Below are positions 1 to 64,000 of a DNA stretch of 64,000 nt, in pieces (the stretch's first letter is position 1; each line of letters begins with the position of its first letter). The translations under genes were made by a program, and so were the position numbers. The DNA comes from Burkholderiales bacterium (lineage in GTDB: Bacteria > Pseudomonadota > Gammaproteobacteria > Burkholderiales > Burkholderiaceae_D): the NCBI GenBank assembly GCA_016200895.1, contig JACQDX010000092.1, forward strand, positions 1 to 64,000, given 5' to 3'. Under the pieces are notes generated by a model. That model saw only the letters and a list, made by a program, of their open reading frames with translations, was not told where the DNA came from and did not search any database.

Positions 1-109
1 ATGACCATAGCTAATCGGTACCACCCCTTCCCATCCCGAACAGGACCGTGAAACGATTACGCGCCAATGATAGTGCTGCAACCAGTGTGAAAGTAGGTTA
101 TCGTCAGGC
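1..109 (+). rRNA. rrf: 5S ribosomal RNA, 5' end cut by the window edge
   Basis: The sequence from base 1 matches the betaproteobacterial 5S rRNA core: the run TACCACCCCTTCCCATCCCG, the loop GAACAGGACCGTGAAACG and the 3' end GTGTGAAAGTAGGTTATCGT followed by CAGGC. Only a few 5' bases are missing. The 16S and 23S genes should lie just outside the left edge. A strong terminator follows at once. Confidence 0.95.
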
Positions 110-123
110 TTTTATTCCGCATG

Positions 124-154
124 CCCCCGCTTATTTACTTAAGCGGGGGTTTTG
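124..154 (+). terminator. Rho-independent terminator of the rRNA operon
   Basis: A perfect 10-bp stem (CCCCCGCTTA at 124-133 with TAAGCGGGGG at 140-149) closes a 6-nt loop and is followed by TTTTG. It lies 14 bases after the 5S gene and ends the rRNA transcript. Confidence 0.9.
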
Positions 155-224
155 CTTTAAGTGAGAATAGTCGATTTTGTAAGCGGTTTCGCAGATTTTA
201 GCGAGATAAGCTGAGGGAAAAGAC

Positions 225-254
225 TAGACAAGAAGCATAAATATGAAGTATAAT
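225..254 (+). promoter_or_regulatory. Probable sigma-70 promoter of the tRNA pair
   Basis: TAGACA (225-230) and a perfect TATAAT (249-254) are 18 bp apart, 57 bases before tRNA-Val. Just downstream, a perfect 8-bp inverted repeat (TTGATGTG 265-272, CACATCAA 279-286) lies in the leader. No other gene start is nearby, so the two tRNAs probably have their own promoter after the rRNA terminator. Confidence 0.6.
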
Positions 255-310
255 TTTGCTTCTGTTGATGTGGTGACACACATCAAGTTTATCTGACTAG
301 GCAAGAATAT

Positions 311-386
311 GGGTGCTTAGCTCAGTTGGTAGAGCGGCGCCCTTACAAGGCGTAGGTCGGGAGTTCGAGCCTCTCAGCACCCACCA
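311..386 (+). tRNA. tRNA-Val (anticodon TAC)
   Basis: A full cloverleaf of 76 nt including an encoded CCA: acceptor GGGTGCT pairs with AGCACCC, the anticodon loop is CTTACAA, and the T arm has the TTCGAGC loop. The anticodon TAC reads valine GTA/GTG codons. Confidence 0.96.
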
Positions 387-418
387 CAGATAAACAGCAA
401 GAACGGTTAAGTAGTTTC

Positions 419-495
419 GGAGTGGTAGTTCAGTTGGTTAGAATACCGGCCTGTCACGCCGGGGGTCGCGGGTTCGAGCCCCGTCCGCTCCGCCA
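419..495 (+). tRNA. tRNA-Asp (anticodon GTC)
   Basis: A full cloverleaf of 77 nt with encoded CCA: acceptor GGAGTGG pairs with CCGCTCC, the anticodon loop is CTGTCAC and the T loop TTCGAGC. It follows tRNA-Val by 32 bases and is followed by a terminator, so the two are probably co-transcribed. Confidence 0.96.
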
Positions 496-507
496 GTTAT
501 AAAGAAA

Positions 508-535
508 AAAGACAAGTTATGCTTGTCTTTTTTTT
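508..535 (+). terminator. Terminator of the tRNA pair
   Basis: Stem AAAGACAAG (508-516) with CTTGTCTTT (522-530), a 5-nt loop and a following T run, 13 bases after tRNA-Asp. Confidence 0.85.
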
Positions 536-635
536 CGTCCACATTTTCCTGTACTCAAAGCTCTGTAGTCCTTCTGCACTCTAATCTCAGATGCTAAATC
601 CGATCACCAGGCTAAAGAGCAATCTCTCAGTGCGA

Positions 636-666
636 CTCTGTGTCTCTGTGCCTCTGTGTTGAGAGG
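636..666. repeat. CACAGAG-type intergenic repeat, copy 1
   Basis: A stretch built from CTCTGTG units (CTCTGTGTCTCTGTGCCTCT, then GTGTTGAGAGG) lies between the tRNA terminator and rdgC. Related copies lie at 33147-33278 and 42080-42130 in other intergenic gaps. Apart from this repeat and the rdgC terminator, the stretch 536-757 holds nothing I recognise. Confidence 0.6.
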
Positions 667-696
667 TCTTAAAGTACGCAATTAATGCTGCGCATA

Positions 697-733
697 AAAC
701 AAAACCCCCGCCCAATTCCTTGAGCGGGGGTTT
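697..733 (-). terminator. Terminator of rdgC
   Basis: AAACCCCCGC (702-711) pairs with GCGGGGGTTT (724-733); on the minus strand it is followed by TTTTGTTTT. It lies 25 bases downstream of the rdgC stop. Confidence 0.85.
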
Positions 734-757
734 CGACAACAAAGAGGCGTCAGTTCA

Positions 758-1666
758 TCACGCAGCCTGTGCGCTGTCCATCTCACCATCCAGTGCAAAC
801 ACCACATCACTGAGCAAACTGGCTAGTTCAGCAGTCATGAGCACAAAGTCAGCGTCAAAACGTTCTTCTTCGTTACTACCCTTGTCCTTGCTTTCATCAA
901 GCACATCCAGCGGTTTGATGCGCTTGATCGTCAATGTATCGGTCAGGACAAAGCTGACCTTGTCATCCCAGGTCAGGGCCAGCTTGGTGCATTGCTTGCC
1001 GGCGGCAATATGTTTCTGGATATCGTCCGGTTCCAGTGTGTAGCGTACATAGCGTACAGTGGCTTTGTCTTCGGTAGAAGACTTGAGTTCAGTATCCTGG
1101 TCGATAGTGAAGCCTTTGGGAGCTTCATTGCCGGCCAGCCAGCCCGTCATGGCTGCTTGTGGCGAAGTCTTGGTGCGCAAGCCTTCGAGTGGCAGCTTGT
1201 CGCAGCATTTCAGCAAAAGTTTGATAACTTCGTCAGCCTTGGATGGGCTGGAGGCATCAATGACCAGCCAGCGGTTTACCGGATCTATCCACACATTGGT
1301 ATTGCGCTTGACGCCAAAGGCGCGTGGCAGCAATTCTTCAGTAATGCGTTCTTTCAAGTCTTTCATGGCCTTGCGACCAGGTGCGAAGCCTTGTTCTTCT
1401 TCTATTTCCAGTGCGCGTGCCTTGGTCACCTGATTAATGACACTGGAAGGCAGCAATTTCTTTTCTGTTGCCAGCGAGATCAGGAATTGCTGATTCACGC
1501 TATGTACCAGTTGGTCATTATTACGTGGCGACGCCCATCCCTGGCTTTGCATCTCGTTCGAGGCGCATTGCGCAAAGGCGATGCGTGACAATTGGGTATG
1601 TAACTCCTCGGCAGTGATCTTCCAAGGAGTTGTCAGACGAAAAACTTGCAGATTCTTAAACCACAT
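758..1666 (-). CDS. rdgC: Recombination-associated protein RdgC
   Basis: The 302-residue product begins [11 protein letters not shown] and matches RdgC at full length (family about 300 residues). RdgC is a nucleoid-associated, double-stranded-DNA-binding ring protein that restrains RecA activity in other proteobacteria. The sequence shows no signal peptide or membrane segment, consistent with a cytoplasmic DNA-binding protein. The gene stands alone, converges on the tRNA pair, and ends in its own terminator. Function is assigned from family resemblance. Confidence 0.93.
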
Positions 1667-1862
1667 AGCGTATCCAGACGAAGAAAACCTAGCATTCTAC
1701 ACGTCTGCGCTGGGCCACTCACGACCAAAAACATCTCTTTCGCGGCAAGAAGTAGCGCTTCGTCGCTTTCTGGCATACAGGCGGGATCAGCTTTGCAATA
1801 CTTCTTCCATCGCAGCAAAACAAACACCCGAATCTACACTGACAGCACTCAAGGAGATCATC

Positions 1863-2393
1863 ATGTTGAATCAAATCATCAGCAACACACCAATCTATGT
1901 ATGGGCAATTCTGGGCTTCCTGGTATTTCGCGGTATCAAGTCCAGCGTAGACCGCGAATTGAAAGTCAGGACTATCGTTATCATCCCTCTGGTGATGCTG
2001 GCATTGTCGATACAAGGTATCTTGTCTGGTTTCGGTGCGGATCCTGTCGTACTGGTAGCCTGGTTGGCGACGATGACCGTTGGTGCAGCTATCTCCTGGA
2101 GTCTGGTTAGTGACAAGAATGTACGCATTCAGGCAGACAAGGGTACTGTGTTTTACCGTGGCAGCTGGGCACCATTGATCATGATGATGGCTATATTTGT
2201 CATGAAATACATCGTCAATGTGGCTTTGCATGTGAATCCGGCTCTGCACACAAATACGCTGTTTGCTGTCGCCAGCACTGCCTTGTTTGGTTTGTTTAAC
2301 GGTCTCTTCCTTGGCAAAATGCTGCATGTGCTGATCATGTACAAACAAGCATTGTCTGCAAACTCGGTATTTACAAACTCTGCTGCGGCATAA
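1863..2393 (+). CDS. DUF6622-like integral membrane protein
   Basis: The 176-residue product is strongly hydrophobic with about five membrane segments: residues ~8-22, 38-57, 60-80, 103-125 and 135-155. It resembles the DUF6622 group of small membrane proteins of unknown function. The chosen ATG follows AAGGAGATCATC, a strong ribosome binding site; the open frame extends further upstream, but that part antiparallels the rdgC start and lacks a binding site. It is divergent from rdgC. No function can be assigned. Confidence 0.75.
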   Translation: MLNQIISNTPIYVWAILGFLVFRGIKSSVDRELKVRTIVIIPLVMLALSIQGILSGFGADPVVLVAWLATMTVGAAISWSLVSDKNVRIQADKGTVFYRGSWAPLIMMMAIFVMKYIVNVALHVNPALHTNTLFAVASTALFGLFNGLFLGKMLHVLIMYKQALSANSVFTNSAAA

Positions 2394-2463
2394 AACGCGA
2401 TGGAGTGAGAGGATGAGTAGTAATTGGTAACAAGAAGATGCAAGATTCGCTTGCGGCATCTCA

Positions 2464-2500
2464 GACAGGGGCAGGGTGAGACAGTATAATGTCCCCTGTC
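2464..2500 (+). promoter_or_regulatory. Hairpin with embedded TATAAT before argS
   Basis: GACAGGGG (2464-2471) pairs with CCCCTGTC (2493-2500), and a perfect TATAAT (2485-2490) lies in the loop, 53 bases before the argS start. There is no clear -35 box at 17 bp. It may act as the argS promoter or as a terminator of the upstream gene (T-rich tail CTTATTTTATTTATT). Confidence 0.45.
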
Positions 2501-2542
2501 CTTATTTTATTTATTGTCAAAATACAATAAAAATTCTGTGCC

Positions 2543-4255
2543 ATGCTAGCTGAACAAAAACAAGAATTACTGAAATTATTCCAGAACGCGGTTGAACCCC
2601 TGCTGGTGGGTTCCGAACTGAATCCGACTATCTTGCTGGAGCGCCCACGCGACCCTTCCCATGGTGATGCAGCTTGTAATATTGCCATGCAGATCGCCAA
2701 GCCTCTGCGCAAGAATCCGCGTGAACTGGCACAGGCTATTGTTGCAGCAGTCGAGGCACAAGATCATCCGCTGGTTGCCAGTGTAGAAATCGCTGGCCCA
2801 GGCTTTATTAATATCCGCCTTACTGCGGCTGCCAAGCAGTCAGTAGTCAGCAATATCTTGCAAAAGGGTGCTGAATTTGGCAAAAGCCAGCGCGGAGCTG
2901 GTGAAAAAGTGGTGGTGGAATTTGTTTCTGCCAACCCTACCGGCCCGCTGCACGTAGGCCATGGCCGCCAGGGTGCATTGGGTGATGCCTTGTCTGCCCT
3001 GCTGGACGCACAAGGCTATGACGTCAGCCGTGAGTTTTACTATAACGACGCTGGCGTACAGATCAACAACCTGGCTTTGTCGGTACAAGCCCGCGCCAAG
3101 GGTTTTGCGCCTGGCGATGCAAACTGGCCAGAGTCTGCCTACAACGGCGACTATATCGCCGACATTGCAAAAGACTTTTTAAGCAAGCAAACAGTCTCTG
3201 CTGGTGATTGCCCGCCAGTGACGGCCAGTGGCGATGTTGAAGACATAGCCTCTATACGTCAATTCAGCGTGACTTACCTGCGCCGCGAGCAAGATGCAGA
3301 CTTGCTGGCCTTTGGCGTCAAATTCAATAATTACTATCTTGAAACTTCGCTCTACAAAGATAACAAGGTAGAGACTACTGTCGCCGCGCTAAAGGCTGCG
3401 GGCAAGACCTATGAGCAAGATGGCGCCCTCTGGCTACGTACTACCGACTATGGCGACGACAAAGACCGCGTCATGAAAAAGTCGGATGGTACTTATACGT
3501 ACTTCGTCCCCGACGTGGCTTACCACGTCACCAAGTGGGAGCGTGGTTACCGCAAGGCCATCAATATTCAGGGCAGTGATCATCATGGCACCATTGCCCG
3601 TGTGCGTGGCGGCTTGCAGGCGCTGAATGTTGGCATACCACAAGGTTATCCTGACTACATCCTGCACAAGATGGTTACCGTCATGAAGGATGGTGCTGAA
3701 GTCAAAATCTCCAAACGTGCCGGTTCTTATGTCACCGTACGTGACTTGATCGAATGGTCGGGTGGCGGCGAAGAGCAACGTGGCCGTGATGCCGTGCGCT
3801 TTTTCCTGATTTCCCGCAAGGCAGATACAGAGTTCGTGTTTGATGTGGATGTCGCCTTGGCACGCTCTGAGCAAAATCCGGTGTTCTACGTGCAATATGC
3901 CCATGCACGGATTTGCCGCATGTTGGAACAATTCTCCACTGACGAAACGGCCTATGTTTTACTGACCACAGCTGATTTATCACCACTGACAGCGCCAAGT
4001 GAAGCCAGTTTGCTGACCAAGCTGGCGGAATATCCTGAAGTGCTGGAAAAGGCACTCGACGAACTCGGCCCGCATCAAGTGGCGTTTTACTTGCGTGAAC
4101 TGGCTGGCGAATTGCATAGTTATTATTTTGCTGAAAAAGTCCTGGTTGAAGATGAAGCAATCAAACTGGCCAGGCTGGCACTGGTGCTGGCAACCCGTCA
4201 GGTCTTGCGCAATGGCCTGGCGCTGATCGGTGTTTCTGCACCAACACAAATGTAA
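2543..4255 (+). CDS. argS: Arginine--tRNA ligase
   Basis: The 570-residue product is a class I aminoacyl-tRNA synthetase that charges tRNA-Arg in the cytoplasm. It has an N-terminal Arg-tRNA synthetase domain (about 1-95), the HIGH signature as [14 protein letters not shown] near residues 132-145, a KMSKS-like KISKRAG near residue 390, and a C-terminal DALR anticodon-binding domain ([12 protein letters not shown] onward). Length is normal. It heads a run argS-SPOR-dsbA that is common in Burkholderiales. The ATG is preceded by a weak binding site, which leaves some doubt about the exact start. Confidence 0.97.
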
Positions 4256-4296
4256 ATGTATTGCCTCATCTAGCTAACGAAACTCGTCGGAGACGC

Positions 4297-4932
4297 ATGA
4301 AAGCTCAACAAAACGCCCCAAAACAAAAGAATAGCCAGCGCGGCAGTACCCTGACTGGCATCATCATCGGCCTGGTAGTGGGTCTGGCTATTGCAGTGGG
4401 CGTGGCCATGGTGATTACCAAATCATCGACGCCATTCACCAATAAAAATGGCAAATCGGATAAGGCCGATGTACCGCTGACGCAGTTGCAGGACCCCAAC
4501 AAGCCTCTGTATGGCAATAAGGATGCTGCCAAGGAGGCCAATAAGGAGCTGACAGCCAGCAAACCGGCAGAGACCGTAGCGCCACCAAAACCTGCCGAAG
4601 TCAAACCACCTGAAAAAACGGCAGCAGAAAAAGCCGCCGAGCGGGCTGAAAGAGCAGAAGCCGCTGCTGCAGCCAAGGCTGACAATACCGACGAAAAATA
4701 TATTTACTTTTTGCAGGTTGGTGCGTTTAAGGAACAGGTGGCAGCAGAAAACAGCCGTGCCAAGCTGGCCCTGATCGGTTTTGAAGCACGTATCGTGGAA
4801 AAAACTTCAGACGCTGGCACCATGTACCATGTGCGCCTGGGCCCGTATGCGCAATTGGAAACAATGAACCGTACTCGCGCCAGATTGTCAGAGAATAGTG
4901 TGGATGTTGCCGTAGTGCGCACAGTCAAATAG
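4297..4932 (+). CDS. SPOR domain membrane-anchored protein
   Basis: The 211-residue product has a short basic cytoplasmic N-terminus, one membrane segment (residues ~19-40, LTGIIIGLVVGLAIAVGVAM), an Ala/Lys/Pro/Glu-rich linker (~75-135) and a C-terminal SPOR domain (~140-211, starting YIYFLQVGAFKEQ). SPOR domains bind denuded septal peptidoglycan, so a FtsN-like role in the cell envelope is likely. I chose the ATG after CGGAGACGC; an upstream TTG start is less likely. It lies 41 bases after argS and 29 before dsbA. Confidence 0.88.
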   Translation: MKAQQNAPKQKNSQRGSTLTGIIIGLVVGLAIAVGVAMVITKSSTPFTNKNGKSDKADVPLTQLQDPNKPLYGNKDAAKEANKELTASKPAETVAPPKPAEVKPPEKTAAEKAAERAERAEAAAAAKADNTDEKYIYFLQVGAFKEQVAAENSRAKLALIGFEARIVEKTSDAGTMYHVRLGPYAQLETMNRTRARLSENSVDVAVVRTVK

Positions 4933-4961
4933 ACTAATAAGCGATCAATAAAGGAACCGTG

Positions 4962-5726
4962 ATGCAATTCTTCAGTCAAATCAAACGCCGCATGTTCATG
5001 CTGGCCGCCTTGTCCCTGGTGACAGCGGTAGCCAATGCCAGCTCTATAGCACCGCAGCCAGGTGTGGAGTATCAAGTGCTGAAACGTCCTCAGCCTGTCG
5101 AAGCCGGTAAAAAAATTGAAGTGATTGAATTTTTTGGCTATTTTTGTCCGCATTGCTATGCGCTGGAGCCTTTGATTGCTGAATGGGTGAAAAAGCAGGG
5201 AGATAATATTTCCTTCAAACGCATCCACGTCAATTTCCATGATTTGGTACCGCAACAAAAACTCTACTTCACCATGGAAGCCATGGGCAAGGCAGATGAA
5301 TACCACATGAAGGCTTTCACCGCTTTCCACGTTGACCATAATCGCCTGCAAACCGATGCTGACATCATGGAATTCGTCAGCAAATCTGGTCTGGACAAGC
5401 AAAAATTTACCGAAATCTATAATTCTATTTTTTTTACCACCAGCAAGCTCAGCCGTGCCACGCAACTGACAAATGCTTACCAGATTGATGGAGTGCCTTC
5501 GATTGCCGTTGATGGCCGTTTCGTCACTTCACCGGTACTGGCAGTGACTGCGTCGACGACGCGTGTGACGGAAGAAATGCAAAACCGTGCAGTCATACAG
5601 GTGCTGGATGCTTTGGTCGCCAAGGTACAAAAAGAGAAAAATGGCGCATCAGCAGTAGCGGCATCAGCCAGTTCAACAAGTGCAAGCGCTTCAGCATCAA
5701 CTAAGGCTGCAAGCAAAAAGAAATAA
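4962..5726 (+). CDS. dsbA: Thiol:disulfide interchange protein DsbA
   Basis: The 254-residue product has a signal peptide (FMLAALSLVTAVANAS, cleavage near residue 25) and the thioredoxin-fold active site FCPHC near residue 62, as in DsbA, which oxidises cysteine pairs in the periplasm. The cis-Pro loop is visible as DGVPSIAVDG. The usual domain ends near residue 225 and is followed by an unusual Ala/Ser-rich tail of about 28 residues ending in KKK. ATG at 4962 follows AAGGAACC; a GTG three bases earlier is possible. A terminator follows. Confidence 0.94.
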   Translation: MQFFSQIKRRMFMLAALSLVTAVANASSIAPQPGVEYQVLKRPQPVEAGKKIEVIEFFGYFCPHCYALEPLIAEWVKKQGDNISFKRIHVNFHDLVPQQKLYFTMEAMGKADEYHMKAFTAFHVDHNRLQTDADIMEFVSKSGLDKQKFTEIYNSIFFTTSKLSRATQLTNAYQIDGVPSIAVDGRFVTSPVLAVTASTTRVTEEMQNRAVIQVLDALVAKVQKEKNGASAVAASASSTSASASASTKAASKKK

Positions 5727-5746
5727 GTGTTAATCTCGGTTTAAGT

Positions 5747-5772
5747 AGTCCGCCATTCCGGCGGACTTTTTC
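5747..5772 (+). terminator. Terminator after dsbA
   Basis: AGTCCGCC (5747-5754) pairs perfectly with GGCGGACT (5760-5767), with a 5-nt loop and a T run. It separates the argS-SPOR-dsbA group from the SDR gene only 11 bases later. Confidence 0.85.
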
Positions 5773-5782
5773 ATTGGACATC

Positions 5783-6565
5783 ATGAAAACAGTCTTTATC
5801 ACTGGCGCATCTTCTGGCATAGGTGCCGCGCTTGCCAGAGCGTATGCTGAGCAAGGCGCTACCCTGGGCTTGCTGGCCCGCCGTCAGGAAGTGCTGGAAG
5901 AACTGCGGCAGAGCTTGCCCAATCCCGGCCAGCATCATATTTATGCCGTGGATGTCACTGACCATGCAGCTTTGAGCAGGGCCGCTAATGATTTCATGTT
6001 GGCCGTCGGGCAAGTCAATATCGTGATTGCAAATGCCGGTATTTCAGTTGGCACGCTCAGTGAATATGCCGGCGATATCAAGGTCTTTGACAGCGTATTG
6101 CAAACCAATCTGATAGCAACGGTGGCGACTTTTTCACCCTTCATCAATGCGATGAAAACCTATGCGCACAATGTTGATTGCCGCCTGGTCGGCATAGGCA
6201 GTGTCGCTGGTATACGCGGCTTGCCGGGTGCGGGTGCATATTGCGCATCCAAGGCTGCGGTCATCAGTTATTGCGAATCGCTGCGGGTAGAATTATGTGA
6301 CAGCGGCATACGTGTAGTGACGATTGCACCGGGCTATATTGATACGCCCATGACCAAGGACAATCCTTACCCCATGCCGTTTTTGATGCCAGTCAAGGCC
6401 TTTTGTGCCTCTGCGTTAGGGGCAATTGATGCCGGCAATACTTACCGCGTCATCCCCTGGCAAATGGGCGTGGTCGCCAAGTTGATGCGCATCTTGCCTA
6501 ACTGGTTGTATGACGCAGTTTTTGCCAGGGCGCGCCGCAAGCCGCGTGCGGCAGACCAGGCATGA
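5783..6565 (+). CDS. Short-chain dehydrogenase/reductase (SDR)
   Basis: The 260-residue product is a classical SDR with a Rossmann fold: cofactor motif TGASSGIG at residues ~7-14, the structural NAG motif (NAGIS) near 84-88, catalytic Ser (GIGSVAG) near 141, and the YCASK active site near residue 154. The substrate is unknown; the C-terminus is hydrophobic and basic, resembling SDRs that act on lipids. Its stop overlaps the next start by four bases (ATGA), so the two are translationally coupled. Confidence 0.88.
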   Translation: MKTVFITGASSGIGAALARAYAEQGATLGLLARRQEVLEELRQSLPNPGQHHIYAVDVTDHAALSRAANDFMLAVGQVNIVIANAGISVGTLSEYAGDIKVFDSVLQTNLIATVATFSPFINAMKTYAHNVDCRLVGIGSVAGIRGLPGAGAYCASKAAVISYCESLRVELCDSGIRVVTIAPGYIDTPMTKDNPYPMPFLMPVKAFCASALGAIDAGNTYRVIPWQMGVVAKLMRILPNWLYDAVFARARRKPRAADQA

Positions 6566-7362
6566 GCATGTTGATTGATGCGCTAGGTACAGTGCATCAG
6601 TCCTATGGGGCCGATACCGGGGTTGAACCTCGCATCGTCAGCCTGGTACCTTCCATCACTGAACTGGTTTGCGAATTGGGCTTGTCAAGCTATCTGGTCG
6701 GTCGCACCGGTTTTTGCATACATCCCAAATCAATGGTGCAGACTATCCCCAAGATAGGTGGCACCAAGGATGTGAATATAGAAAAAATCCGCAAGCTGGC
6801 TCCCACTCATCTGATTGTCAACATCGATGAAAATGAAAAGCCAACAGTAGAGGCGCTGGCTGAGTTCATACCCAATGTAATCGTCACCCATCCGCTGGTA
6901 CCACGCGATAATCTGGCGCTGTATCAATTGTTGGGCGGGATATTTGGCGCGCAAGAACAAGCGCAGGAATTGTGTAGCCAGTTCGAAGTTGCCTATGCCG
7001 CCCTGGACCATACACCAGCCAACACTGAACAAGTCGTATATTGCATCTGGCAAGATCCCTGGATGACTGTCAGTCGCAACACTTACATTGCCGCCATGCT
7101 GGCCCTGATAGGCTGGCAAACCTGGTCGCCGCCAAATAGCATTTTGCGTTATCCCGGTTTCCAGTGGACTGGTGCGCTGCAACATCCTATAGACAGAGTT
7201 TTGTTATCTACCGAGCCTTACCGCTTTACCGAAAGCAATGTGGACGCGCTGGAGAAGCAGCTGGGTGTGCCGGTGCAACTGGTCGATGGAGAAATGCTGT
7301 CATGGTATGGCAGCAGGGCGATTGCCGGTTTGCAATACCTGAAGCTTCTAGCCCAGCAATAA
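6562..7362 (+). CDS. BtuF-like helical-backbone metal-receptor (cobalamin-type binding) protein
   Basis: The 266-residue product begins its domain with RIVSLVPSITELVCELG, the N-terminal signature of BtuF/FecB-type periplasmic binding domains. There is no signal peptide, so it is probably cytoplasmic, like many stand-alone 'cobalamin-binding' members in betaproteobacteria. It overlaps the SDR gene by ATGA. A TonB-dependent receptor follows 163 bases downstream under what looks like its own promoter; no cobalamin riboswitch was seen. Ligand unknown. Confidence 0.75.
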   Translation: MSMLIDALGTVHQSYGADTGVEPRIVSLVPSITELVCELGLSSYLVGRTGFCIHPKSMVQTIPKIGGTKDVNIEKIRKLAPTHLIVNIDENEKPTVEALAEFIPNVIVTHPLVPRDNLALYQLLGGIFGAQEQAQELCSQFEVAYAALDHTPANTEQVVYCIWQDPWMTVSRNTYIAAMLALIGWQTWSPPNSILRYPGFQWTGALQHPIDRVLLSTEPYRFTESNVDALEKQLGVPVQLVDGEMLSWYGSRAIAGLQYLKLLAQQ

Positions 7363-7446
7363 GGTTATGCAATTTTGCGTATCAGCGCCAAATTCGAAAT
7401 ACGTCTATACAAATTCACAAAAATGCCACACTGCATAGCACAATAA

Positions 7447-7476
7447 TTGACACTCTAATATGTGGACAACCATACT
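7447..7476 (+). promoter_or_regulatory. Possible promoter of the TonB-dependent receptor
   Basis: TTGACA (7447-7452) and CATACT (7471-7476) are 18 bp apart, 50 bases before the receptor start. The -35 is perfect, the -10 matches 4 of 6. No Fur box or riboswitch was recognised in the gap. Confidence 0.45.
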
Positions 7477-7525
7477 TCTGGGCATACCAGTTAAGGTTTT
7501 CTATATATTTTTGGAGAAGTCTGTT

Positions 7526-9928
7526 ATGAGTAAGATGCGCAAAGCGATTTTACTTGCCCTGTATGGTGCAAGTGCTGCAACAGTTTTCACCCCGGCCATG
7601 GTCAATGCGCAAACTGCTCCCGCAGCAGAAAAAGCAACGGACCCCGCCATGCAAACCATGACCATCGTAGGTTCGCGCCGTGCCAACACCAGCGCCACCA
7701 ATACGCCTTTGCCTGTCGATTTTATCTCGGTGTCCAAAGCCGCAGAGCAGGGTGGTCAGTTTGACCTGGCTCAAACGCTGGCAAATATCTCGCCTTCTTT
7801 CAACTCCACCCGCCAGACCGGTGCCGATGGTGCCGATCTGATCGATTCGGCCGCCCTGCGCGGTCTGGGTTCAGACCAGACCCTGGTGCTGGTGAATGGC
7901 AAACGCCGACATACCGTAGCGCTGGTGAACTTGTTCGGTGCCCGCAACCGTGGCAATACCGGTACTGACCTGAATGCGATTCCAGTCATGGCAATCAGCA
8001 ATGTACAAGTCTTGCGTGATGGCGCTGCCGCCCAGTACGGCTCTGACGCGATTGCCGGTGTCATGGACATCACCCTCAAGAAAAGTCTGGGTTGTGAAGC
8101 CAGTTTTGGTTACAGCCAGTATTCTGTAGGCGACGGTAAAAACTACCTGCCATCCGCGTATTGCGGTATCGCCCTGGGTGAAAAAGGCGTATTGGGTATC
8201 ACAGTTGAATACACTGACCGTGGCCGTTCCAATCGCGCGGATCCGGGCAATCCACGTACTATCGGTGACACCAAGGTCACTGGCCCTACCGTTTACCTGA
8301 ATGGTGAAGTACCTAACGGTGGCAATGACAAACTGTATTTCACCCTGGGTACACAGCAACGCAAGGCCTCTTCTGCCGCGTTTGCCCGTGGTGGCATAGG
8401 TTCTGACGACATTCCTTCCCGCAATTCTGCCGCCATGTATCCGAATGGTTTTGTGCCTTACATCAATGGCGACATCAATGACATCTACGGCACCGTAGGT
8501 TATAAATGGGATATCGGCGAATGGCGTGCTGACCTGTCGCAGACTTATGGCTTCAATGAACTCAAGTACAACGTCAGCAATACCATCAATGCCTCGATTG
8601 CTAACAAAGACTTGCTGGCCGGTGGCAAGGGTATCAGCTCCAGCCGTTTTGATGCCGGTGGTTTCTCTTTCTCTCAAGCGACCACCAATCTGGATTTCAG
8701 CCGCTTCTTTGATGGCTTCATGAATGGCGTCAACGTCGCTTTCGGTGCCGAATACCGCCGTGAAAACTACAAGATTACTGCCGGAGAGCCAGGTTCTTAC
8801 AATGACGTCGATGGCCTGGGTTTTGGCGGCAATGCCGGTAGCCAGGGTTTCCCCGGCTTCCAGCCTGGTGACCGTACTGACAAAAACAGAAACAGTATCG
8901 CCGCCTATGTTGATGTAGAAACCGATATCACAAACCGCTTCAAGCTGCAGACAGCTGTCCGTGGCGAACGCTATAGCGACTTTGGTTCTACCCTGACTGG
9001 CAAAATTGCCGGTAGCTATAAAGTGACAGATGAAGTCCTGATGCGTGGTTCGGTCAGCACAGGTTTCCGTGCACCATCGCTGCAACAAGTGTATTTCTCT
9101 TCCACCTTCACCGATTTCATTAGCGGCAAGCCTATGGATGTGGTGCTGGCCCCAAATGGCGGCGCAGTGGCCAATGCCGCAGGCATACCTAAACTCAAGG
9201 ATGAAACCTCGAAAAACTACACATTCGGCCTGACTTTCAAACCGAATAATGCGTTTGCCATGACAGCCGACTTGTACCGTATCGACATCGCTGACCGCAT
9301 CGTTTTATCTGGCCGTTTTGATGCCAACAACTATCCGGCGCTGGGCGCGAGCTTGTCCGCACTTGGTGTGGGCCAGGCACAGTTCTTTGTGAACTCAATC
9401 AATACCAAGACCCAGGGTCTGGATTTGACCGCTTCCCATAAAACCAATCTGGGGGCCGGCAAATTGTCTACCTATCTTGGTTTGAACTACAGCAAAACTG
9501 AAGTCACGAAAGTGCAGGCTCCACCATCCCTGAAAGGCTATGAAGATGTCTTGCTGTCTGAGCGTGAACGCCTGTTCATAGAACAGGGCGGCCCAAGATT
9601 GAAAGCCACACTGGCCTTCAATTATGACCAGGGTCCATGGTCTGGCGAGTTCAAGGTCATCCATTACGGATCACAAACTCTGGGTACTTTCTCAGGCACA
9701 GCCGCTGGCGTACCAAATGCCTATTACGAACCTAAAACTTCGGCAGACGTGGCGTTGACTTATGCCTTCAATGACACCACCAAACTGACCATAGGCGGCA
9801 ATAATGTATTCAACGTCAAACCAACCCGTCAGGACCCGAATGAAACCGACAATGGTTTCTACTATGACAGCGTACAGTTTGGCCTGGGTGGTGCTTCTTA
9901 CTTCCTGAAACTGTGGAAAAAGTTTTAA
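7526..9928 (+). CDS. TonB-dependent outer membrane receptor
   Basis: The 800-residue product has a signal peptide (MRKAILLALYGASAATVFTPAMVNAQ), a TonB-box-like segment (QTMTIVGSRR), a plug domain (~50-170; ALRGLGSDQTLVLVNGKRR, VQVLRDGAAAQYGSDAIAGV) and a long beta-barrel ending in a terminal aromatic (LKLWKKF). Such receptors import scarce ligands using TonB energy; the ligand is not evident. The ATG follows TTGGAGAAG; an in-frame ATG 66 bases earlier lies in the promoter zone. The BtuF-like gene upstream hints at, but does not prove, a cobamide or metal-complex substrate. Confidence 0.92.
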   Translation: MSKMRKAILLALYGASAATVFTPAMVNAQTAPAAEKATDPAMQTMTIVGSRRANTSATNTPLPVDFISVSKAAEQGGQFDLAQTLANISPSFNSTRQTGADGADLIDSAALRGLGSDQTLVLVNGKRRHTVALVNLFGARNRGNTGTDLNAIPVMAISNVQVLRDGAAAQYGSDAIAGVMDITLKKSLGCEASFGYSQYSVGDGKNYLPSAYCGIALGEKGVLGITVEYTDRGRSNRADPGNPRTIGDTKVTGPTVYLNGEVPNGGNDKLYFTLGTQQRKASSAAFARGGIGSDDIPSRNSAAMYPNGFVPYINGDINDIYGTVGYKWDIGEWRADLSQTYGFNELKYNVSNTINASIANKDLLAGGKGISSSRFDAGGFSFSQATTNLDFSRFFDGFMNGVNVAFGAEYRRENYKITAGEPGSYNDVDGLGFGGNAGSQGFPGFQPGDRTDKNRNSIAAYVDVETDITNRFKLQTAVRGERYSDFGSTLTGKIAGSYKVTDEVLMRGSVSTGFRAPSLQQVYFSSTFTDFISGKPMDVVLAPNGGAVANAAGIPKLKDETSKNYTFGLTFKPNNAFAMTADLYRIDIADRIVLSGRFDANNYPALGASLSALGVGQAQFFVNSINTKTQGLDLTASHKTNLGAGKLSTYLGLNYSKTEVTKVQAPPSLKGYEDVLLSERERLFIEQGGPRLKATLAFNYDQGPWSGEFKVIHYGSQTLGTFSGTAAGVPNAYYEPKTSADVALTYAFNDTTKLTIGGNNVFNVKPTRQDPNETDNGFYYDSVQFGLGGASYFLKLWKKF

Positions 9929-9963
9929 TTCAGCGATGTGGAGGCTTTAGCACCTCCTGAATA

Positions 9964-9993
9964 AAAAAACGGCCTGCATGTCAGGCCGTTTTT
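9964..9993 (+). terminator. Terminator after the TonB-dependent receptor
   Basis: ACGGCCTG (9969-9976) pairs with CAGGCCGT (9982-9989), flanked by A and T runs. It is likely bidirectional in form but faces no gene on the other strand directly. Confidence 0.85.
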
Positions 9994-10080
9994 AATGAAG
10001 AAATGAGATATCAGATATAAACACCCAGGCAATCCTGAACCTGGCAGCTTGAGCATATTTCAAGCAAGGTGCAAACCAAC

Positions 10081-10117
10081 AAAAAAGGCTGGACCCTGTC
10101 AGCGACAACGTCCAGCC
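10081..10117 (-). terminator. Terminator of the lipoprotein pair
   Basis: GGCTGGAC (10087-10094) pairs with GTCCAGCC (10110-10117); on the minus strand the stem is followed by six T's (10086-10081). It lies 57 bases past the stop of the downstream lipoprotein gene. Confidence 0.75.
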
Positions 10118-10174
10118 CAGCTACACGTAAGAATTTTTACATGCATCTGCCAGATTTTTTTCAGGCCTTCAATT

Positions 10175-10765
10175 TCATTGAATTGCCCTTTGGAAGTCAG
10201 GGTCCGCAAATAATTTCCCCAACATTTGCTTCACCGCTTCAGCATGATTGCGTTGCGCGTCCGGGATCGCCAATGCACCAATAAATGAAGAGTCCCATTT
10301 GGTCTCGCCAATGGCTACTTTCTCATAAATGGGTTTGCCGCCCTTTGTAACGGTAAAGCGTACAACGACACTTGCTGTTCCAATTCCGACTGAACCATCG
10401 AGAGAATTTTTCAATACATGTCCACTGATAACAGCATGGGTTTGGTTTCCCAACCTGCCGGCAGTTTGCAGTTCAGTACGCAAAGCTTCTTTGATATATT
10501 CCGCAAATGAATTATTGAACGGCGAATTATATGCACTTGCGCGTATCCTAAGTTGATTCAAGCTTTCGTCTGCGACGCTAAAGTGACCAGGCTCCGCCCA
10601 GGCATTGTCAGGTATGGTCTGCAGTATCTTGACATTATCTACGGTGGCCTGATAACCCGGCGCTACTGCCGTACATGCAGTCAGTATCAAAGAAAATAGC
10701 AATATGGCGAGCGAAGCAAGCCTTGTTTGCCCCTTATGTGTCACTGCACCACATATTGGCTTCAT
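10175..10765 (-). CDS. Predicted lipoprotein of unknown function
   Basis: The 196-residue product has a lipoprotein signal with lipobox LTAC (Cys near residue 31, after SLAILLFSLILTA). The mature part has segments such as LRIRASAYNSPFNNSFAEYI and a beta-rich region (SGHVLKNSLDGSVGIGTASV). Its start overlaps the stop of the upstream lipoprotein gene by four bases, so the two are coupled and probably work together at the envelope. No function recognised. Confidence 0.7.
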   Translation of the reverse strand: MKPICGAVTHKGQTRLASLAILLFSLILTACTAVAPGYQATVDNVKILQTIPDNAWAEPGHFSVADESLNQLRIRASAYNSPFNNSFAEYIKEALRTELQTAGRLGNQTHAVISGHVLKNSLDGSVGIGTASVVVRFTVTKGGKPIYEKVAIGETKWDSSFIGALAIPDAQRNHAEAVKQMLGKLFADPDFQRAIQ

Positions 10766-11436
10766 TTATTCAGCTCAGCATTTTTTTGCATGTCATTGAG
10801 AAGATTGAGCAGTAAACCTTCTGTAACCCTGCGTATTGCCTCGCCCTTCGGCTCAGTAGGCACAGCTTGCAATCCTTTGGGACCGTCAGCATTACCTACC
10901 GTGGTATGAATAGCGTGCTTATAGCTATGTTTGATTTCATCCTTGCCAGGGCTGACATAACTTGCATTCATGATATAGCCATCCGTGACCATGGTGCCAG
11001 CCAGACCAAATGTCAAGCCAGTAGTAAATCCTTTACTGAAAGCATCTTTATCTACAACGATGTTATCAATAGTAATGAACAGCTTGTCAGCGGCATTGGC
11101 TTGTGGTCCTGACCGTACCTCGCTAAACATCTTGGATTGCTGCAAAGTGTTGATTACCATGGGGCGGACAAAATCAGCTGCCGTGGCATTGATTGCACCT
11201 TTGGTACGGAATTCGAAGACTAGCTGTACAGGTTTTTTTTCTTGCTGTTGCGGGTACTTCAACAAATCAGCAAACTCAACTTTTGGCAATGCAGGGTCAA
11301 CATACTGTTTGACTGAAACACAACCACTTCCAAGCAGTGTTACACCCACTACACCCAATGTCAGGGTCAGGCGGGAAAAGTTGTTTCTGGCGCTGGAAAA
11401 AAAGCGGGCAGCCACATGCAACAATAATAGTTTCAT
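10762..11436 (-). CDS. Predicted lipoprotein of unknown function
   Basis: The 224-residue product carries a lipobox (LGSGC, Cys near residue 39). The mature part contains a FRTKGAINATAADFVRP segment and a Gly-rich FTTGLTFGLAG stretch that could insert in a membrane. An ATG after AAAGAAGGAT is well supported. It is the first gene of a two-gene minus-strand operon whose second gene is another lipoprotein. The upstream gap (11437-11664) holds no clear promoter. No function recognised. Confidence 0.7.
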   Translation of the reverse strand: MKLLLLHVAARFFSSARNNFSRLTLTLGVVGVTLLGSGCVSVKQYVDPALPKVEFADLLKYPQQQEKKPVQLVFEFRTKGAINATAADFVRPMVINTLQQSKMFSEVRSGPQANAADKLFITIDNIVVDKDAFSKGFTTGLTFGLAGTMVTDGYIMNASYVSPGKDEIKHSYKHAIHTTVGNADGPKGLQAVPTEPKGEAIRRVTEGLLLNLLNDMQKNAELNK

Positions 11437-11664
11437 ATCCTTCTTTCATCTTAAATTTTATTTTTGAGTGGACCAATATCCTGACGAGGACGAATTGGCC
11501 GCAAGATGATAGCTTTACCGATTTTTGATTGCCAGCTATTTATGATCAATCAATCATTTCTACATGGGGTCAACATGCGCGGTCTGGCACATTGCCATCT
11601 ACAAACGTGGTGGTCTATGCTGCGGATCTATGTCGTAAAATAAAATGATATTCCGGTCTTTTGC

Positions 11665-12558
11665 TCAAGTCTTGTTGGTCAGCGTCACCCCGGCAATGAC
11701 CAGCAAGCCACCGACTATCATGGATGGCAAGATCGGTTCACCGAGTATCAGCGCACCCAGGCTGATACCAAATACTGGCACCAGATTATTGAATACCGCA
11801 GTGCGTGAGGGTCCTATGCTTTTCACGCCTTCGTAGTACCAGACAAAACCGATGACAGTGCCAAAGGCACCCAGATACACCAGCGAAGCCAGCACTTGCC
11901 AGCTCATGCGGGCAGGTTCAAAGCGCGGCAGCTCAAGTACTGCACCCAGGCCCAGCAAAAGCAAGCCCCAAAGCGACGCATAAGTGGTGGCTGCAATTGG
12001 AGACAAGCCTTTCAAGGCATGCCTGCCTATGATGGTATAGGCGGCCCAGCCGCAGATCGCTGTCAGCATGAACAGCTCACCCTTGCCCAGCGATTGCGAC
12101 AAATCATGCACGGCACCCATCAAGTCACCACGGGTAATCACTACCGCTGCACCGGCAAACGCAATCATGATGCCCAGCCAGCGTATCTTGCTCAGTCGTT
12201 CACCAAATAGCAGCGCCAGTGCCAGCGCGGTGACTATCGGGTTCAGGGCAACAAACAGGGCAGTGCGTCCGGCTGGCATATTCTCCAGTGCCGCAAAAAA
12301 ACACAGGTTATATAAAAAAATGCCTGTCGCACCGAGCGCAAAGGTCGCATGCATTTGTTGCCTGCTGAGTTTAGGCAATCCACCCTCTAGCCGCCATGCC
12401 AGCAATAGCAACAAGACACTGGCGACTGCGAAGCGGATAAAGGCCGCAATCATATGCGGTATCTCTTTGGCGACCAGGCGACCAGCGATGAAGGTGCCAC
12501 CCCAGAACAGGGCGACACAGACAAGTTTCAGGTAAGTGGAGACGGGGGCTTTGTTCAC
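11665..12558 (-). CDS. EamA/DMT family transporter
   Basis: The 297-residue product has ten predicted membrane segments in two EamA repeats (first LFWGGTFIAGRLVA, second around residues 150-290 with PSRTAVFNNLVPVFGISLGALILGE). It is a drug/metabolite-type inner-membrane exporter; such proteins often export amino acids or metabolites, but the substrate is unknown. The start codon is GTG with no visible Shine-Dalgarno and lies three bases from a perfect 11-bp hairpin. It is on the same strand as the asd gene 100 bases upstream. Confidence 0.88.
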   Translation of the reverse strand: MNKAPVSTYLKLVCVALFWGGTFIAGRLVAKEIPHMIAAFIRFAVASVLLLLLAWRLEGGLPKLSRQQMHATFALGATGIFLYNLCFFAALENMPAGRTALFVALNPIVTALALALLFGERLSKIRWLGIMIAFAGAAVVITRGDLMGAVHDLSQSLGKGELFMLTAICGWAAYTIIGRHALKGLSPIAATTYASLWGLLLLGLGAVLELPRFEPARMSWQVLASLVYLGAFGTVIGFVWYYEGVKSIGPSRTAVFNNLVPVFGISLGALILGEPILPSMIVGGLLVIAGVTLTNKT

Positions 12559-12560
12559 GA

Positions 12561-12597
12561 TGGTGTAGGCTATGCAAAAGCCTGTTAGCCTACACCA
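12561..12597 (-). promoter_or_regulatory. Hairpin abutting the eamA start codon
   Basis: TGGTGTAGGCT (12561-12571) pairs perfectly with AGCCTACACCA (12587-12597), loop 15 nt, ending 2 bases before the GTG start of the transporter. There is no U run on the minus strand, so it is not a typical terminator of asd; it could hide or position the start site. Confidence 0.5.
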
Positions 12598-12658
12598 AAA
12601 TCATGCCCCTCGTTTTTTAGCTATCTTTTAGCAACCCTTCAATTGCCTGATTGACTTC

Positions 12659-13870
<1,212 letters not shown>

Positions 13871-13889
13871 GCGAAAAAATGAAAAAGCG

Positions 13890-13952
13890 CTAACCCACCA
13901 TTGCGATAATGGTGGTCTTAATGCTCAGCGTGGATGCAAAGTGGCTTTTCAT
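13890..13952 (-). CDS. Putative 20-residue leader peptide upstream of asd
   Basis: A short frame MKSHFASTLSIKTTIIAMVG with TAG stop, 85 bases before asd. Its last third has consecutive Thr-Thr-Ile-Ile codons, and those codons lie inside a hairpin (CCACCATT 13915-13908 with AATGGTGG 13902-13895). That is the layout of amino-acid-sensing leader peptides such as ThrL. No Shine-Dalgarno is visible; a weak promoter (TTGATC, 17 bp, TACCAT) would place the transcript start close to the ATG, making it leaderless. Inference only. Confidence 0.5.
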   Translation of the reverse strand: MKSHFASTLSIKTTIIAMVG

Positions 13953-13963
13953 GAATTGATGGT

Positions 13964-13992
13964 AACAGACTTGATAACAGTGATCAAGTCGG
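13964..13992 (-). promoter_or_regulatory. Possible asd promoter with overlapping dyad
   Basis: On the minus strand TTGATC is followed after 17 bp by TACCAT, each matching 4 of 6. An inverted repeat CTTGAT (13970-13975) / ATCAAG (13983-13988) with a 7-nt spacer overlaps the -35, a plausible operator. Weak evidence. Confidence 0.35.
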
Positions 13993-14009
13993 GTTTTGCC
14001 AGTTCAAAC

Positions 14010-15866
14010 CTACATGATTTCCAGCAGCAAGACGCCACGCGCAGGCACTTTCATTTTCTGCGCCAGTTCAAATGCATGTCCACTGAACACATCTTTGGCC
14101 TTTGCGTTTACAGACAAGATCTCGGCAAAGCGCGCCGTCGCCAATTCTGTCTCAGTAGTATTCTTGTTCATCACCACCATGAATTTACGCTTCTGGTCAT
14201 AGCGGAAATATACATAAATACCATCCTGCGGCGCAAAGTGCATGAGTTTGCCACTGTGGATGGCGCTTTGGGTCTTGCGCCAGTTCAGCAGTTTTTTGAT
14301 GAAGGCCTGCGCTTCTAGTTGTTTGACAGTCAGACCTGCACCCGTGAAGGCATTCACTGCATCACCCGCCCAGCCACCGGGAAAGTCTTTTCGAAAAGCG
14401 CCATCATCCCTATGCTTGGTGCTGGTCATCAAAATCTCGGTGCCATAATAAAACTGCGGTGTGCGTGGCATGGTCGCGACATAGGTGATCGCCATCTTGA
14501 ACAAATCCAGGTCTTCATCCAGCGTGCTATACAGGCGGCTGACATCGTGATTGCCTTCAAACAGCACCATGGATGATGGGTGGGGGTAGAGCTGGTCATT
14601 GATCAGGGCTTCATACAGTGTGGCAAAACCGGAATGCAGGTTCTCTGGTGCGACCAGGGCCTTGCGCAAAGTGTCGTGCAAGGGGTAATCCATCATGCTG
14701 GGCATGTGCGAGACATAGCCATTCGCATTCTTGTGCTCGCGCAGCCAGTGCGCCACCAGGTTGGGGTTATCTGACCATTCTTCACCGACCAGTGTCAGGC
14801 GTGGATATTCCTGCATGACGCGGCGCGACCACTCTGTCAGAAAGGCGGGGTCTGAATAGCCATAAGTGTCCGCGCGTATGCCCGCCAGCCCGGCATATTC
14901 TATCCACCATATGGTATTTTGTATCTGGTAATTCGCGACCAGCGGATTGCTCTGGTTCATATCCGGCATGTGGACTTCAAACCATCCTTGCGTGTAATTT
15001 TTTTTATCGATGGCGGAGGCGTATGGGTCGCTGACCGTAGTGCGCGCATGGTAGGTGGGTACAAATTCACTGTTGTAGCTGAGCCAGTCTTTGCCAGGCA
15101 AATCCTTCATCCACCAGTGGCCATCTCCGATATGGTTGAGCACGATATCCTGGATCACGCCTATGCCGTGCTTTTTGGCTTCGGCGACCAGTCGAAGGTA
15201 TTCTTCATTACTGCCCAGGCGGGCATCGACCTTGTAATAGTCGGTGGCGGCATAGCCATGGTAGGAATAAGTTTGCTGATTGTTTTCTACTACCGGTGTA
15301 GGCCAGAGCATGGTGTAACCCATGCCAGCGATATAGTCGAGATGATCACGTATGCCCTTCAGGTCACCACCGTGGCGGCCAGCGCTGGCATCGTTGCGGT
15401 CCAGCTCGTCGGCAAAGCCGGGCAGGCTATCATTGCTGGTATCGCCATTGGCGTAGCGATCAGGCATGAGATTCAGGATTGTATCTGCCGGGCCGAAGCC
15501 ACGTCGTTCTGCTGCGCCTTTTTCACGTGCCCTGAGTTGATAAGAAATAGTAAATTGCTGTGCACCTTGCAGCATCCTGATATCGAATTTGCCGGGACGG
15601 GTGCTTGGCGAGATTTGTAAATCCAGAAACAGGTAATTGGGATTGCTGAGCTTGTGTATACCTTTGATCTGCACGCCAGGGTAATCGATGCGCGGCTTGT
15701 ACGTGGCAATTTGTTTGCCATGCAACATGAGCTGCAGCTTGTTACTCTTCATTCCCACCCACCAAAAGCCTGGTTCTACATGTTCCATGGCTGGTTGCGC
15801 TTGAACAAATATTGGTATCAAGGGCAGTAAGCTGATGAACAGGCGTGCAAAGGTGATGGTTTTCAT
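14010..15866 (-). CDS. Secreted GH13 alpha-amylase family glycosidase (neopullulanase/cyclomaltodextrinase-like)
   Basis: The 618-residue product has a signal peptide (LLPLIPIFVQAQ), an N-terminal beta domain (~25-120) like Cyc-maltodext_N, a GH13 barrel and a C-terminal beta domain. Catalytic regions are visible: QDIVLNH (~240), GIRADTYGY with nucleophile Asp (~329), VGEEW with acid/base Glu (~358), and EGNHD (~435). It should hydrolyse alpha-1,4-glucans in the periplasm. The PDRYANG and GDLKGI motifs and domain order resemble SusA-type enzymes of Bacteroidota, which suggests transfer. No maltose transporter is adjacent. Confidence 0.9.
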   Translation of the reverse strand: MKTITFARLFISLLPLIPIFVQAQPAMEHVEPGFWWVGMKSNKLQLMLHGKQIATYKPRIDYPGVQIKGIHKLSNPNYLFLDLQISPSTRPGKFDIRMLQGAQQFTISYQLRAREKGAAERRGFGPADTILNLMPDRYANGDTSNDSLPGFADELDRNDASAGRHGGDLKGIRDHLDYIAGMGYTMLWPTPVVENNQQTYSYHGYAATDYYKVDARLGSNEEYLRLVAEAKKHGIGVIQDIVLNHIGDGHWWMKDLPGKDWLSYNSEFVPTYHARTTVSDPYASAIDKKNYTQGWFEVHMPDMNQSNPLVANYQIQNTIWWIEYAGLAGIRADTYGYSDPAFLTEWSRRVMQEYPRLTLVGEEWSDNPNLVAHWLREHKNANGYVSHMPSMMDYPLHDTLRKALVAPENLHSGFATLYEALINDQLYPHPSSMVLFEGNHDVSRLYSTLDEDLDLFKMAITYVATMPRTPQFYYGTEILMTSTKHRDDGAFRKDFPGGWAGDAVNAFTGAGLTVKQLEAQAFIKKLLNWRKTQSAIHSGKLMHFAPQDGIYVYFRYDQKRKFMVVMNKNTTETELATARFAEILSVNAKAKDVFSGHAFELAQKMKVPARGVLLLEIM

Positions 15867-15898
15867 ACTGTCTCCTGGTGAATATATTCACTATTTTT

Positions 15899-15915
15899 AT
15901 GTACTTAAACTACAT
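15899..15915. promoter_or_regulatory. Operator-like dyad 1 upstream of the amylase gene
   Basis: ATGTA-N7-TACAT dyad, 33 bp before the amylase start, within a 27-nt block that is repeated at 15972-15999. The surrounding 300-bp gap (15867-16173) is AT-rich and otherwise empty. Confidence 0.65.
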
Positions 15916-15971
15916 TTATTCAATGATTTTAAATTATTAAGCTAAATTCAGGTATTTTATTCACCAATGAT

Positions 15972-15988
15972 ATGTATTTAGATTACAT
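15972..15988. promoter_or_regulatory. Operator-like dyad 2 upstream of the amylase gene
   Basis: Second ATGTA-N7-TACAT dyad. The two centres are 73 bp apart, about seven helical turns. Differences between the copies fall mostly in the spacer and flanks, and the half-sites are identical, as expected for binding sites of one regulator. Confidence 0.65.
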
Positions 15989-16173
15989 CTACTTCAATGG
16001 CTGAAAATGTACAGCTTGCTCCAAAGCGGGAACTGGAGCTGGAAATTGCCTCTTTTTTGAGCTTCAATCAGGCACTTTGTTTGATATTTTCTAGCTTATC
16101 AAATCAGGCTGAGCGGTCTCAGCAAAAGCAAGGGCTATAGCTATCTAAAGCGCAGCCCATCCCGGGAGGATAT

Positions 16174-17025
16174 ATGCAGGACATTTCAAACTTAAATTCG
16201 ATTTTCAGCGATGTGCAGGCTTTGCAGAGCAAGCTCAAGTCCAGGCTGGCCGATGCAGAGCAGAGTGCAGACAAGTTCAAGGCGGCGCTGCAGGCAGCAG
16301 TCAAGCCAGAAACCAAAGCAGATCTGGTGAGCGCCATCAAGGAAAAAGCCGCTGGCCTGAGTACAGATACCCAGACCACGGATCTGGCAGCGCAGATACA
16401 GGCCACGCTGGCGACGCTGCGTGAGCAATTGCAGGCACCGCAGCCCGCAGCTGTACCTGTGGCAGCGGCGGCACCTATTGCCCCTGTAGCACCAACAACC
16501 AGCGCGGCGACAAGTTCAGCAGCGGTTGCCAGTGTCAGCGACACTACGGCCAGCAGCAAAACCACGGTTATCGTAAGCACACCTGCAGCCACGCCACCGG
16601 CTGCACCCACCACGACCATTGCGGCAGTCAACCCTACTCATGCAGCTTACAGAGTGTATGACCCGACTAATCCATCGGCTTTTGCCATGGCTTCCAATCC
16701 TGGCGGTGGCCCCAACCTGCTGGCGGCAGACCTGGTATTCAATACTGATCCAAGGCCAGATTCAGTGAACTCGATCAAGCGCCCGACTGCGGAGCAGGGC
16801 ACTGCCGAATGGGGTGATCAATTGAAGAATTATGAAGTCGCTTATGAAAAACTAAGTAAAGATAATAACGACTGGAACCAGAAAAACATCAAAATGCGTA
16901 ACCAGACACTGGCAGCTTCGCCTTATGCGGCATTTGTCACCACCAGTGGCGGCGTTAATCTGGCGGCGCAAACCGATCCTTTTTATCTGGCCTCTCTGGC
17001 TGACCCAACCAGGGCTCCGGCTTAG
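16174..17025 (+). CDS. Protein of unknown function with coiled-coil start and Ala/Pro/Thr linker
   Basis: The 283-residue product has no signal peptide or membrane segment. Residues 1-90 are charged and helical, probably a coiled coil (VQALQSKLKSRLADAEQSAD, LATLREQL). Residues ~90-150 are a low-complexity Ala/Pro/Thr/Ser/Val linker. Residues ~155-283 look folded, with YRVYDPTNPSAFAMASNPGG and a Trp/Asn-rich segment (NDWNQKNIKMRNQTLAASPY). The ATG follows CGGGAGGATAT, a strong binding site. I do not recognise the family; it stands alone. Confidence 0.75.
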   Translation: MQDISNLNSIFSDVQALQSKLKSRLADAEQSADKFKAALQAAVKPETKADLVSAIKEKAAGLSTDTQTTDLAAQIQATLATLREQLQAPQPAAVPVAAAAPIAPVAPTTSAATSSAAVASVSDTTASSKTTVIVSTPAATPPAAPTTTIAAVNPTHAAYRVYDPTNPSAFAMASNPGGGPNLLAADLVFNTDPRPDSVNSIKRPTAEQGTAEWGDQLKNYEVAYEKLSKDNNDWNQKNIKMRNQTLAASPYAAFVTTSGGVNLAAQTDPFYLASLADPTRAPA

Positions 17026-17037
17026 TTGTAAATTTTA

Positions 17038-17065
17038 CAGGCTCACTTCTTGCCAGGTGAGCCTG
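17038..17065 (+). terminator. Probable terminator after the unknown gene
   Basis: AGGCTCAC (17039-17046) pairs with GTGAGCCT (17057-17064) around a 10-nt loop. The following GTTCCCGATTTT is only partly T-rich. Confidence 0.5.
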
Positions 17066-17244
17066 TTCCCGATTTTCATGCGACAACAGACTTTTCTGCG
17101 CTGGGTGATGCAGCAAAGTGAAAACTCGTAAAATCCCCTGTTTTACTCCCATTTCTTGCTCGCAATCTACGATAATGCTTTGTATAAAGCTGCATCAGAA
17201 TATCCGAGACAAATTGCGCAGTAGCGCATGGCTTAGGGGCAATC

Positions 17245-18483
17245 ATGAGTTTCCGGGTGAAGTTCAATCTGGTCTTATTGCTGACTTTTGCACTGGCGCT
17301 GCTACTGGCAACGACTTATTATAAAAACGAAGTCCAGAAGGCCACGCTGGAAGAAGTCAAACACGAGGCCATACTCAGCCTGCAAGCTGCATTGGCAATT
17401 CGCTCTTATGCTTCCCAGCATGTCAAAGCCGACTTCAATCAGGAACAATTCAAGCCTGACGACATTCCGGCATTTGTGACCATGGAAACCATGCGTCTGT
17501 TGTTTGAAAAATACCCTGGTTATCAATATTCCGAGACAGTATTAAACCCACTGAATCTTGCCAACATGGCGCGCGAACCCTGGATCAGGGAAGTCATCGA
17601 GAACTACCGCTCTGGTCGCACTCCCTATGCGGATGCAGAAATCACGACTTATGTACGGGATAAGACCTTGCATCTGGTCAGGCCCATCAAAATCCGGGAT
17701 GGCACCTGTATGGCTTGCCACGGCAAAGTCGCAGATGCACCAGCCGGCATGGTCAGGATTTATGGCAATACCCATGGCTACGGCTGGAAAATGGATGAAA
17801 TTGTCGGTGTGCAAGCCGTGACGGTACCTTTGGACAGATCAAAAGAACGTAGCGCGGCGGCTTTTCAACGCTTCCTGTGGCCACTGGTGGCGGTATTCGC
17901 CCTCTTGTTTGCCACTTTGAATATCTTGCTGCAATACTGGGTATTGAATCCCCTGAACAGGCAAAACCTGAGCCTGAACCGTCTGGCGACGACAGATTCG
18001 CTGACAGGCATCATGAACCGGCGCGCTTTCATGGACCAGTTCCACCTGGAAATGGAAGCTGCCCGCTACAAGTCTGAACCCTTGTCTATACTGGTATTTG
18101 ACCTTGACCATTTCAAGGCCATTAATGACACCCATGGTCATGCCCAGGGTGATCAGGTCTTGCGTGTTACGGCAAATCTGGTCAAGGGAGCATTGCGCTC
18201 GAATGATCAACTGGCGCGCATAGGCGGCGAAGAATTTGCCCTGCTCTTGCCACATACCAGCACTGCGGGTGCCCGCGGTTTGGCAGAAAACCTGCGCAAG
18301 CGCATGGAGCATCAGAGCCTGCAAAATTCACCGGCAACGACAGGCAGTTTTGGCATCGCCACCTGGGATGGTCGCGAAAGCCGTGAACGTTTACTGAAGC
18401 GCGCCGATGAAGCCATGTATGCTGCCAAAGCCGCAGGCCGCAATTGCATCGTGGCTGACGAGAGCCGGGCGAAAACTACTTGA
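17245..18483 (+). CDS. Haem-binding sensor (DUF3365-type) diguanylate cyclase
   Basis: The 412-residue product has an N-terminal membrane segment (VLLLTFALALLLATTYY), a periplasmic DUF3365/Tll0287-like domain (~30-195) with a c-type haem motif CMACH near residues 155-159, a second membrane segment (~212-235) and a C-terminal GGDEF domain (~250-410). The active-site loop is GGEEF near residue 328, a form compatible with c-di-GMP synthesis, and the metal-binding Asp (FDLDHFKAIND) is present. It probably couples redox or gas sensing to c-di-GMP. It stands alone. Confidence 0.88.
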   Translation: MSFRVKFNLVLLLTFALALLLATTYYKNEVQKATLEEVKHEAILSLQAALAIRSYASQHVKADFNQEQFKPDDIPAFVTMETMRLLFEKYPGYQYSETVLNPLNLANMAREPWIREVIENYRSGRTPYADAEITTYVRDKTLHLVRPIKIRDGTCMACHGKVADAPAGMVRIYGNTHGYGWKMDEIVGVQAVTVPLDRSKERSAAAFQRFLWPLVAVFALLFATLNILLQYWVLNPLNRQNLSLNRLATTDSLTGIMNRRAFMDQFHLEMEAARYKSEPLSILVFDLDHFKAINDTHGHAQGDQVLRVTANLVKGALRSNDQLARIGGEEFALLLPHTSTAGARGLAENLRKRMEHQSLQNSPATTGSFGIATWDGRESRERLLKRADEAMYAAKAAGRNCIVADESRAKTT

Positions 18484-18608
18484 AAAACTACCTGAAGCAA
18501 AATATTTTCACTTTGCTGGAATAAAGCCTGGCTGGCTTACGTATATCCCTGTGTAAGCAGTTTGAGCGTGTAATGCTGCTAACAGGCGTTTAGCCACTTA
18601 TACTTTAT

Positions 18609-18722
18609 TAGGACTTACGCAAAAACCGCCCCAGCTGCGTTGCAGCTCCTCTCCTAGGAGCCGTGTACTAAAGTACTGTCTTCGTCGCTACGCCTTGCTG
18701 GGACAATTTTGCGTAAGTCCTA
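18609..18722. mobile_element. MITE-like palindromic element, uninterrupted copy
   Basis: A 114-bp element bounded by inverted repeats TAGGACTTACGCAAAA (left) and its complement (right). It has no coding capacity and contains internal hairpins such as GCTCCTCTCCTAGGAGC-like and GTACTAAAGTAC. A second copy in the opposite orientation lies at 54198-54390 with an 80-bp insertion. Terminal inverted repeats without a transposase suggest a non-autonomous transposon mobilised in trans. Confidence 0.8.
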
Positions 18723-18748
18723 TTTATTAATCATTCAGGAGTCCTTTG

Positions 18749-19123
18749 ATGAAAACCAGACAAATTTGCCTTGCCCTGCTGACCAGCGCCACCTTCATTT
18801 GCGGGTTTGCGCATGCGCAGTCTGCGCCCAAGGTGGCGGATGGCGTGCTTGTCAGTGATACGGGTATGACTTTGTACAGCTTCGACAAGGATGTAGCGGG
18901 TAGCGGCAAAAGTACTTGCAATGGTCCTTGTGCAACTAACTGGCCACCTGTAGCTGTACCTGCAAAAATGCCATCCGGCAAATATTCTGTCGTCACCCGT
19001 GATGACGGCAGCACGCAACTGGCCTACGATGGTAAGCCCCTGTATCTGTATGCGGCAGATAAAAAAGCAGGTGAACGTACTGGTGACAATTTTAAAAATG
19101 TCTGGCACCTGGTCAAGGAATAA
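18749..19123 (+). CDS. Secreted-repeat (COG4315-type) protein
   Basis: The 124-residue product has a signal peptide (LALLTSATFICGFAHA) and two copies of the Yx(F/W/Y)xxD repeat of COG4315: LYSFDKDVAGSGKSTCNGPC and LYLYAADKKAGE. Two cysteines in the CNGPC motif could form a disulfide or bind metal. Members are secreted proteins of unknown function often found with ECF sigma factors. The ATG follows CAGGAGTCC. An ECF sigma factor gene follows 43 bases later, so co-regulation is likely. Confidence 0.85.
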   Translation: MKTRQICLALLTSATFICGFAHAQSAPKVADGVLVSDTGMTLYSFDKDVAGSGKSTCNGPCATNWPPVAVPAKMPSGKYSVVTRDDGSTQLAYDGKPLYLYAADKKAGERTGDNFKNVWHLVKE

Positions 19124-19166
19124 AGCATGTCGTGCTATCCGCATCACGCTGCTTAGTGTCTGACAT

Positions 19167-19682
19167 ATGACTCAGTCAGACAGCCGCAGTCAGTTACTGG
19201 CCTGTATCCCCCGCTTGCGCCGCTATGCGCGTGCGCTGGTGGGTGACAGGGCGGGCGCGGATGATCTGGTGCAAGACACCATGGAGCGCGGCTGGCTAAA
19301 GCTGGGCTCATTCTTGCCAAATGGCGATATGCGGGTCTGGCTATTTTCCATCATGCACAATCTGCGGCTGGATCAATTGCGCAAGCCATCGCTGACAACC
19401 GTAAAACTGGATGATGAAGACACATCCTTACCTGCACAAGCCGCCAGCCAGAGTCATGGCCTGGAGTTGCGCGATCTGCAAGCGGCATTGATGCAACTGC
19501 CACTGGAGCAGCGCGAAGTATTATTGCTGGTCGTGCTGGAAGAAATGAAGTATGAAGAAATTGCCCTGACTTTGAATATCCCCCTGGGAACCGTGATGTC
19601 ACGGCTATCGCGTGGCCGCGAAAAACTGCGTGCCATCATGGAAGTGCATCCGCATAGCACAGTCTTGAAAGTCGTCAAGTGA
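19167..19682 (+). CDS. ECF-type RNA polymerase sigma factor
   Basis: The 171-residue product has sigma region 2 (~10-75; ADDLVQDTMERGWLK, then VWLFSIMHNLRLDQLR) and region 4 (~105-160; LPLEQREVLLLVVLEEMKYEEIALTLNIPLGTVMSRLSRGREKLR). It directs RNA polymerase to a small regulon in response to a stress signal. The anti-sigma gene begins 13 bases later, and the secreted COG4315 protein lies upstream; such loci usually autoregulate. No ECF promoter motif was identified with confidence. Confidence 0.93.
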   Translation: MTQSDSRSQLLACIPRLRRYARALVGDRAGADDLVQDTMERGWLKLGSFLPNGDMRVWLFSIMHNLRLDQLRKPSLTTVKLDDEDTSLPAQAASQSHGLELRDLQAALMQLPLEQREVLLLVVLEEMKYEEIALTLNIPLGTVMSRLSRGREKLRAIMEVHPHSTVLKVVK

Positions 19683-19695
19683 ACAAGGCCAGATC

Positions 19696-20523
19696 ATGAA
19701 GCGTGAGCCCATCAGCGAAGCAGACTTGCATGCCTATGTCGATGGCCAACTGTCTGCTGTGCGTCTGGCCGAGGTAGAAAACTATCTACAGGCAAATCCG
19801 GCTGAGCAGGAAAAAGTGTCTGCCTGGCGCAGGCAAAATATTGACTTGCATGCCTTGTTTGATGCGGTTGTTGATGAACCAGTTCCTACCCGACTCAGTT
19901 CAATATTCACACCAATTGCTGTTGCTGCCAATCAACCTGTATGGGGCTGGCGTCATCTGGTAGCCGGTATCGCCATCGCCTTCTTTAGTGCTGGTAGCGG
20001 CTGGTGGTTGCATGCACACAGTGATGCCAGTGTAATGCTGGCACAGACTAATGCGCAAAAAAACGGTATAAACGGTACACATAGCGCTGCAGGCTTTGCT
20101 CATCAGGCGGCAGTTGCCCACCTGGTATATAGCCCTGATGCGCGTCGACCAGTAGAAGTGGGGGCAGAGCAGGAAGAGCAGCTGGTCGCCTGGTTATCCA
20201 GGCGCATGGGTAGCCCCATGCGTGCGCCCAAACTCGGCAAATTATCGTATGAGCTGGTTGGTGGCCGTCTTTTGCCTGGCGGCACTGGCCCGGTGGCACA
20301 GTTCATGTATCAGGATGCGACTGGCCAGCGCCTGACCCTGTATGTCAGCAATGACCAGGTACAAAACAAGGATACCGGTTTCAAGTTCCTGCAAGATGGC
20401 AAGGTCAATGTGTTTTACTGGGTCGATGGCAAATTTGGTTATGCCTTGTCGGGCAGTATCAGCAAAGCCGAACTGGCACGTATTTCCAATGCTGTTTATG
20501 AGCAGTTGGAAAATCCCTCCTGA
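19696..20523 (+). CDS. Transmembrane anti-sigma factor
   Basis: The 275-residue product has a short cytoplasmic N-terminal domain with the betaproteobacterial anti-sigma signature ISEADLHAYVDGQL (residues 6-19), one membrane segment (~85-102, VAGIAIAFFSAGSGWWL) and a periplasmic domain. The canonical zinc-binding HxxxCxxC is not present, so this is a zinc-independent variant. It is expected to hold the upstream sigma factor inactive. Position and topology support this. Confidence 0.88.
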   Translation: MKREPISEADLHAYVDGQLSAVRLAEVENYLQANPAEQEKVSAWRRQNIDLHALFDAVVDEPVPTRLSSIFTPIAVAANQPVWGWRHLVAGIAIAFFSAGSGWWLHAHSDASVMLAQTNAQKNGINGTHSAAGFAHQAAVAHLVYSPDARRPVEVGAEQEEQLVAWLSRRMGSPMRAPKLGKLSYELVGGRLLPGGTGPVAQFMYQDATGQRLTLYVSNDQVQNKDTGFKFLQDGKVNVFYWVDGKFGYALSGSISKAELARISNAVYEQLENPS

Positions 20524-20700
20524 GCCGGTTTCATTTCGATAGCAAGAGATTTGTCACGCTAAGTAAATTCAGGTGACAGCCTTGCAGAAAATATCTATTC
20601 TTTCCTCCTTCTATGCCAAAGCGGTCTTTGATGACGGCACTTGGTAAAATTCAGTAAGAGAGGCAGCAATAATGTTGCCTGCCAAGGATGGGATATCTGC

Positions 20701-21528
20701 ATGCGTAAATGGACATTGACAAGATGGTCGGCAAGCTTGTTTTCGGGCGTATTGTCCGGCTTGTTGTATGGCGGTATGGTAGGAGGTACGGTATTACTGC
20801 CAGCGGGTGCAGCGCTGGCCGCTTCAGCAATTCCCAGTTACACCTATGAAGTAGTACATGCCTACCCGCATGACCCGAATGCCTTCACCCAGGGTTTGTT
20901 TATCAAGGATGGCTTCCTGTATGAAAGTACAGGTTTGCAAGGCCGTTCTACTGTGCGCAAAATCAGGCTGGAAACCGGTGAAGTCTTGCAAAAAATGGAT
21001 TTACCCAGACAGATTTTTGGTGAGGGTATTACCTGGTGGGACAAGCGTCTGATAGGCATCACCTGGACTACGCAAGCGGGCTATGTGCTTGATTTCGACA
21101 CTTTCGCCTTTCAAAAAGAATTTGCCTACAAAGGTGAAGGCTGGGGTCTGGCGCGTAATGATAAAGAAATCATCATGAGCGATGGCACCTCAGAATTGCG
21201 TTTCCTCGATCCACTCACTTTGCGTGAAACCCACCGCATCAAGGTGACGGCAGATGGCAAAGCCGTCGACCAGTTGAATGAACTTGAGTGGGTAAAGGGC
21301 GAGATTTTTGCCAACATCTGGCAAACCGATAACATCGCCCGCATTGATCCCAGGACTGGCAAGGTGGTTGGCTGGATCAATTTGAATGGCTTGCTTCCTA
21401 TGGGCGACCGCATCATGAATACCCCGGATGTCCTGAACGGCATCGCCTATGATGCAGCGAAAGACCGCTTGTTTGTCACTGGCAAGTTATGGCCAAAATT
21501 GTTTGAAATCCGTTTGATCAAGCGCTAG
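20701..21528 (+). CDS. Glutaminyl-peptide cyclotransferase (plant/bacterial five-bladed type)
   Basis: The 275-residue product has a signal peptide (through AGAALAASA) and a beta-propeller with typical motifs: HDPNAFTQGL, YESTGLQGRSTVR, LNELEWV, ANIWQTDNIARIDP and LNGIAYD. This family converts N-terminal glutamine to pyroglutamate, here probably in the periplasm. I chose ATG 20701 after AAGGATGGGA; the frame opens 60 bases earlier. The next gene starts five bases after the stop. Confidence 0.9.
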   Translation: MRKWTLTRWSASLFSGVLSGLLYGGMVGGTVLLPAGAALAASAIPSYTYEVVHAYPHDPNAFTQGLFIKDGFLYESTGLQGRSTVRKIRLETGEVLQKMDLPRQIFGEGITWWDKRLIGITWTTQAGYVLDFDTFAFQKEFAYKGEGWGLARNDKEIIMSDGTSELRFLDPLTLRETHRIKVTADGKAVDQLNELEWVKGEIFANIWQTDNIARIDPRTGKVVGWINLNGLLPMGDRIMNTPDVLNGIAYDAAKDRLFVTGKLWPKLFEIRLIKR

Positions 21529-21533
21529 GCTGG

Positions 21534-22046
21534 ATGATGAAAAAAATCCTGTATTGCCTGCTAAGCGGCTTGTTGCTCGGAGCAGCTGCAACTTCCAGCC
21601 TGGCGACAGAAACTGCGCTGGAAAACCAGCTCATCAAAGCCTTGAAAATCATACAGAATACTGAGGAAAGACAAGCCAAATCCAGGCCTGTGATACGGGC
21701 TTACCAACAGGCAGGCATACTGAATAAAAAACCTGACCAGCGTGCCGATTATATTGATTTTTATCTCTTGCGCAAACCAGCCAGCTTCGTGGGGCATAAG
21801 TTGGTCATGCTGGAAGAAGAGTATATGGACACCTATGTGGGTTGTTGCGTCAGTCCTGGCCTGGGTCTGGTGCTGCAAATCGAAGCTGACACTCGCTCGC
21901 TGCAAGATTTTGCGGATAAAAATGCTTGTACTTTCAAACCACATGCCGATGTGTTCGATACCCTGAAGACGTATGGTATCAGGCATAAATTACCCAAAGC
22001 TGATTACGCCTCACTCAGTTGCCGTGAGCGGGATGCGCAAAAATAA
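21534..22046 (+). CDS. Secreted protein of unknown function
   Basis: The 170-residue product has a signal peptide (LYCLLSGLLLGAAATSSLA). The mature part has a conserved-looking stretch with a Cys pair (YVGCCVSPGLGLVLQI) and ends in CRERDAQK. ATG at 21534 or 21537 are both possible. It follows the glutamine cyclotransferase gene by five bases, so they are probably one operon, and its product could be a substrate or partner; that is conjecture. Family not recognised. Confidence 0.7.
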   Translation: MMKKILYCLLSGLLLGAAATSSLATETALENQLIKALKIIQNTEERQAKSRPVIRAYQQAGILNKKPDQRADYIDFYLLRKPASFVGHKLVMLEEEYMDTYVGCCVSPGLGLVLQIEADTRSLQDFADKNACTFKPHADVFDTLKTYGIRHKLPKADYASLSCRERDAQK

Positions 22047-22154
22047 ATGGGGCCAACCGCCTGCATTAACATTGATGGCTTGTATATGATTGCCTTTTTG
22101 TATATAAAGTAAGTCTCGTCGACCCCGCCGTTTCCATCCTGAAAGGAAAGCGTC

Positions 22155-22577
22155 ATGTCTGAGTCTTACCGTACTCCGTCTGATATTCATCCCAGCTTGA
22201 TTTATGATGATGCGCCTGCAGCCATAGACTGGCTGGTCAAGGCCTTTGGTTTTACCTCCCGCTTCGTGGTGCCTGGTGAGGGTAATCGCGTAGAACATTC
22301 AGAGCTGAGCCTGGGCACAGGGGTCATCATGGTGGCTTCGCCCAAGGCTGAGACGCCTCATGTCAGCCCTAAATCCCTGACCGGTATTTCGCAGGCGCTC
22401 AGCGTCTATGTAGATGATCCGGATGCTCATCATGCAAGGGCAATTGCCGCTGGTGCCAGGCTGGTGCGGCCACTGCAAACCGAAGATTATGGTGCCAGGG
22501 GTTATATGGTGCTCGACCCTGAAGGCCATCTCTGGTATTTCGGTAATTATCGTCCAGGTGAATACTGGCAAAGCTGA
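22155..22577 (+). CDS. VOC family protein (glyoxalase/bleomycin-resistance fold)
   Basis: The 140-residue product begins with an IHPSLIYDDAPAAIDWLVKAFGF motif region typical of PhnB-like VOC proteins, with VYVDDPDAHHARAIAAG and a C-terminal YMVLDPEGHLWYFGNY where the metal-ligand Glu/His lie. It may be an isomerase, dioxygenase or antibiotic-binding protein; the reaction cannot be told. The ATG follows GAAAGGAAAGCGTC. Confidence 0.88.
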   Translation: MSESYRTPSDIHPSLIYDDAPAAIDWLVKAFGFTSRFVVPGEGNRVEHSELSLGTGVIMVASPKAETPHVSPKSLTGISQALSVYVDDPDAHHARAIAAGARLVRPLQTEDYGARGYMVLDPEGHLWYFGNYRPGEYWQS

Positions 22578-22650
22578 GCAGACTGAACTCGTTCGCTAAA
22601 ATTGAGTCAGGCAGCAGCACTCTTTTTATACATTCCAGGAGTAAATATTC

Positions 22651-22995
22651 ATGCATAAAGGTAGCTGCCATTGCGGCAAAATCGCATTTGAAGTGGAGGG
22701 CGAGATAGAAAGTGCACTCGCCTGCAATTGTTCTATCTGTCAGCGCAAGGGTTCTTTGCTGTGGTTCGTGCCACGTACTCAGTTTCACTTGACTACACCT
22801 GAAGATGCCGCCAGTACTTACGTCTTCAATAAGCATGTGATATTGCATAAATTTTGCCCGACTTGCGGCATGCATCCCTATGCCGAGGGTGTAGACCCCA
22901 AAGGCAACAAGGTCGCAGCTATTAATATCCGCTGCCTGGAAGATATAGACCTCGCGGCCATACCCGTGCATCACTATGATGGCCGCGCTTTATAA
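22651..22995 (+). CDS. GFA (glutathione-dependent formaldehyde-activating-like) family protein
   Basis: The 114-residue product has the zinc-binding cysteine pattern of GFA proteins: CHCGK (residues ~5-9), CNCSICQRKG (~27-36) and FCPTCGMHP (~70-78). Family members bind zinc and act on thiol adducts in the cytoplasm; the actual substrate is unknown. The ATG follows CAGGAGTAAATATTC. It stands between the VOC gene and a SnoaL-like gene. Confidence 0.88.
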   Translation: MHKGSCHCGKIAFEVEGEIESALACNCSICQRKGSLLWFVPRTQFHLTTPEDAASTYVFNKHVILHKFCPTCGMHPYAEGVDPKGNKVAAINIRCLEDIDLAAIPVHHYDGRAL

Positions 22996-23000
22996 GTGAA

Positions 23001-23489
23001 ATGAAATTGATGATGAAAAAATACCTGAGCCAGATTTGCCTGTTATTCGCGGCCCTTGGCCTGCATGCCTTGCCAGCTTACTCTGCTAATGCAGCTAGTC
23101 CCCCTGACAAAAAACAGACTGCAGTAATAGCCGAACTGACCCGTCAGGCAGATGCCTGGGACAAGGCCATCGTACGCAGGGACAGGGCTGCAATTGAAGC
23201 CAATATGGCAGAAGATTTTCGCCAGATCGGTGGTGAAGGCGAGGTTGAAACCAAATCCAGTTTTGTTGACGGATTGGTGTCGCCCAAACTGGAAATTGAT
23301 CCTTATACGGTAGAAGATTTTGAAGTAAAGTTGTATGGCGACGTAGCCCTGCTGACTGGTCGCACCAGGATGACGGGGCGGTATGAGAGCAAGCCTTTCA
23401 AATCACATTACCGCTACACCGATATCTATATCAAGCGCAATGGCAAATGGAAGATAGTCAGCGTGCAGATCAGCAAAATACCTCAGTAA
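23001..23489 (+). CDS. Secreted DUF4440/SnoaL-like (NTF2-fold) protein
   Basis: The 162-residue product has a signal peptide (LSQICLLFAALGLHALPAYS) and an NTF2-like domain (~40-160) with the motifs WDKAIVRRDRAAIEANMAED and YRYTDIYIKRNGKWKIVSVQ, typical of DUF4440. These domains bind small molecules or act as isomerases. The start could be Met1, Met4 or Met5 (ATG at 23001, 23010, 23013). A terminator follows. Confidence 0.82.
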   Translation: MKLMMKKYLSQICLLFAALGLHALPAYSANAASPPDKKQTAVIAELTRQADAWDKAIVRRDRAAIEANMAEDFRQIGGEGEVETKSSFVDGLVSPKLEIDPYTVEDFEVKLYGDVALLTGRTRMTGRYESKPFKSHYRYTDIYIKRNGKWKIVSVQISKIPQ

Positions 23490-23500
23490 TCGTTAGCGTT

Positions 23501-23536
23501 AAAAAAATGACCCCGTCAATACGGGGTCATTTTTTT
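23501..23536. terminator. Bidirectional terminator
   Basis: A perfect 16-bp stem (23501-23516 with 23521-23536) with loop CAAT, A-rich on the left and T-rich on the right. It ends the plus-strand DUF4440 gene and the minus-strand metallo-beta-lactamase-fold gene. Confidence 0.92.
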
Positions 23537-23544
23537 GGAAGCGG

Positions 23545-24618
23545 TTATTTCAGGACAAATCGCAGCACTCCATCCTCACCCGCTTCCCTGCGCAAGACAC
23601 CGTCATACCAAAGCTTGTGCAAGTGAGCCAGCGCCTCGCCTATGGCGAAAGTCAGTTGGTGTGAATCCAGTGGGCGGCGGAACATGATGGGGACGATGTC
23701 CATGGCTGACTGCGCTGTGGTGCAAGCGGTCTTTACTTCTTCCGGCCGCTCGGCATGGTGGTCTTGCAAGTGCTGTACGCGGGTATGCAAGGCCTTGAAG
23801 GGTTTGCCATGCGAAGGCAGGATCAGCACGTTTTCTGGCAAGGGCAGGTATTTTTGCAGTGAATCCATATACTGTTGTACAGGATTGGCTTCCGGCTCTA
23901 TGGCAAACACCGAGACATTGGTAGAGATACGCGGCAACAGCATATCGCCAGAGATCAGGATATTCAGTTCAGCACAGTACAAGGATGCATGTTCAGGGGA
24001 ATGGCCAAATCCAGCGATGACTTGCCAGCGCTTTTGGTTGATGACGACATCCAGACCCTCTTGCATGCGGTGGTAGGTGGTCGGTACAGTAGGCACCAGC
24101 CGGGTGTAGTGTGTCTTTCTCTCTTGTATCTGTTCTTGCATGCCACTATCGACCAGCCCATGCTTGCGGAAATGCGGGAACATGGCAGTGCCGTCAGCAC
24201 CCGGCAAGCTGGCCGACATCATACGGGCAAAGGCATATTCACCTGCCGTCATCCAGAGTTGCACATTCCAGCGGCTGCACAGCCAGTCAGCCAGGCCTAT
24301 ATGGTCAGGGTGGCAGTGAGTGGCAAGAACGCGGATGATGGGCAGGCCGCGCAAATGATTGTTCAGGTCACCAAACAAAATCTCCCAGGCGTCACGGGTG
24401 GCGTCGCTGGCGATGCCGCAATCGACTACCGTCCAGCCACGGACCTTGCCCTGGCTGGTTTCCAGCTCATCTTCCAGCAGCCACAGATTGATATGGTTCA
24501 GGGCAAAAGGCAGGCCCATGCGTATCCACAGCACGCCCGGGGCGATTTCCATGGTCTTGCCGGTGTCGGGCAAGGTCTCGCCAAAATGGTAGTGGAGTTG
24601 TTGTTCTAGTAAGTTCAT
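23545..24618 (-). CDS. Metallo-beta-lactamase-fold hydrolase
   Basis: The 357-residue product carries the MBL zinc-binding motif THCHPDHIG near residue 101-109, an AGFGHSPEHASLY segment supplying the next His, SGDMLLP for the bridging Asp and PSHGKPF for the last His. A C-terminal winged-helix-like tail (LAHLHKLWYDGVLRREAGED) is typical of the YP-type cytoplasmic hydrolases. It is divergent from liuR and next to the leucine-degradation genes, so a thioester or acyl substrate is conceivable. Substrate not known. Confidence 0.87.
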   Translation of the reverse strand: MNLLEQQLHYHFGETLPDTGKTMEIAPGVLWIRMGLPFALNHINLWLLEDELETSQGKVRGWTVVDCGIASDATRDAWEILFGDLNNHLRGLPIIRVLATHCHPDHIGLADWLCSRWNVQLWMTAGEYAFARMMSASLPGADGTAMFPHFRKHGLVDSGMQEQIQERKTHYTRLVPTVPTTYHRMQEGLDVVINQKRWQVIAGFGHSPEHASLYCAELNILISGDMLLPRISTNVSVFAIEPEANPVQQYMDSLQKYLPLPENVLILPSHGKPFKALHTRVQHLQDHHAERPEEVKTACTTAQSAMDIVPIMFRRPLDSHQLTFAIGEALAHLHKLWYDGVLRREAGEDGVLRFVLK

Positions 24619-24721
24619 GGCTGTCTCTGGTTATTGTGGCGGCTTTATATGTGCTGCCTGTTTTCTCATTATGGACGACTCCAGAAGCGCTGGAATAGCC
24701 TACAATGCGATTTAAAACTAT

Positions 24722-24751
24722 TTGACGTTAACGTTAACCGCAGATTGTAAT
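24722..24751 (+). promoter_or_regulatory. liuR promoter with LiuR-type palindrome
   Basis: TTGACG (24722-24727) and TGTAAT (24746-24751) are 18 bp apart, and the perfect palindrome GTTAACGTTAAC (24727-24738) lies in the spacer. The motif resembles the larger palindrome at 25271-25300. MerR-type regulators bind between -35 and -10, so liuR is probably autoregulated. Confidence 0.7.
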
Positions 24752-24789
24752 CAGAAAACCGTTTCTGTGTTTTTTTCACCAGATTGACC

Positions 24790-25185
24790 ATGGCCACCTA
24801 TACCATTACCGAACTTGCCCGCGAATTTGATATTACCCCGAGGGCGATAAGATTCTATGAAGACCAGGGTTTGCTGAGCCCCAGCCGCGAAGGGCCAGGC
24901 GGCCGCAACCGTGTCTACACAACGCGGGAGCGTACTCACCTGAAGTTGACCCTGCGCGGCAAACGCCTGGGCCTGAGCCTGTCGGATATCAAGAGCCTGG
25001 TCGATATGTACCGTTCTCCCAAGGATACCGAAGTACAGTTGCAAAGTTTCCTGGTGGTGCTGGCCAGGCACAGGGCGGCGCTGGAACAGCAGCGGGAAGA
25101 TATAGAAATCATGCTGGCAGAAATCAGCGCGCATGAAGAAAAAAGCCGTAGTTTGCTGGGCCAACTTGATCATGCAGAAAAATAA
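24790..25185 (+). CDS. liuR: MerR-family regulator of leucine/isovalerate degradation (LiuR)
   Basis: The 131-residue product has an N-terminal MerR winged helix-turn-helix (YTITELAREFDITPRAIRFYEDQGLL, residues 3-30) and a C-terminal dimerisation coiled coil. It lacks the metal-binding cysteines of MerR/CueR types. Its place before a thioesterase and isovaleryl-CoA dehydrogenase gene and the nearby palindromes identify it as LiuR, a repressor of branched-chain amino acid catabolism in beta- and gammaproteobacteria. ATG at 24790 fits the domain start. Confidence 0.88.
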   Translation: MATYTITELAREFDITPRAIRFYEDQGLLSPSREGPGGRNRVYTTRERTHLKLTLRGKRLGLSLSDIKSLVDMYRSPKDTEVQLQSFLVVLARHRAALEQQREDIEIMLAEISAHEEKSRSLLGQLDHAEK

Positions 25186-25270
25186 GTTCTGTTTAACAAG
25201 AATGTCATGAGTTGTATGGGCAAATTGATAATATTTATGCTGAACTTGCAGTAGAAAAACATCAAACCAG

Positions 25271-25309
25271 CGAATTGACGTTTACGTAAACGTCAATTCG
25301 ACGTATTAT
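25271..25309 (+). promoter_or_regulatory. LiuR operator and promoter of the thioesterase-liuA unit
   Basis: A perfect 30-bp palindrome spans 25271-25300, with core TTGACGTTTACGTAAACGTC. A promoter (TTTACG 25281-25286, 17 bp, TATTAT 25304-25309) overlaps it, so bound LiuR would cover the -35. It lies 40 bp before the thioesterase start. Confidence 0.8.
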
Positions 25310-25348
25310 TTTTGCCTGAGATGGTTTTTCCTTGGCTATGAGGGTTTT

Positions 25349-25819
25349 ATGAGCAATCAGGCAACGCAACAAACCACAGCGACACTGGATCACAAACTGG
25401 CCCTGAGCTTGCTGGAAAGTTTTAATGCACAGGGCGCTTTGATGGCCTGGAATGCCCGCCTGACCAGTATCACCCCCGGTGCTTGTGAGATCAGCCTGCC
25501 GTTTAGCGAGGTAGTCAGCCAGCAGCATGGCTATTTCCATGGCGGTGTGATTGGCACTATAGCTGATGCTGCTGGTGGTTATGCCGCGAATACACAATTG
25601 ATGCCAGTGAGCGAGTGCTTAACTGCAGAATACAAGATCAATATCGTTGCGCCCGGCAAGGGAGATACTTTGATTGCCCGTGGCAAAGTATTAAAGGCAG
25701 GCAAAACCCTGGTGGTGTCCAGTGCCGAAGTGTTTGTAGTGCACGAAGGCAAGGAAAAACTTTGCGCCATCAAGCAGCAAACTTTGTTTGTGATACCCAA
25801 GGCAGAATCTAAAGCGTAA
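25349..25819 (+). CDS. PaaI-type hotdog thioesterase
   Basis: The 156-residue product has a hotdog fold with the PaaI motif HGGVIGTIADAAGGYAA (residues ~66-82), where the conserved Gly and Asp set up thioester hydrolysis. It probably releases CoA from acyl-CoA intermediates in the cytoplasm. Being the first gene after the strong LiuR palindrome, it is likely part of the LiuR regulon and may guard against build-up of branched acyl-CoA; that role is inferred from position. Confidence 0.87.
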   Translation: MSNQATQQTTATLDHKLALSLLESFNAQGALMAWNARLTSITPGACEISLPFSEVVSQQHGYFHGGVIGTIADAAGGYAANTQLMPVSECLTAEYKINIVAPGKGDTLIARGKVLKAGKTLVVSSAEVFVVHEGKEKLCAIKQQTLFVIPKAESKA

Positions 25820-25822
25820 GCC

Positions 25823-25847
25823 AGTCGCCGCTAGTTCTATGGCGACT
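25823..25847 (+). other. Hairpin between thioesterase gene and liuA
   Basis: AGTCGCC (25823-25829) pairs with GGCGACT (25841-25847) just after the thioesterase stop. There is no T run, so it may stabilise or partly attenuate the transcript rather than end it. Confidence 0.4.
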
Positions 25848-25930
25848 GTAAGCAGTACTATGGCTTGCATGCTTGATCATAAGCCCGCATAAGCCAGCGA
25901 ATTTTAATTTTATAAAAGTGTGAGGACGAC

Positions 25931-27115
25931 ATGCTCCATTTACCAGGTTTGACTTTTGATCACGGCGAAGACATCGCCGCTTTGCGTGAAGCCGTGCAGC
26001 AATTTGCCCAGGCAGAAATCGCCCCGCGTGCCGCCGAGATTGACCGCAGCGACCAGTTTCCCATGGATTTGTGGCGCAAAATGGGCGACCTCGGCATCCT
26101 GGGTGTGACCGTCAGTGAAGAATATGGTGGTGCAAACATGGGCTATCTGGCCCATATCATTGCCATGGAAGAAATTTCCCGCGCTTCTGCCTCGGTTGGC
26201 CTCTCGTATGGTGCCCACTCCAACCTGTGCGTGAATCAGATCAAGCGCAATGGTACGGAAGAACAAAAAGCCAAATACCTGCCAAAACTGATCAGCGGTG
26301 AACACATAGGCGCACTCGCCATGTCCGAGCCAAATGCCGGTTCCGACGTCGTCAGCATGAAGCTGCGCGCCGACTGGAAGGGCGACCGCTTGGTCTTGAA
26401 CGGCACCAAGATGTGGATCACCAATGGCCCTGATGCCGATACCCTGGTGGTGTACGCCAAGAATGATCTGGAAGCTGGCCCACGTGGCATGACAGCCTTC
26501 CTCATAGAAAAAGGTTACAAAGGCTTCAGCATTGCGCAAAAGCTCGACAAGCTCGGTATGCGCGGCTCCCACACCGGTGAGCTGGTGTTCCAGGATTGCG
26601 AAGTCCCGGCAGAAAACGTGCTCGGTGGCCTGGGCAAGGGCGTGAATGTCCTGATGTCTGGCCTGGATTTTGAACGTACCGTCTTGTCTGGCGGCCCACT
26701 GGGCATCATGCAAGCCTGTATGGATGCGGTGGTTCCTTATGTGCATGACCGCAAGCAATTCGGCCAGCCTATCGGTGAATTCCAGCTCATGCAAGGCAAG
26801 CTGGCAGACATGTATTCTACCATGATGGCTTGCAAAGCCTATGTCTACGCAGTCGGCCAGGCCTGTGATCGCGCCAAGACGCCAGAGGCAGTACGTGCCC
26901 TGCGCAAGGATGCGGCCGGGGCAATTTTGTACTCCGCAGAAAAAGCCACATGGATGGCAGGCGAAGCTATCCAGACCCTGGGCGGCAATGGCTATATCAA
27001 TGAATACCCGGTAGGCCGCCTGTGGCGCGATGCCAAGCTGTATGAAATCGGTGCAGGCACCAGCGAGATACGTCGCATGCTGATAGGCCGCGAACTGTTT
27101 GCAGAAACCAAATAA
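25931..27115 (+). CDS. liuA: Isovaleryl-CoA dehydrogenase
   Basis: The 394-residue product is an acyl-CoA dehydrogenase oxidising isovaleryl-CoA to 3-methylcrotonyl-CoA with FAD in leucine degradation. It has the family signatures [22 protein letters not shown], and [20 protein letters not shown]. The catalytic base is placed as Glu in the FERTV loop ([15 protein letters not shown]), the distinctive position of isovaleryl-CoA dehydrogenases, whereas other members carry it near the C-terminus. The ATG follows GTGAGGACGAC. Confidence 0.95.
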
Positions 27116-27141
27116 GCCATTTGCGTTACACTGGTCAATTT

Positions 27142-28083
27142 ATGACGCAATTACATATCGCTACGCCTCTGCTTGAGCACAGGCGTCTGTCTGCCAGTCT
27201 GGGAAAACCAGTCTGGCTGAAGATGGAAAATACGCAGCCTTCAGGCTCCTTCAAACTGCGCGGCATAGGTCTGATGTGCCAGCGCGCTGCTGCCAATGGG
27301 GCCAGACACTTTGTCTGCCCATCTGGTGGTAATGCCGGTTTTGCTGCTGCCGTGGCAGGCGTGGCACTGAATGTTCAAACCACGATATTGGTGCCACAAA
27401 CCACGCACGAAAGCGTGCGCGCAGCGATACGTGCCATCGGTGCGACCGTCATTGTCGAAGGCGGTGTCTGGGATGAAACCAACCAGGCAGCCCTACTCTT
27501 GTGTGAGCAGCCCGGTGCTGTCTACATTCCTCCGTTTGACCATGCGGACATCTGGGATGGTAACGCGACCCTGATCGATGAAGTTGCAGGCAAGCTCGAT
27601 TTTGATGTCGTCATCTGCTCTGTCGGTGGTGGTGGCTTGTTGAGCGGCATTGCACTGGGGTTGGAACGCAATGGTCTCGGCCACATCCCCATCATCGCTT
27701 CAGAAACCGAAGGTGCAGCATCCTTGCATGCCGCAGTACAGGCAGGTGAGCTGGTGACTTTGCCAGCGATCACGTCCATTGCCAGCACCCTGGGTGCGCG
27801 CAAGGTGGCGCAACAGGCCTTTGACTGGACGCGCAAACGCATTGTCCACACCGTGACCGTCAGTGACGCCCAGGCGGTGCAGGCTTGTCTGGACTTTGCC
27901 GACGATATGCTGGCCCTGGTGGAACCAGCTTGCGGTGCGGCACTGGCAGTTGCTTATCAGAACTTGCCAGTACTGGCTGAGTTTAAAAAACCACTGATCG
28001 TGGTTTGCGGTGGCATTGCCGTGGATTTGGGTAAACTACAGGCTTGGAAAAACCAGTTCCAGCCCGTAGTTGAAACTGAGTGA
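27142..28083 (+). CDS. PLP-dependent serine/threonine dehydratase-like enzyme
   Basis: The 313-residue product is a fold type II PLP enzyme. The cofactor Lys is in PSGSFKLRG (~residue 34), and the phosphate-binding loop is SVGGGGLLSG near residue 160. Such enzymes deaminate L-serine or L-threonine to 2-oxo acids. I chose the ATG at 27142; an upstream TTG opens the frame 21 bases earlier. It lies 26 bases after liuA and 9 before aceK, so all may be co-transcribed, although its link to leucine breakdown is unclear. Confidence 0.85.
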   Translation: MTQLHIATPLLEHRRLSASLGKPVWLKMENTQPSGSFKLRGIGLMCQRAAANGARHFVCPSGGNAGFAAAVAGVALNVQTTILVPQTTHESVRAAIRAIGATVIVEGGVWDETNQAALLLCEQPGAVYIPPFDHADIWDGNATLIDEVAGKLDFDVVICSVGGGGLLSGIALGLERNGLGHIPIIASETEGAASLHAAVQAGELVTLPAITSIASTLGARKVAQQAFDWTRKRIVHTVTVSDAQAVQACLDFADDMLALVEPACGAALAVAYQNLPVLAEFKKPLIVVCGGIAVDLGKLQAWKNQFQPVVETE

Positions 28084-28092
28084 GCGCCAACC

Positions 28093-29874
28093 ATGCCCAA
28101 CACCTACTTCCCCAAGTTGCTGTCTTCGCAAATCGCTTTTGATATCGCCAGGACGATACTTGACGGTTTTGACAAGCATTACCACCTGTTCAGGGCCAGC
28201 AGTCAAAGAGCGAAACAGCAATTTGAAACGGGTGACTGGAAAGCGGCGCAAATCGCTGCACGCGAACGCATCGGTTATTACGACACCCGTGTTCGTGAAT
28301 GCGTGCAGACTCTGGAAGATGAATATGCAGAAGAAGATCTCAGCGACGAAGTCTGGCGCGAGGTCAAACTGCATTACATGGGTATGCTGATCGATCATTT
28401 GCGCCCCGAGCTGGCCGAGACTTTTTTCAATACCGTTTGTACCAAGCTCTTGCACAGAAATTATTATCACAATGATTTCATCTTTGTGCGCCCGGCAACA
28501 TCAACTGAGTATCTGGAAAGTGAAGACACGCCACCGAGTTACCGCGTGTATTACCCGGCGACAGATGGCTTGAATTTCACCATCAAGCGCATCGTCACCA
28601 ACTTCCAGCTGAACTCGAAGTTTGAAGATCTGGACCGTGATGTGGCCTTGGTGGAAGCGCGCCTGCGCGAAAATTTCGGCCCCGCCAAGCTGGAACCAAA
28701 TCATCAGATACAGGTATTGGCCAGCCTGTTCTACCGCAACAAATCTGCCTACATCATAGGCAAGGGTATCAATGGTAATAAGGAGTATCCCTTTGTCGTG
28801 CCCGTCATGCACAAGCGCAAGGGTGAACTGGTGCTTGATACCGTAATCTTTGACACCATGCTGATCACGGTGCTGTTTTCGTTCACGCGTGCCTACTTCA
28901 TGGTGGACATGGAAGTACCATCGGCCTATGTGCAATTCATACGCAGCATCTTGCCCAAGAAACCGCGTAGTGAAATCTACACCATGATAGGCCTGCAAAA
29001 GCATGGCAAGAATCTGTTTTACCGCGACTTTCTGCATCACCTCAAATATTCATCCGATCGCATAGAAGCCGCACCCGGCATACGTGGTCTGGTGATGCTG
29101 GTGTTTGCGCTCCCGTCTTTCCCGTACGTGTTCAAACTGATCAAGGACAGCTTCCCTCCACCCAAGGAAACCACCAAGGCCCTGATCAAGGAAAAATATC
29201 TGCTGGTGAAAAACCATGACCGTGTGGGCCGCATGGCCGATACCCTGGAATATTCGGATGTGGCTTTTCCACGCGCGCGTTTTTCAGAAGAACTGCTGGC
29301 CGAAATCAGGCAATATGCACCTTCCCTGCTTGAAGTGAATGATGATGAAGTCGTCATCAAGCATCTGTACATAGAACGCCGCATGACACCGCTGAATATC
29401 TGGCTGACCGAAGCTGAACAAAGCGGTGACATGGCCGCCATGGAACACGGTTTGAAAGAATATGGCAGTGCCATCAAGGACCTGGTGGCAGCAAATATTT
29501 TCCCCGGTGACATGCTATATAAAAATTTCGGTGTCACCCGTCATGGCCGTGTTGTCTTTTATGACTATGATGAAATCGAATACATCACCGACTGCAATTT
29601 CCGCAAGATACCTTTGCCGCGTAATGAAGAAGACGAGATGTCTGCCGAGCCCTGGTATCCGATTGCCAGGAATGATGTCTTTCCAGAGCAGTTTGGCACT
29701 TTCCTGCTGGGGAATAATAACGTCAGAACATATTTTATGAAGCATCACGCAGACTTGCTGACCGCCGAATACTGGCAGGCCCGCAAGAAGCGCATAGTCG
29801 ATGGCAAGGTGGATGATGTGTTTCCCTACCCGCAGGAAATCCGCTTTTGCAATCAGGTCTGTAGAGTGACTTAA
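28093..29874 (+). CDS. aceK: Isocitrate dehydrogenase kinase/phosphatase
   Basis: The 593-residue product matches AceK throughout (family about 570-600 residues). It phosphorylates and dephosphorylates isocitrate dehydrogenase to divert isocitrate into the glyoxylate bypass. The kinase fold shows [21 protein letters not shown] with the ATP-binding Lys, and the catalytic region [21 protein letters not shown]. Sitting among leucine-degradation genes makes sense, because leucine yields acetyl-CoA and acetoacetate that need the bypass for growth. Confidence 0.96.
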
Positions 29875-29956
29875 AATTTAAAATGCTTGCTGGTTTTATA
29901 GCGGGCAAGCCCTCATTAGTCAGGCAGTGAATCTGCTTTTATTTTTGGAGAACAAG

Positions 29957-31138
29957 ATGAATGATCCTATCGTAATCGTTGGTGCAGCCCGTACCCCCAT
30001 GGGTGCCTTCCAGGGCGATTTTTCTTCCCTGACCGCCAGTCAGCTCGGTGCAGTTGCCATCAAGGCCGCCGTTGAACGCGCTGGTGTCAAGCCTGAGCTG
30101 GTAGAGGAAGTCTTGTTCGGTAATTGCCTGATGGCAGGCCAGGGCCAGGCCCCGGCACGCCAGGCTTTGCTGGCTGCGGGTTTGCCAGTGTCCACAGGTG
30201 CGGTGACCTTGTCCAAGATGTGCGGCTCGGCCATGAAAGCCACCATGATGGCCTTTGATTCCATCAATGCAGGCAGCAATGAAATCATCGTCTCCGGCGG
30301 TATGGAATCCATGACCAATGCGCCTTACCTGATCCCCAAGGCCCGTGGCGGCTACCGCATCGGTCACGGCATGATGTATGACCACATGATGCTTGACGGT
30401 CTGGAAGATGCCTACGACAAGGGCCGCTCCATGGGTACTTTTGCTGAAGACTGTTCAGCCAAATACAACTTCAGCCGTGAAGACCAGGACGCATTTGCGA
30501 TTGCCTCCGTCAAGCGCGCACAAGCCGCTACAGCCGATGGTTCTTTCGCATGGGAAATCGCCCCAGTGACAGTATCTGGCCGCGGTGGTGATGTCGTCAT
30601 TGACAAGGATGAAGGCCCGCTGAAAGCCAAGCTCGATAAAATCCCTGCACTGAAACCAGCCTTCAAAAAAGACGGCACGATTACCGCCGCCTCTTCCTCT
30701 TCCATCAATGACGGTGCAGCTGCACTGGTCTTGATGCGCGAATCCAAGGCCAAGGAACTGGGCCTGACGCCAATAGCAAAAATCCTCGGTCATGCCAGCA
30801 ATGCGCAAGAACCAGGCTGGTTCACCACAGCGCCAGTGGGTGCCATCCAGAAGTTGTACAAAAAACTGGGCTGGACGACAGACGACGTTGACCTGTTTGA
30901 AATCAATGAAGCTTTCGCAACTGTGCCTATGGCAGCCATGAAAGAGCTGGGTATACCGCATGACAAGATCAATGTACATGGCGGTGCTTGTGCTCTGGGT
31001 CATCCTATTGGTGCTTCCGGTGCGCGTATCATTATTACGCTGATGGGTGCTTTGAAAAAACAGGGTAAGAAACGCGGTGTGGCTTCTTTGTGTATTGGTG
31101 GTGGTGAGGGTACGGCTTTGGCTATTGAAATGGTCTAA
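29957..31138 (+). CDS. Acetyl-CoA C-acetyltransferase (thiolase)
   Basis: The 393-residue product is a biosynthetic/degradative thiolase: nucleophile Cys in LSKMCGSAMKA near residue 88, His in NEAFA region and in CALGHPIGASGAR (~346-355), and the second Cys in ASLCIGGGEGTA. It interconverts acetoacetyl-CoA and two acetyl-CoA, the last step from leucine's acetoacetate branch. ATG 29957 follows TTGGAGAACAAG; the frame opens 30 bases earlier. A palindromic repeat follows. Confidence 0.94.
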   Translation: MNDPIVIVGAARTPMGAFQGDFSSLTASQLGAVAIKAAVERAGVKPELVEEVLFGNCLMAGQGQAPARQALLAAGLPVSTGAVTLSKMCGSAMKATMMAFDSINAGSNEIIVSGGMESMTNAPYLIPKARGGYRIGHGMMYDHMMLDGLEDAYDKGRSMGTFAEDCSAKYNFSREDQDAFAIASVKRAQAATADGSFAWEIAPVTVSGRGGDVVIDKDEGPLKAKLDKIPALKPAFKKDGTITAASSSSINDGAAALVLMRESKAKELGLTPIAKILGHASNAQEPGWFTTAPVGAIQKLYKKLGWTTDDVDLFEINEAFATVPMAAMKELGIPHDKINVHGGACALGHPIGASGARIIITLMGALKKQGKKRGVASLCIGGGEGTALAIEMV

Positions 31139-31156
31139 ACGAAATTAATTTCGAAT

Positions 31157-31272
31157 TCCCTCCCCATCAAGGGGAGGGGTAGGGTGGGGATGGGGTTCGG
31201 TTGATTGACCGCAAACTAAATTGCGTCAGAAACCTATCCCCATCCCAGCCTTCCCCTTGAAGGGGAAGGAGC
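31157..31272. repeat. REPIN-like inverted repeat
   Basis: Two imperfect inverted copies of a GGGGAGGGGTAGGGTGGGGA-type block (about 31157-31198 and 31231-31272) flank a 32-nt spacer, each with its own small hairpin (TCCCC-ATCAA-GGGGA; TTCCCCTTGAAGGGGAA). Similar CCCTCCCC/GGGTGGGG intergenic repeats are widespread in proteobacteria. It lies between the thiolase and SDR genes and may end the thiolase transcript. Confidence 0.7.
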
Positions 31273-31292
31273 TAAACTAACCGGAAATATTT

Positions 31293-31961
31293 ATGCCAGT
31301 CGCTTTAATCATCGGTGCATCACGCGGTATAGGCCACGAACTGGCCATGCAATACAAGGCGGCAGGCTGGCGTGTCATCGCCACTGCGCGCAAGGAAGAA
31401 GATTTGACTGCCTTGCAGTCGGCAGGTTGCGAAGCGCTGCAACTGGATGTGAATAATCTCAATGATTGCACTGGATTGAGTGGGCGTCTTGATGATGAAA
31501 AAATTGATGTGGCTATCCTGAACGCTGGTGTCTTCGGCCCAAGAACTGAGGGCCCTACAGCGCCGGACCAGCAGCAGTTTGATGCCGTTATGCATACCAA
31601 TGTCTTGTCGGCCATGCGAATATTGCCTATCGTGCTGCCGCTGGTTGAAAACGCCGGTGGCAAGCTGGCGGTGATTTCTTCCAGCATGGCATCGATAGGT
31701 GAGCGCAGCAACCCGGCTGGCTGGTTATACCGCGCCAGCAAGACGGCATTGAATTCAGTATTGAAAGATGTGTCGCTGAGTACCGACAAAGCCATTTGTG
31801 TCGCCATGGACCCGGGCTGGGTAAAAACCGATATGGGTGGTGATGCAGCAGAAATCACCGTCGATGTCAGCGTCGCCGGCATACGTCAGACCCTGGCAGC
31901 ACTCAAGCCTGCGGACAATGGCAAATATCTGCAATATACAGGTGCAGAACACGGCTGGTAA
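31293..31961 (+). CDS. Short-chain dehydrogenase/reductase
   Basis: The 222-residue product starts with GASRGIGHE (residues ~8-16) for cofactor binding, has NAGVFGP (~75-81), SSSMASIG with the catalytic Ser near residue 130, and YRASK (~149-153) as active site. A C-terminal WVKTDMGG is typical of short 'SDR family' members such as YciK/CsgA types. The substrate is not known; its neighbours suggest acyl or hydroxyacyl metabolism. Confidence 0.87.
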   Translation: MPVALIIGASRGIGHELAMQYKAAGWRVIATARKEEDLTALQSAGCEALQLDVNNLNDCTGLSGRLDDEKIDVAILNAGVFGPRTEGPTAPDQQQFDAVMHTNVLSAMRILPIVLPLVENAGGKLAVISSSMASIGERSNPAGWLYRASKTALNSVLKDVSLSTDKAICVAMDPGWVKTDMGGDAAEITVDVSVAGIRQTLAALKPADNGKYLQYTGAEHGW

Positions 31962-32004
31962 ATCTTCACAAGTAAAGCTCAATAGAATAGAGATCAGAAC
32001 CATC

Positions 32005-33138
32005 ATGCTACTCACACCAGAACACGAAATGATACGCGACGCCGTGCGCGCCTTTGCCCAGGAACGCCTTGTGCCCAATGCCGCACGCTGGGACAAGGAA
32101 CATCACTTCCCGGCAGAAGAATTGAAAGAACTGGCGCAGATGGGTGCCTATGGCGTGGCCGTGCCAGAAGAGTTTGGCGGTGCAGGCATGGATTACCTGT
32201 CACTGGCCCTGGTGCTGGAAGAGATTGCCGCCGGTGATGGCGGCACGTCTACCGTGGTGTCCGTGAACAATTGCCCGGTCTGCAGCATTGCCATGATGTA
32301 TGCCAATGATGCACAGAAAAAACAATGGCTAACACCGCTGGCACAAGGTGAGATGCTTGGTGCTTTTTGCCTGACTGAACCACATGCAGGCAGTGATGCC
32401 TCTGAGTTGCGCACTACCGCAAAACGGGATGGCGATCATTACGTCATCAATGGCGTCAAGCAATTCATCACTAGCGGTAAATATGCCGATGTGGCCATCG
32501 TCATGGCAGTAACAGATAAGGAAGCAGGCAAGAAAGGCATCAGCGCCTTCTGGGTGCCAACCAGCACGCCCGGCTATATCGTCGCCAGCCTGGAACAAAA
32601 AATGGGCCAGCATTCATCCGACACGGCACAAATCCTGTTCGAAAATTGCCGCATCCCGGCAGAAAACCTGATAGGTATTGAAGGCGCGGGTTACAAGATT
32701 GCCCTGTCTGGCCTCGAAGGCGGCCGCATAGGCATTGCCTCGCAATCAGTAGGCATGGCACGCGCCGCATTTGAAGCCGCACTGGCCTATGCCAAAGACC
32801 GCAGCAGTTTTGGCAAGCCCATTTTTGAACATCAGTCAGTCCAATTTAAACTGGCCGACATGGCGACGCAAATAGAAGCCGCCCGCCAACTGATCTGGCA
32901 CGCCGCCAGCATGAAAGATGCAGGCAAACCCTGCCTGAAAGAAGCGGCAATGGCAAAACTGTTTGCATCAGAAATGGCAGAAAAAGTCTGCTCGGATGCG
33001 ATACAAATCCACGGCGGCTACGGCTATGTCAGCGACTTCCCGGTAGAACGTATTTACCGTGATGTACGGGTTTGCCAGATTTATGAAGGTACTTCCGATA
33101 TACAAAAGATTTTGATCGGACGTGCATTGGCAGGTTAA
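32005..33138 (+). CDS. Acyl-CoA dehydrogenase (short/branched-chain type)
   Basis: The 377-residue product has the family signatures GAFCLTEPHAGSDASELRTTA, YVINGVKQFITSG and IQIHGGYGYVSDFPVERIYRD. The catalytic Glu is the usual C-terminal one, in CQIYEGTSDIQKILIGRAL near residue 362, unlike the isovaleryl-CoA dehydrogenase at 25.9 kb. It should oxidise a short straight or branched acyl-CoA. The ATG chosen fits the N-terminal MLLTPEHEMIRD start of the family. No Shine-Dalgarno is strong. Confidence 0.92.
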   Translation: MLLTPEHEMIRDAVRAFAQERLVPNAARWDKEHHFPAEELKELAQMGAYGVAVPEEFGGAGMDYLSLALVLEEIAAGDGGTSTVVSVNNCPVCSIAMMYANDAQKKQWLTPLAQGEMLGAFCLTEPHAGSDASELRTTAKRDGDHYVINGVKQFITSGKYADVAIVMAVTDKEAGKKGISAFWVPTSTPGYIVASLEQKMGQHSSDTAQILFENCRIPAENLIGIEGAGYKIALSGLEGGRIGIASQSVGMARAAFEAALAYAKDRSSFGKPIFEHQSVQFKLADMATQIEAARQLIWHAASMKDAGKPCLKEAAMAKLFASEMAEKVCSDAIQIHGGYGYVSDFPVERIYRDVRVCQIYEGTSDIQKILIGRALAG

Positions 33139-33146
33139 AAATAAAA

Positions 33147-33278
33147 GACACAGAGATTTTCTCTTTGGTTCTCCTCTGTGTCTCTGTGGTGTAGCAAGGG
33201 TTTCGAATGGCATGCCATTCGCTTGCGAAACGAAGGCTTCATGCAAGAAGCCTTTCCTCTCTCTGTGGTGAGAGGTTT
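33147..33278. repeat. CACAGAG-type repeat, copy 2, interrupted by a structured insert
   Basis: The left part (33147-33191) and right part (33261-33278) match the CACAGAG/CTCTGTG repeat family; a 69-bp insert (33192-33260) separates them. The 10-bp sequence CTCTGTGGTG occurs directly on both sides of the insert (33182-33191 and 33261-33270), like a target-site duplication. Confidence 0.65.
33192..33254 (-). mobile_element. 63-nt three-helix module, copy B
   Basis: On the minus strand: an 8-bp hairpin with loop TTGCAT (33254-33233), an 11-nt linker, a perfect 18-nt palindrome (33221-33204) and a 12-nt tail. Linker GCAAG pairs with tail CTTGC. It aligns without gaps to 54242-54304, and the two copies differ by paired, compensating changes in all three helices. 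It has no coding capacity. Confidence 0.7.
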
Positions 33279-33296
33279 TAGAAAAACGGAGACAGC

Positions 33297-33692
33297 ATGA
33301 AAAAAGGTTACAAGCAACTGGTTGATGAAGCCAATGCCGAGATCAAGACCTATAGCGTGGCAGAAGCCCAGGCCAAACTGGCAGACGCCAATGTACAGTT
33401 CATCGATGTGCGTGATATCCGCGAACTCGAACGTGAAGGCATCGTCCCCGGTGCCTATCATGCCCCACGCGGCATGATAGAGTTTTGGGTTGATCCTGAT
33501 TCACCTTATTTCAAACCTGTATTCGGCGAGAAAAAAGAATTTATTTTATTTTGTGCCGCTGGCTGGCGCAGTGCACTTACCACCAAGACCGTACAAGACA
33601 TGGGGCTGGAAAATGTCGCCCATATTGATGGCGGTTTTACTGCCTGGAAAGCCGCGGGTGCGCCAGTCGCCAACAAGGAAAGCAAGAAGTAA
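33297..33692 (+). CDS. Rhodanese-like domain protein
   Basis: The 131-residue product is a single rhodanese domain: YSVAEAQAKLAD, FIDVRDIRELEREGIVPGAYHAPRG, and the active-site loop ILFCAAGWRSALTT with the catalytic Cys near residue 84. These domains move sulfane sulfur or act as persulfide carriers in the cytoplasm. The loop Cys is intact, so it should be active. It is followed 2 bases later by a YchJ gene. Confidence 0.9.
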   Translation: MKKGYKQLVDEANAEIKTYSVAEAQAKLADANVQFIDVRDIRELEREGIVPGAYHAPRGMIEFWVDPDSPYFKPVFGEKKEFILFCAAGWRSALTTKTVQDMGLENVAHIDGGFTAWKAAGAPVANKESKK

Positions 33693-33694
33693 TA

Positions 33695-34078
33695 ATGAGC
33701 AGTAAAGCATGCCCCTGTGGCTCGAATAAAAATATTGAACAGTGTTGCGGCCAGTACATCAGCGGCGCAGCCCTTGCACCTTCGGCAGAAGCGCTGATGC
33801 GTTCTCGCTATACCGCGTATACCCTGAACGATGAAGCATATCTGCGTGCGACCTGGGATGAACGGACTTGTCCCAAGGAGCGCATTACGCATGGTGACCC
33901 GACCAAATGGCTGGGCTTGGAAGTAAAGAAATTCAAAGCTGATGGTGACGCGGCGACGGTAGAATTTGTTGCCCGTTACAAGATAGCTGGCAAAGCGCAC
34001 AGGCTGCATGAACTCAGCCGTTTTGTGCGCTATGAAGGCAAGTGGTTTTACGTGGATGGCAGTTTTCCAGAAAAGTGA
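33695..34078 (+). CDS. YchJ-family (UPF0225) SEC-C motif protein
   Basis: The 127-residue product begins with a SEC-C-like zinc site [16 protein letters not shown] (residues 6-21) and continues with the YchJ NTF2-like domain ([29 protein letters not shown]). The family's role is unknown; the zinc knuckle suggests protein or ribosome contact. It sits between the rhodanese gene and liuB and is probably co-transcribed. Confidence 0.88.
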
Positions 34079-34086
34079 AAAAGATA

Positions 34087-35709
34087 ATGACAACTTTAGA
34101 TTCCAAACTCAATCCCCGCTCTGAAGAATTCAAAGCCAATTCAGCGGCCATGCAAGCCGTGGTGGATGACCTCAAAGAAAAAATCACCAAAATTGCACTT
34201 GGTGGTGGCGATGAAGCGCGCAAGAAACATCTGGCGCGTGGCAAGCTCTTACCCCGTGACCGAGTACAAATGCTGCTTGATGCAGGCACGCCTTTCCTGG
34301 AGTTTTCGCAACTCGCTGCCTTCGACATGTACAAAGAAAAGAACGGTGCCGATGCCGCCCCGTCTGCCGGTGTCATCACCGGCATAGGCCGCGTGGCCGG
34401 GCAGGAATGCATCATCGTCTGTAATGATGCGACAGTTAAGGGCGGCACCTATTACCCTCTGACCGTCAAGAAGCATTTGCGTGCGCAAGAGATTGCCGAA
34501 CAAAATAATCTGCCCTGCATTTACCTCGTCGATAGCGGCGGCGCGAACTTACCTAATCAGGACGATGTTTTCCCTGACCGTGATCATTTTGGCCGCATCT
34601 TCTACAACCAGGCCAATATGTCGGCCAAGGGCATACCGCAAATCGCCGTGGTCATGGGTTCCTGTACTGCCGGTGGTGCTTATGTGCCAGCGATGAGTGA
34701 TGAATCCATCATCGTCAAGAACCAGGGCACGATTTTCCTCGGTGGCCCACCGCTGGTGAAAGCCGCCACTGGCGAAGTCGTCAGTGCTGAAGACCTTGGT
34801 GGTGGCGATGTGCATACCCGTCTGTCTGGCGTGGTAGATCATCTGGCACAAAATGATACGCACGCGCTGTCACTGGCGCGCACCATCGTCTCGCACCTGA
34901 ACCGCCAGAAGCCACAAACCGTGGTCATGAAAGAAGTTGAAGAACCGAAGTTCCCGGCATCAGAATTGTATGGCGTGATACCGGTCGATACCCGCAAGCC
35001 TTTTGATGTGCGTGAAGTCATTGCCCGCATCGTCGATGGCAGCCATTTCGATGAATTCAAGGCGCGTTATGGAGCTACCCTGGTCTGCGGTTTTGCGCAT
35101 ATCCATGGCATGCCGGTTGGCATCATCGCCAATAACGGTATCCTGTTTTCTGAATCGGCCTTGAAGGGCGCGCATTTCATAGAACTATGCTGCCAGCGCA
35201 AGATACCTCTGGTCTTCCTGCAAAACATCACTGGCTTCATGGTGGGGCGCAAATATGAAAACGAAGGCATCGCCCGCAATGGCGCCAAAATGGTGACCGC
35301 AGTGGCGACAGCGAATGTACCGAAGTTTACCGTCATCATCGGTGGTAGTTTTGGTGCAGGCAACTATGGCATGTGTGGCCGCGCTTACTCACCGCGCTTC
35401 ATGTGGATGTGGCCAAATGCGCGTATCAGCGTCATGGGTGGCGAACAGGCTGCCAGCGTATTGGCGACAGTAAAACGTGATGGAATAGAAGGCAAGGGTG
35501 GCAGTTGGTCAGCCGAAGAAGAGGCGGGTTTCAAACAACCGATCAAAGACCAGTACGAACACCAGGGTCATCCATATTATGCGTCCGCACGCTTGTGGGA
35601 TGATGGTGTTATCGATCCGGCAGATACCCGCATGGTTTTGGGTCTGGGCTTGTCGGCGGCCTTGAACGCACCGATACCGGATGTGAAGTTTGGCGTGTTC
35701 AGGATGTAA
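34087..35709 (+). CDS. liuB: 3-methylcrotonyl-CoA carboxylase, carboxyltransferase (beta) subunit
   Basis: The 540-residue product has the two crotonase-like carboxyltransferase halves, with [23 protein letters not shown] and [17 protein letters not shown] in the first and [20 protein letters not shown] plus [20 protein letters not shown] in the second. It carboxylates 3-methylcrotonyl-CoA using the biotin arm of LiuD (42.2 kb). I chose ATG 34087; the frame opens further upstream within the YchJ gene. LiuD is 6.5 kb away, separated by biotin genes. Confidence 0.95.
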
Positions 35710-35724
35710 GCTAAAGCATATTTT

Positions 35725-36216
35725 ATGGAAAAAACATATATTCCCTCCTTGTTAATGACTGGCCTTGCATTGATCGTCAGCGCCTGTGTGACTGCGCCTT
35801 ATGTAGCACCACAAAATGGTGCTGTCGCCGATCTGGCAATCAGAATTAAACCAGCCCAGGGGACGGGTTTTAATTTATATATTTACGACAATGCTGAGTC
35901 TTGCTCCGGTGCAAAGACTGTAATTGATGATGCGGGAAAAGTAAGTATTTCAGCAACTAAGCTGGTAGCGGATAAGTTGACAACCTTTGGGTATTCTGAA
36001 GTCATGGGTAATACCTCATGTAATATCAATTTCAGTTTTTTCCCTAACGCTGATCACATTTATGTACTTGATACTGTGACGGGTCGTCATAGATGTAGTG
36101 TACGCATAGTCGATGCAACAGATATTAAAAAGATGTTTGCCGTTCCGATGATCAACCGCACGGTAAATGGTGCCATGTGTGCGCCTTTGAAAAAAATAGA
36201 TCAGCCACCAAAGTAG
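35725..36216 (+). CDS. Predicted lipoprotein of unknown function
   Basis: The 163-residue product has a lipoprotein signal with lipobox VSAC (Cys near residue 21). The mature part has three or four further cysteines (AESCSG, TSCNIN, HRCSVR, GAMCAP) that could form disulfides. Codon use is more AT-rich than its neighbours and it separates liuB from liuC, so it may be a later insertion in the cluster. No family recognised. Confidence 0.72.
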   Translation: MEKTYIPSLLMTGLALIVSACVTAPYVAPQNGAVADLAIRIKPAQGTGFNLYIYDNAESCSGAKTVIDDAGKVSISATKLVADKLTTFGYSEVMGNTSCNINFSFFPNADHIYVLDTVTGRHRCSVRIVDATDIKKMFAVPMINRTVNGAMCAPLKKIDQPPK

Positions 36217-36289
36217 CCTGAAGGTTGTAGCGATAAAGATAATTGCTTATTAAGCGAACTGAATTCAGCAAGGAAGAGGCTGTATAAAA

Positions 36290-37069
36290 ATGGAAACTTT
36301 AAGTATAGAAATTGCAAATCACCTGGCTACAGTCACGCTTAACCGCCCTGATGTCCGTAATGCATTTAATGAAACAACCATAGCCGAAATCACTACAGTT
36401 TTTCGCAATTTGGATAAGGATGACAGCATTCGTGCTATTGTGCTGGCCGCGAATGGTCCTGCATTTTGTGCTGGCGCAGACCTGAACTGGATGAAAAAGA
36501 TGGCTGACTACACCCACGAGGAAAACCTCGCGGATGCCGGTCAGCTGGCAGAAATGCTGCATGCCATCTATAGCTGCAGCAAGCCGGTAGTTGCCAAAGT
36601 GCAAGGTGATTGCTATGCCGGTGGCATGGGTCTGGTAGCTGCTTGTGATATTGCGGTCAGTGTGGATACAGCCAATTTTTGCCTCAGTGAAGTCAAGTTG
36701 GGCTTGATACCGGCGACGATTTCACCCTATGTCATCAAGGCCATGGGTGAAAGCGCGGCGCGCCGTTATTTCATCACTGCCGAGCGTTTCACAGCGGCAG
36801 AAGCTCAGCGCACGGGCTTTGTCCATGAAGTGGTGGCTGCGGAGGCACTGGATGCCAAAGTGGCAGAGATCGTCAAGGCACTGAGCAGCAATAGCCCAAA
36901 TGCAGTGAAACAGGCCAAGCGTCTGGTTCAGGATGTGGCCAGCCGTGAATTAACACCAGCACTAATAGCAGCAACGGTAGAAGGTATAGCGCAGATCCGG
37001 GAATCTGAAGAGGGCCGTGAAGGTGTACGTTCCTTCCTGGAAAAGCGTAAACCAAACTGGTTAAGTTGA
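36290..37069 (+). CDS. liuC: Methylglutaconyl-CoA hydratase (enoyl-CoA hydratase family)
   Basis: The 259-residue product is a crotonase-fold enzyme: LNRPDVRNAFNE (residues ~18-29), the oxyanion loop ANGPAFCAGADLNWMKKM (~54-71), and GDCYAGGMGLVAACDIAVS with the catalytic Glu in SEVKLGLIPATI. The LNWMK motif is common in methylglutaconyl-CoA hydratases, and its position between liuB and liuD supports hydration of 3-methylglutaconyl-CoA to HMG-CoA in leucine degradation. Confidence 0.9.
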   Translation: METLSIEIANHLATVTLNRPDVRNAFNETTIAEITTVFRNLDKDDSIRAIVLAANGPAFCAGADLNWMKKMADYTHEENLADAGQLAEMLHAIYSCSKPVVAKVQGDCYAGGMGLVAACDIAVSVDTANFCLSEVKLGLIPATISPYVIKAMGESAARRYFITAERFTAAEAQRTGFVHEVVAAEALDAKVAEIVKALSSNSPNAVKQAKRLVQDVASRELTPALIAATVEGIAQIRESEEGREGVRSFLEKRKPNWLS

Positions 37070-37132
37070 ATCCTGCTTAAAGAGTAAATGTTAAGCAGGT
37101 GGCTAGAATAGAGTGGAAAGGAGCTGGCAAAG

Positions 37133-37669
37133 ATGAAAAAGCGTAGACTGGTATTGACAGGCCTGGGCGTATCTTTGCTGGCCGCAACGGGCGCTGTGAC
37201 TTACCGCAAGTCCACAGTCGTGATCACTTCGATAGCAGATATGCAGGCAAGACTTGCCAATCTGAAATTGGATAAACTAGGCAGCCTATCCGGCTGGCAG
37301 CCCTATAAAGTCTTTGTGCATCTGGCGCAGAGCATAGAGTATTCGATGACGGGCTATCCGGAAATGAAGTCGGCAGCCTTCCAGCATACAGCAGGCAGTG
37401 CGGCCTTTTATGCTTTTTCAGTGGCCGGTGCGATGACACATAATCTGACTGAACCTATACCAGGTGCACCTGCCATTGCTGAGAGTGGTGATGTCAATGC
37501 TGGCATCGATATGCTGATTGCGGCATTACAAAAATTTGAAAACCATGCGGGTGAAATCAAACCGCATTTTGCTTATGGCAGTTTGAGCAAGGCAGAGTTT
37601 GCCCAGGCCCATGTCATGCATATAGAAAATCATTTGAAGCTCATCAAGTCCACGCAATCTGTGGCTTGA
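37133..37669 (+). CDS. DUF1569 (DinB-like) protein
   Basis: The 178-residue product has a hydrophobic N-terminus (VLTGLGVSLLAATGAVTY, possible signal anchor or Tat-like with KKRR) and the DUF1569 core with VHLAQSIEYSMTGYPEMKS and a C-terminal HVMHIENHLK. Histidines (H62, H156, H160 region) could bind a metal as in DinB folds. Function unknown. The ATG follows AAAGGAGCTGGCAAAG. It sits between liuC and bioA. Confidence 0.72.
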   Translation: MKKRRLVLTGLGVSLLAATGAVTYRKSTVVITSIADMQARLANLKLDKLGSLSGWQPYKVFVHLAQSIEYSMTGYPEMKSAAFQHTAGSAAFYAFSVAGAMTHNLTEPIPGAPAIAESGDVNAGIDMLIAALQKFENHAGEIKPHFAYGSLSKAEFAQAHVMHIENHLKLIKSTQSVA

Positions 37670-37710
37670 GTCTGGTATGAACTGAGCTTCAATCGTAAAA
37701 TTTGTCTGGA

Positions 37711-39048
37711 ATGAATTTGAATCAAGAAAATGACTGGGTAGCACGTAGCCTGCAACATGTATGGCACCCGTGTACTCAGATGCAGCATCATGAAACCGTG
37801 CCGCTGATCCCCGTCAGCCATGGCCGCGGTGCATGGCTGTTTGATATGGAAGGCAAGCGTTATCTTGACGCCATCAGCTCCTGGTGGGTCAATTTGTTTG
37901 GCCACGCCAATCCACGTATCAATGCAGAATTGAAAGACCAGCTCGATAAGCTTGAACATGCGATGCTGGCCGGTTTTACCCATGCGCCTGTCGTCGAGTT
38001 GTCGGAAAAATTGTCGGCCCTGACTAATCATGCACTCGGCCATTGCTTCTATGCGTCGGACGGTGCATCGGCTGTCGAGATCGCCCTGAAGATGAGTTTC
38101 CATGCCTGGCGCAATGGTGGCCAGACTGAAAAACAAGAGTTTATTTGCATACAGGGCAGCTACCATGGTGAAACCGTGGGTGCATTGGCAGTGACCGATG
38201 TCAGCCTGTTCCGCGAAGCCTATGGGCCGATGCTGCAGCGTGCCCACGTCGTCGCTTCACCGGACGCACGTCTGGCTGAAGCGGGTGAAACTGCCGCCGA
38301 TGTGGCCTTGCGCGCAGCCGCTGCACTGGAAGCAAAATTGCAGGAGCGCGCAGGCAAGATTGCTGCCGTCATCATAGAACCGCTGGTGCAGTGCGCCACT
38401 GGCATGGCCATGCACGATCCTGTGTATCTGAAGCGCTTGCGCGAATTGTGTGACCAGTATCAGGTGCATCTGATCGCCGATGAAATTGCCGTAGGCTGTG
38501 GCCGCACCGGCACTTTCTTTGCGTGTGAATCAGCGGCTATCTGGCCTGACTTTTTATGTCTGTCTAAAGGCATCAGCGGTGGCTATTTGCCGCTGTCGCT
38601 GGTGATGACGACAGACTCTGTCTACCAGGCATTTTATGATGCCGATGTAAGACGCGGCTTTTTGCATTCGCATTCCTATACCGGCAATCCGCTGGCATGC
38701 CGCGCAGCGCTGGCAACACTGGCGATTTTTGAAGATAACAAGGTCTTGCAAAACAACCGTGTCAAGGCAGACTTCTTGAACATTGCTTTTGCAGACTTGA
38801 AAAATGATGCGCGCGTGCGCCACTTTCGCCAGCAAGGCATGATCCTGGCCTTTGATGCCGTGGTCGATGATGCAGAACGTGCAGCGACATTTTCGCGCCG
38901 TTTTTTTGCTGCGGCTTTGCAGCAAGAATTATTAATGCGGCCCATAGGCCGCACAGTCTATATGATGCCACCCTACATCCTTGAACAGGATGAAATGAGC
39001 TTGCTGGCACATAAAACCAGACTGGTATTTGAAGAGGTAATGGCATGA
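37711..39048 (+). CDS. bioA: Adenosylmethionine-8-amino-7-oxononanoate aminotransferase
   Basis: The 445-residue product is a class III PLP aminotransferase converting KAPA to DAPA in biotin synthesis, using S-adenosylmethionine as amino donor. Signatures: HVWHPCTQMQ (~13-22), SSWWVNLFGH (~48-57), the cofactor Lys in LCLSKGISGGYLPLS (~280), and HSHSYTGNPLACRA. Its stop overlaps the bioF start by four bases. Biotin genes here serve the biotin-dependent LiuD downstream. Confidence 0.95.
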   Translation: MNLNQENDWVARSLQHVWHPCTQMQHHETVPLIPVSHGRGAWLFDMEGKRYLDAISSWWVNLFGHANPRINAELKDQLDKLEHAMLAGFTHAPVVELSEKLSALTNHALGHCFYASDGASAVEIALKMSFHAWRNGGQTEKQEFICIQGSYHGETVGALAVTDVSLFREAYGPMLQRAHVVASPDARLAEAGETAADVALRAAAALEAKLQERAGKIAAVIIEPLVQCATGMAMHDPVYLKRLRELCDQYQVHLIADEIAVGCGRTGTFFACESAAIWPDFLCLSKGISGGYLPLSLVMTTDSVYQAFYDADVRRGFLHSHSYTGNPLACRAALATLAIFEDNKVLQNNRVKADFLNIAFADLKNDARVRHFRQQGMILAFDAVVDDAERAATFSRRFFAAALQQELLMRPIGRTVYMMPPYILEQDEMSLLAHKTRLVFEEVMA

Positions 39049-40325
39049 CAGATGCTAGCAAAAACAATCCTGGCATAAATAATCCTGGAATAAGAATAGC
39101 CACGCAACGCAAATCCCTGATACAGGGTTTGCAGCAAGAGCTTGCCGCACTGGATCAAAAACATTTATTGCGCCAGAGGCGCACGGTAGAAACGCCGTCA
39201 GCTCCGAACATGAAAGTCGATGGCCGTGACTTGCTGGCGTTTTGTAGCAATGATTACCTGGGTCTGGCAGCACATCCAAAACTGGCAGAGGCCATGCAGG
39301 AAGGCGTAGCGCTGTACGGTGTAGGTAGTGGCGCCTCGCACCTCATCAGCGGCCATAGCCGCGCCCATGCCGTGCTGGAAGAACGCCTGGCCGAGTTTGT
39401 CTCACCACATATAGACAATGCCCGTGCCCTGTATTTTTGCACAGGTTATATGGCCAATCTGGCTGTCATTACGGCGCTGGCCATCAATAAAGACACGACA
39501 GTATTTTCTGAAGCCCTGAACCATGCTTCGCTGATAGATGGTGCGCGTCTCTCGCGTGCCACCGTGCAGGTCTTCCCGCACCGCGATTACACTGCGCTGG
39601 AACGGATGCTGCAACAATGCAAGACCAAGCACAGGGTCGTTGTCACTGACAGTGTCTTCAGCATGGATGGCAATATTGCAGAGCTGGGTGTTCTGCTGGC
39701 AATTTGCGAGCGCTATGATGCCTGGCTCATTGTTGATGATGCCCATGGTTTTGGCGTCCTTGGTGAACATGGCCGTGGCGTGCTGGAGCACCTGAATATC
39801 AAGTCACCCAACCTGGTGTACATGGGTACGCTGGGCAAGGCCGCCGGTGTCGGTGGTGCCTTTGTCGCTGCCGATGCGACAGTCATAGAATGGCTGGTAC
39901 AACGCGCCCGTGCTTACATTTATACGACTGCTGCCGCACCGGCACTGGCGCATGCGCTGTTAACCAGCATCGATATCATTGCTGGCGAAGAAGGCCAGCA
40001 AAGACGTGCACATTTACAGAAACTGATAGCCCTGTTTAGCGATGGCCTGCACTTGCAAGTCTGGCAGGGCATGCCCTCTGACACAGCGATACAACCCGTC
40101 CTCATTGGCGACAATGCCGCCATGCTGAGGGTAGCTGGCAATCTCATGGACCAGGGCTTGTGGGTAGGTGCAATACGCCCGCCTACCGTGCCTGTCGGTA
40201 CGGCACGCCTGCGCGTGACCCTGTCTGCTGCGCATACAGAAATCCAGGTACTGCAACTGGTGCAAGCCATTAATCGCCTGGACCAGATGAGTTATGTGGC
40301 CCAGTGTTTTGCAGAGGTGGCCTGA
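39045..40325 (+). CDS. bioF: 8-amino-7-oxononanoate synthase
   Basis: The 426-residue product is an alpha-oxoamine synthase condensing pimeloyl thioester with alanine to KAPA. Signatures: FCSNDYLGLAAHP, GVGSGASHLISGHSRAHAVLEE, DSVFSMDGNIAEL, DDAHGFGVLGEHGRG and the PLP Lys in MGTLGKAAGVGG near residue 265. The N-terminus is longer than usual by ~30 residues. It overlaps bioA by ATGA and bioD by one base. Confidence 0.95.
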   Translation: MTDASKNNPGINNPGIRIATQRKSLIQGLQQELAALDQKHLLRQRRTVETPSAPNMKVDGRDLLAFCSNDYLGLAAHPKLAEAMQEGVALYGVGSGASHLISGHSRAHAVLEERLAEFVSPHIDNARALYFCTGYMANLAVITALAINKDTTVFSEALNHASLIDGARLSRATVQVFPHRDYTALERMLQQCKTKHRVVVTDSVFSMDGNIAELGVLLAICERYDAWLIVDDAHGFGVLGEHGRGVLEHLNIKSPNLVYMGTLGKAAGVGGAFVAADATVIEWLVQRARAYIYTTAAAPALAHALLTSIDIIAGEEGQQRRAHLQKLIALFSDGLHLQVWQGMPSDTAIQPVLIGDNAAMLRVAGNLMDQGLWVGAIRPPTVPVGTARLRVTLSAAHTEIQVLQLVQAINRLDQMSYVAQCFAEVA

Positions 40326-41020
40326 TGCAAAAGCGGCAGCATGATTTTTTCGTGACAGGCACCGATACTGAAATCGGCAAGACCCTGATCAGCGCTGCCA
40401 TGCTGCATGCGATGCAGGCGCAAGGTTTACAGGCAGTGGGCATGAAGCCTATAGCTGCCGGTGCAGAAATGCGCGACGGCGTCTTGCATAATGAAGATGT
40501 AGACATGCTGGTCGTCGCTGCCAGCGTCAAGGCAGAATTGGCGCTGGTATGTCCTTATCTGATGCAGACACCTGCTGCGCCGCATATCGTGGCTGAGCTG
40601 GAACATGTAAAGATAGAACTACCGCATATCGTCAACAGCTATCAGCAATTGCGTGAGCAGGCAGATGCCGTGGTAGTGGAAGGTGTAGGTGGTTTTTGTG
40701 TACCCCTGAATGCGCAAGTGACCACCGCAGACATGGCGCAAGCCCTGGGTTTGCCCGTGATACTGGTGGTTGGCATGCGTCTCGGTTGCATCAATCACGC
40801 ACTGCTGACTGTCGAAGCCATCGCCGCGCGCGGCCTGATACTGGCAGGCTGGGTTGCCAATACCGTTGATGCCAACATGCTGTACCCGGAAGAAAATAGT
40901 CGCGCCCTGCGTGAACGCATAGCAGCACCCATGCTGGGGCATATTCCCCGTTTGAATGTTCCTGATCACGAGAAGGCAGAAGTCGCCGCCTCGTATCTGG
41001 ATTTGAGTCAATTGAAGTAA
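40325..41020 (+). CDS. bioD: Dethiobiotin synthetase
   Basis: The 231-residue product closes the ureido ring of dethiobiotin from DAPA, CO2 and ATP. The P-loop is FVTGTDTEIGKTL (residues ~9-21), KPIAAG contains the catalytic Lys (~41), and VEGVGGFCVPL holds the Mg-binding Glu (~114). ATG 40325 overlaps the bioF stop as TGATG, so translation is coupled. bioB follows after 12 bases. Confidence 0.94.
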   Translation: MQKRQHDFFVTGTDTEIGKTLISAAMLHAMQAQGLQAVGMKPIAAGAEMRDGVLHNEDVDMLVVAASVKAELALVCPYLMQTPAAPHIVAELEHVKIELPHIVNSYQQLREQADAVVVEGVGGFCVPLNAQVTTADMAQALGLPVILVVGMRLGCINHALLTVEAIAARGLILAGWVANTVDANMLYPEENSRALRERIAAPMLGHIPRLNVPDHEKAEVAASYLDLSQLK

Positions 41021-41032
41021 AAGGAAACAAAG

Positions 41033-42061
41033 ATGCAAGCTACTGATACGACTTTGCAAGCCATGCAATTCCAGCCATCGGTCAAGAAAATAGAAGCCGA
41101 GACCTGGCCCGTGGATGAAGTACTGGCCCTGTTTGATTTGCCCTTCAATGACTTGATGTTCAGGGCGCAAACTGCACACCGCGCCAACTTCCCTGATGGT
41201 GATATCGAGCTGGCGACGCTCTTGTCCATCAAGACCGGTGGCTGCGAAGAAGACTGCGGCTATTGCCCGCAAGCGGCACGTTATGATACCGGTGTAGAAG
41301 CCAAGAAATTGCTGGACGTGCGCGAAGTGCTTGATGCCGCCAAAGCCGCCCGCGAAAACGGCGCAACCCGTTTTTGCATGGGTGCAGCCTGGCGTTCGCC
41401 TAAAGACCGCGACATGGAAAAAGTAGAGACCATGGTGCGCGAAGTCAAGGCCATGGGTCTGGAAACCTGTGCGACCCTGGGTATGCTCAAGGAAGAACAG
41501 GCACAGCGTCTGAAAGATGCAGGTCTGGATTACTACAACCACAATCTCGACACCGCACCTGAGTTTTACAGCAACGTGATTTCCACCCGCGATTACCAGG
41601 ACAGGCTTGATACCCTGGGGCATGTACGTAGCGCCGGTTTGAAAGTCTGTTGCGGTGGCATCGTTGGCATGGGTGAATCACGCCGCCAGCGTGCTGGCCT
41701 GATCGCGCAACTGGCGAACCTGAATCCTTATCCTGAATCGGTGCCTGTCAATCACCTGGTGCAGGTAGAAGGCACACCTTTGCATGGCCTGGACCCGCTT
41801 GACCCGCTGGAATTTGTACGCACGATAGCTGTGGCCCGCATCACCATGCCCAAGGCGCGTGTACGCCTGTCCGCTGGCCGTCGCCAGATGGGTGAAGCCG
41901 TGCAGGCCATGTGCTTTTTGGCTGGCGCGAATTCGATTTTCTACGGCGATAAATTGCTGACTACGGCTAACCCTGAAGCGCAGGATGACCGTGTCTTGCT
42001 GGACAAACTGGGCTTGAAAACACGTGGCAAGGTAGAAGCGAAGGCTGGTAGTTGTGGTTGA
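41033..42061 (+). CDS. bioB: Biotin synthase
   Basis: The 342-residue product is a radical SAM enzyme inserting sulfur in dethiobiotin. The [4Fe-4S] motif is [10 protein letters not shown] (residues ~67-76), followed by [12 protein letters not shown] and the [2Fe-2S] ligands in TCATLGML and [12 protein letters not shown]; the last ligand Arg in [11 protein letters not shown]. The ATG follows AAGGAAACAAAG. It is the last bio gene in the set; bioC and bioH were not seen in the window. Confidence 0.96.
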
Positions 42062-42079
42062 TTAAAGCCATAAATTTTC

Positions 42080-42130
42080 AGCACAGAGCACGCAGAGTAC
42101 AAAGAGAAAAAATGGAGACACAGAGGAAGG
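42080..42130. repeat. CACAGAG-type intergenic repeat, copy 3
   Basis: GCACAGAGCACGCAGAG, AAAGAGAAAA and GGAGACACAGAGGAAGG are arranged like the other two copies but in the opposite orientation. It lies in the gap between bioB and liuD, which has no terminator. Confidence 0.6.
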
Positions 42131-42200
42131 CAAGTACTTTTTCTGATGAAAAAAATCGTAATCAATTATCGTAGATACATCCACCCAAAAGGTTAGAGAC

Positions 42201-44201
42201 ATGTTTACCAAAATCCTTATCGCCAACCGTGGCGAAATTGCTTGCCGTGTTGCTGCTACCGCACGCCGCATGGGCATCAAGACTGTCGCTGTGTATTCCG
42301 AAGCCGATGCTAATGCCAAGCATGTCGCAGTTTGTGATGAGGCAGTCTTGATAGGTCCCGCTGCCGCCAAAGAAAGTTATCTGCGCGCCGACAAAATCAT
42401 ACAAGTCGCATTGGCAACTGGTGCGCAGGCGATACATCCGGGTTATGGCTTCTTGTCAGAAAACAGTGAATTCGCTGAAGCTTGCGCCAAAAATGGCATC
42501 GCCTTCATCGGCCCGCCAGCCTCGGCAATTGAAGCCATGGGCAGCAAATCTGCGGCGAAATCCCTGATGGAAAAAGCCAATGTGCCGCTGGTACCTGGCT
42601 ACCATGGCGATAACCAGGATGCAGATTTTTTGCACACCGAGGCTGACCGTATCGGTTACCCGGTCTTGCTGAAAGCCAGTGCTGGCGGTGGTGGCAAGGG
42701 CATGCGTGTTATTGAGAAGTCGGCTGACTTCAAGGACGCACTGGCATCCTGCAAACGTGAAGCCATCAACTCTTTTGGTGACGATAAAGTGCTGGCAGAG
42801 AAATACCTGCAAAGACCGCGCCACATAGAAATACAGGTGTTTGCTGATACCCACGGCAATTGCGTCTACCTGTTCGAGCGCGATTGCTCGGTACAGCGCC
42901 GTCATCAAAAAGTTTTGGAAGAAGCACCCGCACCCGGCATGACGGCAGAGCGCCGCGCCGCCATGGGTGATGCTGCCGTGGCTGCTGCAAAAGCAGTGGG
43001 TTATGTCGGTGCTGGTACGGTGGAATTTATCGCCAACCAGGACGGTTCTTTCTATTTCATGGAAATGAATACCCGCTTGCAAGTAGAACATCCGGTCACA
43101 GAAATGATCACCGGTACTGATCTGGTGGAATGGCAATTGCGTGTTGCTGCCGGTGAAAAACTGCCGCTGCAACAAGATGAATTACAGATACATGGCCACG
43201 CCATAGAAGCGCGCGTGTATGCAGAAAACCCTGAAAAAGGTTTCCTGCCATCGATAGGTACTTTGCGTCATGCACGTACCCCTGTTGCCGTGAATTTTGA
43301 ACTCGGTGGCGCGGCTGATCCGGCGGCTTTCCGTATCGATAGCGGTGTGCGTGAAGGCGATACGATTTCACCTTTCTATGACCCCATGATCGCCAAGATG
43401 ATAGTCTGGGGCAAGGACAGGAAAGAAGCACTGGCCCGCATGGCGCAAGCACTGGCGCAATACCAGATCGTTGGCTTGAACAGCAATATAGCCTTCCTTT
43501 CGCGTCTGGTGACCAGCACGGCTTTTTCTGGCGCTGACTTGGATACCGGTCTGATAGAGCGCAATCAGGCAGAACTGTTTCCTGCACCAATAGCCGCAAA
43601 TTTGACAACGCTGGCACTGGCGATAGTGTCCTTGCTGAATTCAGAAAAATCTTCAAATAGTGGCTGCGACCCATGGCAATCCAGCCACGGCTGGCGCATG
43701 AACAGCCTCATGCAACGTAGCCTGCAATTCACGGAAGAAGAACAGACACATGAAGTGCAAGTGACTTACCTGACAGATGGCTGGCAAGTGCAGGCAGGTG
43801 AAGCGACAGCGCAAGTCAGGCTGGCATTGGCTGACGAGAATGATATTGTCATCAAGATCGCAGACCAGACTGTAGCGGCCACTGTAGTGCGCGATGGTGA
43901 ACACTTCCATGTCTTTAGCCAGGGTAGGCACACAGACTTGCATTACATCGACGCACTGGCGCATGCTGGTGAAGCCGAGGCCGAGACTGGCCGCCTGACC
44001 GCACCCATGCCCGGCAAGATTGTTGCCGTGCTGGTAAACAAGGCGCAAGAAGTGAAGAAGGGCGATGCCCTGCTGATCATGGAAGCCATGAAAATGGAGC
44101 ATACGATTTCGGCACCGCATGATGGTGTGATTGATGAAGTCTTGTATGCGATCGGTGATCAGGTGACTGAAGGGGCGCAATTGCTGGCGTTTCAGCAGTG
44201 A
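42201..44201 (+). CDS. liuD: 3-methylcrotonyl-CoA carboxylase, biotin-containing (alpha) subunit
   Basis: The 666-residue product has a biotin carboxylase module (MFTKILIANRGEIACRV at 1-17; ATP-grasp with GGGGKGMRV; EMNTRLQVEHPVTEMITG near 290), a middle BT region and a C-terminal biotinyl domain with EAMKMEH, biotin on Lys near 631. It carboxylates biotin for transfer to 3-methylcrotonyl-CoA by LiuB. It follows bioB by 139 bases, a neat coupling of a biotin enzyme with biotin synthesis. A terminator follows. Confidence 0.95.
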   Translation: MFTKILIANRGEIACRVAATARRMGIKTVAVYSEADANAKHVAVCDEAVLIGPAAAKESYLRADKIIQVALATGAQAIHPGYGFLSENSEFAEACAKNGIAFIGPPASAIEAMGSKSAAKSLMEKANVPLVPGYHGDNQDADFLHTEADRIGYPVLLKASAGGGGKGMRVIEKSADFKDALASCKREAINSFGDDKVLAEKYLQRPRHIEIQVFADTHGNCVYLFERDCSVQRRHQKVLEEAPAPGMTAERRAAMGDAAVAAAKAVGYVGAGTVEFIANQDGSFYFMEMNTRLQVEHPVTEMITGTDLVEWQLRVAAGEKLPLQQDELQIHGHAIEARVYAENPEKGFLPSIGTLRHARTPVAVNFELGGAADPAAFRIDSGVREGDTISPFYDPMIAKMIVWGKDRKEALARMAQALAQYQIVGLNSNIAFLSRLVTSTAFSGADLDTGLIERNQAELFPAPIAANLTTLALAIVSLLNSEKSSNSGCDPWQSSHGWRMNSLMQRSLQFTEEEQTHEVQVTYLTDGWQVQAGEATAQVRLALADENDIVIKIADQTVAATVVRDGEHFHVFSQGRHTDLHYIDALAHAGEAEAETGRLTAPMPGKIVAVLVNKAQEVKKGDALLIMEAMKMEHTISAPHDGVIDEVLYAIGDQVTEGAQLLAFQQ

Positions 44202-44226
44202 ACCTTTGCCTGAAGTTTGTACTGTA

Positions 44227-44254
44227 AAGCCAGCACTGTTGTGCTGGCTTTATT
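44227..44254 (+). terminator. Terminator after liuD
   Basis: AAGCCAGCAC (44227-44236) pairs perfectly with GTGCTGGCTT (44241-44250), loop TGTT, then TATT. It ends the liu/bio transcript. Confidence 0.88.
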
Positions 44255-44434
44255 CGTTATAAATCCAGCTTTCTCCTTCTCCTTGAAGGCCGGAGAGTAA
44301 AATTAGTAACAGATGCACCCACAAATTGCTCCGCTGTGTTACTTGTACAAAACTACAAGCAAGTTCATGATGAATGCCTGAACAAAAAATGTCCTCGCGA
44401 TTTTTTATTACCTTGCCCAGCCTTTGGAACCACC

Positions 44435-45163
44435 ATGACAGCACTCTCCATCAACATCAACAAAATCGCCTTGCTGCGCAATTCGCGTGGCCGTAATTAT
44501 CCTGATGTGCAAGCCTTTGCTGCACGCTGTCTGGACCTTGGTGCCCGTGGTATCACCCTGCATCCGCGTCAGGATCAAAGGCATGCGCGTTATTCTGATG
44601 TGGAAACTCTGGGCGCACTTTGTCAGACGCGAGGCGTAGAGTTGAATGTAGAAGGTTATCCTGCGCCAGACTTCCTGGATGTCGTGAAGCGCAACAAACC
44701 TGCGCAATGCACACTGGTACCAGATGCACCGGATCAGCTGACTTCCGACCATGGCTGGGATTTGCGTAAGGATGCAGACTTTTTGCGGCCTGTGCTGGCG
44801 GAACTTAAGTCCTTGGGCATACGCAGCAGTTTGTTCATCGATTACGATAATCAGGATATGCATCTGGCCAGAGAACTGGGAGCAGACCGTGTCGAGTTAT
44901 ATACCGAACCATATGCTGAGCATTTTGGCACTGCAAAGGGGGAAGAGATTTTCCAGGGCTTTATGGCAGCCGCCAAGCGCGCCCAGGATGCCGGCCTGGG
45001 GGTGAATGCCGGCCATGATCTGAACCTGGATAACCTGGCAAAATTCCTGACCATACCTGACATACTGGAAGTCTCCATAGGCCATGCAGTGATCGTCGAA
45101 TGCCTGGAGCATGGCATTGTTGAGGTGCTCAAAAAATACGCAAAAATCTGTCTATCGTGCTAA
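44435..45163 (+). CDS. pdxJ: Pyridoxine 5'-phosphate synthase
   Basis: The 242-residue product is a TIM-barrel enzyme forming pyridoxine 5'-phosphate from deoxyxylulose phosphate and 1-amino-acetone phosphate. Signatures: SININKIALLRNSRG, GITLHPRQDQRHAR, NVEGYP with the catalytic Glu, CTLVPD, VELYTEPYAEHF, GLGVNAGHDLN and SIGHAVI. I chose ATG 44435, which gives the family's usual length; the frame opens 99 bases earlier. PLP from this pathway serves BioA, BioF and the dehydratase nearby. Confidence 0.95.
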   Translation: MTALSININKIALLRNSRGRNYPDVQAFAARCLDLGARGITLHPRQDQRHARYSDVETLGALCQTRGVELNVEGYPAPDFLDVVKRNKPAQCTLVPDAPDQLTSDHGWDLRKDADFLRPVLAELKSLGIRSSLFIDYDNQDMHLARELGADRVELYTEPYAEHFGTAKGEEIFQGFMAAAKRAQDAGLGVNAGHDLNLDNLAKFLTIPDILEVSIGHAVIVECLEHGIVEVLKKYAKICLSC

Positions 45164-45330
45164 TTATTGCAACTAATGCAACAAGAAATGAAAAGCAAAA
45201 AAATGTTAACTTTTTCCTTGTTACTTGCAATTTCATGAACTACATTGGGGTAACGGTGCTTCGCATGAGGCACTGTGGTTGATGTTCTGCCCGATGAATA
45301 AGAAGTAGCCCATAGGGAAAATATCAGCAT

Positions 45331-45433
45331 TGTTTAAAGGCAAACCACCCGAAAGCGTGGGACGCAAAACTAAAGGGCCCTCGCTAAACTCGGCAGGGTA
45401 GCCAGGTACCGTAATCCGCATAGACGGTTTTTC
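45331..45433 (+). promoter_or_regulatory. Cyclic di-GMP-I (GEMM-I) riboswitch
   Basis: The conserved core is plain: GGCAAACC, a GAAA tetraloop hairpin (CCACCC-GAAA-GCGTGG), GGGACGCAAAAC, CTAAAC and the receptor-side GGTAGCCAGGTACCG ending at 45411. Just after it, ACCGT (45408-45412) can pair with ACGGT (45424-45428) followed by TTTTC, a possible terminator that would compete with the aptamer's 3' strand. It lies 20 bases before the first gene of the chemosensory operon. The rest of 45164-45452 holds no gene. Confidence 0.93.
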
Positions 45434-45452
45434 GTTAAGAGGTAGGTCGCTC

Positions 45453-46361
45453 ATGAACAGCATCTCTACGGCGCTCCCCTGCGCTTCTAAAAAAATTCTG
45501 ATCAGTGTATTTGGTTTGTCTGAGTATGAATTGCGTCTGGTGCGCAGCGTGCTGAGCTTGACCATGGCAAGTGGACGCAAGCATTCCTTTGCGTTGTTCG
45601 ATGCCGGTCAGGCTGCTGACCCTGATATCGTCATACTCGACCCGGATAATAGCCAGGCCAGAGCCGCTTTACAGGAGCTTATAGCAACACGCAATATCCC
45701 CGAACCTGCGACGGTATTCATTTCCAACGCAGGGCAGGCGAAGCCAGGCAAATATCATTTACTGCATCCGCTGGTTCCGACCAAGATGCTGGCCTTGCTT
45801 GATCAGGTAGCAGATGAACTGGAAAAGGTTTCACCAACGGTATCTACCGTCAGTGCAGCAGTTGCTCAAAAGGCAGAAATGGACAAAGCAGCGATTGTGC
45901 AGCCTCTGCTGCAAAAGCATCTCCCGGCATCGGTATTGCAAACCGGTCACCGCGCTTTGATCGTAGACGACAGCCCTACCGCAAGAATCAAGATAGACCT
46001 TGAATTGCGCTCCATGAAAATCGCTTCCGACTGTGCAGAAACAGGTGAGCAAGCCTTGCAGATGCTGGAGAAAAAAACGTACGACATCATCTTCCTAGAC
46101 ATTGTCATGCCCGGTGCTGACGGCTATGAGATTTGCAAGATCATACGCCGTCATCCACAAACCAAGCGCACACCTGTCGTCATGCTGACCAGCAAGTCAT
46201 CTCCCTTTGATCGCATACGCGGCTCTTTGTCAGGTTGCAGCAGCTACCTGACCAAACCTGTAGAGCACCTGAAGTTTCGCGCCGTGGTGGAAAAGAGCCT
46301 CAGTGGTGGTGAACCCAGCCTGGGCATGGACAAAGGGCATGGTCTGGCCATGGGCACCTGA
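45453..46361 (+). CDS. Response regulator with N-terminal pseudo-receiver-like domain (PilG-like)
   Basis: The 302-residue product ends in a normal receiver domain (~168-290): acidic pair VDDSP, phosphoacceptor Asp in IIFLDIVMPGADG, Thr in MLTSKSSPFD and Lys in SYLTKPV. The first ~135 residues look like a degenerate receiver (ILISVFG, DPDIVILDPDNSQAR, ATVFISNAG, HPLVPTKML), lacking the standard acid pair. PilG of Pseudomonas is a lone receiver of about 135 residues, so this version is extended. First gene after the c-di-GMP riboswitch. Confidence 0.87.
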   Translation: MNSISTALPCASKKILISVFGLSEYELRLVRSVLSLTMASGRKHSFALFDAGQAADPDIVILDPDNSQARAALQELIATRNIPEPATVFISNAGQAKPGKYHLLHPLVPTKMLALLDQVADELEKVSPTVSTVSAAVAQKAEMDKAAIVQPLLQKHLPASVLQTGHRALIVDDSPTARIKIDLELRSMKIASDCAETGEQALQMLEKKTYDIIFLDIVMPGADGYEICKIIRRHPQTKRTPVVMLTSKSSPFDRIRGSLSGCSSYLTKPVEHLKFRAVVEKSLSGGEPSLGMDKGHGLAMGT

Positions 46362-46390
46362 GGCCAGTATCAATTTATATTTTTACCTTG

Positions 46391-46412
46391 GCCCTGAGGA
46401 TCAGGGCGTTTC
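46391..46412 (+). terminator. Possible intra-operon attenuator
   Basis: GCCCTGA (46391-46397), loop GGA, TCAGGGC (46401-46407), then GTTTCA. It lies between the two response regulator genes. The T run is short, so it may only reduce read-through or protect RNA ends. Confidence 0.4.
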
Positions 46413-46436
46413 ATCTACACATCTCGGGAGTACATC

Positions 46437-46802
46437 ATGGGCATGAAAAAAGCACTCGTTGTTGACGATTCCACTACTGAACTGGCCAACATCAAAAGCA
46501 TATTGACAGATGCCGGTTATGTGGTGATCACCGCATCTAGTGGCAAGGATACGTTGGAAAAAGCCAAGGCCGAAAAACCCTCGATTATTTTCCTCGACAT
46601 CGTCATGCCTGAGATGGATGGTTATGAAGCCTGCCGCAGCCTGACGCAAGACCCGGCAACCAAGGACATCCCCATCGTTTTTGTCAGCAGCAAATCACAA
46701 AAAGCCGACAAGATCTGGGGGCAGTTGCAAGGTGCCAAAGGCTATGTCGCCAAGCCATATACAGCGGACCAGATTATTGATCAGCTCAAAATCGCTGCCT
46801 GA
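46437..46802 (+). CDS. pilH: Single-domain response regulator (PilH-like)
   Basis: The 121-residue product is one receiver domain: ALVVDDSTTEL, phosphoacceptor in IIFLDIVMPEMDG near residue 53, FVSSKSQKADK and AKPYTADQI with the conserved Lys. In the Pil-Chp system PilH works with PilG downstream of the CheA-type kinase to control twitching motility and related responses. ATG follows CGGGAGTACATC. Confidence 0.9.
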   Translation: MGMKKALVVDDSTTELANIKSILTDAGYVVITASSGKDTLEKAKAEKPSIIFLDIVMPEMDGYEACRSLTQDPATKDIPIVFVSSKSQKADKIWGQLQGAKGYVAKPYTADQIIDQLKIAA

Positions 46803-46862
46803 TTACAAACTCCTTAAGCTCCTCAAATTCCTCAAACTCTTTACCCACGCACGGGGGCGGTC

Positions 46863-47408
46863 ATGAGCCAAGTCACTTCCAGCAATGCCGGGCAGTCTAA
46901 AGAATGGCTGCCACCCAGCGTTGCTCTGGAACGTTTCACCCCACCCGGTGATTTGTTGTGGAGCGATGTGGCACCGCTAGTCGAAAGAAAGCGTTATGGT
47001 TACCGCGTGGGGTCGCTGAATTTACTGATCAGGGCCGAGGTAGGGAGCGAAGTGATACGGCCACAGGCGCTTGCTCCCTTGCCTGGTGCTGCCGCTTTTT
47101 TGCTTGGCCTGATCAACCTGCGCGGCAATCTGGTTCCTATCTTTGACCTGGGCCTGGTACTCAGTGGTCGCAGGTCTGAAGTCACTGGATCGAAATTGTT
47201 TTTAATACTGGACAAGGCAGAAAATGCCGTCGGCATGCTGATAGACAGTTATCCGCAACCGCTGACAGAATTGCGCACGATTACACAAATGCCGCAATTG
47301 CCAGCAACACTGGAAGCCCATGTAACGGCTGCCTTCGTCAAGGATGACAAGGTCTGGCTGGATTTCAATCATGAAAGTTTTTTTGAAAAACTCAGTCGCA
47401 GTGCATAG
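46863..47408 (+). CDS. pilI: CheW-like coupling protein (PilI-like)
   Basis: The 181-residue product is a CheW domain (~45-175): YRVGSLNLLIRAEVGSEVI, LPGAAAFLLGLINLRGNLVPIFDLGL, and LILDKAENAVGMLIDSYPQP. It links the chemoreceptor to the CheA kinase in the cytoplasm. Its place between pilH-like and pilJ-like genes is the standard order of Pil-Chp operons. Confidence 0.9.
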   Translation: MSQVTSSNAGQSKEWLPPSVALERFTPPGDLLWSDVAPLVERKRYGYRVGSLNLLIRAEVGSEVIRPQALAPLPGAAAFLLGLINLRGNLVPIFDLGLVLSGRRSEVTGSKLFLILDKAENAVGMLIDSYPQPLTELRTITQMPQLPATLEAHVTAAFVKDDKVWLDFNHESFFEKLSRSA

Positions 47409-47496
47409 AGCATAGAACTTTAAGCAAAATCTGGCTGCCCCCTTCTGTTGATTTGACCAAGCAGTCTTTGTTGATGTTTCTCTTGTGGAGAGCAAA

Positions 47497-49302
47497 ATGA
47501 AATTACGTACTCCGAATATTGGTATCCGGCTCAGTCTGGGATTTACAGCGGTGTTACTGCTGTTGGCGGTAACGGCCTGGCTGGCGATGTCCAACCTCAA
47601 GAGCATCAATGAAGGTACTCACCGTATTGTGGATGGTAGCTATCCTAAGGTGGTACTGGCGTACAAGATGCTGGGTAATGTCAATGCCAATGCGCGTTCC
47701 ATGCGTAATATGCTGCTCTTGAATGAGCAGTCTGCGATTGAAAAAGAACAGCAATTGATTTTGTCACGCAGACAAAACCAGGATGATAATATCGCTAATT
47801 TTGAAAAACTGATTGTCAGTGAAGAAGAAAAAGGCATCTTCCAGATAGCGACCGAAGCGCGTACCAAATATGGTGCTTCACAAAGGGAATTTTTGCGTCT
47901 GGCGACTGAAGGTAAAAAGACTGACGCCACCAACTGGTTGCTGGGCAATTTGCAAGCCGATCAGGAAAAATGGTTTGCTTCCATGGATAATCTGATCGAC
48001 TACCAAACCAAACTGGTGAACAAGGATGGTGCCGCAGCCGACAGCACCTACCTGAGCGCAAAAAATGTGTTGGCCGTGGTAGCCGTGCTCTCCATCTTGC
48101 TGGCGGCCGGCGTTGCTTACTGGATGACGCGCAGTATCACCAAACCGGTATCGCATCTGATCGCCGTTATGCAGAAATTGACGCAGGGTGATGCCACGGT
48201 CAGGGCACGCAGCAATCATCCCGACGAAATTGGCAAACTGTCGCGTCAGTTTGACAAGATGGTGGATGAACGTGAAGCCAGCCGCAAATTTATCGAAGAT
48301 GAAAATGAAAAACTCAATGAATCTGTATTGGTCTTGTTGCAGGCGGTGGCGCAGCTCGCGAGCAGGGATCTGACAGTGAAAGTGCCGGTATCTGCTGACG
48401 TGACAGGCGCGGTATCTGATGCCTTGAACATGCTGACCAGTGAAACTGCCAAAGTGCTGCGTGATGTAAGTAATATTTCTGCTGACGTGACCGAGGCAAC
48501 GCTGAAAGTGAAAGCCCAGTCCGACAACGTGATGGCAGCGGCAGCAGAGGAAAGGCTGGAAGTGGAACATACGACCTTGTCACTCTCGAATGCCTCTGAA
48601 GAAATGCGCAATATTGCCGACCTGGCACAAAACTGCAACCGTGCTGCTGACAATGCCATACGCTCAACACAACTGGCGATGGATACGGTAAACAGCACCG
48701 TGGGTGGTATTAACAGTACCCGCGACATCATACGCGAAACAGAAAAACGGATTAAACGCCTGGGCGAACGTTCGCAAGAAATTTCCGGCGTGGTCGGTCT
48801 GATCAATGCGATTGCAGAACGTACTCATATCCTGGCGCTGAATGCGAGTATGCATGCGGCATCAGCAGGTGAAGCAGGTCGTGGCTTTGCGGTGGTTGCA
48901 GATGAAGTGCAAAGGCTGGCTGAAAATGCACGGCAAGCGACGTTGCAAATTTCTGGCCTGGTCAATAACATCCAGCTGGAAACTTCAGATACGGTCAACA
49001 CCATGAACTCTGCAATTGCCCAGGTGGTGGAAGGCAGCCGTCTGGCAGAACAAGCCGGTCTGCAAATGCAGGCAACGCAAAATGCCACTACTGAGCTGGT
49101 GGAATCTGTACAGCAAATTGCCATCAAATCCCATGGTCAGGCCAAGGCCAGCCAGGAATTGCTGGACAGAGCGATACAGATCAAGAAAACCAATCAGCAA
49201 ACCAGTTTGCAACTCGATGAACAATCGGCACAAACCACCAATCTGGTGGAGTATGCAAGGATGCTTTTGTCTACTGTGCGCGTATTCAAACTGGCTGCCT
49301 GA
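47497..49302 (+). CDS. pilJ: Methyl-accepting chemotaxis protein (PilJ-like)
   Basis: The 601-residue product has a membrane segment (~10-32), a periplasmic four-helix bundle (~35-190), a second membrane segment (~190-212, VLAVVAVLSILLAAGVAYWM), a HAMP domain (~212-265) and a long cytoplasmic signalling coil. The hairpin tip is GLINAIAERTHILALNASMHAASAGEAGRGFAVVADEVQ, where this class uses THILALNA. ATG 47497 follows GTGGAGAGC; a GTG 12 bases earlier is possible. Confidence 0.92.
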   Translation: MKLRTPNIGIRLSLGFTAVLLLLAVTAWLAMSNLKSINEGTHRIVDGSYPKVVLAYKMLGNVNANARSMRNMLLLNEQSAIEKEQQLILSRRQNQDDNIANFEKLIVSEEEKGIFQIATEARTKYGASQREFLRLATEGKKTDATNWLLGNLQADQEKWFASMDNLIDYQTKLVNKDGAAADSTYLSAKNVLAVVAVLSILLAAGVAYWMTRSITKPVSHLIAVMQKLTQGDATVRARSNHPDEIGKLSRQFDKMVDEREASRKFIEDENEKLNESVLVLLQAVAQLASRDLTVKVPVSADVTGAVSDALNMLTSETAKVLRDVSNISADVTEATLKVKAQSDNVMAAAAEERLEVEHTTLSLSNASEEMRNIADLAQNCNRAADNAIRSTQLAMDTVNSTVGGINSTRDIIRETEKRIKRLGERSQEISGVVGLINAIAERTHILALNASMHAASAGEAGRGFAVVADEVQRLAENARQATLQISGLVNNIQLETSDTVNTMNSAIAQVVEGSRLAEQAGLQMQATQNATTELVESVQQIAIKSHGQAKASQELLDRAIQIKKTNQQTSLQLDEQSAQTTNLVEYARMLLSTVRVFKLAA

Positions 49303-49370
49303 TACCACCTCTGGCCTGCGCGAGAACTCGCGTAGGTTTCTCTCTTTCCAACTTACCCATCTGAGGCAGT

Positions 49371-52300
49371 ATGGAACAGCTAGAAAACCATGCTACAGAT
49401 TTTAGTCATATCGTCCTCGGTGCCCTGGATGAGGTATTCAATGCGCTGGAAGCCGATGCCGCTCATTCTACTGATGTCGCCGTAGTCACCCGCGCACTGG
49501 CTTGTTATATAGAACAATTGCGTCGCATACGCGCAGCAGCCAGCGCTGCTGACATGCCTGGCCTGCACTGGGTGTGCGCGCTGATAGAACGTAATCTGAT
49601 CAGTCTATATAACCAGAACCGCCGTCTCAGTGACGAAGAATATCATCTGCTCAGTGAATGGCCGGATTTGCTGGCCAGCCATGCCCTGAATCACGGCGAT
49701 AAAAACATAGAAACCCTGATCGACCATTTATCGACAGCAAGTTGGCCCATGCCTTTGAGTCATAGCGATTCTGGAGAATTACGGCAGTTACTCAATACAG
49801 ATCCGCTGACACCGGTAGCTGAGGTGGAAGAGCCGCCACCGCTGTTTCTGGTACATGCTGTTGCTTCAACTGAGATCGAGACTACTGTAGAGCAGCAAGA
49901 AGACATGCAGGCAGCAGCCATGCCAGAAGAAATACCTGAGGCCGCGGATGTGCAAGCATCTTCAGCGTTGCATGAAGCTCTCGATGCGCTGATCATGACG
50001 CTGGCAGCAGACGAACATTTCGGCCAGGGTGGTGCAAGCGATGCAGCAATCCTGCAATCTTATGCTGGGCAGTTATTGGCTTTCTCCAGCTGTGCAACAC
50101 AGCTTGACATGCATGCCGTGGCTGATGCCTGCCATGCTTTTGCTGATGTGCTCAGCCTGAGATCAGCGAGCGAAGATGTGCTGGCTGAAACCGAGCTGGG
50201 TGCTTTGCAGCGTTTTCCGCTCATGCTGATGGACAGCATCGCCGATGCAGACAATCCCGAAGCCGTAGCGAGCTTGCTGGATGTTGTTTATGACCCGGCA
50301 TGGAACCGGCAAGAACCCGTCAATGGCGCGCACTACACTGAGCTGCAACAAAGTGAGCAAAGTGAGCAAAGTGATCAAATTGTTCAGGCCGGTCAGGAAT
50401 CCAGCATCGCCATGCAAGAAATCAGTAGCGACATGCTGGCGCTGTTTGCCAAAGAATTCAACCTCATGGGCGATATGCTGGCAGAAGACCTGGCAGCAGT
50501 CGTAGCAGCTAGTGATGATGAAGAACAGCGCAGTCTTGCGTTGCAAAACTATGTCGAAGCCCTGCTGCGTATCGCCACTACTTCCGAATCGATAGGCCTG
50601 ACGGCGCTGCACAAATTTTTGTCGCTCTTTGCTGGTGTAGTGGCAACACAAACCCAGGCATTGAATGAACAGCAGGCCAGCCTGTTGAGCGAATTGCCTG
50701 CCAGGCTGAATACTTACTTGAATGCGCCTGAAGAAGAAATCGCCGCGCTGGAATTATTGTCATTGCTGATGGACCCTTGCTGGTCACAGGCAACAGTTAT
50801 GGAGGGTAATGAATCCCTGTTTTCTGAACTGATCAATATCAAGCTGATAGAAGACCATCATGATGAAGAAGAGATCGCCGTTGCGATCACGCAAAGCGAT
50901 GTGTCCATACAATTGCCTGATGATTTAAATACCGAATTATTTGACGGCCTCTTGCAGGAATTACCGATACAGGTAGGCAGCTTTACCAGTGCCATAGAAA
51001 AATTTTCCAACGGTGCTGGCAGCATGCAGGATGTTGAACAAGCCAAGCGGGCTGCACATACGCTCAAGGGTGCTGCCAATACCGTAGGTATTGCCGGTAT
51101 CGCCAACCTGACTCATCATCTGGAAGACTTGTTGATTGCCCTCAGCAATAAGCAAAGCCTGCCCGACCAGGCATTGGCAGAACTGTTGACCGAAGCAGGG
51201 GATTGCCTGGAAGCCATGAGCGAAGCCGTGGTTGATGGCGGTGTTGCCCCAGCGCAGTCACAACAAGTCTTGCAGCAGGTCTGCGACTATGTAAGCTATA
51301 TGAATAGCGGTGAATTTGTCGTGCGCAATGAGCCTGTACCATCAAGTCAGTCAGTGGCAGTAACTTCCGCAAGCTCAGCAGCACAGTCTGCGAGCGTGGT
51401 ACTTGATCTGGTTGAGCCTGGTTCACATGCTGCTGAACCGATGTTGCGTGTACCTGCGAAAGTGGTCGATGAATTGTTACGCCTGGCCGGCGAAAATGTC
51501 ATCTCGAATGCACAAATCCAGGAGCAATTGAAACAAACACAGAAACAATCGAAAGCCATACAAAAACACGATGTCCTGTTCCAAAAACTCATCGCCGATC
51601 TTGAAACCCTGGTCGATGTGCGCGGCATGAGCAGCCCACAGAAAAAAGCCAGTATCAGCACTACCGATGGCGATTTTGATCCACTGGAGTTTGAGCGCTA
51701 TAGCGAGCTGCATACCATCACGGCACAATTGGTGGAAGCACGCACCGATGCTTTTGAGATGTCCAATCATATAGACGAACAATTGCATGGCCTGGCGGAA
51801 TTGCTGGAAGTGCAGCGCCGCCTGCAAATGGAAAACCAGCACGCTGTAATACGCACACGCCTGGTGCCGGTGACCACTATAGTCTCGCGCCTGCAGCGCA
51901 GTGTACGTCAGACTTGCCGTTTGCTCGACAAACAGGTGAACCTGAATATACTCGGTGCAAATACCAATATCGATAGCAATATGCTCAATGATCTGACCGA
52001 TCCCCTGATGCATATCCTGCGTAATGCTGTTGACCACGGTATAGAAACTCCAGCCAGCAGGCTAGCTGCGAACAAACCGGCAGATGGTCTGATAGAACTG
52101 AGCTTTGCCCGGGAAGGTAATTCCATCGTAGTGCGTTGCAAGGATGATGGCGCCGGTCTTGATTACGCTGCCATACGTCGTACTGCCTTGAAACGCAAGA
52201 TGATCAGCGCTGAGCGTATTTTGTCTGAAGAAGAATTGGCCAGGCTGATCCTGATACCAGGTTTTTCTACCAGGGATAGCAGCACCCAAACCTCTGGCCG

Positions 52301-53264
52301 TGGCATAGGCATGGACATGGTGCATGCGCGCATACTGGAAATGAAAGGCTCGCTGAACCTGCGTTCTGTCGCCGGTCAGGGCCTGGTGGTGGAATTGCGC
52401 CTGCCCGCCAGCCTCTTGTCTGAACATACCCTGATGGCGCGTGTGGCCGGCCATATGATGGCCATATCCAGCCGCCGTATTATTGACATCCATTACATCA
52501 CCGATGCACAAATTGATACGCTGGCTGATCAGCCGGTCTACCGCGTTGGTGATGCTGTCCATAAATTGCTGCAGCTGGATCAATTGCTGGGTATGCAGGA
52601 CCATCGCAAAGAAGCACGCAGCTATGGCTACCCGGTCTTGCTGGTCAGTACCGATACCGGGGCGACCTGTGCAATACAAGTGCAGGAACTGGTCGATGGC
52701 CGTGAAGTCGTGGTCAAGAAATTTGGCCGCTATGTGCCAAAAATCCAGGGCACCATAGGTGCGGTTATTCTGGGTGATGGTAGTGTCGCACCAGTCATTG
52801 ATTTGCCAGAATTATTGCGTGCATCTACCCAGCAGTATATCAATGTCGACGATGCCCATACTGGCATACCTTCGCAAACTGATCATCAGGCAGCACATGT
52901 GCGGACAGCGCTGGTGGTCGATGATTCATTGTCAGCTCGCCGCGCCACCGCGCAAATCATGCGCGATGCCGGTTATGAAGTGCGTACCGCCATTGATGGC
53001 CTGGATGCGGTTGCCATCCTTGATGAAATAATACCTGATGTGATTTTGGTAGACATGGAAATGCCGCGCATGAATGGCCTGGAGTTGACCAGCCATGTAC
53101 GCGCCCGCAAACTCGACAAGCGCATTCCCATCATCATGATCACCTCACGTTCCACCCAAAAACACAGGCAACAGGGCGATGCAGTCGGGGTGGATGCTTA
53201 CCTCGTCAAACCCTTCAGCGAAGATGCCTTGCTGCAGCATATCAACCGTCTGACAGGAGCCTGA
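49371..53264 (+). CDS. chpA: Hybrid CheA-type histidine kinase/response regulator (ChpA-like)
   Basis: The 1297-residue product has two or more N-terminal Hpt-like helical modules (degenerate in the first ~500 residues), an Hpt with AAHTLKGAANTVG (phospho-His near residue 563), a dimerisation/HATPase unit (VRTRLVPVT; HILRNAVDHGIETP near 880; RGIGMDMVHARI), a CheW-like domain (~1010-1150) and a C-terminal receiver (VVDDSLSARRA near 1180, Asp in ILVDMEMPRMNG). It is the kinase of the Pil-Chp pathway. Most of the early Hpt domains lack the His motif. Confidence 0.93.
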   Translation: MEQLENHATDFSHIVLGALDEVFNALEADAAHSTDVAVVTRALACYIEQLRRIRAAASAADMPGLHWVCALIERNLISLYNQNRRLSDEEYHLLSEWPDLLASHALNHGDKNIETLIDHLSTASWPMPLSHSDSGELRQLLNTDPLTPVAEVEEPPPLFLVHAVASTEIETTVEQQEDMQAAAMPEEIPEAADVQASSALHEALDALIMTLAADEHFGQGGASDAAILQSYAGQLLAFSSCATQLDMHAVADACHAFADVLSLRSASEDVLAETELGALQRFPLMLMDSIADADNPEAVASLLDVVYDPAWNRQEPVNGAHYTELQQSEQSEQSDQIVQAGQESSIAMQEISSDMLALFAKEFNLMGDMLAEDLAAVVAASDDEEQRSLALQNYVEALLRIATTSESIGLTALHKFLSLFAGVVATQTQALNEQQASLLSELPARLNTYLNAPEEEIAALELLSLLMDPCWSQATVMEGNESLFSELINIKLIEDHHDEEEIAVAITQSDVSIQLPDDLNTELFDGLLQELPIQVGSFTSAIEKFSNGAGSMQDVEQAKRAAHTLKGAANTVGIAGIANLTHHLEDLLIALSNKQSLPDQALAELLTEAGDCLEAMSEAVVDGGVAPAQSQQVLQQVCDYVSYMNSGEFVVRNEPVPSSQSVAVTSASSAAQSASVVLDLVEPGSHAAEPMLRVPAKVVDELLRLAGENVISNAQIQEQLKQTQKQSKAIQKHDVLFQKLIADLETLVDVRGMSSPQKKASISTTDGDFDPLEFERYSELHTITAQLVEARTDAFEMSNHIDEQLHGLAELLEVQRRLQMENQHAVIRTRLVPVTTIVSRLQRSVRQTCRLLDKQVNLNILGANTNIDSNMLNDLTDPLMHILRNAVDHGIETPASRLAANKPADGLIELSFAREGNSIVVRCKDDGAGLDYAAIRRTALKRKMISAERILSEEELARLILIPGFSTRDSSTQTSGRGIGMDMVHARILEMKGSLNLRSVAGQGLVVELRLPASLLSEHTLMARVAGHMMAISSRRIIDIHYITDAQIDTLADQPVYRVGDAVHKLLQLDQLLGMQDHRKEARSYGYPVLLVSTDTGATCAIQVQELVDGREVVVKKFGRYVPKIQGTIGAVILGDGSVAPVIDLPELLRASTQQYINVDDAHTGIPSQTDHQAAHVRTALVVDDSLSARRATAQIMRDAGYEVRTAIDGLDAVAILDEIIPDVILVDMEMPRMNGLELTSHVRARKLDKRIPIIMITSRSTQKHRQQGDAVGVDAYLVKPFSEDALLQHINRLTGA

Positions 53265-53266
53265 TC

Positions 53267-53767
53267 ATGGGAGCGATGATGCCGGGTATGACAACAGAAG
53301 TACGTAACCGCCTGTTGCTGTGTATAGATGGCATGCGACTCATGCTGCCACAAGGAGATATCTGTGCGGTGGAATCCGTCGCTGACCTTGATAGTCAGGA
53401 TGCGCTTGCGCCAGCTGTTGGCCGGATCGCTTATCTGGGACAAAGTTGGCCAGTATTAAGCCTGAATGGTGAATTGCAGACGCTGGGCAACATACCAGCG
53501 GCACGCCGAGCCTGTGTCATGCTGGCTACTGGCAAAGGCTTTCTTGGCCTCTTGTGTGATGATGTCAGAGTGCTCAATCAGCAGTCAGGTGCCGATTATG
53601 CCTTGCCTGTTGCCATGCGTGCTGCTAACACACCGATACAGGCAATCATGCCCTTTGAAAACGGTCTCGCCTGTCTTAGCGATGCCAGGCATTTATTGCA
53701 ATATGGTGGCTTTGCACAACTTACATCAACTCCTGCTAACACCATAGAGAGGCTTGAACATGTCTAG
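53267..53767 (+). CDS. CheW-like protein (ChpC-like)
   Basis: The 166-residue product is a CheW-type domain (LLLCIDGMRLMLPQGDICAVESV, GRIAYLGQSWPVLSLNGEL, GFLGLLCDDVRVL). It starts two bases after the chpA stop and overlaps the next gene by 8 bases. It probably couples further receptors or proteins to the kinase. Confidence 0.82.
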   Translation: MGAMMPGMTTEVRNRLLLCIDGMRLMLPQGDICAVESVADLDSQDALAPAVGRIAYLGQSWPVLSLNGELQTLGNIPAARRACVMLATGKGFLGLLCDDVRVLNQQSGADYALPVAMRAANTPIQAIMPFENGLACLSDARHLLQYGGFAQLTSTPANTIERLEHV

Positions 53768-54191
53768 TGCAAATGCCTGGTTACTGGATGTGGGCGATGG
53801 CAAACAAGTCGCCATAGGCCAGCGTGAGCTGATACAAATCATGGATGCTCAAGACAGCTTTGAGGTACCACTTGCGCCAGCGTATATGCGGGAAGTGATT
53901 TTCTGGCAAAAACGCGCCGTGCCCGTCGTGCAATTACCTGTACGTCTGGGCGGCAAGGCTTGCACAGGTAATATCCTAGCTTTGGTGGCGTTTCATGATG
54001 CTGCCAGCAATACTGCAGGCTTGGGTGCAATACATTTAGCGGCACCGCCGGTGCGCGTGCTGGTCGACGATAATCAGGCCAGCAGTCTCGATGAACCAGG
54101 CTGGGGCGACATGGCAATTTCCTGTTTTGAGCAACAGGGGCAAAGCATACCTGTGCTGGATTTGAGTCGTCTGTTTGCCGCCGTGCATTAA
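53760..54191 (+). CDS. Second CheW-like protein at the end of the operon
   Basis: The 143-residue product has weak CheW character (VAIGQRELIQIMDAQDSFEVP, MREVIFWQKRAVPVVQLPVRLG, ending SIPVLDLSRLF). The start ATG lies in the last codons of the preceding gene, giving an 8-base overlap. A MITE-like element starts 7 bases after its stop. Assignment rests on operon position as much as on sequence. Confidence 0.7.
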   Translation: MSSANAWLLDVGDGKQVAIGQRELIQIMDAQDSFEVPLAPAYMREVIFWQKRAVPVVQLPVRLGGKACTGNILALVAFHDAASNTAGLGAIHLAAPPVRVLVDDNQASSLDEPGWGDMAISCFEQQGQSIPVLDLSRLFAAVH

Positions 54192-54197
54192 CACTAA

Positions 54198-54390
54198 TAG
54201 GATTTACGCAAAATTGTCCCAGCAAGGCTATCGCTTTAGGGAACCTCTCTTGCAAGAGAGGTTTGTTCCGTTGGCGGACAACATGTTGTCCGAAACCCCA
54301 ACTATACCGTAGCGACGAAGACAGTACTTTAGTACGCAGCTCCTGGGAGAGGAGCTGCAACGCAGCCGGGGCGGTTTTGCGTAAGCCCTA
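54198..54390. mobile_element. MITE-like palindromic element, copy with insert
   Basis: A 193-bp inverted copy of the element at 18609-18722 with ends TAGGATTTACGCAAAA and complement. After CAGCAAGGC it carries an extra 80 bp (54229-54308) absent from the other copy, then resumes with GTAGCGACGAAG. It fills the gap between the CheW gene and the convergent response regulator gene. Confidence 0.8.
54242..54304 (+). mobile_element. 63-nt three-helix module, copy A
   Basis: It contains an 8-bp hairpin with loop TTGCAA (54242-54263), an 11-nt linker, a perfect 18-nt palindrome (54275-54292) and a 12-nt tail. Linker GTTGG (54270-54274) pairs with tail CCAAC (54298-54302). It aligns without gaps to the minus strand of 33192-33254. 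It lies inside the MITE-like copy and has no coding capacity. Confidence 0.7.
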
Positions 54391-54391
54391 A

Positions 54392-55735
54392 CTAGCGCAA
54401 ACCATACCTGCGCATCTTGTTCAGCAAGCCTACCCGTGAAATGCCCAGTTGTTTTGCTGCATGCGTATGGTTATGCTGGTTGTCATTCAATGCGCTGATG
54501 ATGAGGCGTTTTTCCAGTGCGGCTACCTGTTCTTCCAGCAAACCGGAATCAACCACAGGCGCATCGCTCGCAACTTCACCGCAAGCCAGGGCCAGGTCAT
54601 CCACCGCGATCTCATTCATCTCACCCGCCAGTGCCATCGCAGTCTGCAGGCAATGCTGCAATTCCCTGACATTGCCGGGCCATGAGTGGGATACCAGCCA
54701 TTCCTGTGCCGCAGCCGTCAGGCGTTTTGGTGGTGTTGATCTGGCCGCAATTGCCTGGGCTATCAGGGCAATATCTTCAGCCCTGTCTGCCAGCGCCAGA
54801 GTGCGCATCTGTATGCCTTTGAGGCGGTAATACAAATCATCCCTGAAACTTTTTTCTTCGACCATGACTGCCAGATCACGATTCGTGGCCGCGACTATGC
54901 GTACATCGACACGCAACTCTGCGCGCGCACCTATGGGGAAGAAACTGCCAGACTGTAAGAAGCGTAGCAACTTGACTTGCATGGGCAATGGCATTTCACC
55001 GACCTCATCAAGGAACAGCGTGCCGCCATCGGTAGCAGCGATCAAGCCTTTGCGGTCACGGTCAGCCCCTGTGAAGCTGCCTTTGCAATGACCAAATAAT
55101 TCACTCTCGAATAATTCTGCAGGTATGGCACCGCAATGCACGGCAATAAATGCTTTGCCAGCGCGCTTGCCCTGTGCATGCAGGGCGCGTGCCACCAATT
55201 CCTTGCCGGTGCCGCTGGGGCCGGTAATCATGACTGGGACATCGGTAGGTGCGATACGCCGTATCAATGAACGCAGTTCTGCCAGCTCGGCACTGATGCC
55301 TATCAGGCCCATGCTATTGTCGTCCGGCAGGGCGCGGGCACGCCATACTGCCAGTTCACGTTCAAGACGGCTTTTGTTGAGGGCGCGGTCAACCACGACC
55401 CGCAATATGTCTGGATCAAGTGGTTTGGGTAAAAAATCCCAGGCCCCCAGACCTATCGCGCGCAGCGCCAGCTCACGGTCTGCATGGCCAGTCATGACGA
55501 CCACAGGCACAGGCGCGAATGCAGGTAGCAGTGCCAGGCCTTCATCGGGTGTGAACGAGGGTGGCAAGGCCAGATCCAGCAAGACCAGGTCAAAGCTGTT
55601 CTCAGCCAGCAAGGCGTGTACTTGCTCTGCCGTGGCTGCGACCTTGACGATATAACCCAGGCTGGCCAGCCAGTTGCCACACAGGCGTTGAAAGGCTGGT
55701 TCATCATCGACCAGTAAAATAGTTTGCATGCTCAT
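54392..55735 (-). CDS. Sigma-54-dependent response regulator (NtrC family)
   Basis: The 447-residue product has a receiver (~1-115; ILLVDDEPAF, phosphoacceptor in LVLLDLALP), an AAA+ domain (~140-370; Walker A GPSGTGKE near 168, sigma-54 contact loop GSFTGA near 215, a variant of GAFTGA, and Walker B GGTLFLDEVGEM) and a Fis-type helix-turn-helix at the C-terminus (AAKQLGISRVGLLNKMRRYGL). It activates sigma-54 promoters. ATG 55735 lies 5 bases after the kinase stop. The strong sigma-54 promoter at 57739 is the obvious target. Confidence 0.93.
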   Translation of the reverse strand: MSMQTILLVDDEPAFQRLCGNWLASLGYIVKVAATAEQVHALLAENSFDLVLLDLALPPSFTPDEGLALLPAFAPVPVVVMTGHADRELALRAIGLGAWDFLPKPLDPDILRVVVDRALNKSRLERELAVWRARALPDDNSMGLIGISAELAELRSLIRRIAPTDVPVMITGPSGTGKELVARALHAQGKRAGKAFIAVHCGAIPAELFESELFGHCKGSFTGADRDRKGLIAATDGGTLFLDEVGEMPLPMQVKLLRFLQSGSFFPIGARAELRVDVRIVAATNRDLAVMVEEKSFRDDLYYRLKGIQMRTLALADRAEDIALIAQAIAARSTPPKRLTAAAQEWLVSHSWPGNVRELQHCLQTAMALAGEMNEIAVDDLALACGEVASDAPVVDSGLLEEQVAALEKRLIISALNDNQHNHTHAAKQLGISRVGLLNKMRRYGLR

Positions 55736-55739
55736 GGTG

Positions 55740-57617
55740 TCATGGTGATTTGGGAAGATAAAGTTCGAAACAGCAATTCCAGCCCGGATAATTGACCAGC
55801 GCAGCGCTGCCGCCATGGGCTTCAACCAGCCTGCGCACTATCGCCAGGCCCAGACCTGTGCCACCGGGGCGACGGCTCTTGAAAGCCTGGAACAAGTCGG
55901 CTTTTTGCTCCGCTGGTATGCCGGGACCGTTATCGCAGATGCGCAGCCTCAGCATCTGCTTGTCTGTAGCCGCTTCGATGTGAATGCGGGCATCTGCTCT
56001 GCCGCGCAACATTGCCAGTGCATTATTGAGCAGGTTATTGAGGATTTGTTCGGTACGCATACGGTCTATATGACCGTTTAAATTCTCTTCGATATCGCTG
56101 CTCATTTGCACGCCATTCGCCATGGCGGTGGGGCGTAGCTGCGCCACGATGTTATCGATAAGTTCTGCCATATCCACAGGCTGGAAAATTAGCCTTACTT
56201 CACCGGAATAACTGAGCAAATCCTGTATCAGGTGATCTGCTCTTTCTATCTGCTCGCGTATGTCATTACGCACTTCTGCCGGGCAGGAGATGGCGGCCAT
56301 GCTGATGATATTCAGAGGGTTGCGCAATTCATGGGCGACTGTCGCAGCCAGCCCACCCAGCTCCGTCAGATGTGCCTGTTGCAGGCGCTGCTTTTCCTGG
56401 GCTGCATAACGCAGCAACTGATCGAGGCCTCCGGCTGCCGCTGCCAGCAAAGCACCAAACACTGCACCCACTCTTTGCACACTGGGGGTCGCTCCTTCCC
56501 AATGACGCAATTCGTAATGCCATTCTGTATGGACACCCTGTGCTCGCTGCCGGTAACAGTTGACGCAGGGGTGCTCAGCAGTGCTGCCGGGTTCACCATC
56601 ACGAAATAGCAAGACAGGCATAGGCTGGCGCAGATGGGCTTCCAGCAATGCAGAGGCGACTGTCTCCAGTTCTTGCCAGCTAGCTGCGCCCTCCAGTTGC
56701 AAGCGCCAGTTGCTCAAAACTGCCGCCTCCAGATGCGCACCGGGGAAGATCAGTTTCTCCATAAAGCCGCGCATGGGTTTTTCCAGTATCAGCATGATGA
56801 ACAGCATGCCGGTACCCAATAACCATAACTGCCACAGCGGCAAGGCTGTCAGTGGGCTAAAGCCGGTTTGCGCCACCAGACTCAGCACCAGACCCGCAAT
56901 GGCTACCGTCAGCACACTCAGGGCCAGCCATGCCAGGAAACGGTTGGCCCACAGGTTCACTGCCATCATGTCATAACGCAAGATGCCGAGTACCAGCAAG
57001 ACTGCATAAAAAGGCAGCAGGATGACGCTGTAAGGGAAGATCTCTATGCCAAACGAGGCATTCAAGAACATCAGTGTAGAAGCCGACCCCCAGACACCGG
57101 CTAGACAAACCGCCAGGATTTGCCCGCGCTTCTTCGGCGCGGCCGCAGGCCATGCCATCAGCAAGAGCAGATAAGCCCAGGTACTCAGGCCACTGACAAA
57201 GATGCCAGGTATCCAGCCCCAGGCTGGAAACACGTAATAGCGCTGGAATTCCAGCCATGGCAAGAGGCTGCCCATATCAAAGACTGTAATACCCAGCACC
57301 ACCAGCAAAGCTACTGCATACCAGGTGATGATGCGAGCAGGTTGCAAACGGCCCAGGAAGCGCAAGACAAAATGCAGGAAGAACACCGCATTCACCGGGC
57401 CGGTATTGACCAGCATCTTCCCCAGTTCACTGGTCCTGGCGTCACCCAGATTAATGGCCAATTGGCCTGTCGCCCACAGGCCTATACCCACGCAAAACAG
57501 TGCCAGTGCTTTCATGCCTGGCTGTTGCCCTGCCTTTACCCACAGCCAGATAGCAAGCAAGGGGCTGATGATGCCTTGCAAGGCGAGCGAGAAAAAATAA
57601 AGTCCGTAGGCGTTCAT
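55740..57617 (-). CDS. Membrane histidine kinase with 7TM input domain
   Basis: The 625-residue product has an N-terminal seven-helix membrane region plus one more hydrophobic segment (~1-300), a linker domain, the HisKA box VAHELRNPLNIISM (His near 427) and HATPase motifs NNLLNNALAML, DNGPGIP and GGTGLGLAIVRRL. It should sense a membrane or envelope signal and phosphorylate the adjacent sigma-54 activator. It has no extracytoplasmic loop of size, consistent with sensing in the bilayer. Divergent from the desaturase operon. No clear ribosome binding site. Confidence 0.91.
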   Translation of the reverse strand: MNAYGLYFFSLALQGIISPLLAIWLWVKAGQQPGMKALALFCVGIGLWATGQLAINLGDARTSELGKMLVNTGPVNAVFFLHFVLRFLGRLQPARIITWYAVALLVVLGITVFDMGSLLPWLEFQRYYVFPAWGWIPGIFVSGLSTWAYLLLLMAWPAAAPKKRGQILAVCLAGVWGSASTLMFLNASFGIEIFPYSVILLPFYAVLLVLGILRYDMMAVNLWANRFLAWLALSVLTVAIAGLVLSLVAQTGFSPLTALPLWQLWLLGTGMLFIMLILEKPMRGFMEKLIFPGAHLEAAVLSNWRLQLEGAASWQELETVASALLEAHLRQPMPVLLFRDGEPGSTAEHPCVNCYRQRAQGVHTEWHYELRHWEGATPSVQRVGAVFGALLAAAAGGLDQLLRYAAQEKQRLQQAHLTELGGLAATVAHELRNPLNIISMAAISCPAEVRNDIREQIERADHLIQDLLSYSGEVRLIFQPVDMAELIDNIVAQLRPTAMANGVQMSSDIEENLNGHIDRMRTEQILNNLLNNALAMLRGRADARIHIEAATDKQMLRLRICDNGPGIPAEQKADLFQAFKSRRPGGTGLGLAIVRRLVEAHGGSAALVNYPGWNCCFELYLPKSP

Positions 57618-57738
57618 GAAGGGTAGCTGTCAACAATCTTGATAGTAAATTTCAGTCAACTATATAGCAAGCTTACAGTTTTGCTGAGGCATAAAGTGAA
57701 TTTCCTTAAAAAACAATGGCTTATGAAAAATTCCTGAC

Positions 57739-57754
57739 TGGCACGCGGCTTGCG
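57739..57754 (+). promoter_or_regulatory. Sigma-54 promoter
   Basis: TGGCAC-N5-TTGCG (57739-57754) matches the sigma-54 -24/-12 consensus TGGCAC-N5-TTGCW. It lies about 78 bases before the membrane protein gene. The 118 bp between it and the kinase gene is long enough for activator sites; repeats GTCAAC (57631-, 57655-) and AGCAA/TTGCT occur there but no clear site stands out. Confidence 0.88.
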
Positions 57755-57831
57755 AATAAGAGGATAGGCAGATTTCATACCTGCCACCCAAAAAAAAAGG
57801 CCGGAACCAATCAAGCGCAGCAGGAAAAATC

Positions 57832-58362
57832 ATGAACTCAACTACATCAAGCTTCCCCCATTTCACTTTGCTGACCAAGGCCAACTGGGTCAGGTTCAAT
57901 CGCATCCTGGCTTGGGCCATGGTCATCACGCCTTTGCTGCAATTTTTTATACGGGCGAACCTTGCTCACGCTTTGCTGGTGGATTTTGGTCTCTTGCTCG
58001 CTCATGGGATTTTGTCGCTGATCTTGTTTGGCATCCCCAAAGTCAAGCGGCAAAAATTCACGTTTTCCATGCATGTGCTGGGCTTCCGTTGGCATGTCTT
58101 AAGTCCGCGCAATGAATTCCTGTTGACTGGCTACCGCATGGCCCAGGCTCTCTCTGCGTTGCCATTGCTGTTCATACCTGGTGTCAGATGGCTGGCATTG
58201 CTCTTGTTTTACCCATCACTGAGGATGCCGGTTTCTTTCATACAGCATTTGTACAGAGCTATCGCTTTTGCTTTTCAGCGCTGGGGTATCAAGTATCTCG
58301 ACGCAGGCCTGTTCGTGTGCATCTACTTGTTCTTTTTCATCGCCAACTTGCTGCGCGCCTGA
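57832..58362 (+). CDS. Integral membrane protein of unknown function, sigma-54-driven
   Basis: The 176-residue product has about four membrane segments (~25-43, 48-70, 105-130, 155-174) and a basic cytoplasmic loop (GIPKVKRQKFTF). I do not recognise the family. It is the first gene after the sigma-54 promoter and 14 bases before a desaturase gene, so it is probably a partner, for example an electron-transfer or lipid-handling component; that is conjecture. Confidence 0.75.
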   Translation: MNSTTSSFPHFTLLTKANWVRFNRILAWAMVITPLLQFFIRANLAHALLVDFGLLLAHGILSLILFGIPKVKRQKFTFSMHVLGFRWHVLSPRNEFLLTGYRMAQALSALPLLFIPGVRWLALLLFYPSLRMPVSFIQHLYRAIAFAFQRWGIKYLDAGLFVCIYLFFFIANLLRA

Positions 58363-58376
58363 TCAGGAGTATGAAC

Positions 58377-59276
58377 ATGAGCCATAGTGCTACCCTGACT
58401 GACGCGGCCTTTCCTGTCGCTCGCCGTAATGCAGTCGCATCCCGCAAACAAACTGCCGTAAGCCCGCTCAACCGCCGCCAGGCTGGTTTGCCGAATCTGA
58501 GTAGTCTTGGCTTGGACTTGTTGAATGTCAGCAAAATACAGCGCCTGATCTGGCCAGCGCTGCCTCTACTGACCCTGGCTGTCTATGCCATAGTTTTCTT
58601 CATGCAGTATTACCTCTTGCTGCCGCTGGTTTTCGTCTTGCACTTCCTGGTGTCGGTGACGTTTACCCATGATGTATTACATGGTGCTGCCGGTTTCAAA
58701 CCACGCAGCACAGAATGCGTCTTGTTTGCCATGAGTATCTTGTTGCTGGAAAGCGGCCATGCCTTCCGCCAGGCTCATTTGCATCACCATAGCCATTGCC
58801 TGGAGCATGATGATTTTGAAGGTAGCCCCGCGCATTTGAGTTTGCTGGGTGCACTGAAAGCCGGGCCTACCTATATAGCGTGTCATTGGCTGCATGCCTA
58901 CCGGCTTGCCAAAAGCCCAGTACAAAGGCGCTGGATGCAGGCAGAATTGTTTGCTGCCATCCTGGGTATTGTGCTGGCCCTACTTGTGCTGCCCTGGAGC
59001 GCTGCGCCGCTGACTTATTGCGTATTCATGTACATAGGCTCTTGCCTGTATCCGATCACTACGGCCTGGTTGCCCCACTTCAAACCTGACAACAACATAC
59101 TGGGACAAGCCAGGAGCCTGCGTGGCAAGATCATCCCTGCCTTGCTGTTCAATCTTTCTTATCATCTTGAACACCATCTGTACCCACAAGTGCCGAGCTA
59201 TAACTTGCCGCAACTGGCAGACAGGCTGGACCCTTATTTCACGAAACTGGGTGTTTCAGTATTACATGTGGTTTGA
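58377..59276 (+). CDS. Membrane fatty acid desaturase/hydroxylase
   Basis: The 299-residue product has the three histidine boxes of di-iron membrane desaturases: HDVLH (~100), HLHHHSH (~138) and HLEHH (~265), between membrane segments. It probably desaturates or hydroxylates acyl chains or a polyprenoid. ATG 58377 is preferred since the Shine-Dalgarno CAGGAGT lies 7 bases before it; ATG 58371 is too close. It is second in the sigma-54 operon, regulated by the adjacent two-component pair. Confidence 0.87.
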   Translation: MSHSATLTDAAFPVARRNAVASRKQTAVSPLNRRQAGLPNLSSLGLDLLNVSKIQRLIWPALPLLTLAVYAIVFFMQYYLLLPLVFVLHFLVSVTFTHDVLHGAAGFKPRSTECVLFAMSILLLESGHAFRQAHLHHHSHCLEHDDFEGSPAHLSLLGALKAGPTYIACHWLHAYRLAKSPVQRRWMQAELFAAILGIVLALLVLPWSAAPLTYCVFMYIGSCLYPITTAWLPHFKPDNNILGQARSLRGKIIPALLFNLSYHLEHHLYPQVPSYNLPQLADRLDPYFTKLGVSVLHVV

Positions 59277-59385
59277 GTTGGCCTTTTGGCACAAGTAGAA
59301 ATACGGGTGAGGTTCAGGCTTTTGCTATGTTGGGGGTAAAATGATGTTATTGCCTGCCTTTACTGGTGCCCCAAGGAAAAACAAG

Positions 59386-60300
59386 ATGAATGCATCATTG
59401 CCCAAGCAAGTCAAAATCGTTGAAGTAGGCCCGCGTGATGGCTTGCAAAATGAAAAAGAAAGCATCCCCGCCGACGTCAAGATAGAGCTGGTGAACCGCC
59501 TGACAGCCGCTGGTTTTGTAAATATCGAGGCTGCCTCTTTTGTCTCACCCAAATGGGTGCCGCAAATGGCGACCTCAACAGAAGTCATGGCTGGCATCAC
59601 GCGCAAGCCCGGTGTCATTTATTCTGTACTGACACCGAATATGAAAGGCTTTGAAGCTGCGCTGGCAGCTGGTGCGGATGAAGTAGTAATTTTCAGCTCT
59701 GCTTCGGAAGCCTTTGCACAAAAAAATATCAACTGCTCGATTGCTGAATCGATAGAGCGTTTCCGTGAAGTGGCCGAAGCGGCAAAACAAAACAAGATAC
59801 GCTTGCGCGGCAGCATCTCTTGCTCTTTCGGCTGCCCTTACCAGGGTGAAGTTGCTGTCGATAGCGTCTCAGATGTAGTTCAGCGTTTGCGTGACCTGGG
59901 TTGCGATGAAATCGACATTGCTGACACCATAGGCGTAGGCACCGCCAGGCAAGTGCAAAACGTCATGCAGCGGGTCGCGCAGGATTTTCCTGTCGCGGCT
60001 TTATCCGGCCATTTCCATGATACCTATGGCCAGGCGCTGGCGAATATTTATGCCAGCCTTGAAGTCGGTATTTCCATCTTCCATTCATCCGTAGCTGGCC
60101 TTGGTGGCTGCCCGTATGCCAAAGGCGCGGCGGGCAATGTATCGACTGAAGATGTACTCTTCCTCATGCAGGGCTTGGGTATACAAACTGGCATAGACTT
60201 GAATGCCGTTGTGGATGCAGGGCAATTCATTTCTGCCCATCTGGGGCGCAAGGCAGTTAGCCGCGCCGGTAATGCACTGGCCGCGAAACGTTTGGCTTGA
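59386..60300 (+). CDS. liuE: Hydroxymethylglutaryl-CoA lyase
   Basis: The 304-residue product cleaves HMG-CoA to acetyl-CoA and acetoacetate, the last leucine-specific step. Signatures: VEVGPRDGLQNEKE (residues ~11-24), SFVSPKWVPQMA, the metal-binding GHFHDTYGQ and the active-site GLGGCPYAKGAAGNVSTEDV with catalytic Cys near 258. ATG 59386 follows CAAGGAAAAACAAG; the frame opens 45 bases earlier. It is detached from the liuABCD group by ~15 kb and has no LiuR palindrome before it. Confidence 0.95.
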   Translation: MNASLPKQVKIVEVGPRDGLQNEKESIPADVKIELVNRLTAAGFVNIEAASFVSPKWVPQMATSTEVMAGITRKPGVIYSVLTPNMKGFEAALAAGADEVVIFSSASEAFAQKNINCSIAESIERFREVAEAAKQNKIRLRGSISCSFGCPYQGEVAVDSVSDVVQRLRDLGCDEIDIADTIGVGTARQVQNVMQRVAQDFPVAALSGHFHDTYGQALANIYASLEVGISIFHSSVAGLGGCPYAKGAAGNVSTEDVLFLMQGLGIQTGIDLNAVVDAGQFISAHLGRKAVSRAGNALAAKRLA

Positions 60301-60337
60301 GTTCGGTAAAATCCGGTGAATTGTGTGAAAAATGGGC

Positions 60338-60372
60338 AAGATGGTGAAAGGCTTTGACCTTTCGCCCATCTT
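60338..60372 (+). terminator. Possible terminator after liuE
   Basis: AAGATGG-T-GAAAGG (from 60338) pairs with CCTTTC-GC-CCATCTT (to 60372), with one small internal loop. It lacks a T run and overlaps the promoter of the next gene, so it may also be an operator. Confidence 0.4.
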
Positions 60373-60381
60373 TGCTATAAC
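60354..60381 (+). promoter_or_regulatory. Promoter of the DUF1269 gene
   Basis: TTGACC (60354-60359) and TATAAC (60376-60381), 16 bp apart, each match 5 of 6. The transcript would start near 60388, at or inside the first CAGGAGGC block. Confidence 0.65.
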
Positions 60382-60385
60382 TAAG

Positions 60386-60460
60386 CAGGAGGCTCAGCAT
60401 CTTGTTCTTGCCTTGTATCTATAATTTTAACGCTGCCTCCTGAGATTCTTTACAGGAGGC
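60386..60460 (+). promoter_or_regulatory. Possible Shine-Dalgarno switch before the DUF1269 gene
   Basis: GCCTCCTG (60435-60442) can pair perfectly with CAGGAGGC at 60386-60393 or with the identical CAGGAGGC at 60453-60460, the ribosome binding site 4 bases before the ATG. Either pairing excludes the other, as in an anti-SD/anti-anti-SD switch. Confidence 0.55.
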
Positions 60461-60464
60461 CATC

Positions 60465-60974
60465 ATGCGCCGTCGTCTTTATTTCATGCTTCCCACTATT
60501 CCTGCTGCCAGAACCATGCTCGATGAGTTATTGCTGGCACGCATAGAGGAGAGATACATCCATTTCCTGGCAAAAGACAGTTTGCCCAATGATATGCCGG
60601 AAGCAAATTTTTTACAAAAAACCGATCTCATCCACGGCATGGAACTGGGTATGGTGGTTGGCGCTGCTACCGGATTATTGGCAGGCAGCCTGTTGTTGAT
60701 TTTCCCACCCGAAGGTCTGGAAATGCGCACCATCGCTTTGTTGGTCGCCGCATTTGGTGGCGCCGTATTTGGCTCCTGGGTATCCGGCATGGCTGCTGCT
60801 GCCATTCCCAATTCCCGTCTGAAAGCTTTTGAAAGAGAAATTGAAGAGGGGCAAGTTTTGCTCATCGTTGATGTACCGCTGAGCAAAGTAAAGCAGACTG
60901 AAGAAATGATGGCTAGCAAACATCCCGGTTTTCGTTATGGCGGGGTGGAGCCGCATATTCCGGCTTTTCCCTGA
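60465..60974 (+). CDS. DUF1269-like membrane protein
   Basis: The 169-residue product has a glycine-rich membrane pair (~60-80, GMVVGAATGLLAGSLLLIF, and ~88-112, ALLVAAFGGAVFGSWVSGMA) followed by a soluble C-terminal part (EEGQVLLIVDVPLSKVKQTEEMM). This layout matches DUF1269 proteins of unknown function, often stress-related. The ribosome binding site CAGGAGGC is very strong but can be masked by an upstream block. Confidence 0.8.
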   Translation: MRRRLYFMLPTIPAARTMLDELLLARIEERYIHFLAKDSLPNDMPEANFLQKTDLIHGMELGMVVGAATGLLAGSLLLIFPPEGLEMRTIALLVAAFGGAVFGSWVSGMAAAAIPNSRLKAFEREIEEGQVLLIVDVPLSKVKQTEEMMASKHPGFRYGGVEPHIPAFP

Positions 60975-61020
60975 GGCAGGCTTGCTGAATTAGTCTATTT
61001 GAATCAGTGTTGTCCTGATT

Positions 61021-61311
61021 TCAGGGCAAGACTTCTACTCCGCGCCAGAAGGCAATAAAGCCGTTTATTTCTTTTGCGGCATCCTTGGGTTCGGGGTAAT
61101 ACCAGGCGGCGTCTGCATTGACTTCACCATTGACGACGACATCGTAATAGCTGGCTGTGCCTTTCCATGGGCAGACCGTATGCTTGTCACTTTCGCGCAA
61201 GTACTCAGGATTAACCCGGTTTTTGGGGAAATAAATATTGCCTTCGATTTTGACAATTTCTGCATCGCTGGCCTGGGCAATCACAGTATCTTTCCATTTC
61301 GCGGTGGGCAT
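61021..61311 (-). CDS. DUF427 domain protein
   Basis: The 96-residue product matches DUF427 over its length (YFPKNRVNPEYLRESDKHTVCPWKGTASYYDV, then AAWYYPEPKDAAKEI). The family's function is unknown. It begins three bases after the egtB stop, so it belongs to the ergothioneine operon and may serve it; this link rests on position only. Confidence 0.87.
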   Translation of the reverse strand: MPTAKWKDTVIAQASDAEIVKIEGNIYFPKNRVNPEYLRESDKHTVCPWKGTASYYDVVVNGEVNADAAWYYPEPKDAAKEINGFIAFWRGVEVLP

Positions 61312-61314
61312 AAA

Positions 61315-62520
61315 CTACTCCTCAATAAGTGAACGGGCCAGGCGCAAACCAGTCAGTTGCCAGCGCGCTGTTGCCGGGAAAAAATTCCTGTAGCTGATAC
61401 GGCTATGACCTGCCGGAGTAAAGGCAGAAGCGCCGCGCAAGACATACTGATTGACCATGAATTTGCCATTGTATTCACCCACTGCGCCTGCTGCGGGGAC
61501 AAAGCCGGGATAGGGGCTGTAGCTACTGCTGGTCCATTGCCAGCCCTGATCAAATAACTGGCTCAGTTGACCTTCGAGTTCATGTTGCTGTGCTGCGTAT
61601 TCCCATTCTGCTTCAGTAGGCAGACGTGCCCCTGCCCATGTCGCAAAGGCGCTTGCTTCAAAGTAAGAGATATGGCCCAGTGTCTGTTGCGGGTTCAGCG
61701 GCAGCAAACCATGCAGACCAAATTCCTGCCAGTCTTGCTGGAAGTCGTAGCGCCAGTAAAGTGGGTGACGCAGGTCTTGTTGCTGGACCCAGTCCCAGCC
61801 TTCGGCCAGCCATAGGGCTGGATTCTGATAGCCACCATCTTCTATGAATTCCAGGTATTCGGCATTGTTGATAAGACGGGTAGCGAGCTGGAAAGGCTCG
61901 AGGAACTGGCGGTGCCGCGGCCCTTCATTATCAAAGGAAAACTTCTTGCCTTCATGGCCAATTTCACACAGACAGGCATCATAGTCTTGCCAGCTCATGG
62001 TTTGTGATACAGGCAGGGGTTTGGGCATGTCTGTTGCTGGATACAGGGCTGGGAACAGAGGGTTGCATGACAGCAGATGCTTGATATCGGTCAGCATCAA
62101 TTCCTGATGCTGCTGTTCATGCTGCATGCCCAGTTCCAGCAAGGATGCAAAGCGGGCATCGCTGAGCTTGTCGTGGCAGCGCAATATGCGCTCATCTACA
62201 TTACGTCTGTAGGCCAGCACAGTCTCCAGCGAGGGTCGCGTCAGCAAGCCGCGTTGTGGGCGCGGGTGCTTGTCACCGACACCGTTGTAATAGGAATTGA
62301 AGAGTACCCTGAAATCGCTGTGAAAAGCCTGGAAGCCTGATTCAAACTGTTCGAGTATGAAGGTCTCAAAAAACCATGTCGTATGCGCCAGATGCCATTT
62401 GATGGGGCTGGCATCCGGCATGGACTGGGCCATGCAATCTTCGGCAGACAGGGGCGCGGCGATAGCAACTGAACGCAGCCGGATTTCTTGCCAGCGTTCA
62501 ACTATGCCTGCTTCTTGCAT
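61315..62520 (-). CDS. egtB: Ergothioneine biosynthesis protein EgtB (hercynine oxygenase)
   Basis: The 401-residue product has an N-terminal DinB-like domain (WHLAHTTWFFE near 40; MQHEQQHQELMLTD near 130, the iron-binding histidines) and a C-terminal FGE-sulfatase domain (RLPTEAEWEYAA; YVLRGASAFTPAGHSRISYRNFFPA). It links hercynine to a cysteine donor using iron and O2. I chose the ATG 19 bases after the egtD stop with AGAGGGA before it; longer in-frame starts (62556, 62577) overlap egtD. Confidence 0.92.
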   Translation of the reverse strand: MQEAGIVERWQEIRLRSVAIAAPLSAEDCMAQSMPDASPIKWHLAHTTWFFETFILEQFESGFQAFHSDFRVLFNSYYNGVGDKHPRPQRGLLTRPSLETVLAYRRNVDERILRCHDKLSDARFASLLELGMQHEQQHQELMLTDIKHLLSCNPLFPALYPATDMPKPLPVSQTMSWQDYDACLCEIGHEGKKFSFDNEGPRHRQFLEPFQLATRLINNAEYLEFIEDGGYQNPALWLAEGWDWVQQQDLRHPLYWRYDFQQDWQEFGLHGLLPLNPQQTLGHISYFEASAFATWAGARLPTEAEWEYAAQQHELEGQLSQLFDQGWQWTSSSYSPYPGFVPAAGAVGEYNGKFMVNQYVLRGASAFTPAGHSRISYRNFFPATARWQLTGLRLARSLIEE

Positions 62521-62539
62521 GATTTCCCTCTGTATGGGA

Positions 62540-63517
62540 TTAAGCAGCTGTGGCATGGATGACGGCGAACCATTCATTTTTGTCTGTCCAGTGACAGCTA
62601 TGGGAAAAGCCAGCGTCGGCCAGCAAGGCATTAAAGCCTTGTATGCTGTATTTATAGCTGTTTTCCGTATGTATGTGTTCACCCTTGATGAAATTTCTGT
62701 GTCCATCCGGCCAGGTGACCCGGATATCTTCTTTGGCGCGTAAATGCATTTCTATACGGGATTTTTCTGTATTGAAAAAAGCCTCATGCTGCCATTGATT
62801 GACGTCAAAATCGGAATGCAGCAAATGATTGATGTGACGTAACAAATTCAGGTTAAAGGCAGCCGTGACGCCCAGACTGTCGGCATAGGCAGCATCCAGC
62901 AAGGCCTTGTCCTTGATCAGGTCGACTCCTATGAGGATGCCGCCGTCGCGGTCACAGGCTGCACGCAAATGACAGAGGAATGCCAAGGCTTCCTCCGGTT
63001 CAAAATTACCGATTGATGAACCAGGATAAAAGAACAGGCGCTTGTCGCGTCTTACTTCGGCAGGCAGCTTCCAGTCTTGTGCCAGATCCAGCCCCAGCGC
63101 CGTCATTTCTATATGGGGAAAGCGCTGCTGAAGTCTGCCAACGGCATCCCGTAAATGATGTACAGAAATATCGATGGGTACATACTGGTCAGGATGCAAC
63201 ACCGGGAACAGCTGCGCTGCCTTGGCGCAATTACCTGCGCCCAGGTCGATCAGGCTGCCACCTATGCCGATGACACGTGCCATGTCAGCCATGTGATGCG
63301 TGAAAATTTCTGCTTCAGTGCGGGTGGGATAATATTCCGGCAGTACGCAGATCGCTTCAAACAATACCGAGCCCACGGTGTCATAGAAATACTTGGGTGA
63401 TGTATGGGCGGCATCGGCGAGCAGGCCGCTTTCCAGCTCGCGGATGATGTGGGGTGGCGTGGTACATGCATTGGTGACGCTGGTGGCCGTGTTAGCCAGG
63501 CTGTTAGATTCGGGCAT
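62540..63517 (-). CDS. egtD: L-histidine N-alpha-methyltransferase EgtD
   Basis: The 325-residue product trimethylates histidine to hercynine with S-adenosylmethionine. Signatures: SPKYFYDTVGSVLFEAICVLPEYYPTRTE in the substrate loop, LIDLGAGNCAKA for SAM (~residue 88-100), FYPGSSIGNFEPEEA and GVDLIKDKALLDAAY. It precedes egtB in a minus-strand operon with DUF427; EgtC/EgtE-type genes are absent, as in other two-gene proteobacterial pathways. Length normal. Confidence 0.94.
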   Translation of the reverse strand: MPESNSLANTATSVTNACTTPPHIIRELESGLLADAAHTSPKYFYDTVGSVLFEAICVLPEYYPTRTEAEIFTHHMADMARVIGIGGSLIDLGAGNCAKAAQLFPVLHPDQYVPIDISVHHLRDAVGRLQQRFPHIEMTALGLDLAQDWKLPAEVRRDKRLFFYPGSSIGNFEPEEALAFLCHLRAACDRDGGILIGVDLIKDKALLDAAYADSLGVTAAFNLNLLRHINHLLHSDFDVNQWQHEAFFNTEKSRIEMHLRAKEDIRVTWPDGHRNFIKGEHIHTENSYKYSIQGFNALLADAGFSHSCHWTDKNEWFAVIHATAA

Positions 63518-64000
63518 GGTTTTGGGGCTAAGAAATTCAATCGGCAGGCCAGCGTGGTTCTGGTCTGTGCTTGATACTCAATACGGCCTTTTTTTCAGCC
63601 CGCATTATGCGGAGCTTGCCTATGAGTCTTGTTGTGGACTCTGGTGTGGCACAGTGTACAACTTATTGTTTAAAAAATCTTGGGGCGAGGTTTTCTCGGG
63701 TGGTTTTCCTACAAATTGCGGTAATCTTTGTAACGTAATTTTGTTTGGCAGCAGTCCACTAGGCTGGCGCACCAGCTTGATTTTTCTAGAAGTTAGTCGA
63801 GCTGTGAGTCTTCGATTATCTAAATCGTTATTAACGTCATTCCAGCGACATTCTTGGTATGTCGTGAGGTTTATTAACTTGCGCTTCTTATTGATCTACC
63901 TATTTGATTTTTAAATACCTGCATACGTCATTCACGATTACCGGTCGGGGGTAGCCCGACAGCTACATACCTTTCTTGCGTCGCCAAGAAAGGTATGCCA
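63518..64000. other. Gene-free, partly AT-rich right end
   Basis: No open frame with good family resemblance, ribosome binding site or codon use was found. The part 63595-63915 is markedly more AT-rich than the genes. The edge carries two adjacent hairpins: GTCGGG/CCCGAC (around 63942-63960) and a perfect 13-bp stem (63966-63978 with 63985-63997, loop CGTCGC). Confidence 0.6.

Follow-up and report, generated by a model that had tools for sequence, protein, structure and literature searches.

A module of about 70 letters that forms two hairpins is scattered within other small repeats of Undibacterium and its relatives, often in dozens of copies per genome. Its folded shape is conserved while its stem letters change freely, a pattern that suggests a small mobile element of a kind not described before. 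It is probably a non-autonomous mobile DNA in the style of REPs and REPINs, inserting mostly into hairpin loops.

Two copies were present in the window, the whole stretch of 64,000 nucleotides that was analysed, and both had been placed correctly in an initial annotation. Copy A was located at 54239..54308 on the plus strand (profile, alignment and a covariance model score of 89.1 bits) and copy B at 33188..33257 on the minus strand (profile and 86.9 bits). The two copies aligned without a gap, as previously described, but the conserved unit was a core of 70 nt and not of 63 nt. In copy A, hairpin 1 (54242..54263, 8 bp, loop TTGCAA) was followed by the 5' arm of helix 3 (GTTGG, 54270..54274), the palindrome hairpin with its centre CATG (54275..54292) and the 3' arm of helix 3 (CCAAC, 54298..54302), all on the plus strand and assigned by alignment and covariation, with folding as further evidence for the two hairpins. 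The same order was found on the minus strand in copy B, with hairpin 1 (33233..33254, loop TTGCAT), the helix 3 arms GCAAG (33222..33226) and CTTGC (33194..33198) and the palindrome hairpin (33204..33221) assigned by alignment, and also by folding for the hairpins. Hairpin 1 and the palindrome were unlike in centre, length and surroundings, and across the copies both were palindromic, perfectly or nearly so, around the conserved centres TTGCAA and CATG. Helix 3 was not a contiguous palindrome, and alignment, covariation and folding all placed a one-sided unpaired stretch between it and the palindrome hairpin. A recount by eye gave the 11 base pairs originally reported to differ between the copies, each with both of its letters altered; hairpin 1 and the palindrome account for 4 each and helix 3 for 3. 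The proposed fold was recovered in both copies with RNA folding parameters (z = -4.66 and -4.07), and none of 200 shuffles was as stable.

A covariance-model search of the genome of origin gave 70 module matches at E < 0.001. With this genome counted, the module occurred in 30 of the 36 genomes sampled from the genus and in 25 of the 399 sampled from the order. Such a search of relatives had been proposed in the initial annotation; hundreds of further copies with the same helix layout were found, and the element is abundant. A chance origin is excluded by the 70 matches within one genome together with the covariation counts given below. The consensus query gave no match in phages and plasmids. 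One viral contig was matched by the module in a pattern search.

The fold was demonstrated by covariation. Among 47 copies gathered by sequence, change on both sides was observed in 17 of 20 pairs, helix 3 contributing four covarying pairs out of five, and 94.8% of 935 pair cells were paired, compared with 77.2% in shuffles and 24.5-45.4% in slid versions. For 125 order-wide matches, a set that leans towards the model to which it was aligned, 96.9% of cells were paired and 19 of 20 pairs had changed on both sides. Pairing in the module stems was nearly strictly Watson-Crick, with G-U in 58 and C-A in 122 of 4800 cells. In place of a tree-based null for these covariation counts, a locus-by-locus comparison was used as a substitute. 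At 15 orthologous loci the pairing of the module was kept though the flanks differed by 15.7%, and compensated stem changes were present at single loci, with 27 double and 23 single changes in 500 cells of the module hairpins (each locus pair being counted in both directions). This compensation is as consistent with a function at the locus as with mobility. The suggestion that constant architecture with swapped stems reflects selection on a folded strand was upheld for the architecture and the swapping; selection may not be the sole cause of the covariation, because some compensated changes were likewise seen in the further hairpins of these loci (14 double and 47 single in 549 cells).

Copy A was carried by a MITE-like element at 54199..54389, flanked by TA and with inverted ends GGAYTTACGCAAAA..TTTTGCGTAAGYCC that were delimited by eye. 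In agreement with the initial annotation, it lay within an 80-bp insert; the segment 54229..54308 (plus strand) was missing from a sister element at 18609..18724 on the minus strand, which by sequence comparison is a paralogous empty site. The exact 80-bp unit also formed head-to-tail arrays elsewhere in the genome of origin. The host of copy B was a CACAGAG-type inverted-repeat element at 33140..33279 (approximate ends, by eye). The orthologous site was filled in genomes G000 and G004, and consisted of the host repeat without the module in the relatives G019 and G027. The 10-bp direct repeat noticed earlier at copy B does exist, but we read its inner copy as the module end CTACAC running into the host CACAGAG; a target duplication was rejected at this copy, as the repeat derives in part from the module itself. 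In G021 the module split a CGTC-tagged repeat that also occurred in uninterrupted form in the same genome. Natural empty sites were thus available for the suggested comparison with filled sites, and the filled/empty pairs were clean, showing at most one C, itself ambiguous, as a duplication. These pairs fit excision as well as insertion. The description of the hosts as two unrelated repeats was true but understated, since the module occurred in many host contexts. Inverted ends were seen in hosts A and B, but the module showed no terminal inverted repeats of its own.

Several observations count against the mobile reading. Direct repeats of at least 24 bp abutted the right end of the module at five loci, unlike in IS200/IS605 elements. 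A significant enclosing inverted repeat was obtained for only 15 of the 40 flank clusters, formed by single linkage with 163 of 239 copies in one cluster, and for at least 55 of 243 copies with 60-nt arms; these enclosing-stem tests, with 60- and 90-nt arms, were too blunt for the long arms of element A. As they gave only a minority, the module is described as often, and not always, located in hairpins. In G027, 19 and 15 of the 34 copies, counted by hand, were assigned to the two replication strands, in a test that covers one genome and is diluted by MITE-borne copies. No strand bias was seen in this split, although IS200/IS605 elements use the lagging-strand template, according to the accessible part of PMC6006769.

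If the module is mobile, one strand, probably the bottom one, which starts with GGTGNAG, would form two hairpins: a bulged one, built from helix 3 and the palindrome and carrying GGTTTC unpaired on one side, and a plain one (hairpin 1). An enzyme acting in trans would read this fold together with the short conserved unpaired letters and cut at the module ends. The excised module would then be rejoined elsewhere, very frequently within the loop of a hairpin repeat already present there and usually without target duplication, and the copies might afterwards also travel as passengers of their MITE hosts. The single-stranded DNA form, the folding strand and the trans-acting enzyme are inferred; a Y1/HUH-type transposase would be a first guess for the enzyme. 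A more tentative reading gives the module a class of its own, mobile DNA spread across the order, whose two-hairpin strand would prefer hairpin loops rather than a sequence as its target. Such an element would nest in the apices of REPs, MITEs, terminator-like repeats and tRNA/tmRNA-like arms, make a three-way junction with any host stem, evolve its stems by compensated pairs at each locus, use some enzyme, and leave direct repeats of at least 24 bp at some gene ends.

It is rather unlikely that the palindromes vary without any selection on the fold, through replication slips that copy one hairpin arm onto the other or through exchange of sequence between copies. The near-strict Watson-Crick pairing and the compensated changes in the other hairpins would be expected from such copying, as would those in the outer arms of element A (4 double and 24 single changes in 175 across 7 orthologous pairs, of which the L015/L449 arm pair, one base out of register, contributes 1 double and 8 single). 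The module hairpins were nevertheless more compensated than the others, and arm copying would destroy the one-sided conserved bulge that splits helix 3, where most pairs covary. For exchange, the palindromes of loci L498 and L441 were found in four and two, respectively, of 368 distinct modules, themselves included; the further modules were in G004, G019 and L266, and none was among the same-genome copies examined. The hairpin-1 stem of L012 was found in 11 of the 368 and was common to several G000 copies. Exchange with other copies is thus a possible source of the stem changes at L498/L441 and L012, but the hairpin-1 stems of L439, L065 and L493 each occurred once in the 368 modules, with no donor among them. 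Part of the covariation may come from arm-templated correction or from exchange between copies; the conserved unpaired letters and the architecture would be left unexplained. With hundreds of copies of fixed structure and free stem sequence, the module is a natural experiment on what maintains bacterial palindromic repeats, be it selection acting on the folded strand or the copying of one hairpin arm onto the other. Should it prove mobile, the module would live as a repeat inside repeats, and its REP-like movement and enzyme would become questions open to experiment in cultured Undibacterium.

A structured RNA, either a small RNA or a UTR element, spread by MITEs and maintained because of the way its RNA folds, is improbable. 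It would account for the three covarying helices, the conserved loops and linkers, the stable fold of both window copies and the in-place function suggested by compensation at single loci. G-U pairs, however, made up 1.2% of pairs on the top strand and no more than 2.5% on the bottom one, against 10.7% (22 of 206 pairs) in a control of tRNA acceptor and anticodon stems, taken from ARAGORN drawings in which mismatched pairs are undrawn and with repeated loci kept. This rarity favours folded DNA over RNA. Gene orientation was assessed for 319 copies with crude ORF calls, 100 of them within ORFs of 100 aa or more; among the 178 classified copies, flanking genes were co-directional with the bottom strand for 58 and with the top strand for 43, convergent for 51 and divergent for 26, and no clear strand preference was seen. 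No Rfam match at the gathering score was obtained over the modules in the window, nor over those in nine loci at a lax threshold, where six sub-threshold matches fell away from the modules, in two loci. The statement that no named family fits was borne out, as no published description was found either. The original choice between RNA and transposing DNA is tipped to DNA by the rare G-U pairs, the flanking genes and the clean empty and filled sites.

A double-stranded binding site for a nucleoid protein, gyrase or regulator, with the two palindromes read by a dimeric protein, is very unlikely. The palindromic hairpins with conserved centres would suit it, 0 of 34 copies lay around the terminus of G027, and REPs and BIMEs reportedly have several protein partners (PMC2817692, in the part available), but a dimer would fix the letters of its half-sites, whereas the module arms change jointly to any letter while staying complementary, and helix 3 offers no contiguous palindrome. 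Least probable of all is a bare cassette-type recombination site moved as a folded single strand by a tyrosine recombinase: it would share a folded site, variable stems, tandem arrays and frequent hairpin targets, but the core boxes of integron attC sites (RYYYAAC..GTTRRRY) are not conserved in the module, and attC identity was rejected because the helix 3 positions vary between copies, with GTTGG/CCAAC in A and GCAAG/CTTGC in B, in the opposite order.

For the favoured mobile reading, a partner enzyme was sought. A PF01797 match was present in 38 of 39 genomes of the genus, including some that gave no module hit with the model (G005, G011, G023 and G030). Many of the PF01797 matches were longer, weakly scoring proteins, which we take to be RAYT-like, with one ORF read. 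The genome of origin, 93.8% complete, had three near-identical PF01797 matches at contig ends, one of them named IS200; no REP-type transposase was seen there, only these IS200-like Y1 matches. At 29 Y1-type loci of the genus, drawn from a larger number of PF01797 matches, only two weak module matches were obtained (E 0.5 and 1). A RAYT gene convincingly flanked by the module was found neither in this genome nor at these loci, and RAYT was not retained as the partner.

Palindrome-associated derivatives of IS200/IS605 elements carry two subterminal hairpins and insert without target duplication, the preserved target allowing tandem insertion. The module shares the two hairpins, sites usually free of target duplication and the tandem arrays, but it has no established target tetranucleotide and no strand bias was seen in G027, and its stems vary within one genome. 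E. coli-type REPs are GTAG-tagged, bulged palindromes processed by TnpA-REP/RAYT, as described in the accessible part of PMC8266576. Compared with that description, the module likewise is noncoding, intergenic and present in many copies, its folded strand starts with a GNAG-like tag followed by a palindrome interrupted by an unpaired bulge, as in GTAG-REPs, and the upper stem letters are free while the structure is needed. It differs in its tag, GGTGNAG, with one free letter, in its second, different hairpin, in its position inside other repeats, and in that its genome showed only the IS200-like Y1 matches and the 29 Y1-type loci gave no convincing module. Among 240 distinct modules, position 65 was T in 220, position 66 was A in 135 and position 67 was C in 225 (the scorer letter list contained positions 67-70, not 65 or 66). 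The GTAG form was common, with one position free and the adjoining GGTG conserved, so that no fixed GTAG tag stood at the hairpin's 5' foot; some REP families have degenerate tags (PMC3733652, in the part available). A REPIN is a replicating doublet of inverted copies of one REP (PMC3116915, likewise in part). Its two-REP unit, compensatory changes in the spacer hairpin and tandem clusters with flanks resemble the module, which consists of two unlike hairpins in fixed order, not two inverted copies of one REP, and covaries in all three helices. The REP dimers within palindromes of Di Nocera (2013) belong, in the accessible part of PMC3733652, to GTAG- or CGTC-tagged families of A. variabilis, T. 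roseum and H. neapolitanus, and a word search of its main text for 'Massilia', 'Herbaspirillum' and 'Burkholderia' gave no hit. Like the module, they are dimers of small hairpins inside larger palindromes, with empty targets in one species.

The module was delimited as a conserved 70-nt unit at 54239-54308 on the plus strand (copy A) and at 33188-33257 on the minus strand (copy B). The coordinates assigned to both copies in the initial annotation were confirmed in the window sequence, and a recount on the aligned rows gave the same 11 differing base pairs, all changed on both sides (four in hairpin 1, four in the palindrome and three in helix 3). The proposed helices were reproduced when each copy was folded alone with RNA parameters, with z-scores of -4.66 and -4.07.

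A covariance model of the module (R1) was built from 47 copies gathered by BLAST and a sequence-only profile. These were hand-picked from the profile matches, leaving out duplicates, five full or near-full matches (L007, L014, L025, L027 and L066) and two matches truncated at contig ends (additional units of L026 and L028). Standard pairs occupied 94.8% of the 935 pair cells, compared with 77.2% in shuffles and 24.5 to 45.4% in slid versions; two-sided changes were present in 17 of 20 pairs, and RNAalifold by itself recovered the identical three helices. In an order-wide set of 125 matches from 96 loci, with an alignment fitted to R1 and thus biased towards the model, 96.9% of cells were paired and 19 of 20 pairs were changed two-sidedly. 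A scan of all collected loci yielded 250 copies (240 distinct) with Watson-Crick pairs in 4519 of 4800 cells, although pairing and conservation levels in this set are inflated because the scorer required at least 14 of 20 Watson-Crick pairs and at least 15 of 23 conserved letters. The helix letters varied freely in this set, and the letters constant in more than 90% of copies were C26, G27, T28, T29, C31, C44, A45, T46, G47, A55, A56, C59, C67, A68, C69 and C70; nearly the same letters were invariant or almost so in the 47-copy alignment.

Further copies in related genomes, which the initial annotation had proposed to seek, were abundant. In the window's own genome, R1 gave 70 matches at E < 0.001, two of them partial, and 109 when E values up to 1 were admitted, the remainder being mainly single hairpins on the other strand. 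As DNA queries, element A (the MITE-like host repeat of copy A) and copy B gave 59 matches (pieces) and 46 mostly short matches, respectively. Within the genus R1 was positive in 30 of 36 genomes, and within the order in 25 of 399 (own genome included in both); it was also positive in 1 of 24 genomes belonging to the order's other families and in 4 of 369 of a class sample, three of them weak and the fourth the own genome. Scanning named genomes with a pattern gave at least 109 stretches; the 80 matches listed include Undibacterium, Massilia, Rugamonas, Pseudoduganella, Herbaspirillum, Lacisediminimonas, Glaciimonas, Solimicrobium, Methylophilus, Propionivibrio and unnamed Burkholderiales, among others. 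No Rfam match was obtained over the modules, and no description of the module was found in the literature, searched also with short sequence strings and with partial coverage of long result lists. Elsewhere in the window, Rfam matches at gathering score were a c-di-GMP-I riboswitch aptamer (45329-45413) and the P9 small RNA, a family named from Pseudomonas (13848-13925, minus strand).

Change at single loci was followed in 210 copies from five close genomes (G000, 69; G004, 43; G034, 33; G019, 33; G027, 32), among which 26 orthologous pairs matched in both outer flanks. Eleven were dropped, five for length and six for non-aligning near flanks; among the 120 stem pairs of these six, double changes numbered 17, single changes 22 and unpaired double changes 5. 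In the near flanks of the 15 kept pairs 267 of 1706 sites differed (15.7%), a rate at which about 2 two-sided Watson-Crick and 79 one-sided changes were expected. The 300 stem pairs presented 12 two-sided changes still Watson-Crick, 18 one-sided and 2 two-sided unpaired, including false changes added by an uncorrected one-base shift near the 3' end in three of the 15 pairs. In other hairpins of at least 7 bp at these loci, 549 cells contained 14 double and 47 single changes, versus 27 and 23 in 500 for the module, counts that are not independent because each pair was counted in both directions. The pairing is thus guarded at the copy's own site, more than in neighbouring hairpins.

One orthologous pair (L498/L441) had two-sided changes at four positions, three in the palindrome and one in helix 3, with no one-sided change. 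Since a few other modules share each of its palindromes, copies may have exchanged sequence there, and likewise at L012. For the hairpin-1 stems of L439, L065 and L493, no donor was found among 368 modules. Either selection or arm-templated correction can guard pairing in plain hairpins; the split helix 3, covarying across copies, favours selection.

The initial annotation had allowed either RNA or transposing DNA as the folded form. G-U cells made up 1.2% of module cells in the top-strand reading and 2.5% in the bottom-strand reading, compared with 22 of 206 in tRNA stems of the collected loci. Among the 178 of 319 copies classified from crude ORF calls, 58 were co-directional with flanking genes by the bottom strand and 43 by the top, while 51 lay in convergent and 26 in divergent gaps; the pattern is that of a repeat avoiding promoters, with no transcript orientation. 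Given the rarity of G-U and this gene context, we infer that a DNA fold is more likely than an RNA fold. The ratio among mismatches is free of the scorer inflation, and on the top strand C-A exceeded G-U (122 vs 58 of 4800 cells; 80 vs 54 with the outermost pair excluded, p 0.03, the cells not being independent). This excess hints that the folded strand is the bottom one, beginning 5' GGTGNAG.

The initial annotation had named two unrelated host repeats; many different hosts were seen, most of which were recognised by eye as inverted repeats. Besides element A (TA-flanked, with ends GGACTTACGCAAAA) and the CACAGAG-type element B of copy B, they comprised, in the genus, at least four more families of inverted repeats; in one genome (G021), CGTC-tagged repeats and CCCTCTCCC-type hairpins; in Massilia, GCGGAT-type repeats; and arms adjoining tmRNA or tRNA genes. 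A formal test detected an enclosing inverted repeat in 15 of 40 flank clusters (31 of the 76 copies tested, of 239); with 60-nt arms it was present in 55 of 243 copies, against 37 of 729 mismatched pairings and 6 of 231 far flanks. Some copies (e.g. L277 and L301) lie in sequence without a visible repeat, and nesting is therefore frequent, not universal. Four modules (L240, L241, L237 and L283) lie directly downstream of tmRNA genes, among T-arm-like hairpin copies and terminators. One module was located on a viral contig from IMG/VR (L560:7163-7207), within a CCCTCTCCC-type hairpin and adjoining a 664-aa ORF; further ORFs there resemble tail genes, although no NCBIfam match supported the tail label.

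Filled and empty states, a comparison proposed at the outset, were found for both hosts. Element A was seen with none, one, two or more 80-bp units joined head to tail at one fixed point, and is empty at 18609-18724 in the window; at the copy A locus the entire element is absent in four close relatives. The copy B locus, downstream of an acyl-CoA dehydrogenase gene, holds module and host repeat in G000 and G004 and the host repeat without the module in G019 and G027, the four genomes on which this comparison rests (30 of 37 such loci were read); G034 has a different hairpin with its own weak match (33.7 bits). CGTC repeats in G021 are split exactly by the module. At these three kinds of site no target duplication beyond an ambiguous C was seen. 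Five loci, by contrast, have a long direct repeat on either side of the module, its right copy beginning at the module end: 27 bp (L332) and 36 bp (L328), both sharing one gene tail, 61 bp in a tandem array (L291), and 27 bp (L558) and 24 bp (L553) on opposite sides of one tRNA gene. The last two, weak-scoring modules in a genome of another order (G739), have the end of that tRNA gene as their repeat. The direct-repeat loci and the clean sites possibly reflect two arrival modes, or later rearrangement. Besides bare 80-bp arrays, tandem arrays of the module plus approximately 36-113 bp of flank were observed at L225, L228, L291 and L328.

For movement, the nearest worked example is E. coli REP, for which PMC8266576 describes a TnpA-REP requirement for a GTAG foot and an unpaired bulge, with a swappable upper stem sequence. 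The bottom strand of the module shows this arrangement too, with GGTGNAG followed by the lower helix, a one-sided bulge and a free upper stem. On account of this likeness the module might move as a folded strand by means of a trans-acting HUH-type enzyme, a route that we favour as to mechanism and yet hold to be somewhat doubtful. Against it, the own genome gave only IS200-like Y1 matches (one of three named), 29 Y1-type loci gave only two weak R1 matches (E 0.5 and 1), the GGTGNAG tag contains a free letter, and no clear replication-strand bias was seen in G027 (19 vs 15 of 34 copies, a count diluted by MITE-borne copies). None of these 34 copies lies between approximately 1.67 and 3.69 Mb, an interval chosen after inspection, which is the chromosome third around the skew-inferred terminus (~2.8 Mb). 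As a strict tag, a doublet and a transposase link were tested for and not found, the module was filed as a variant of REP-like elements and not as a REP member. Precedents among these elements are REPINs with a compensating spacer (PMC3116915) and REP dimers situated in palindromes (PMC3733652).
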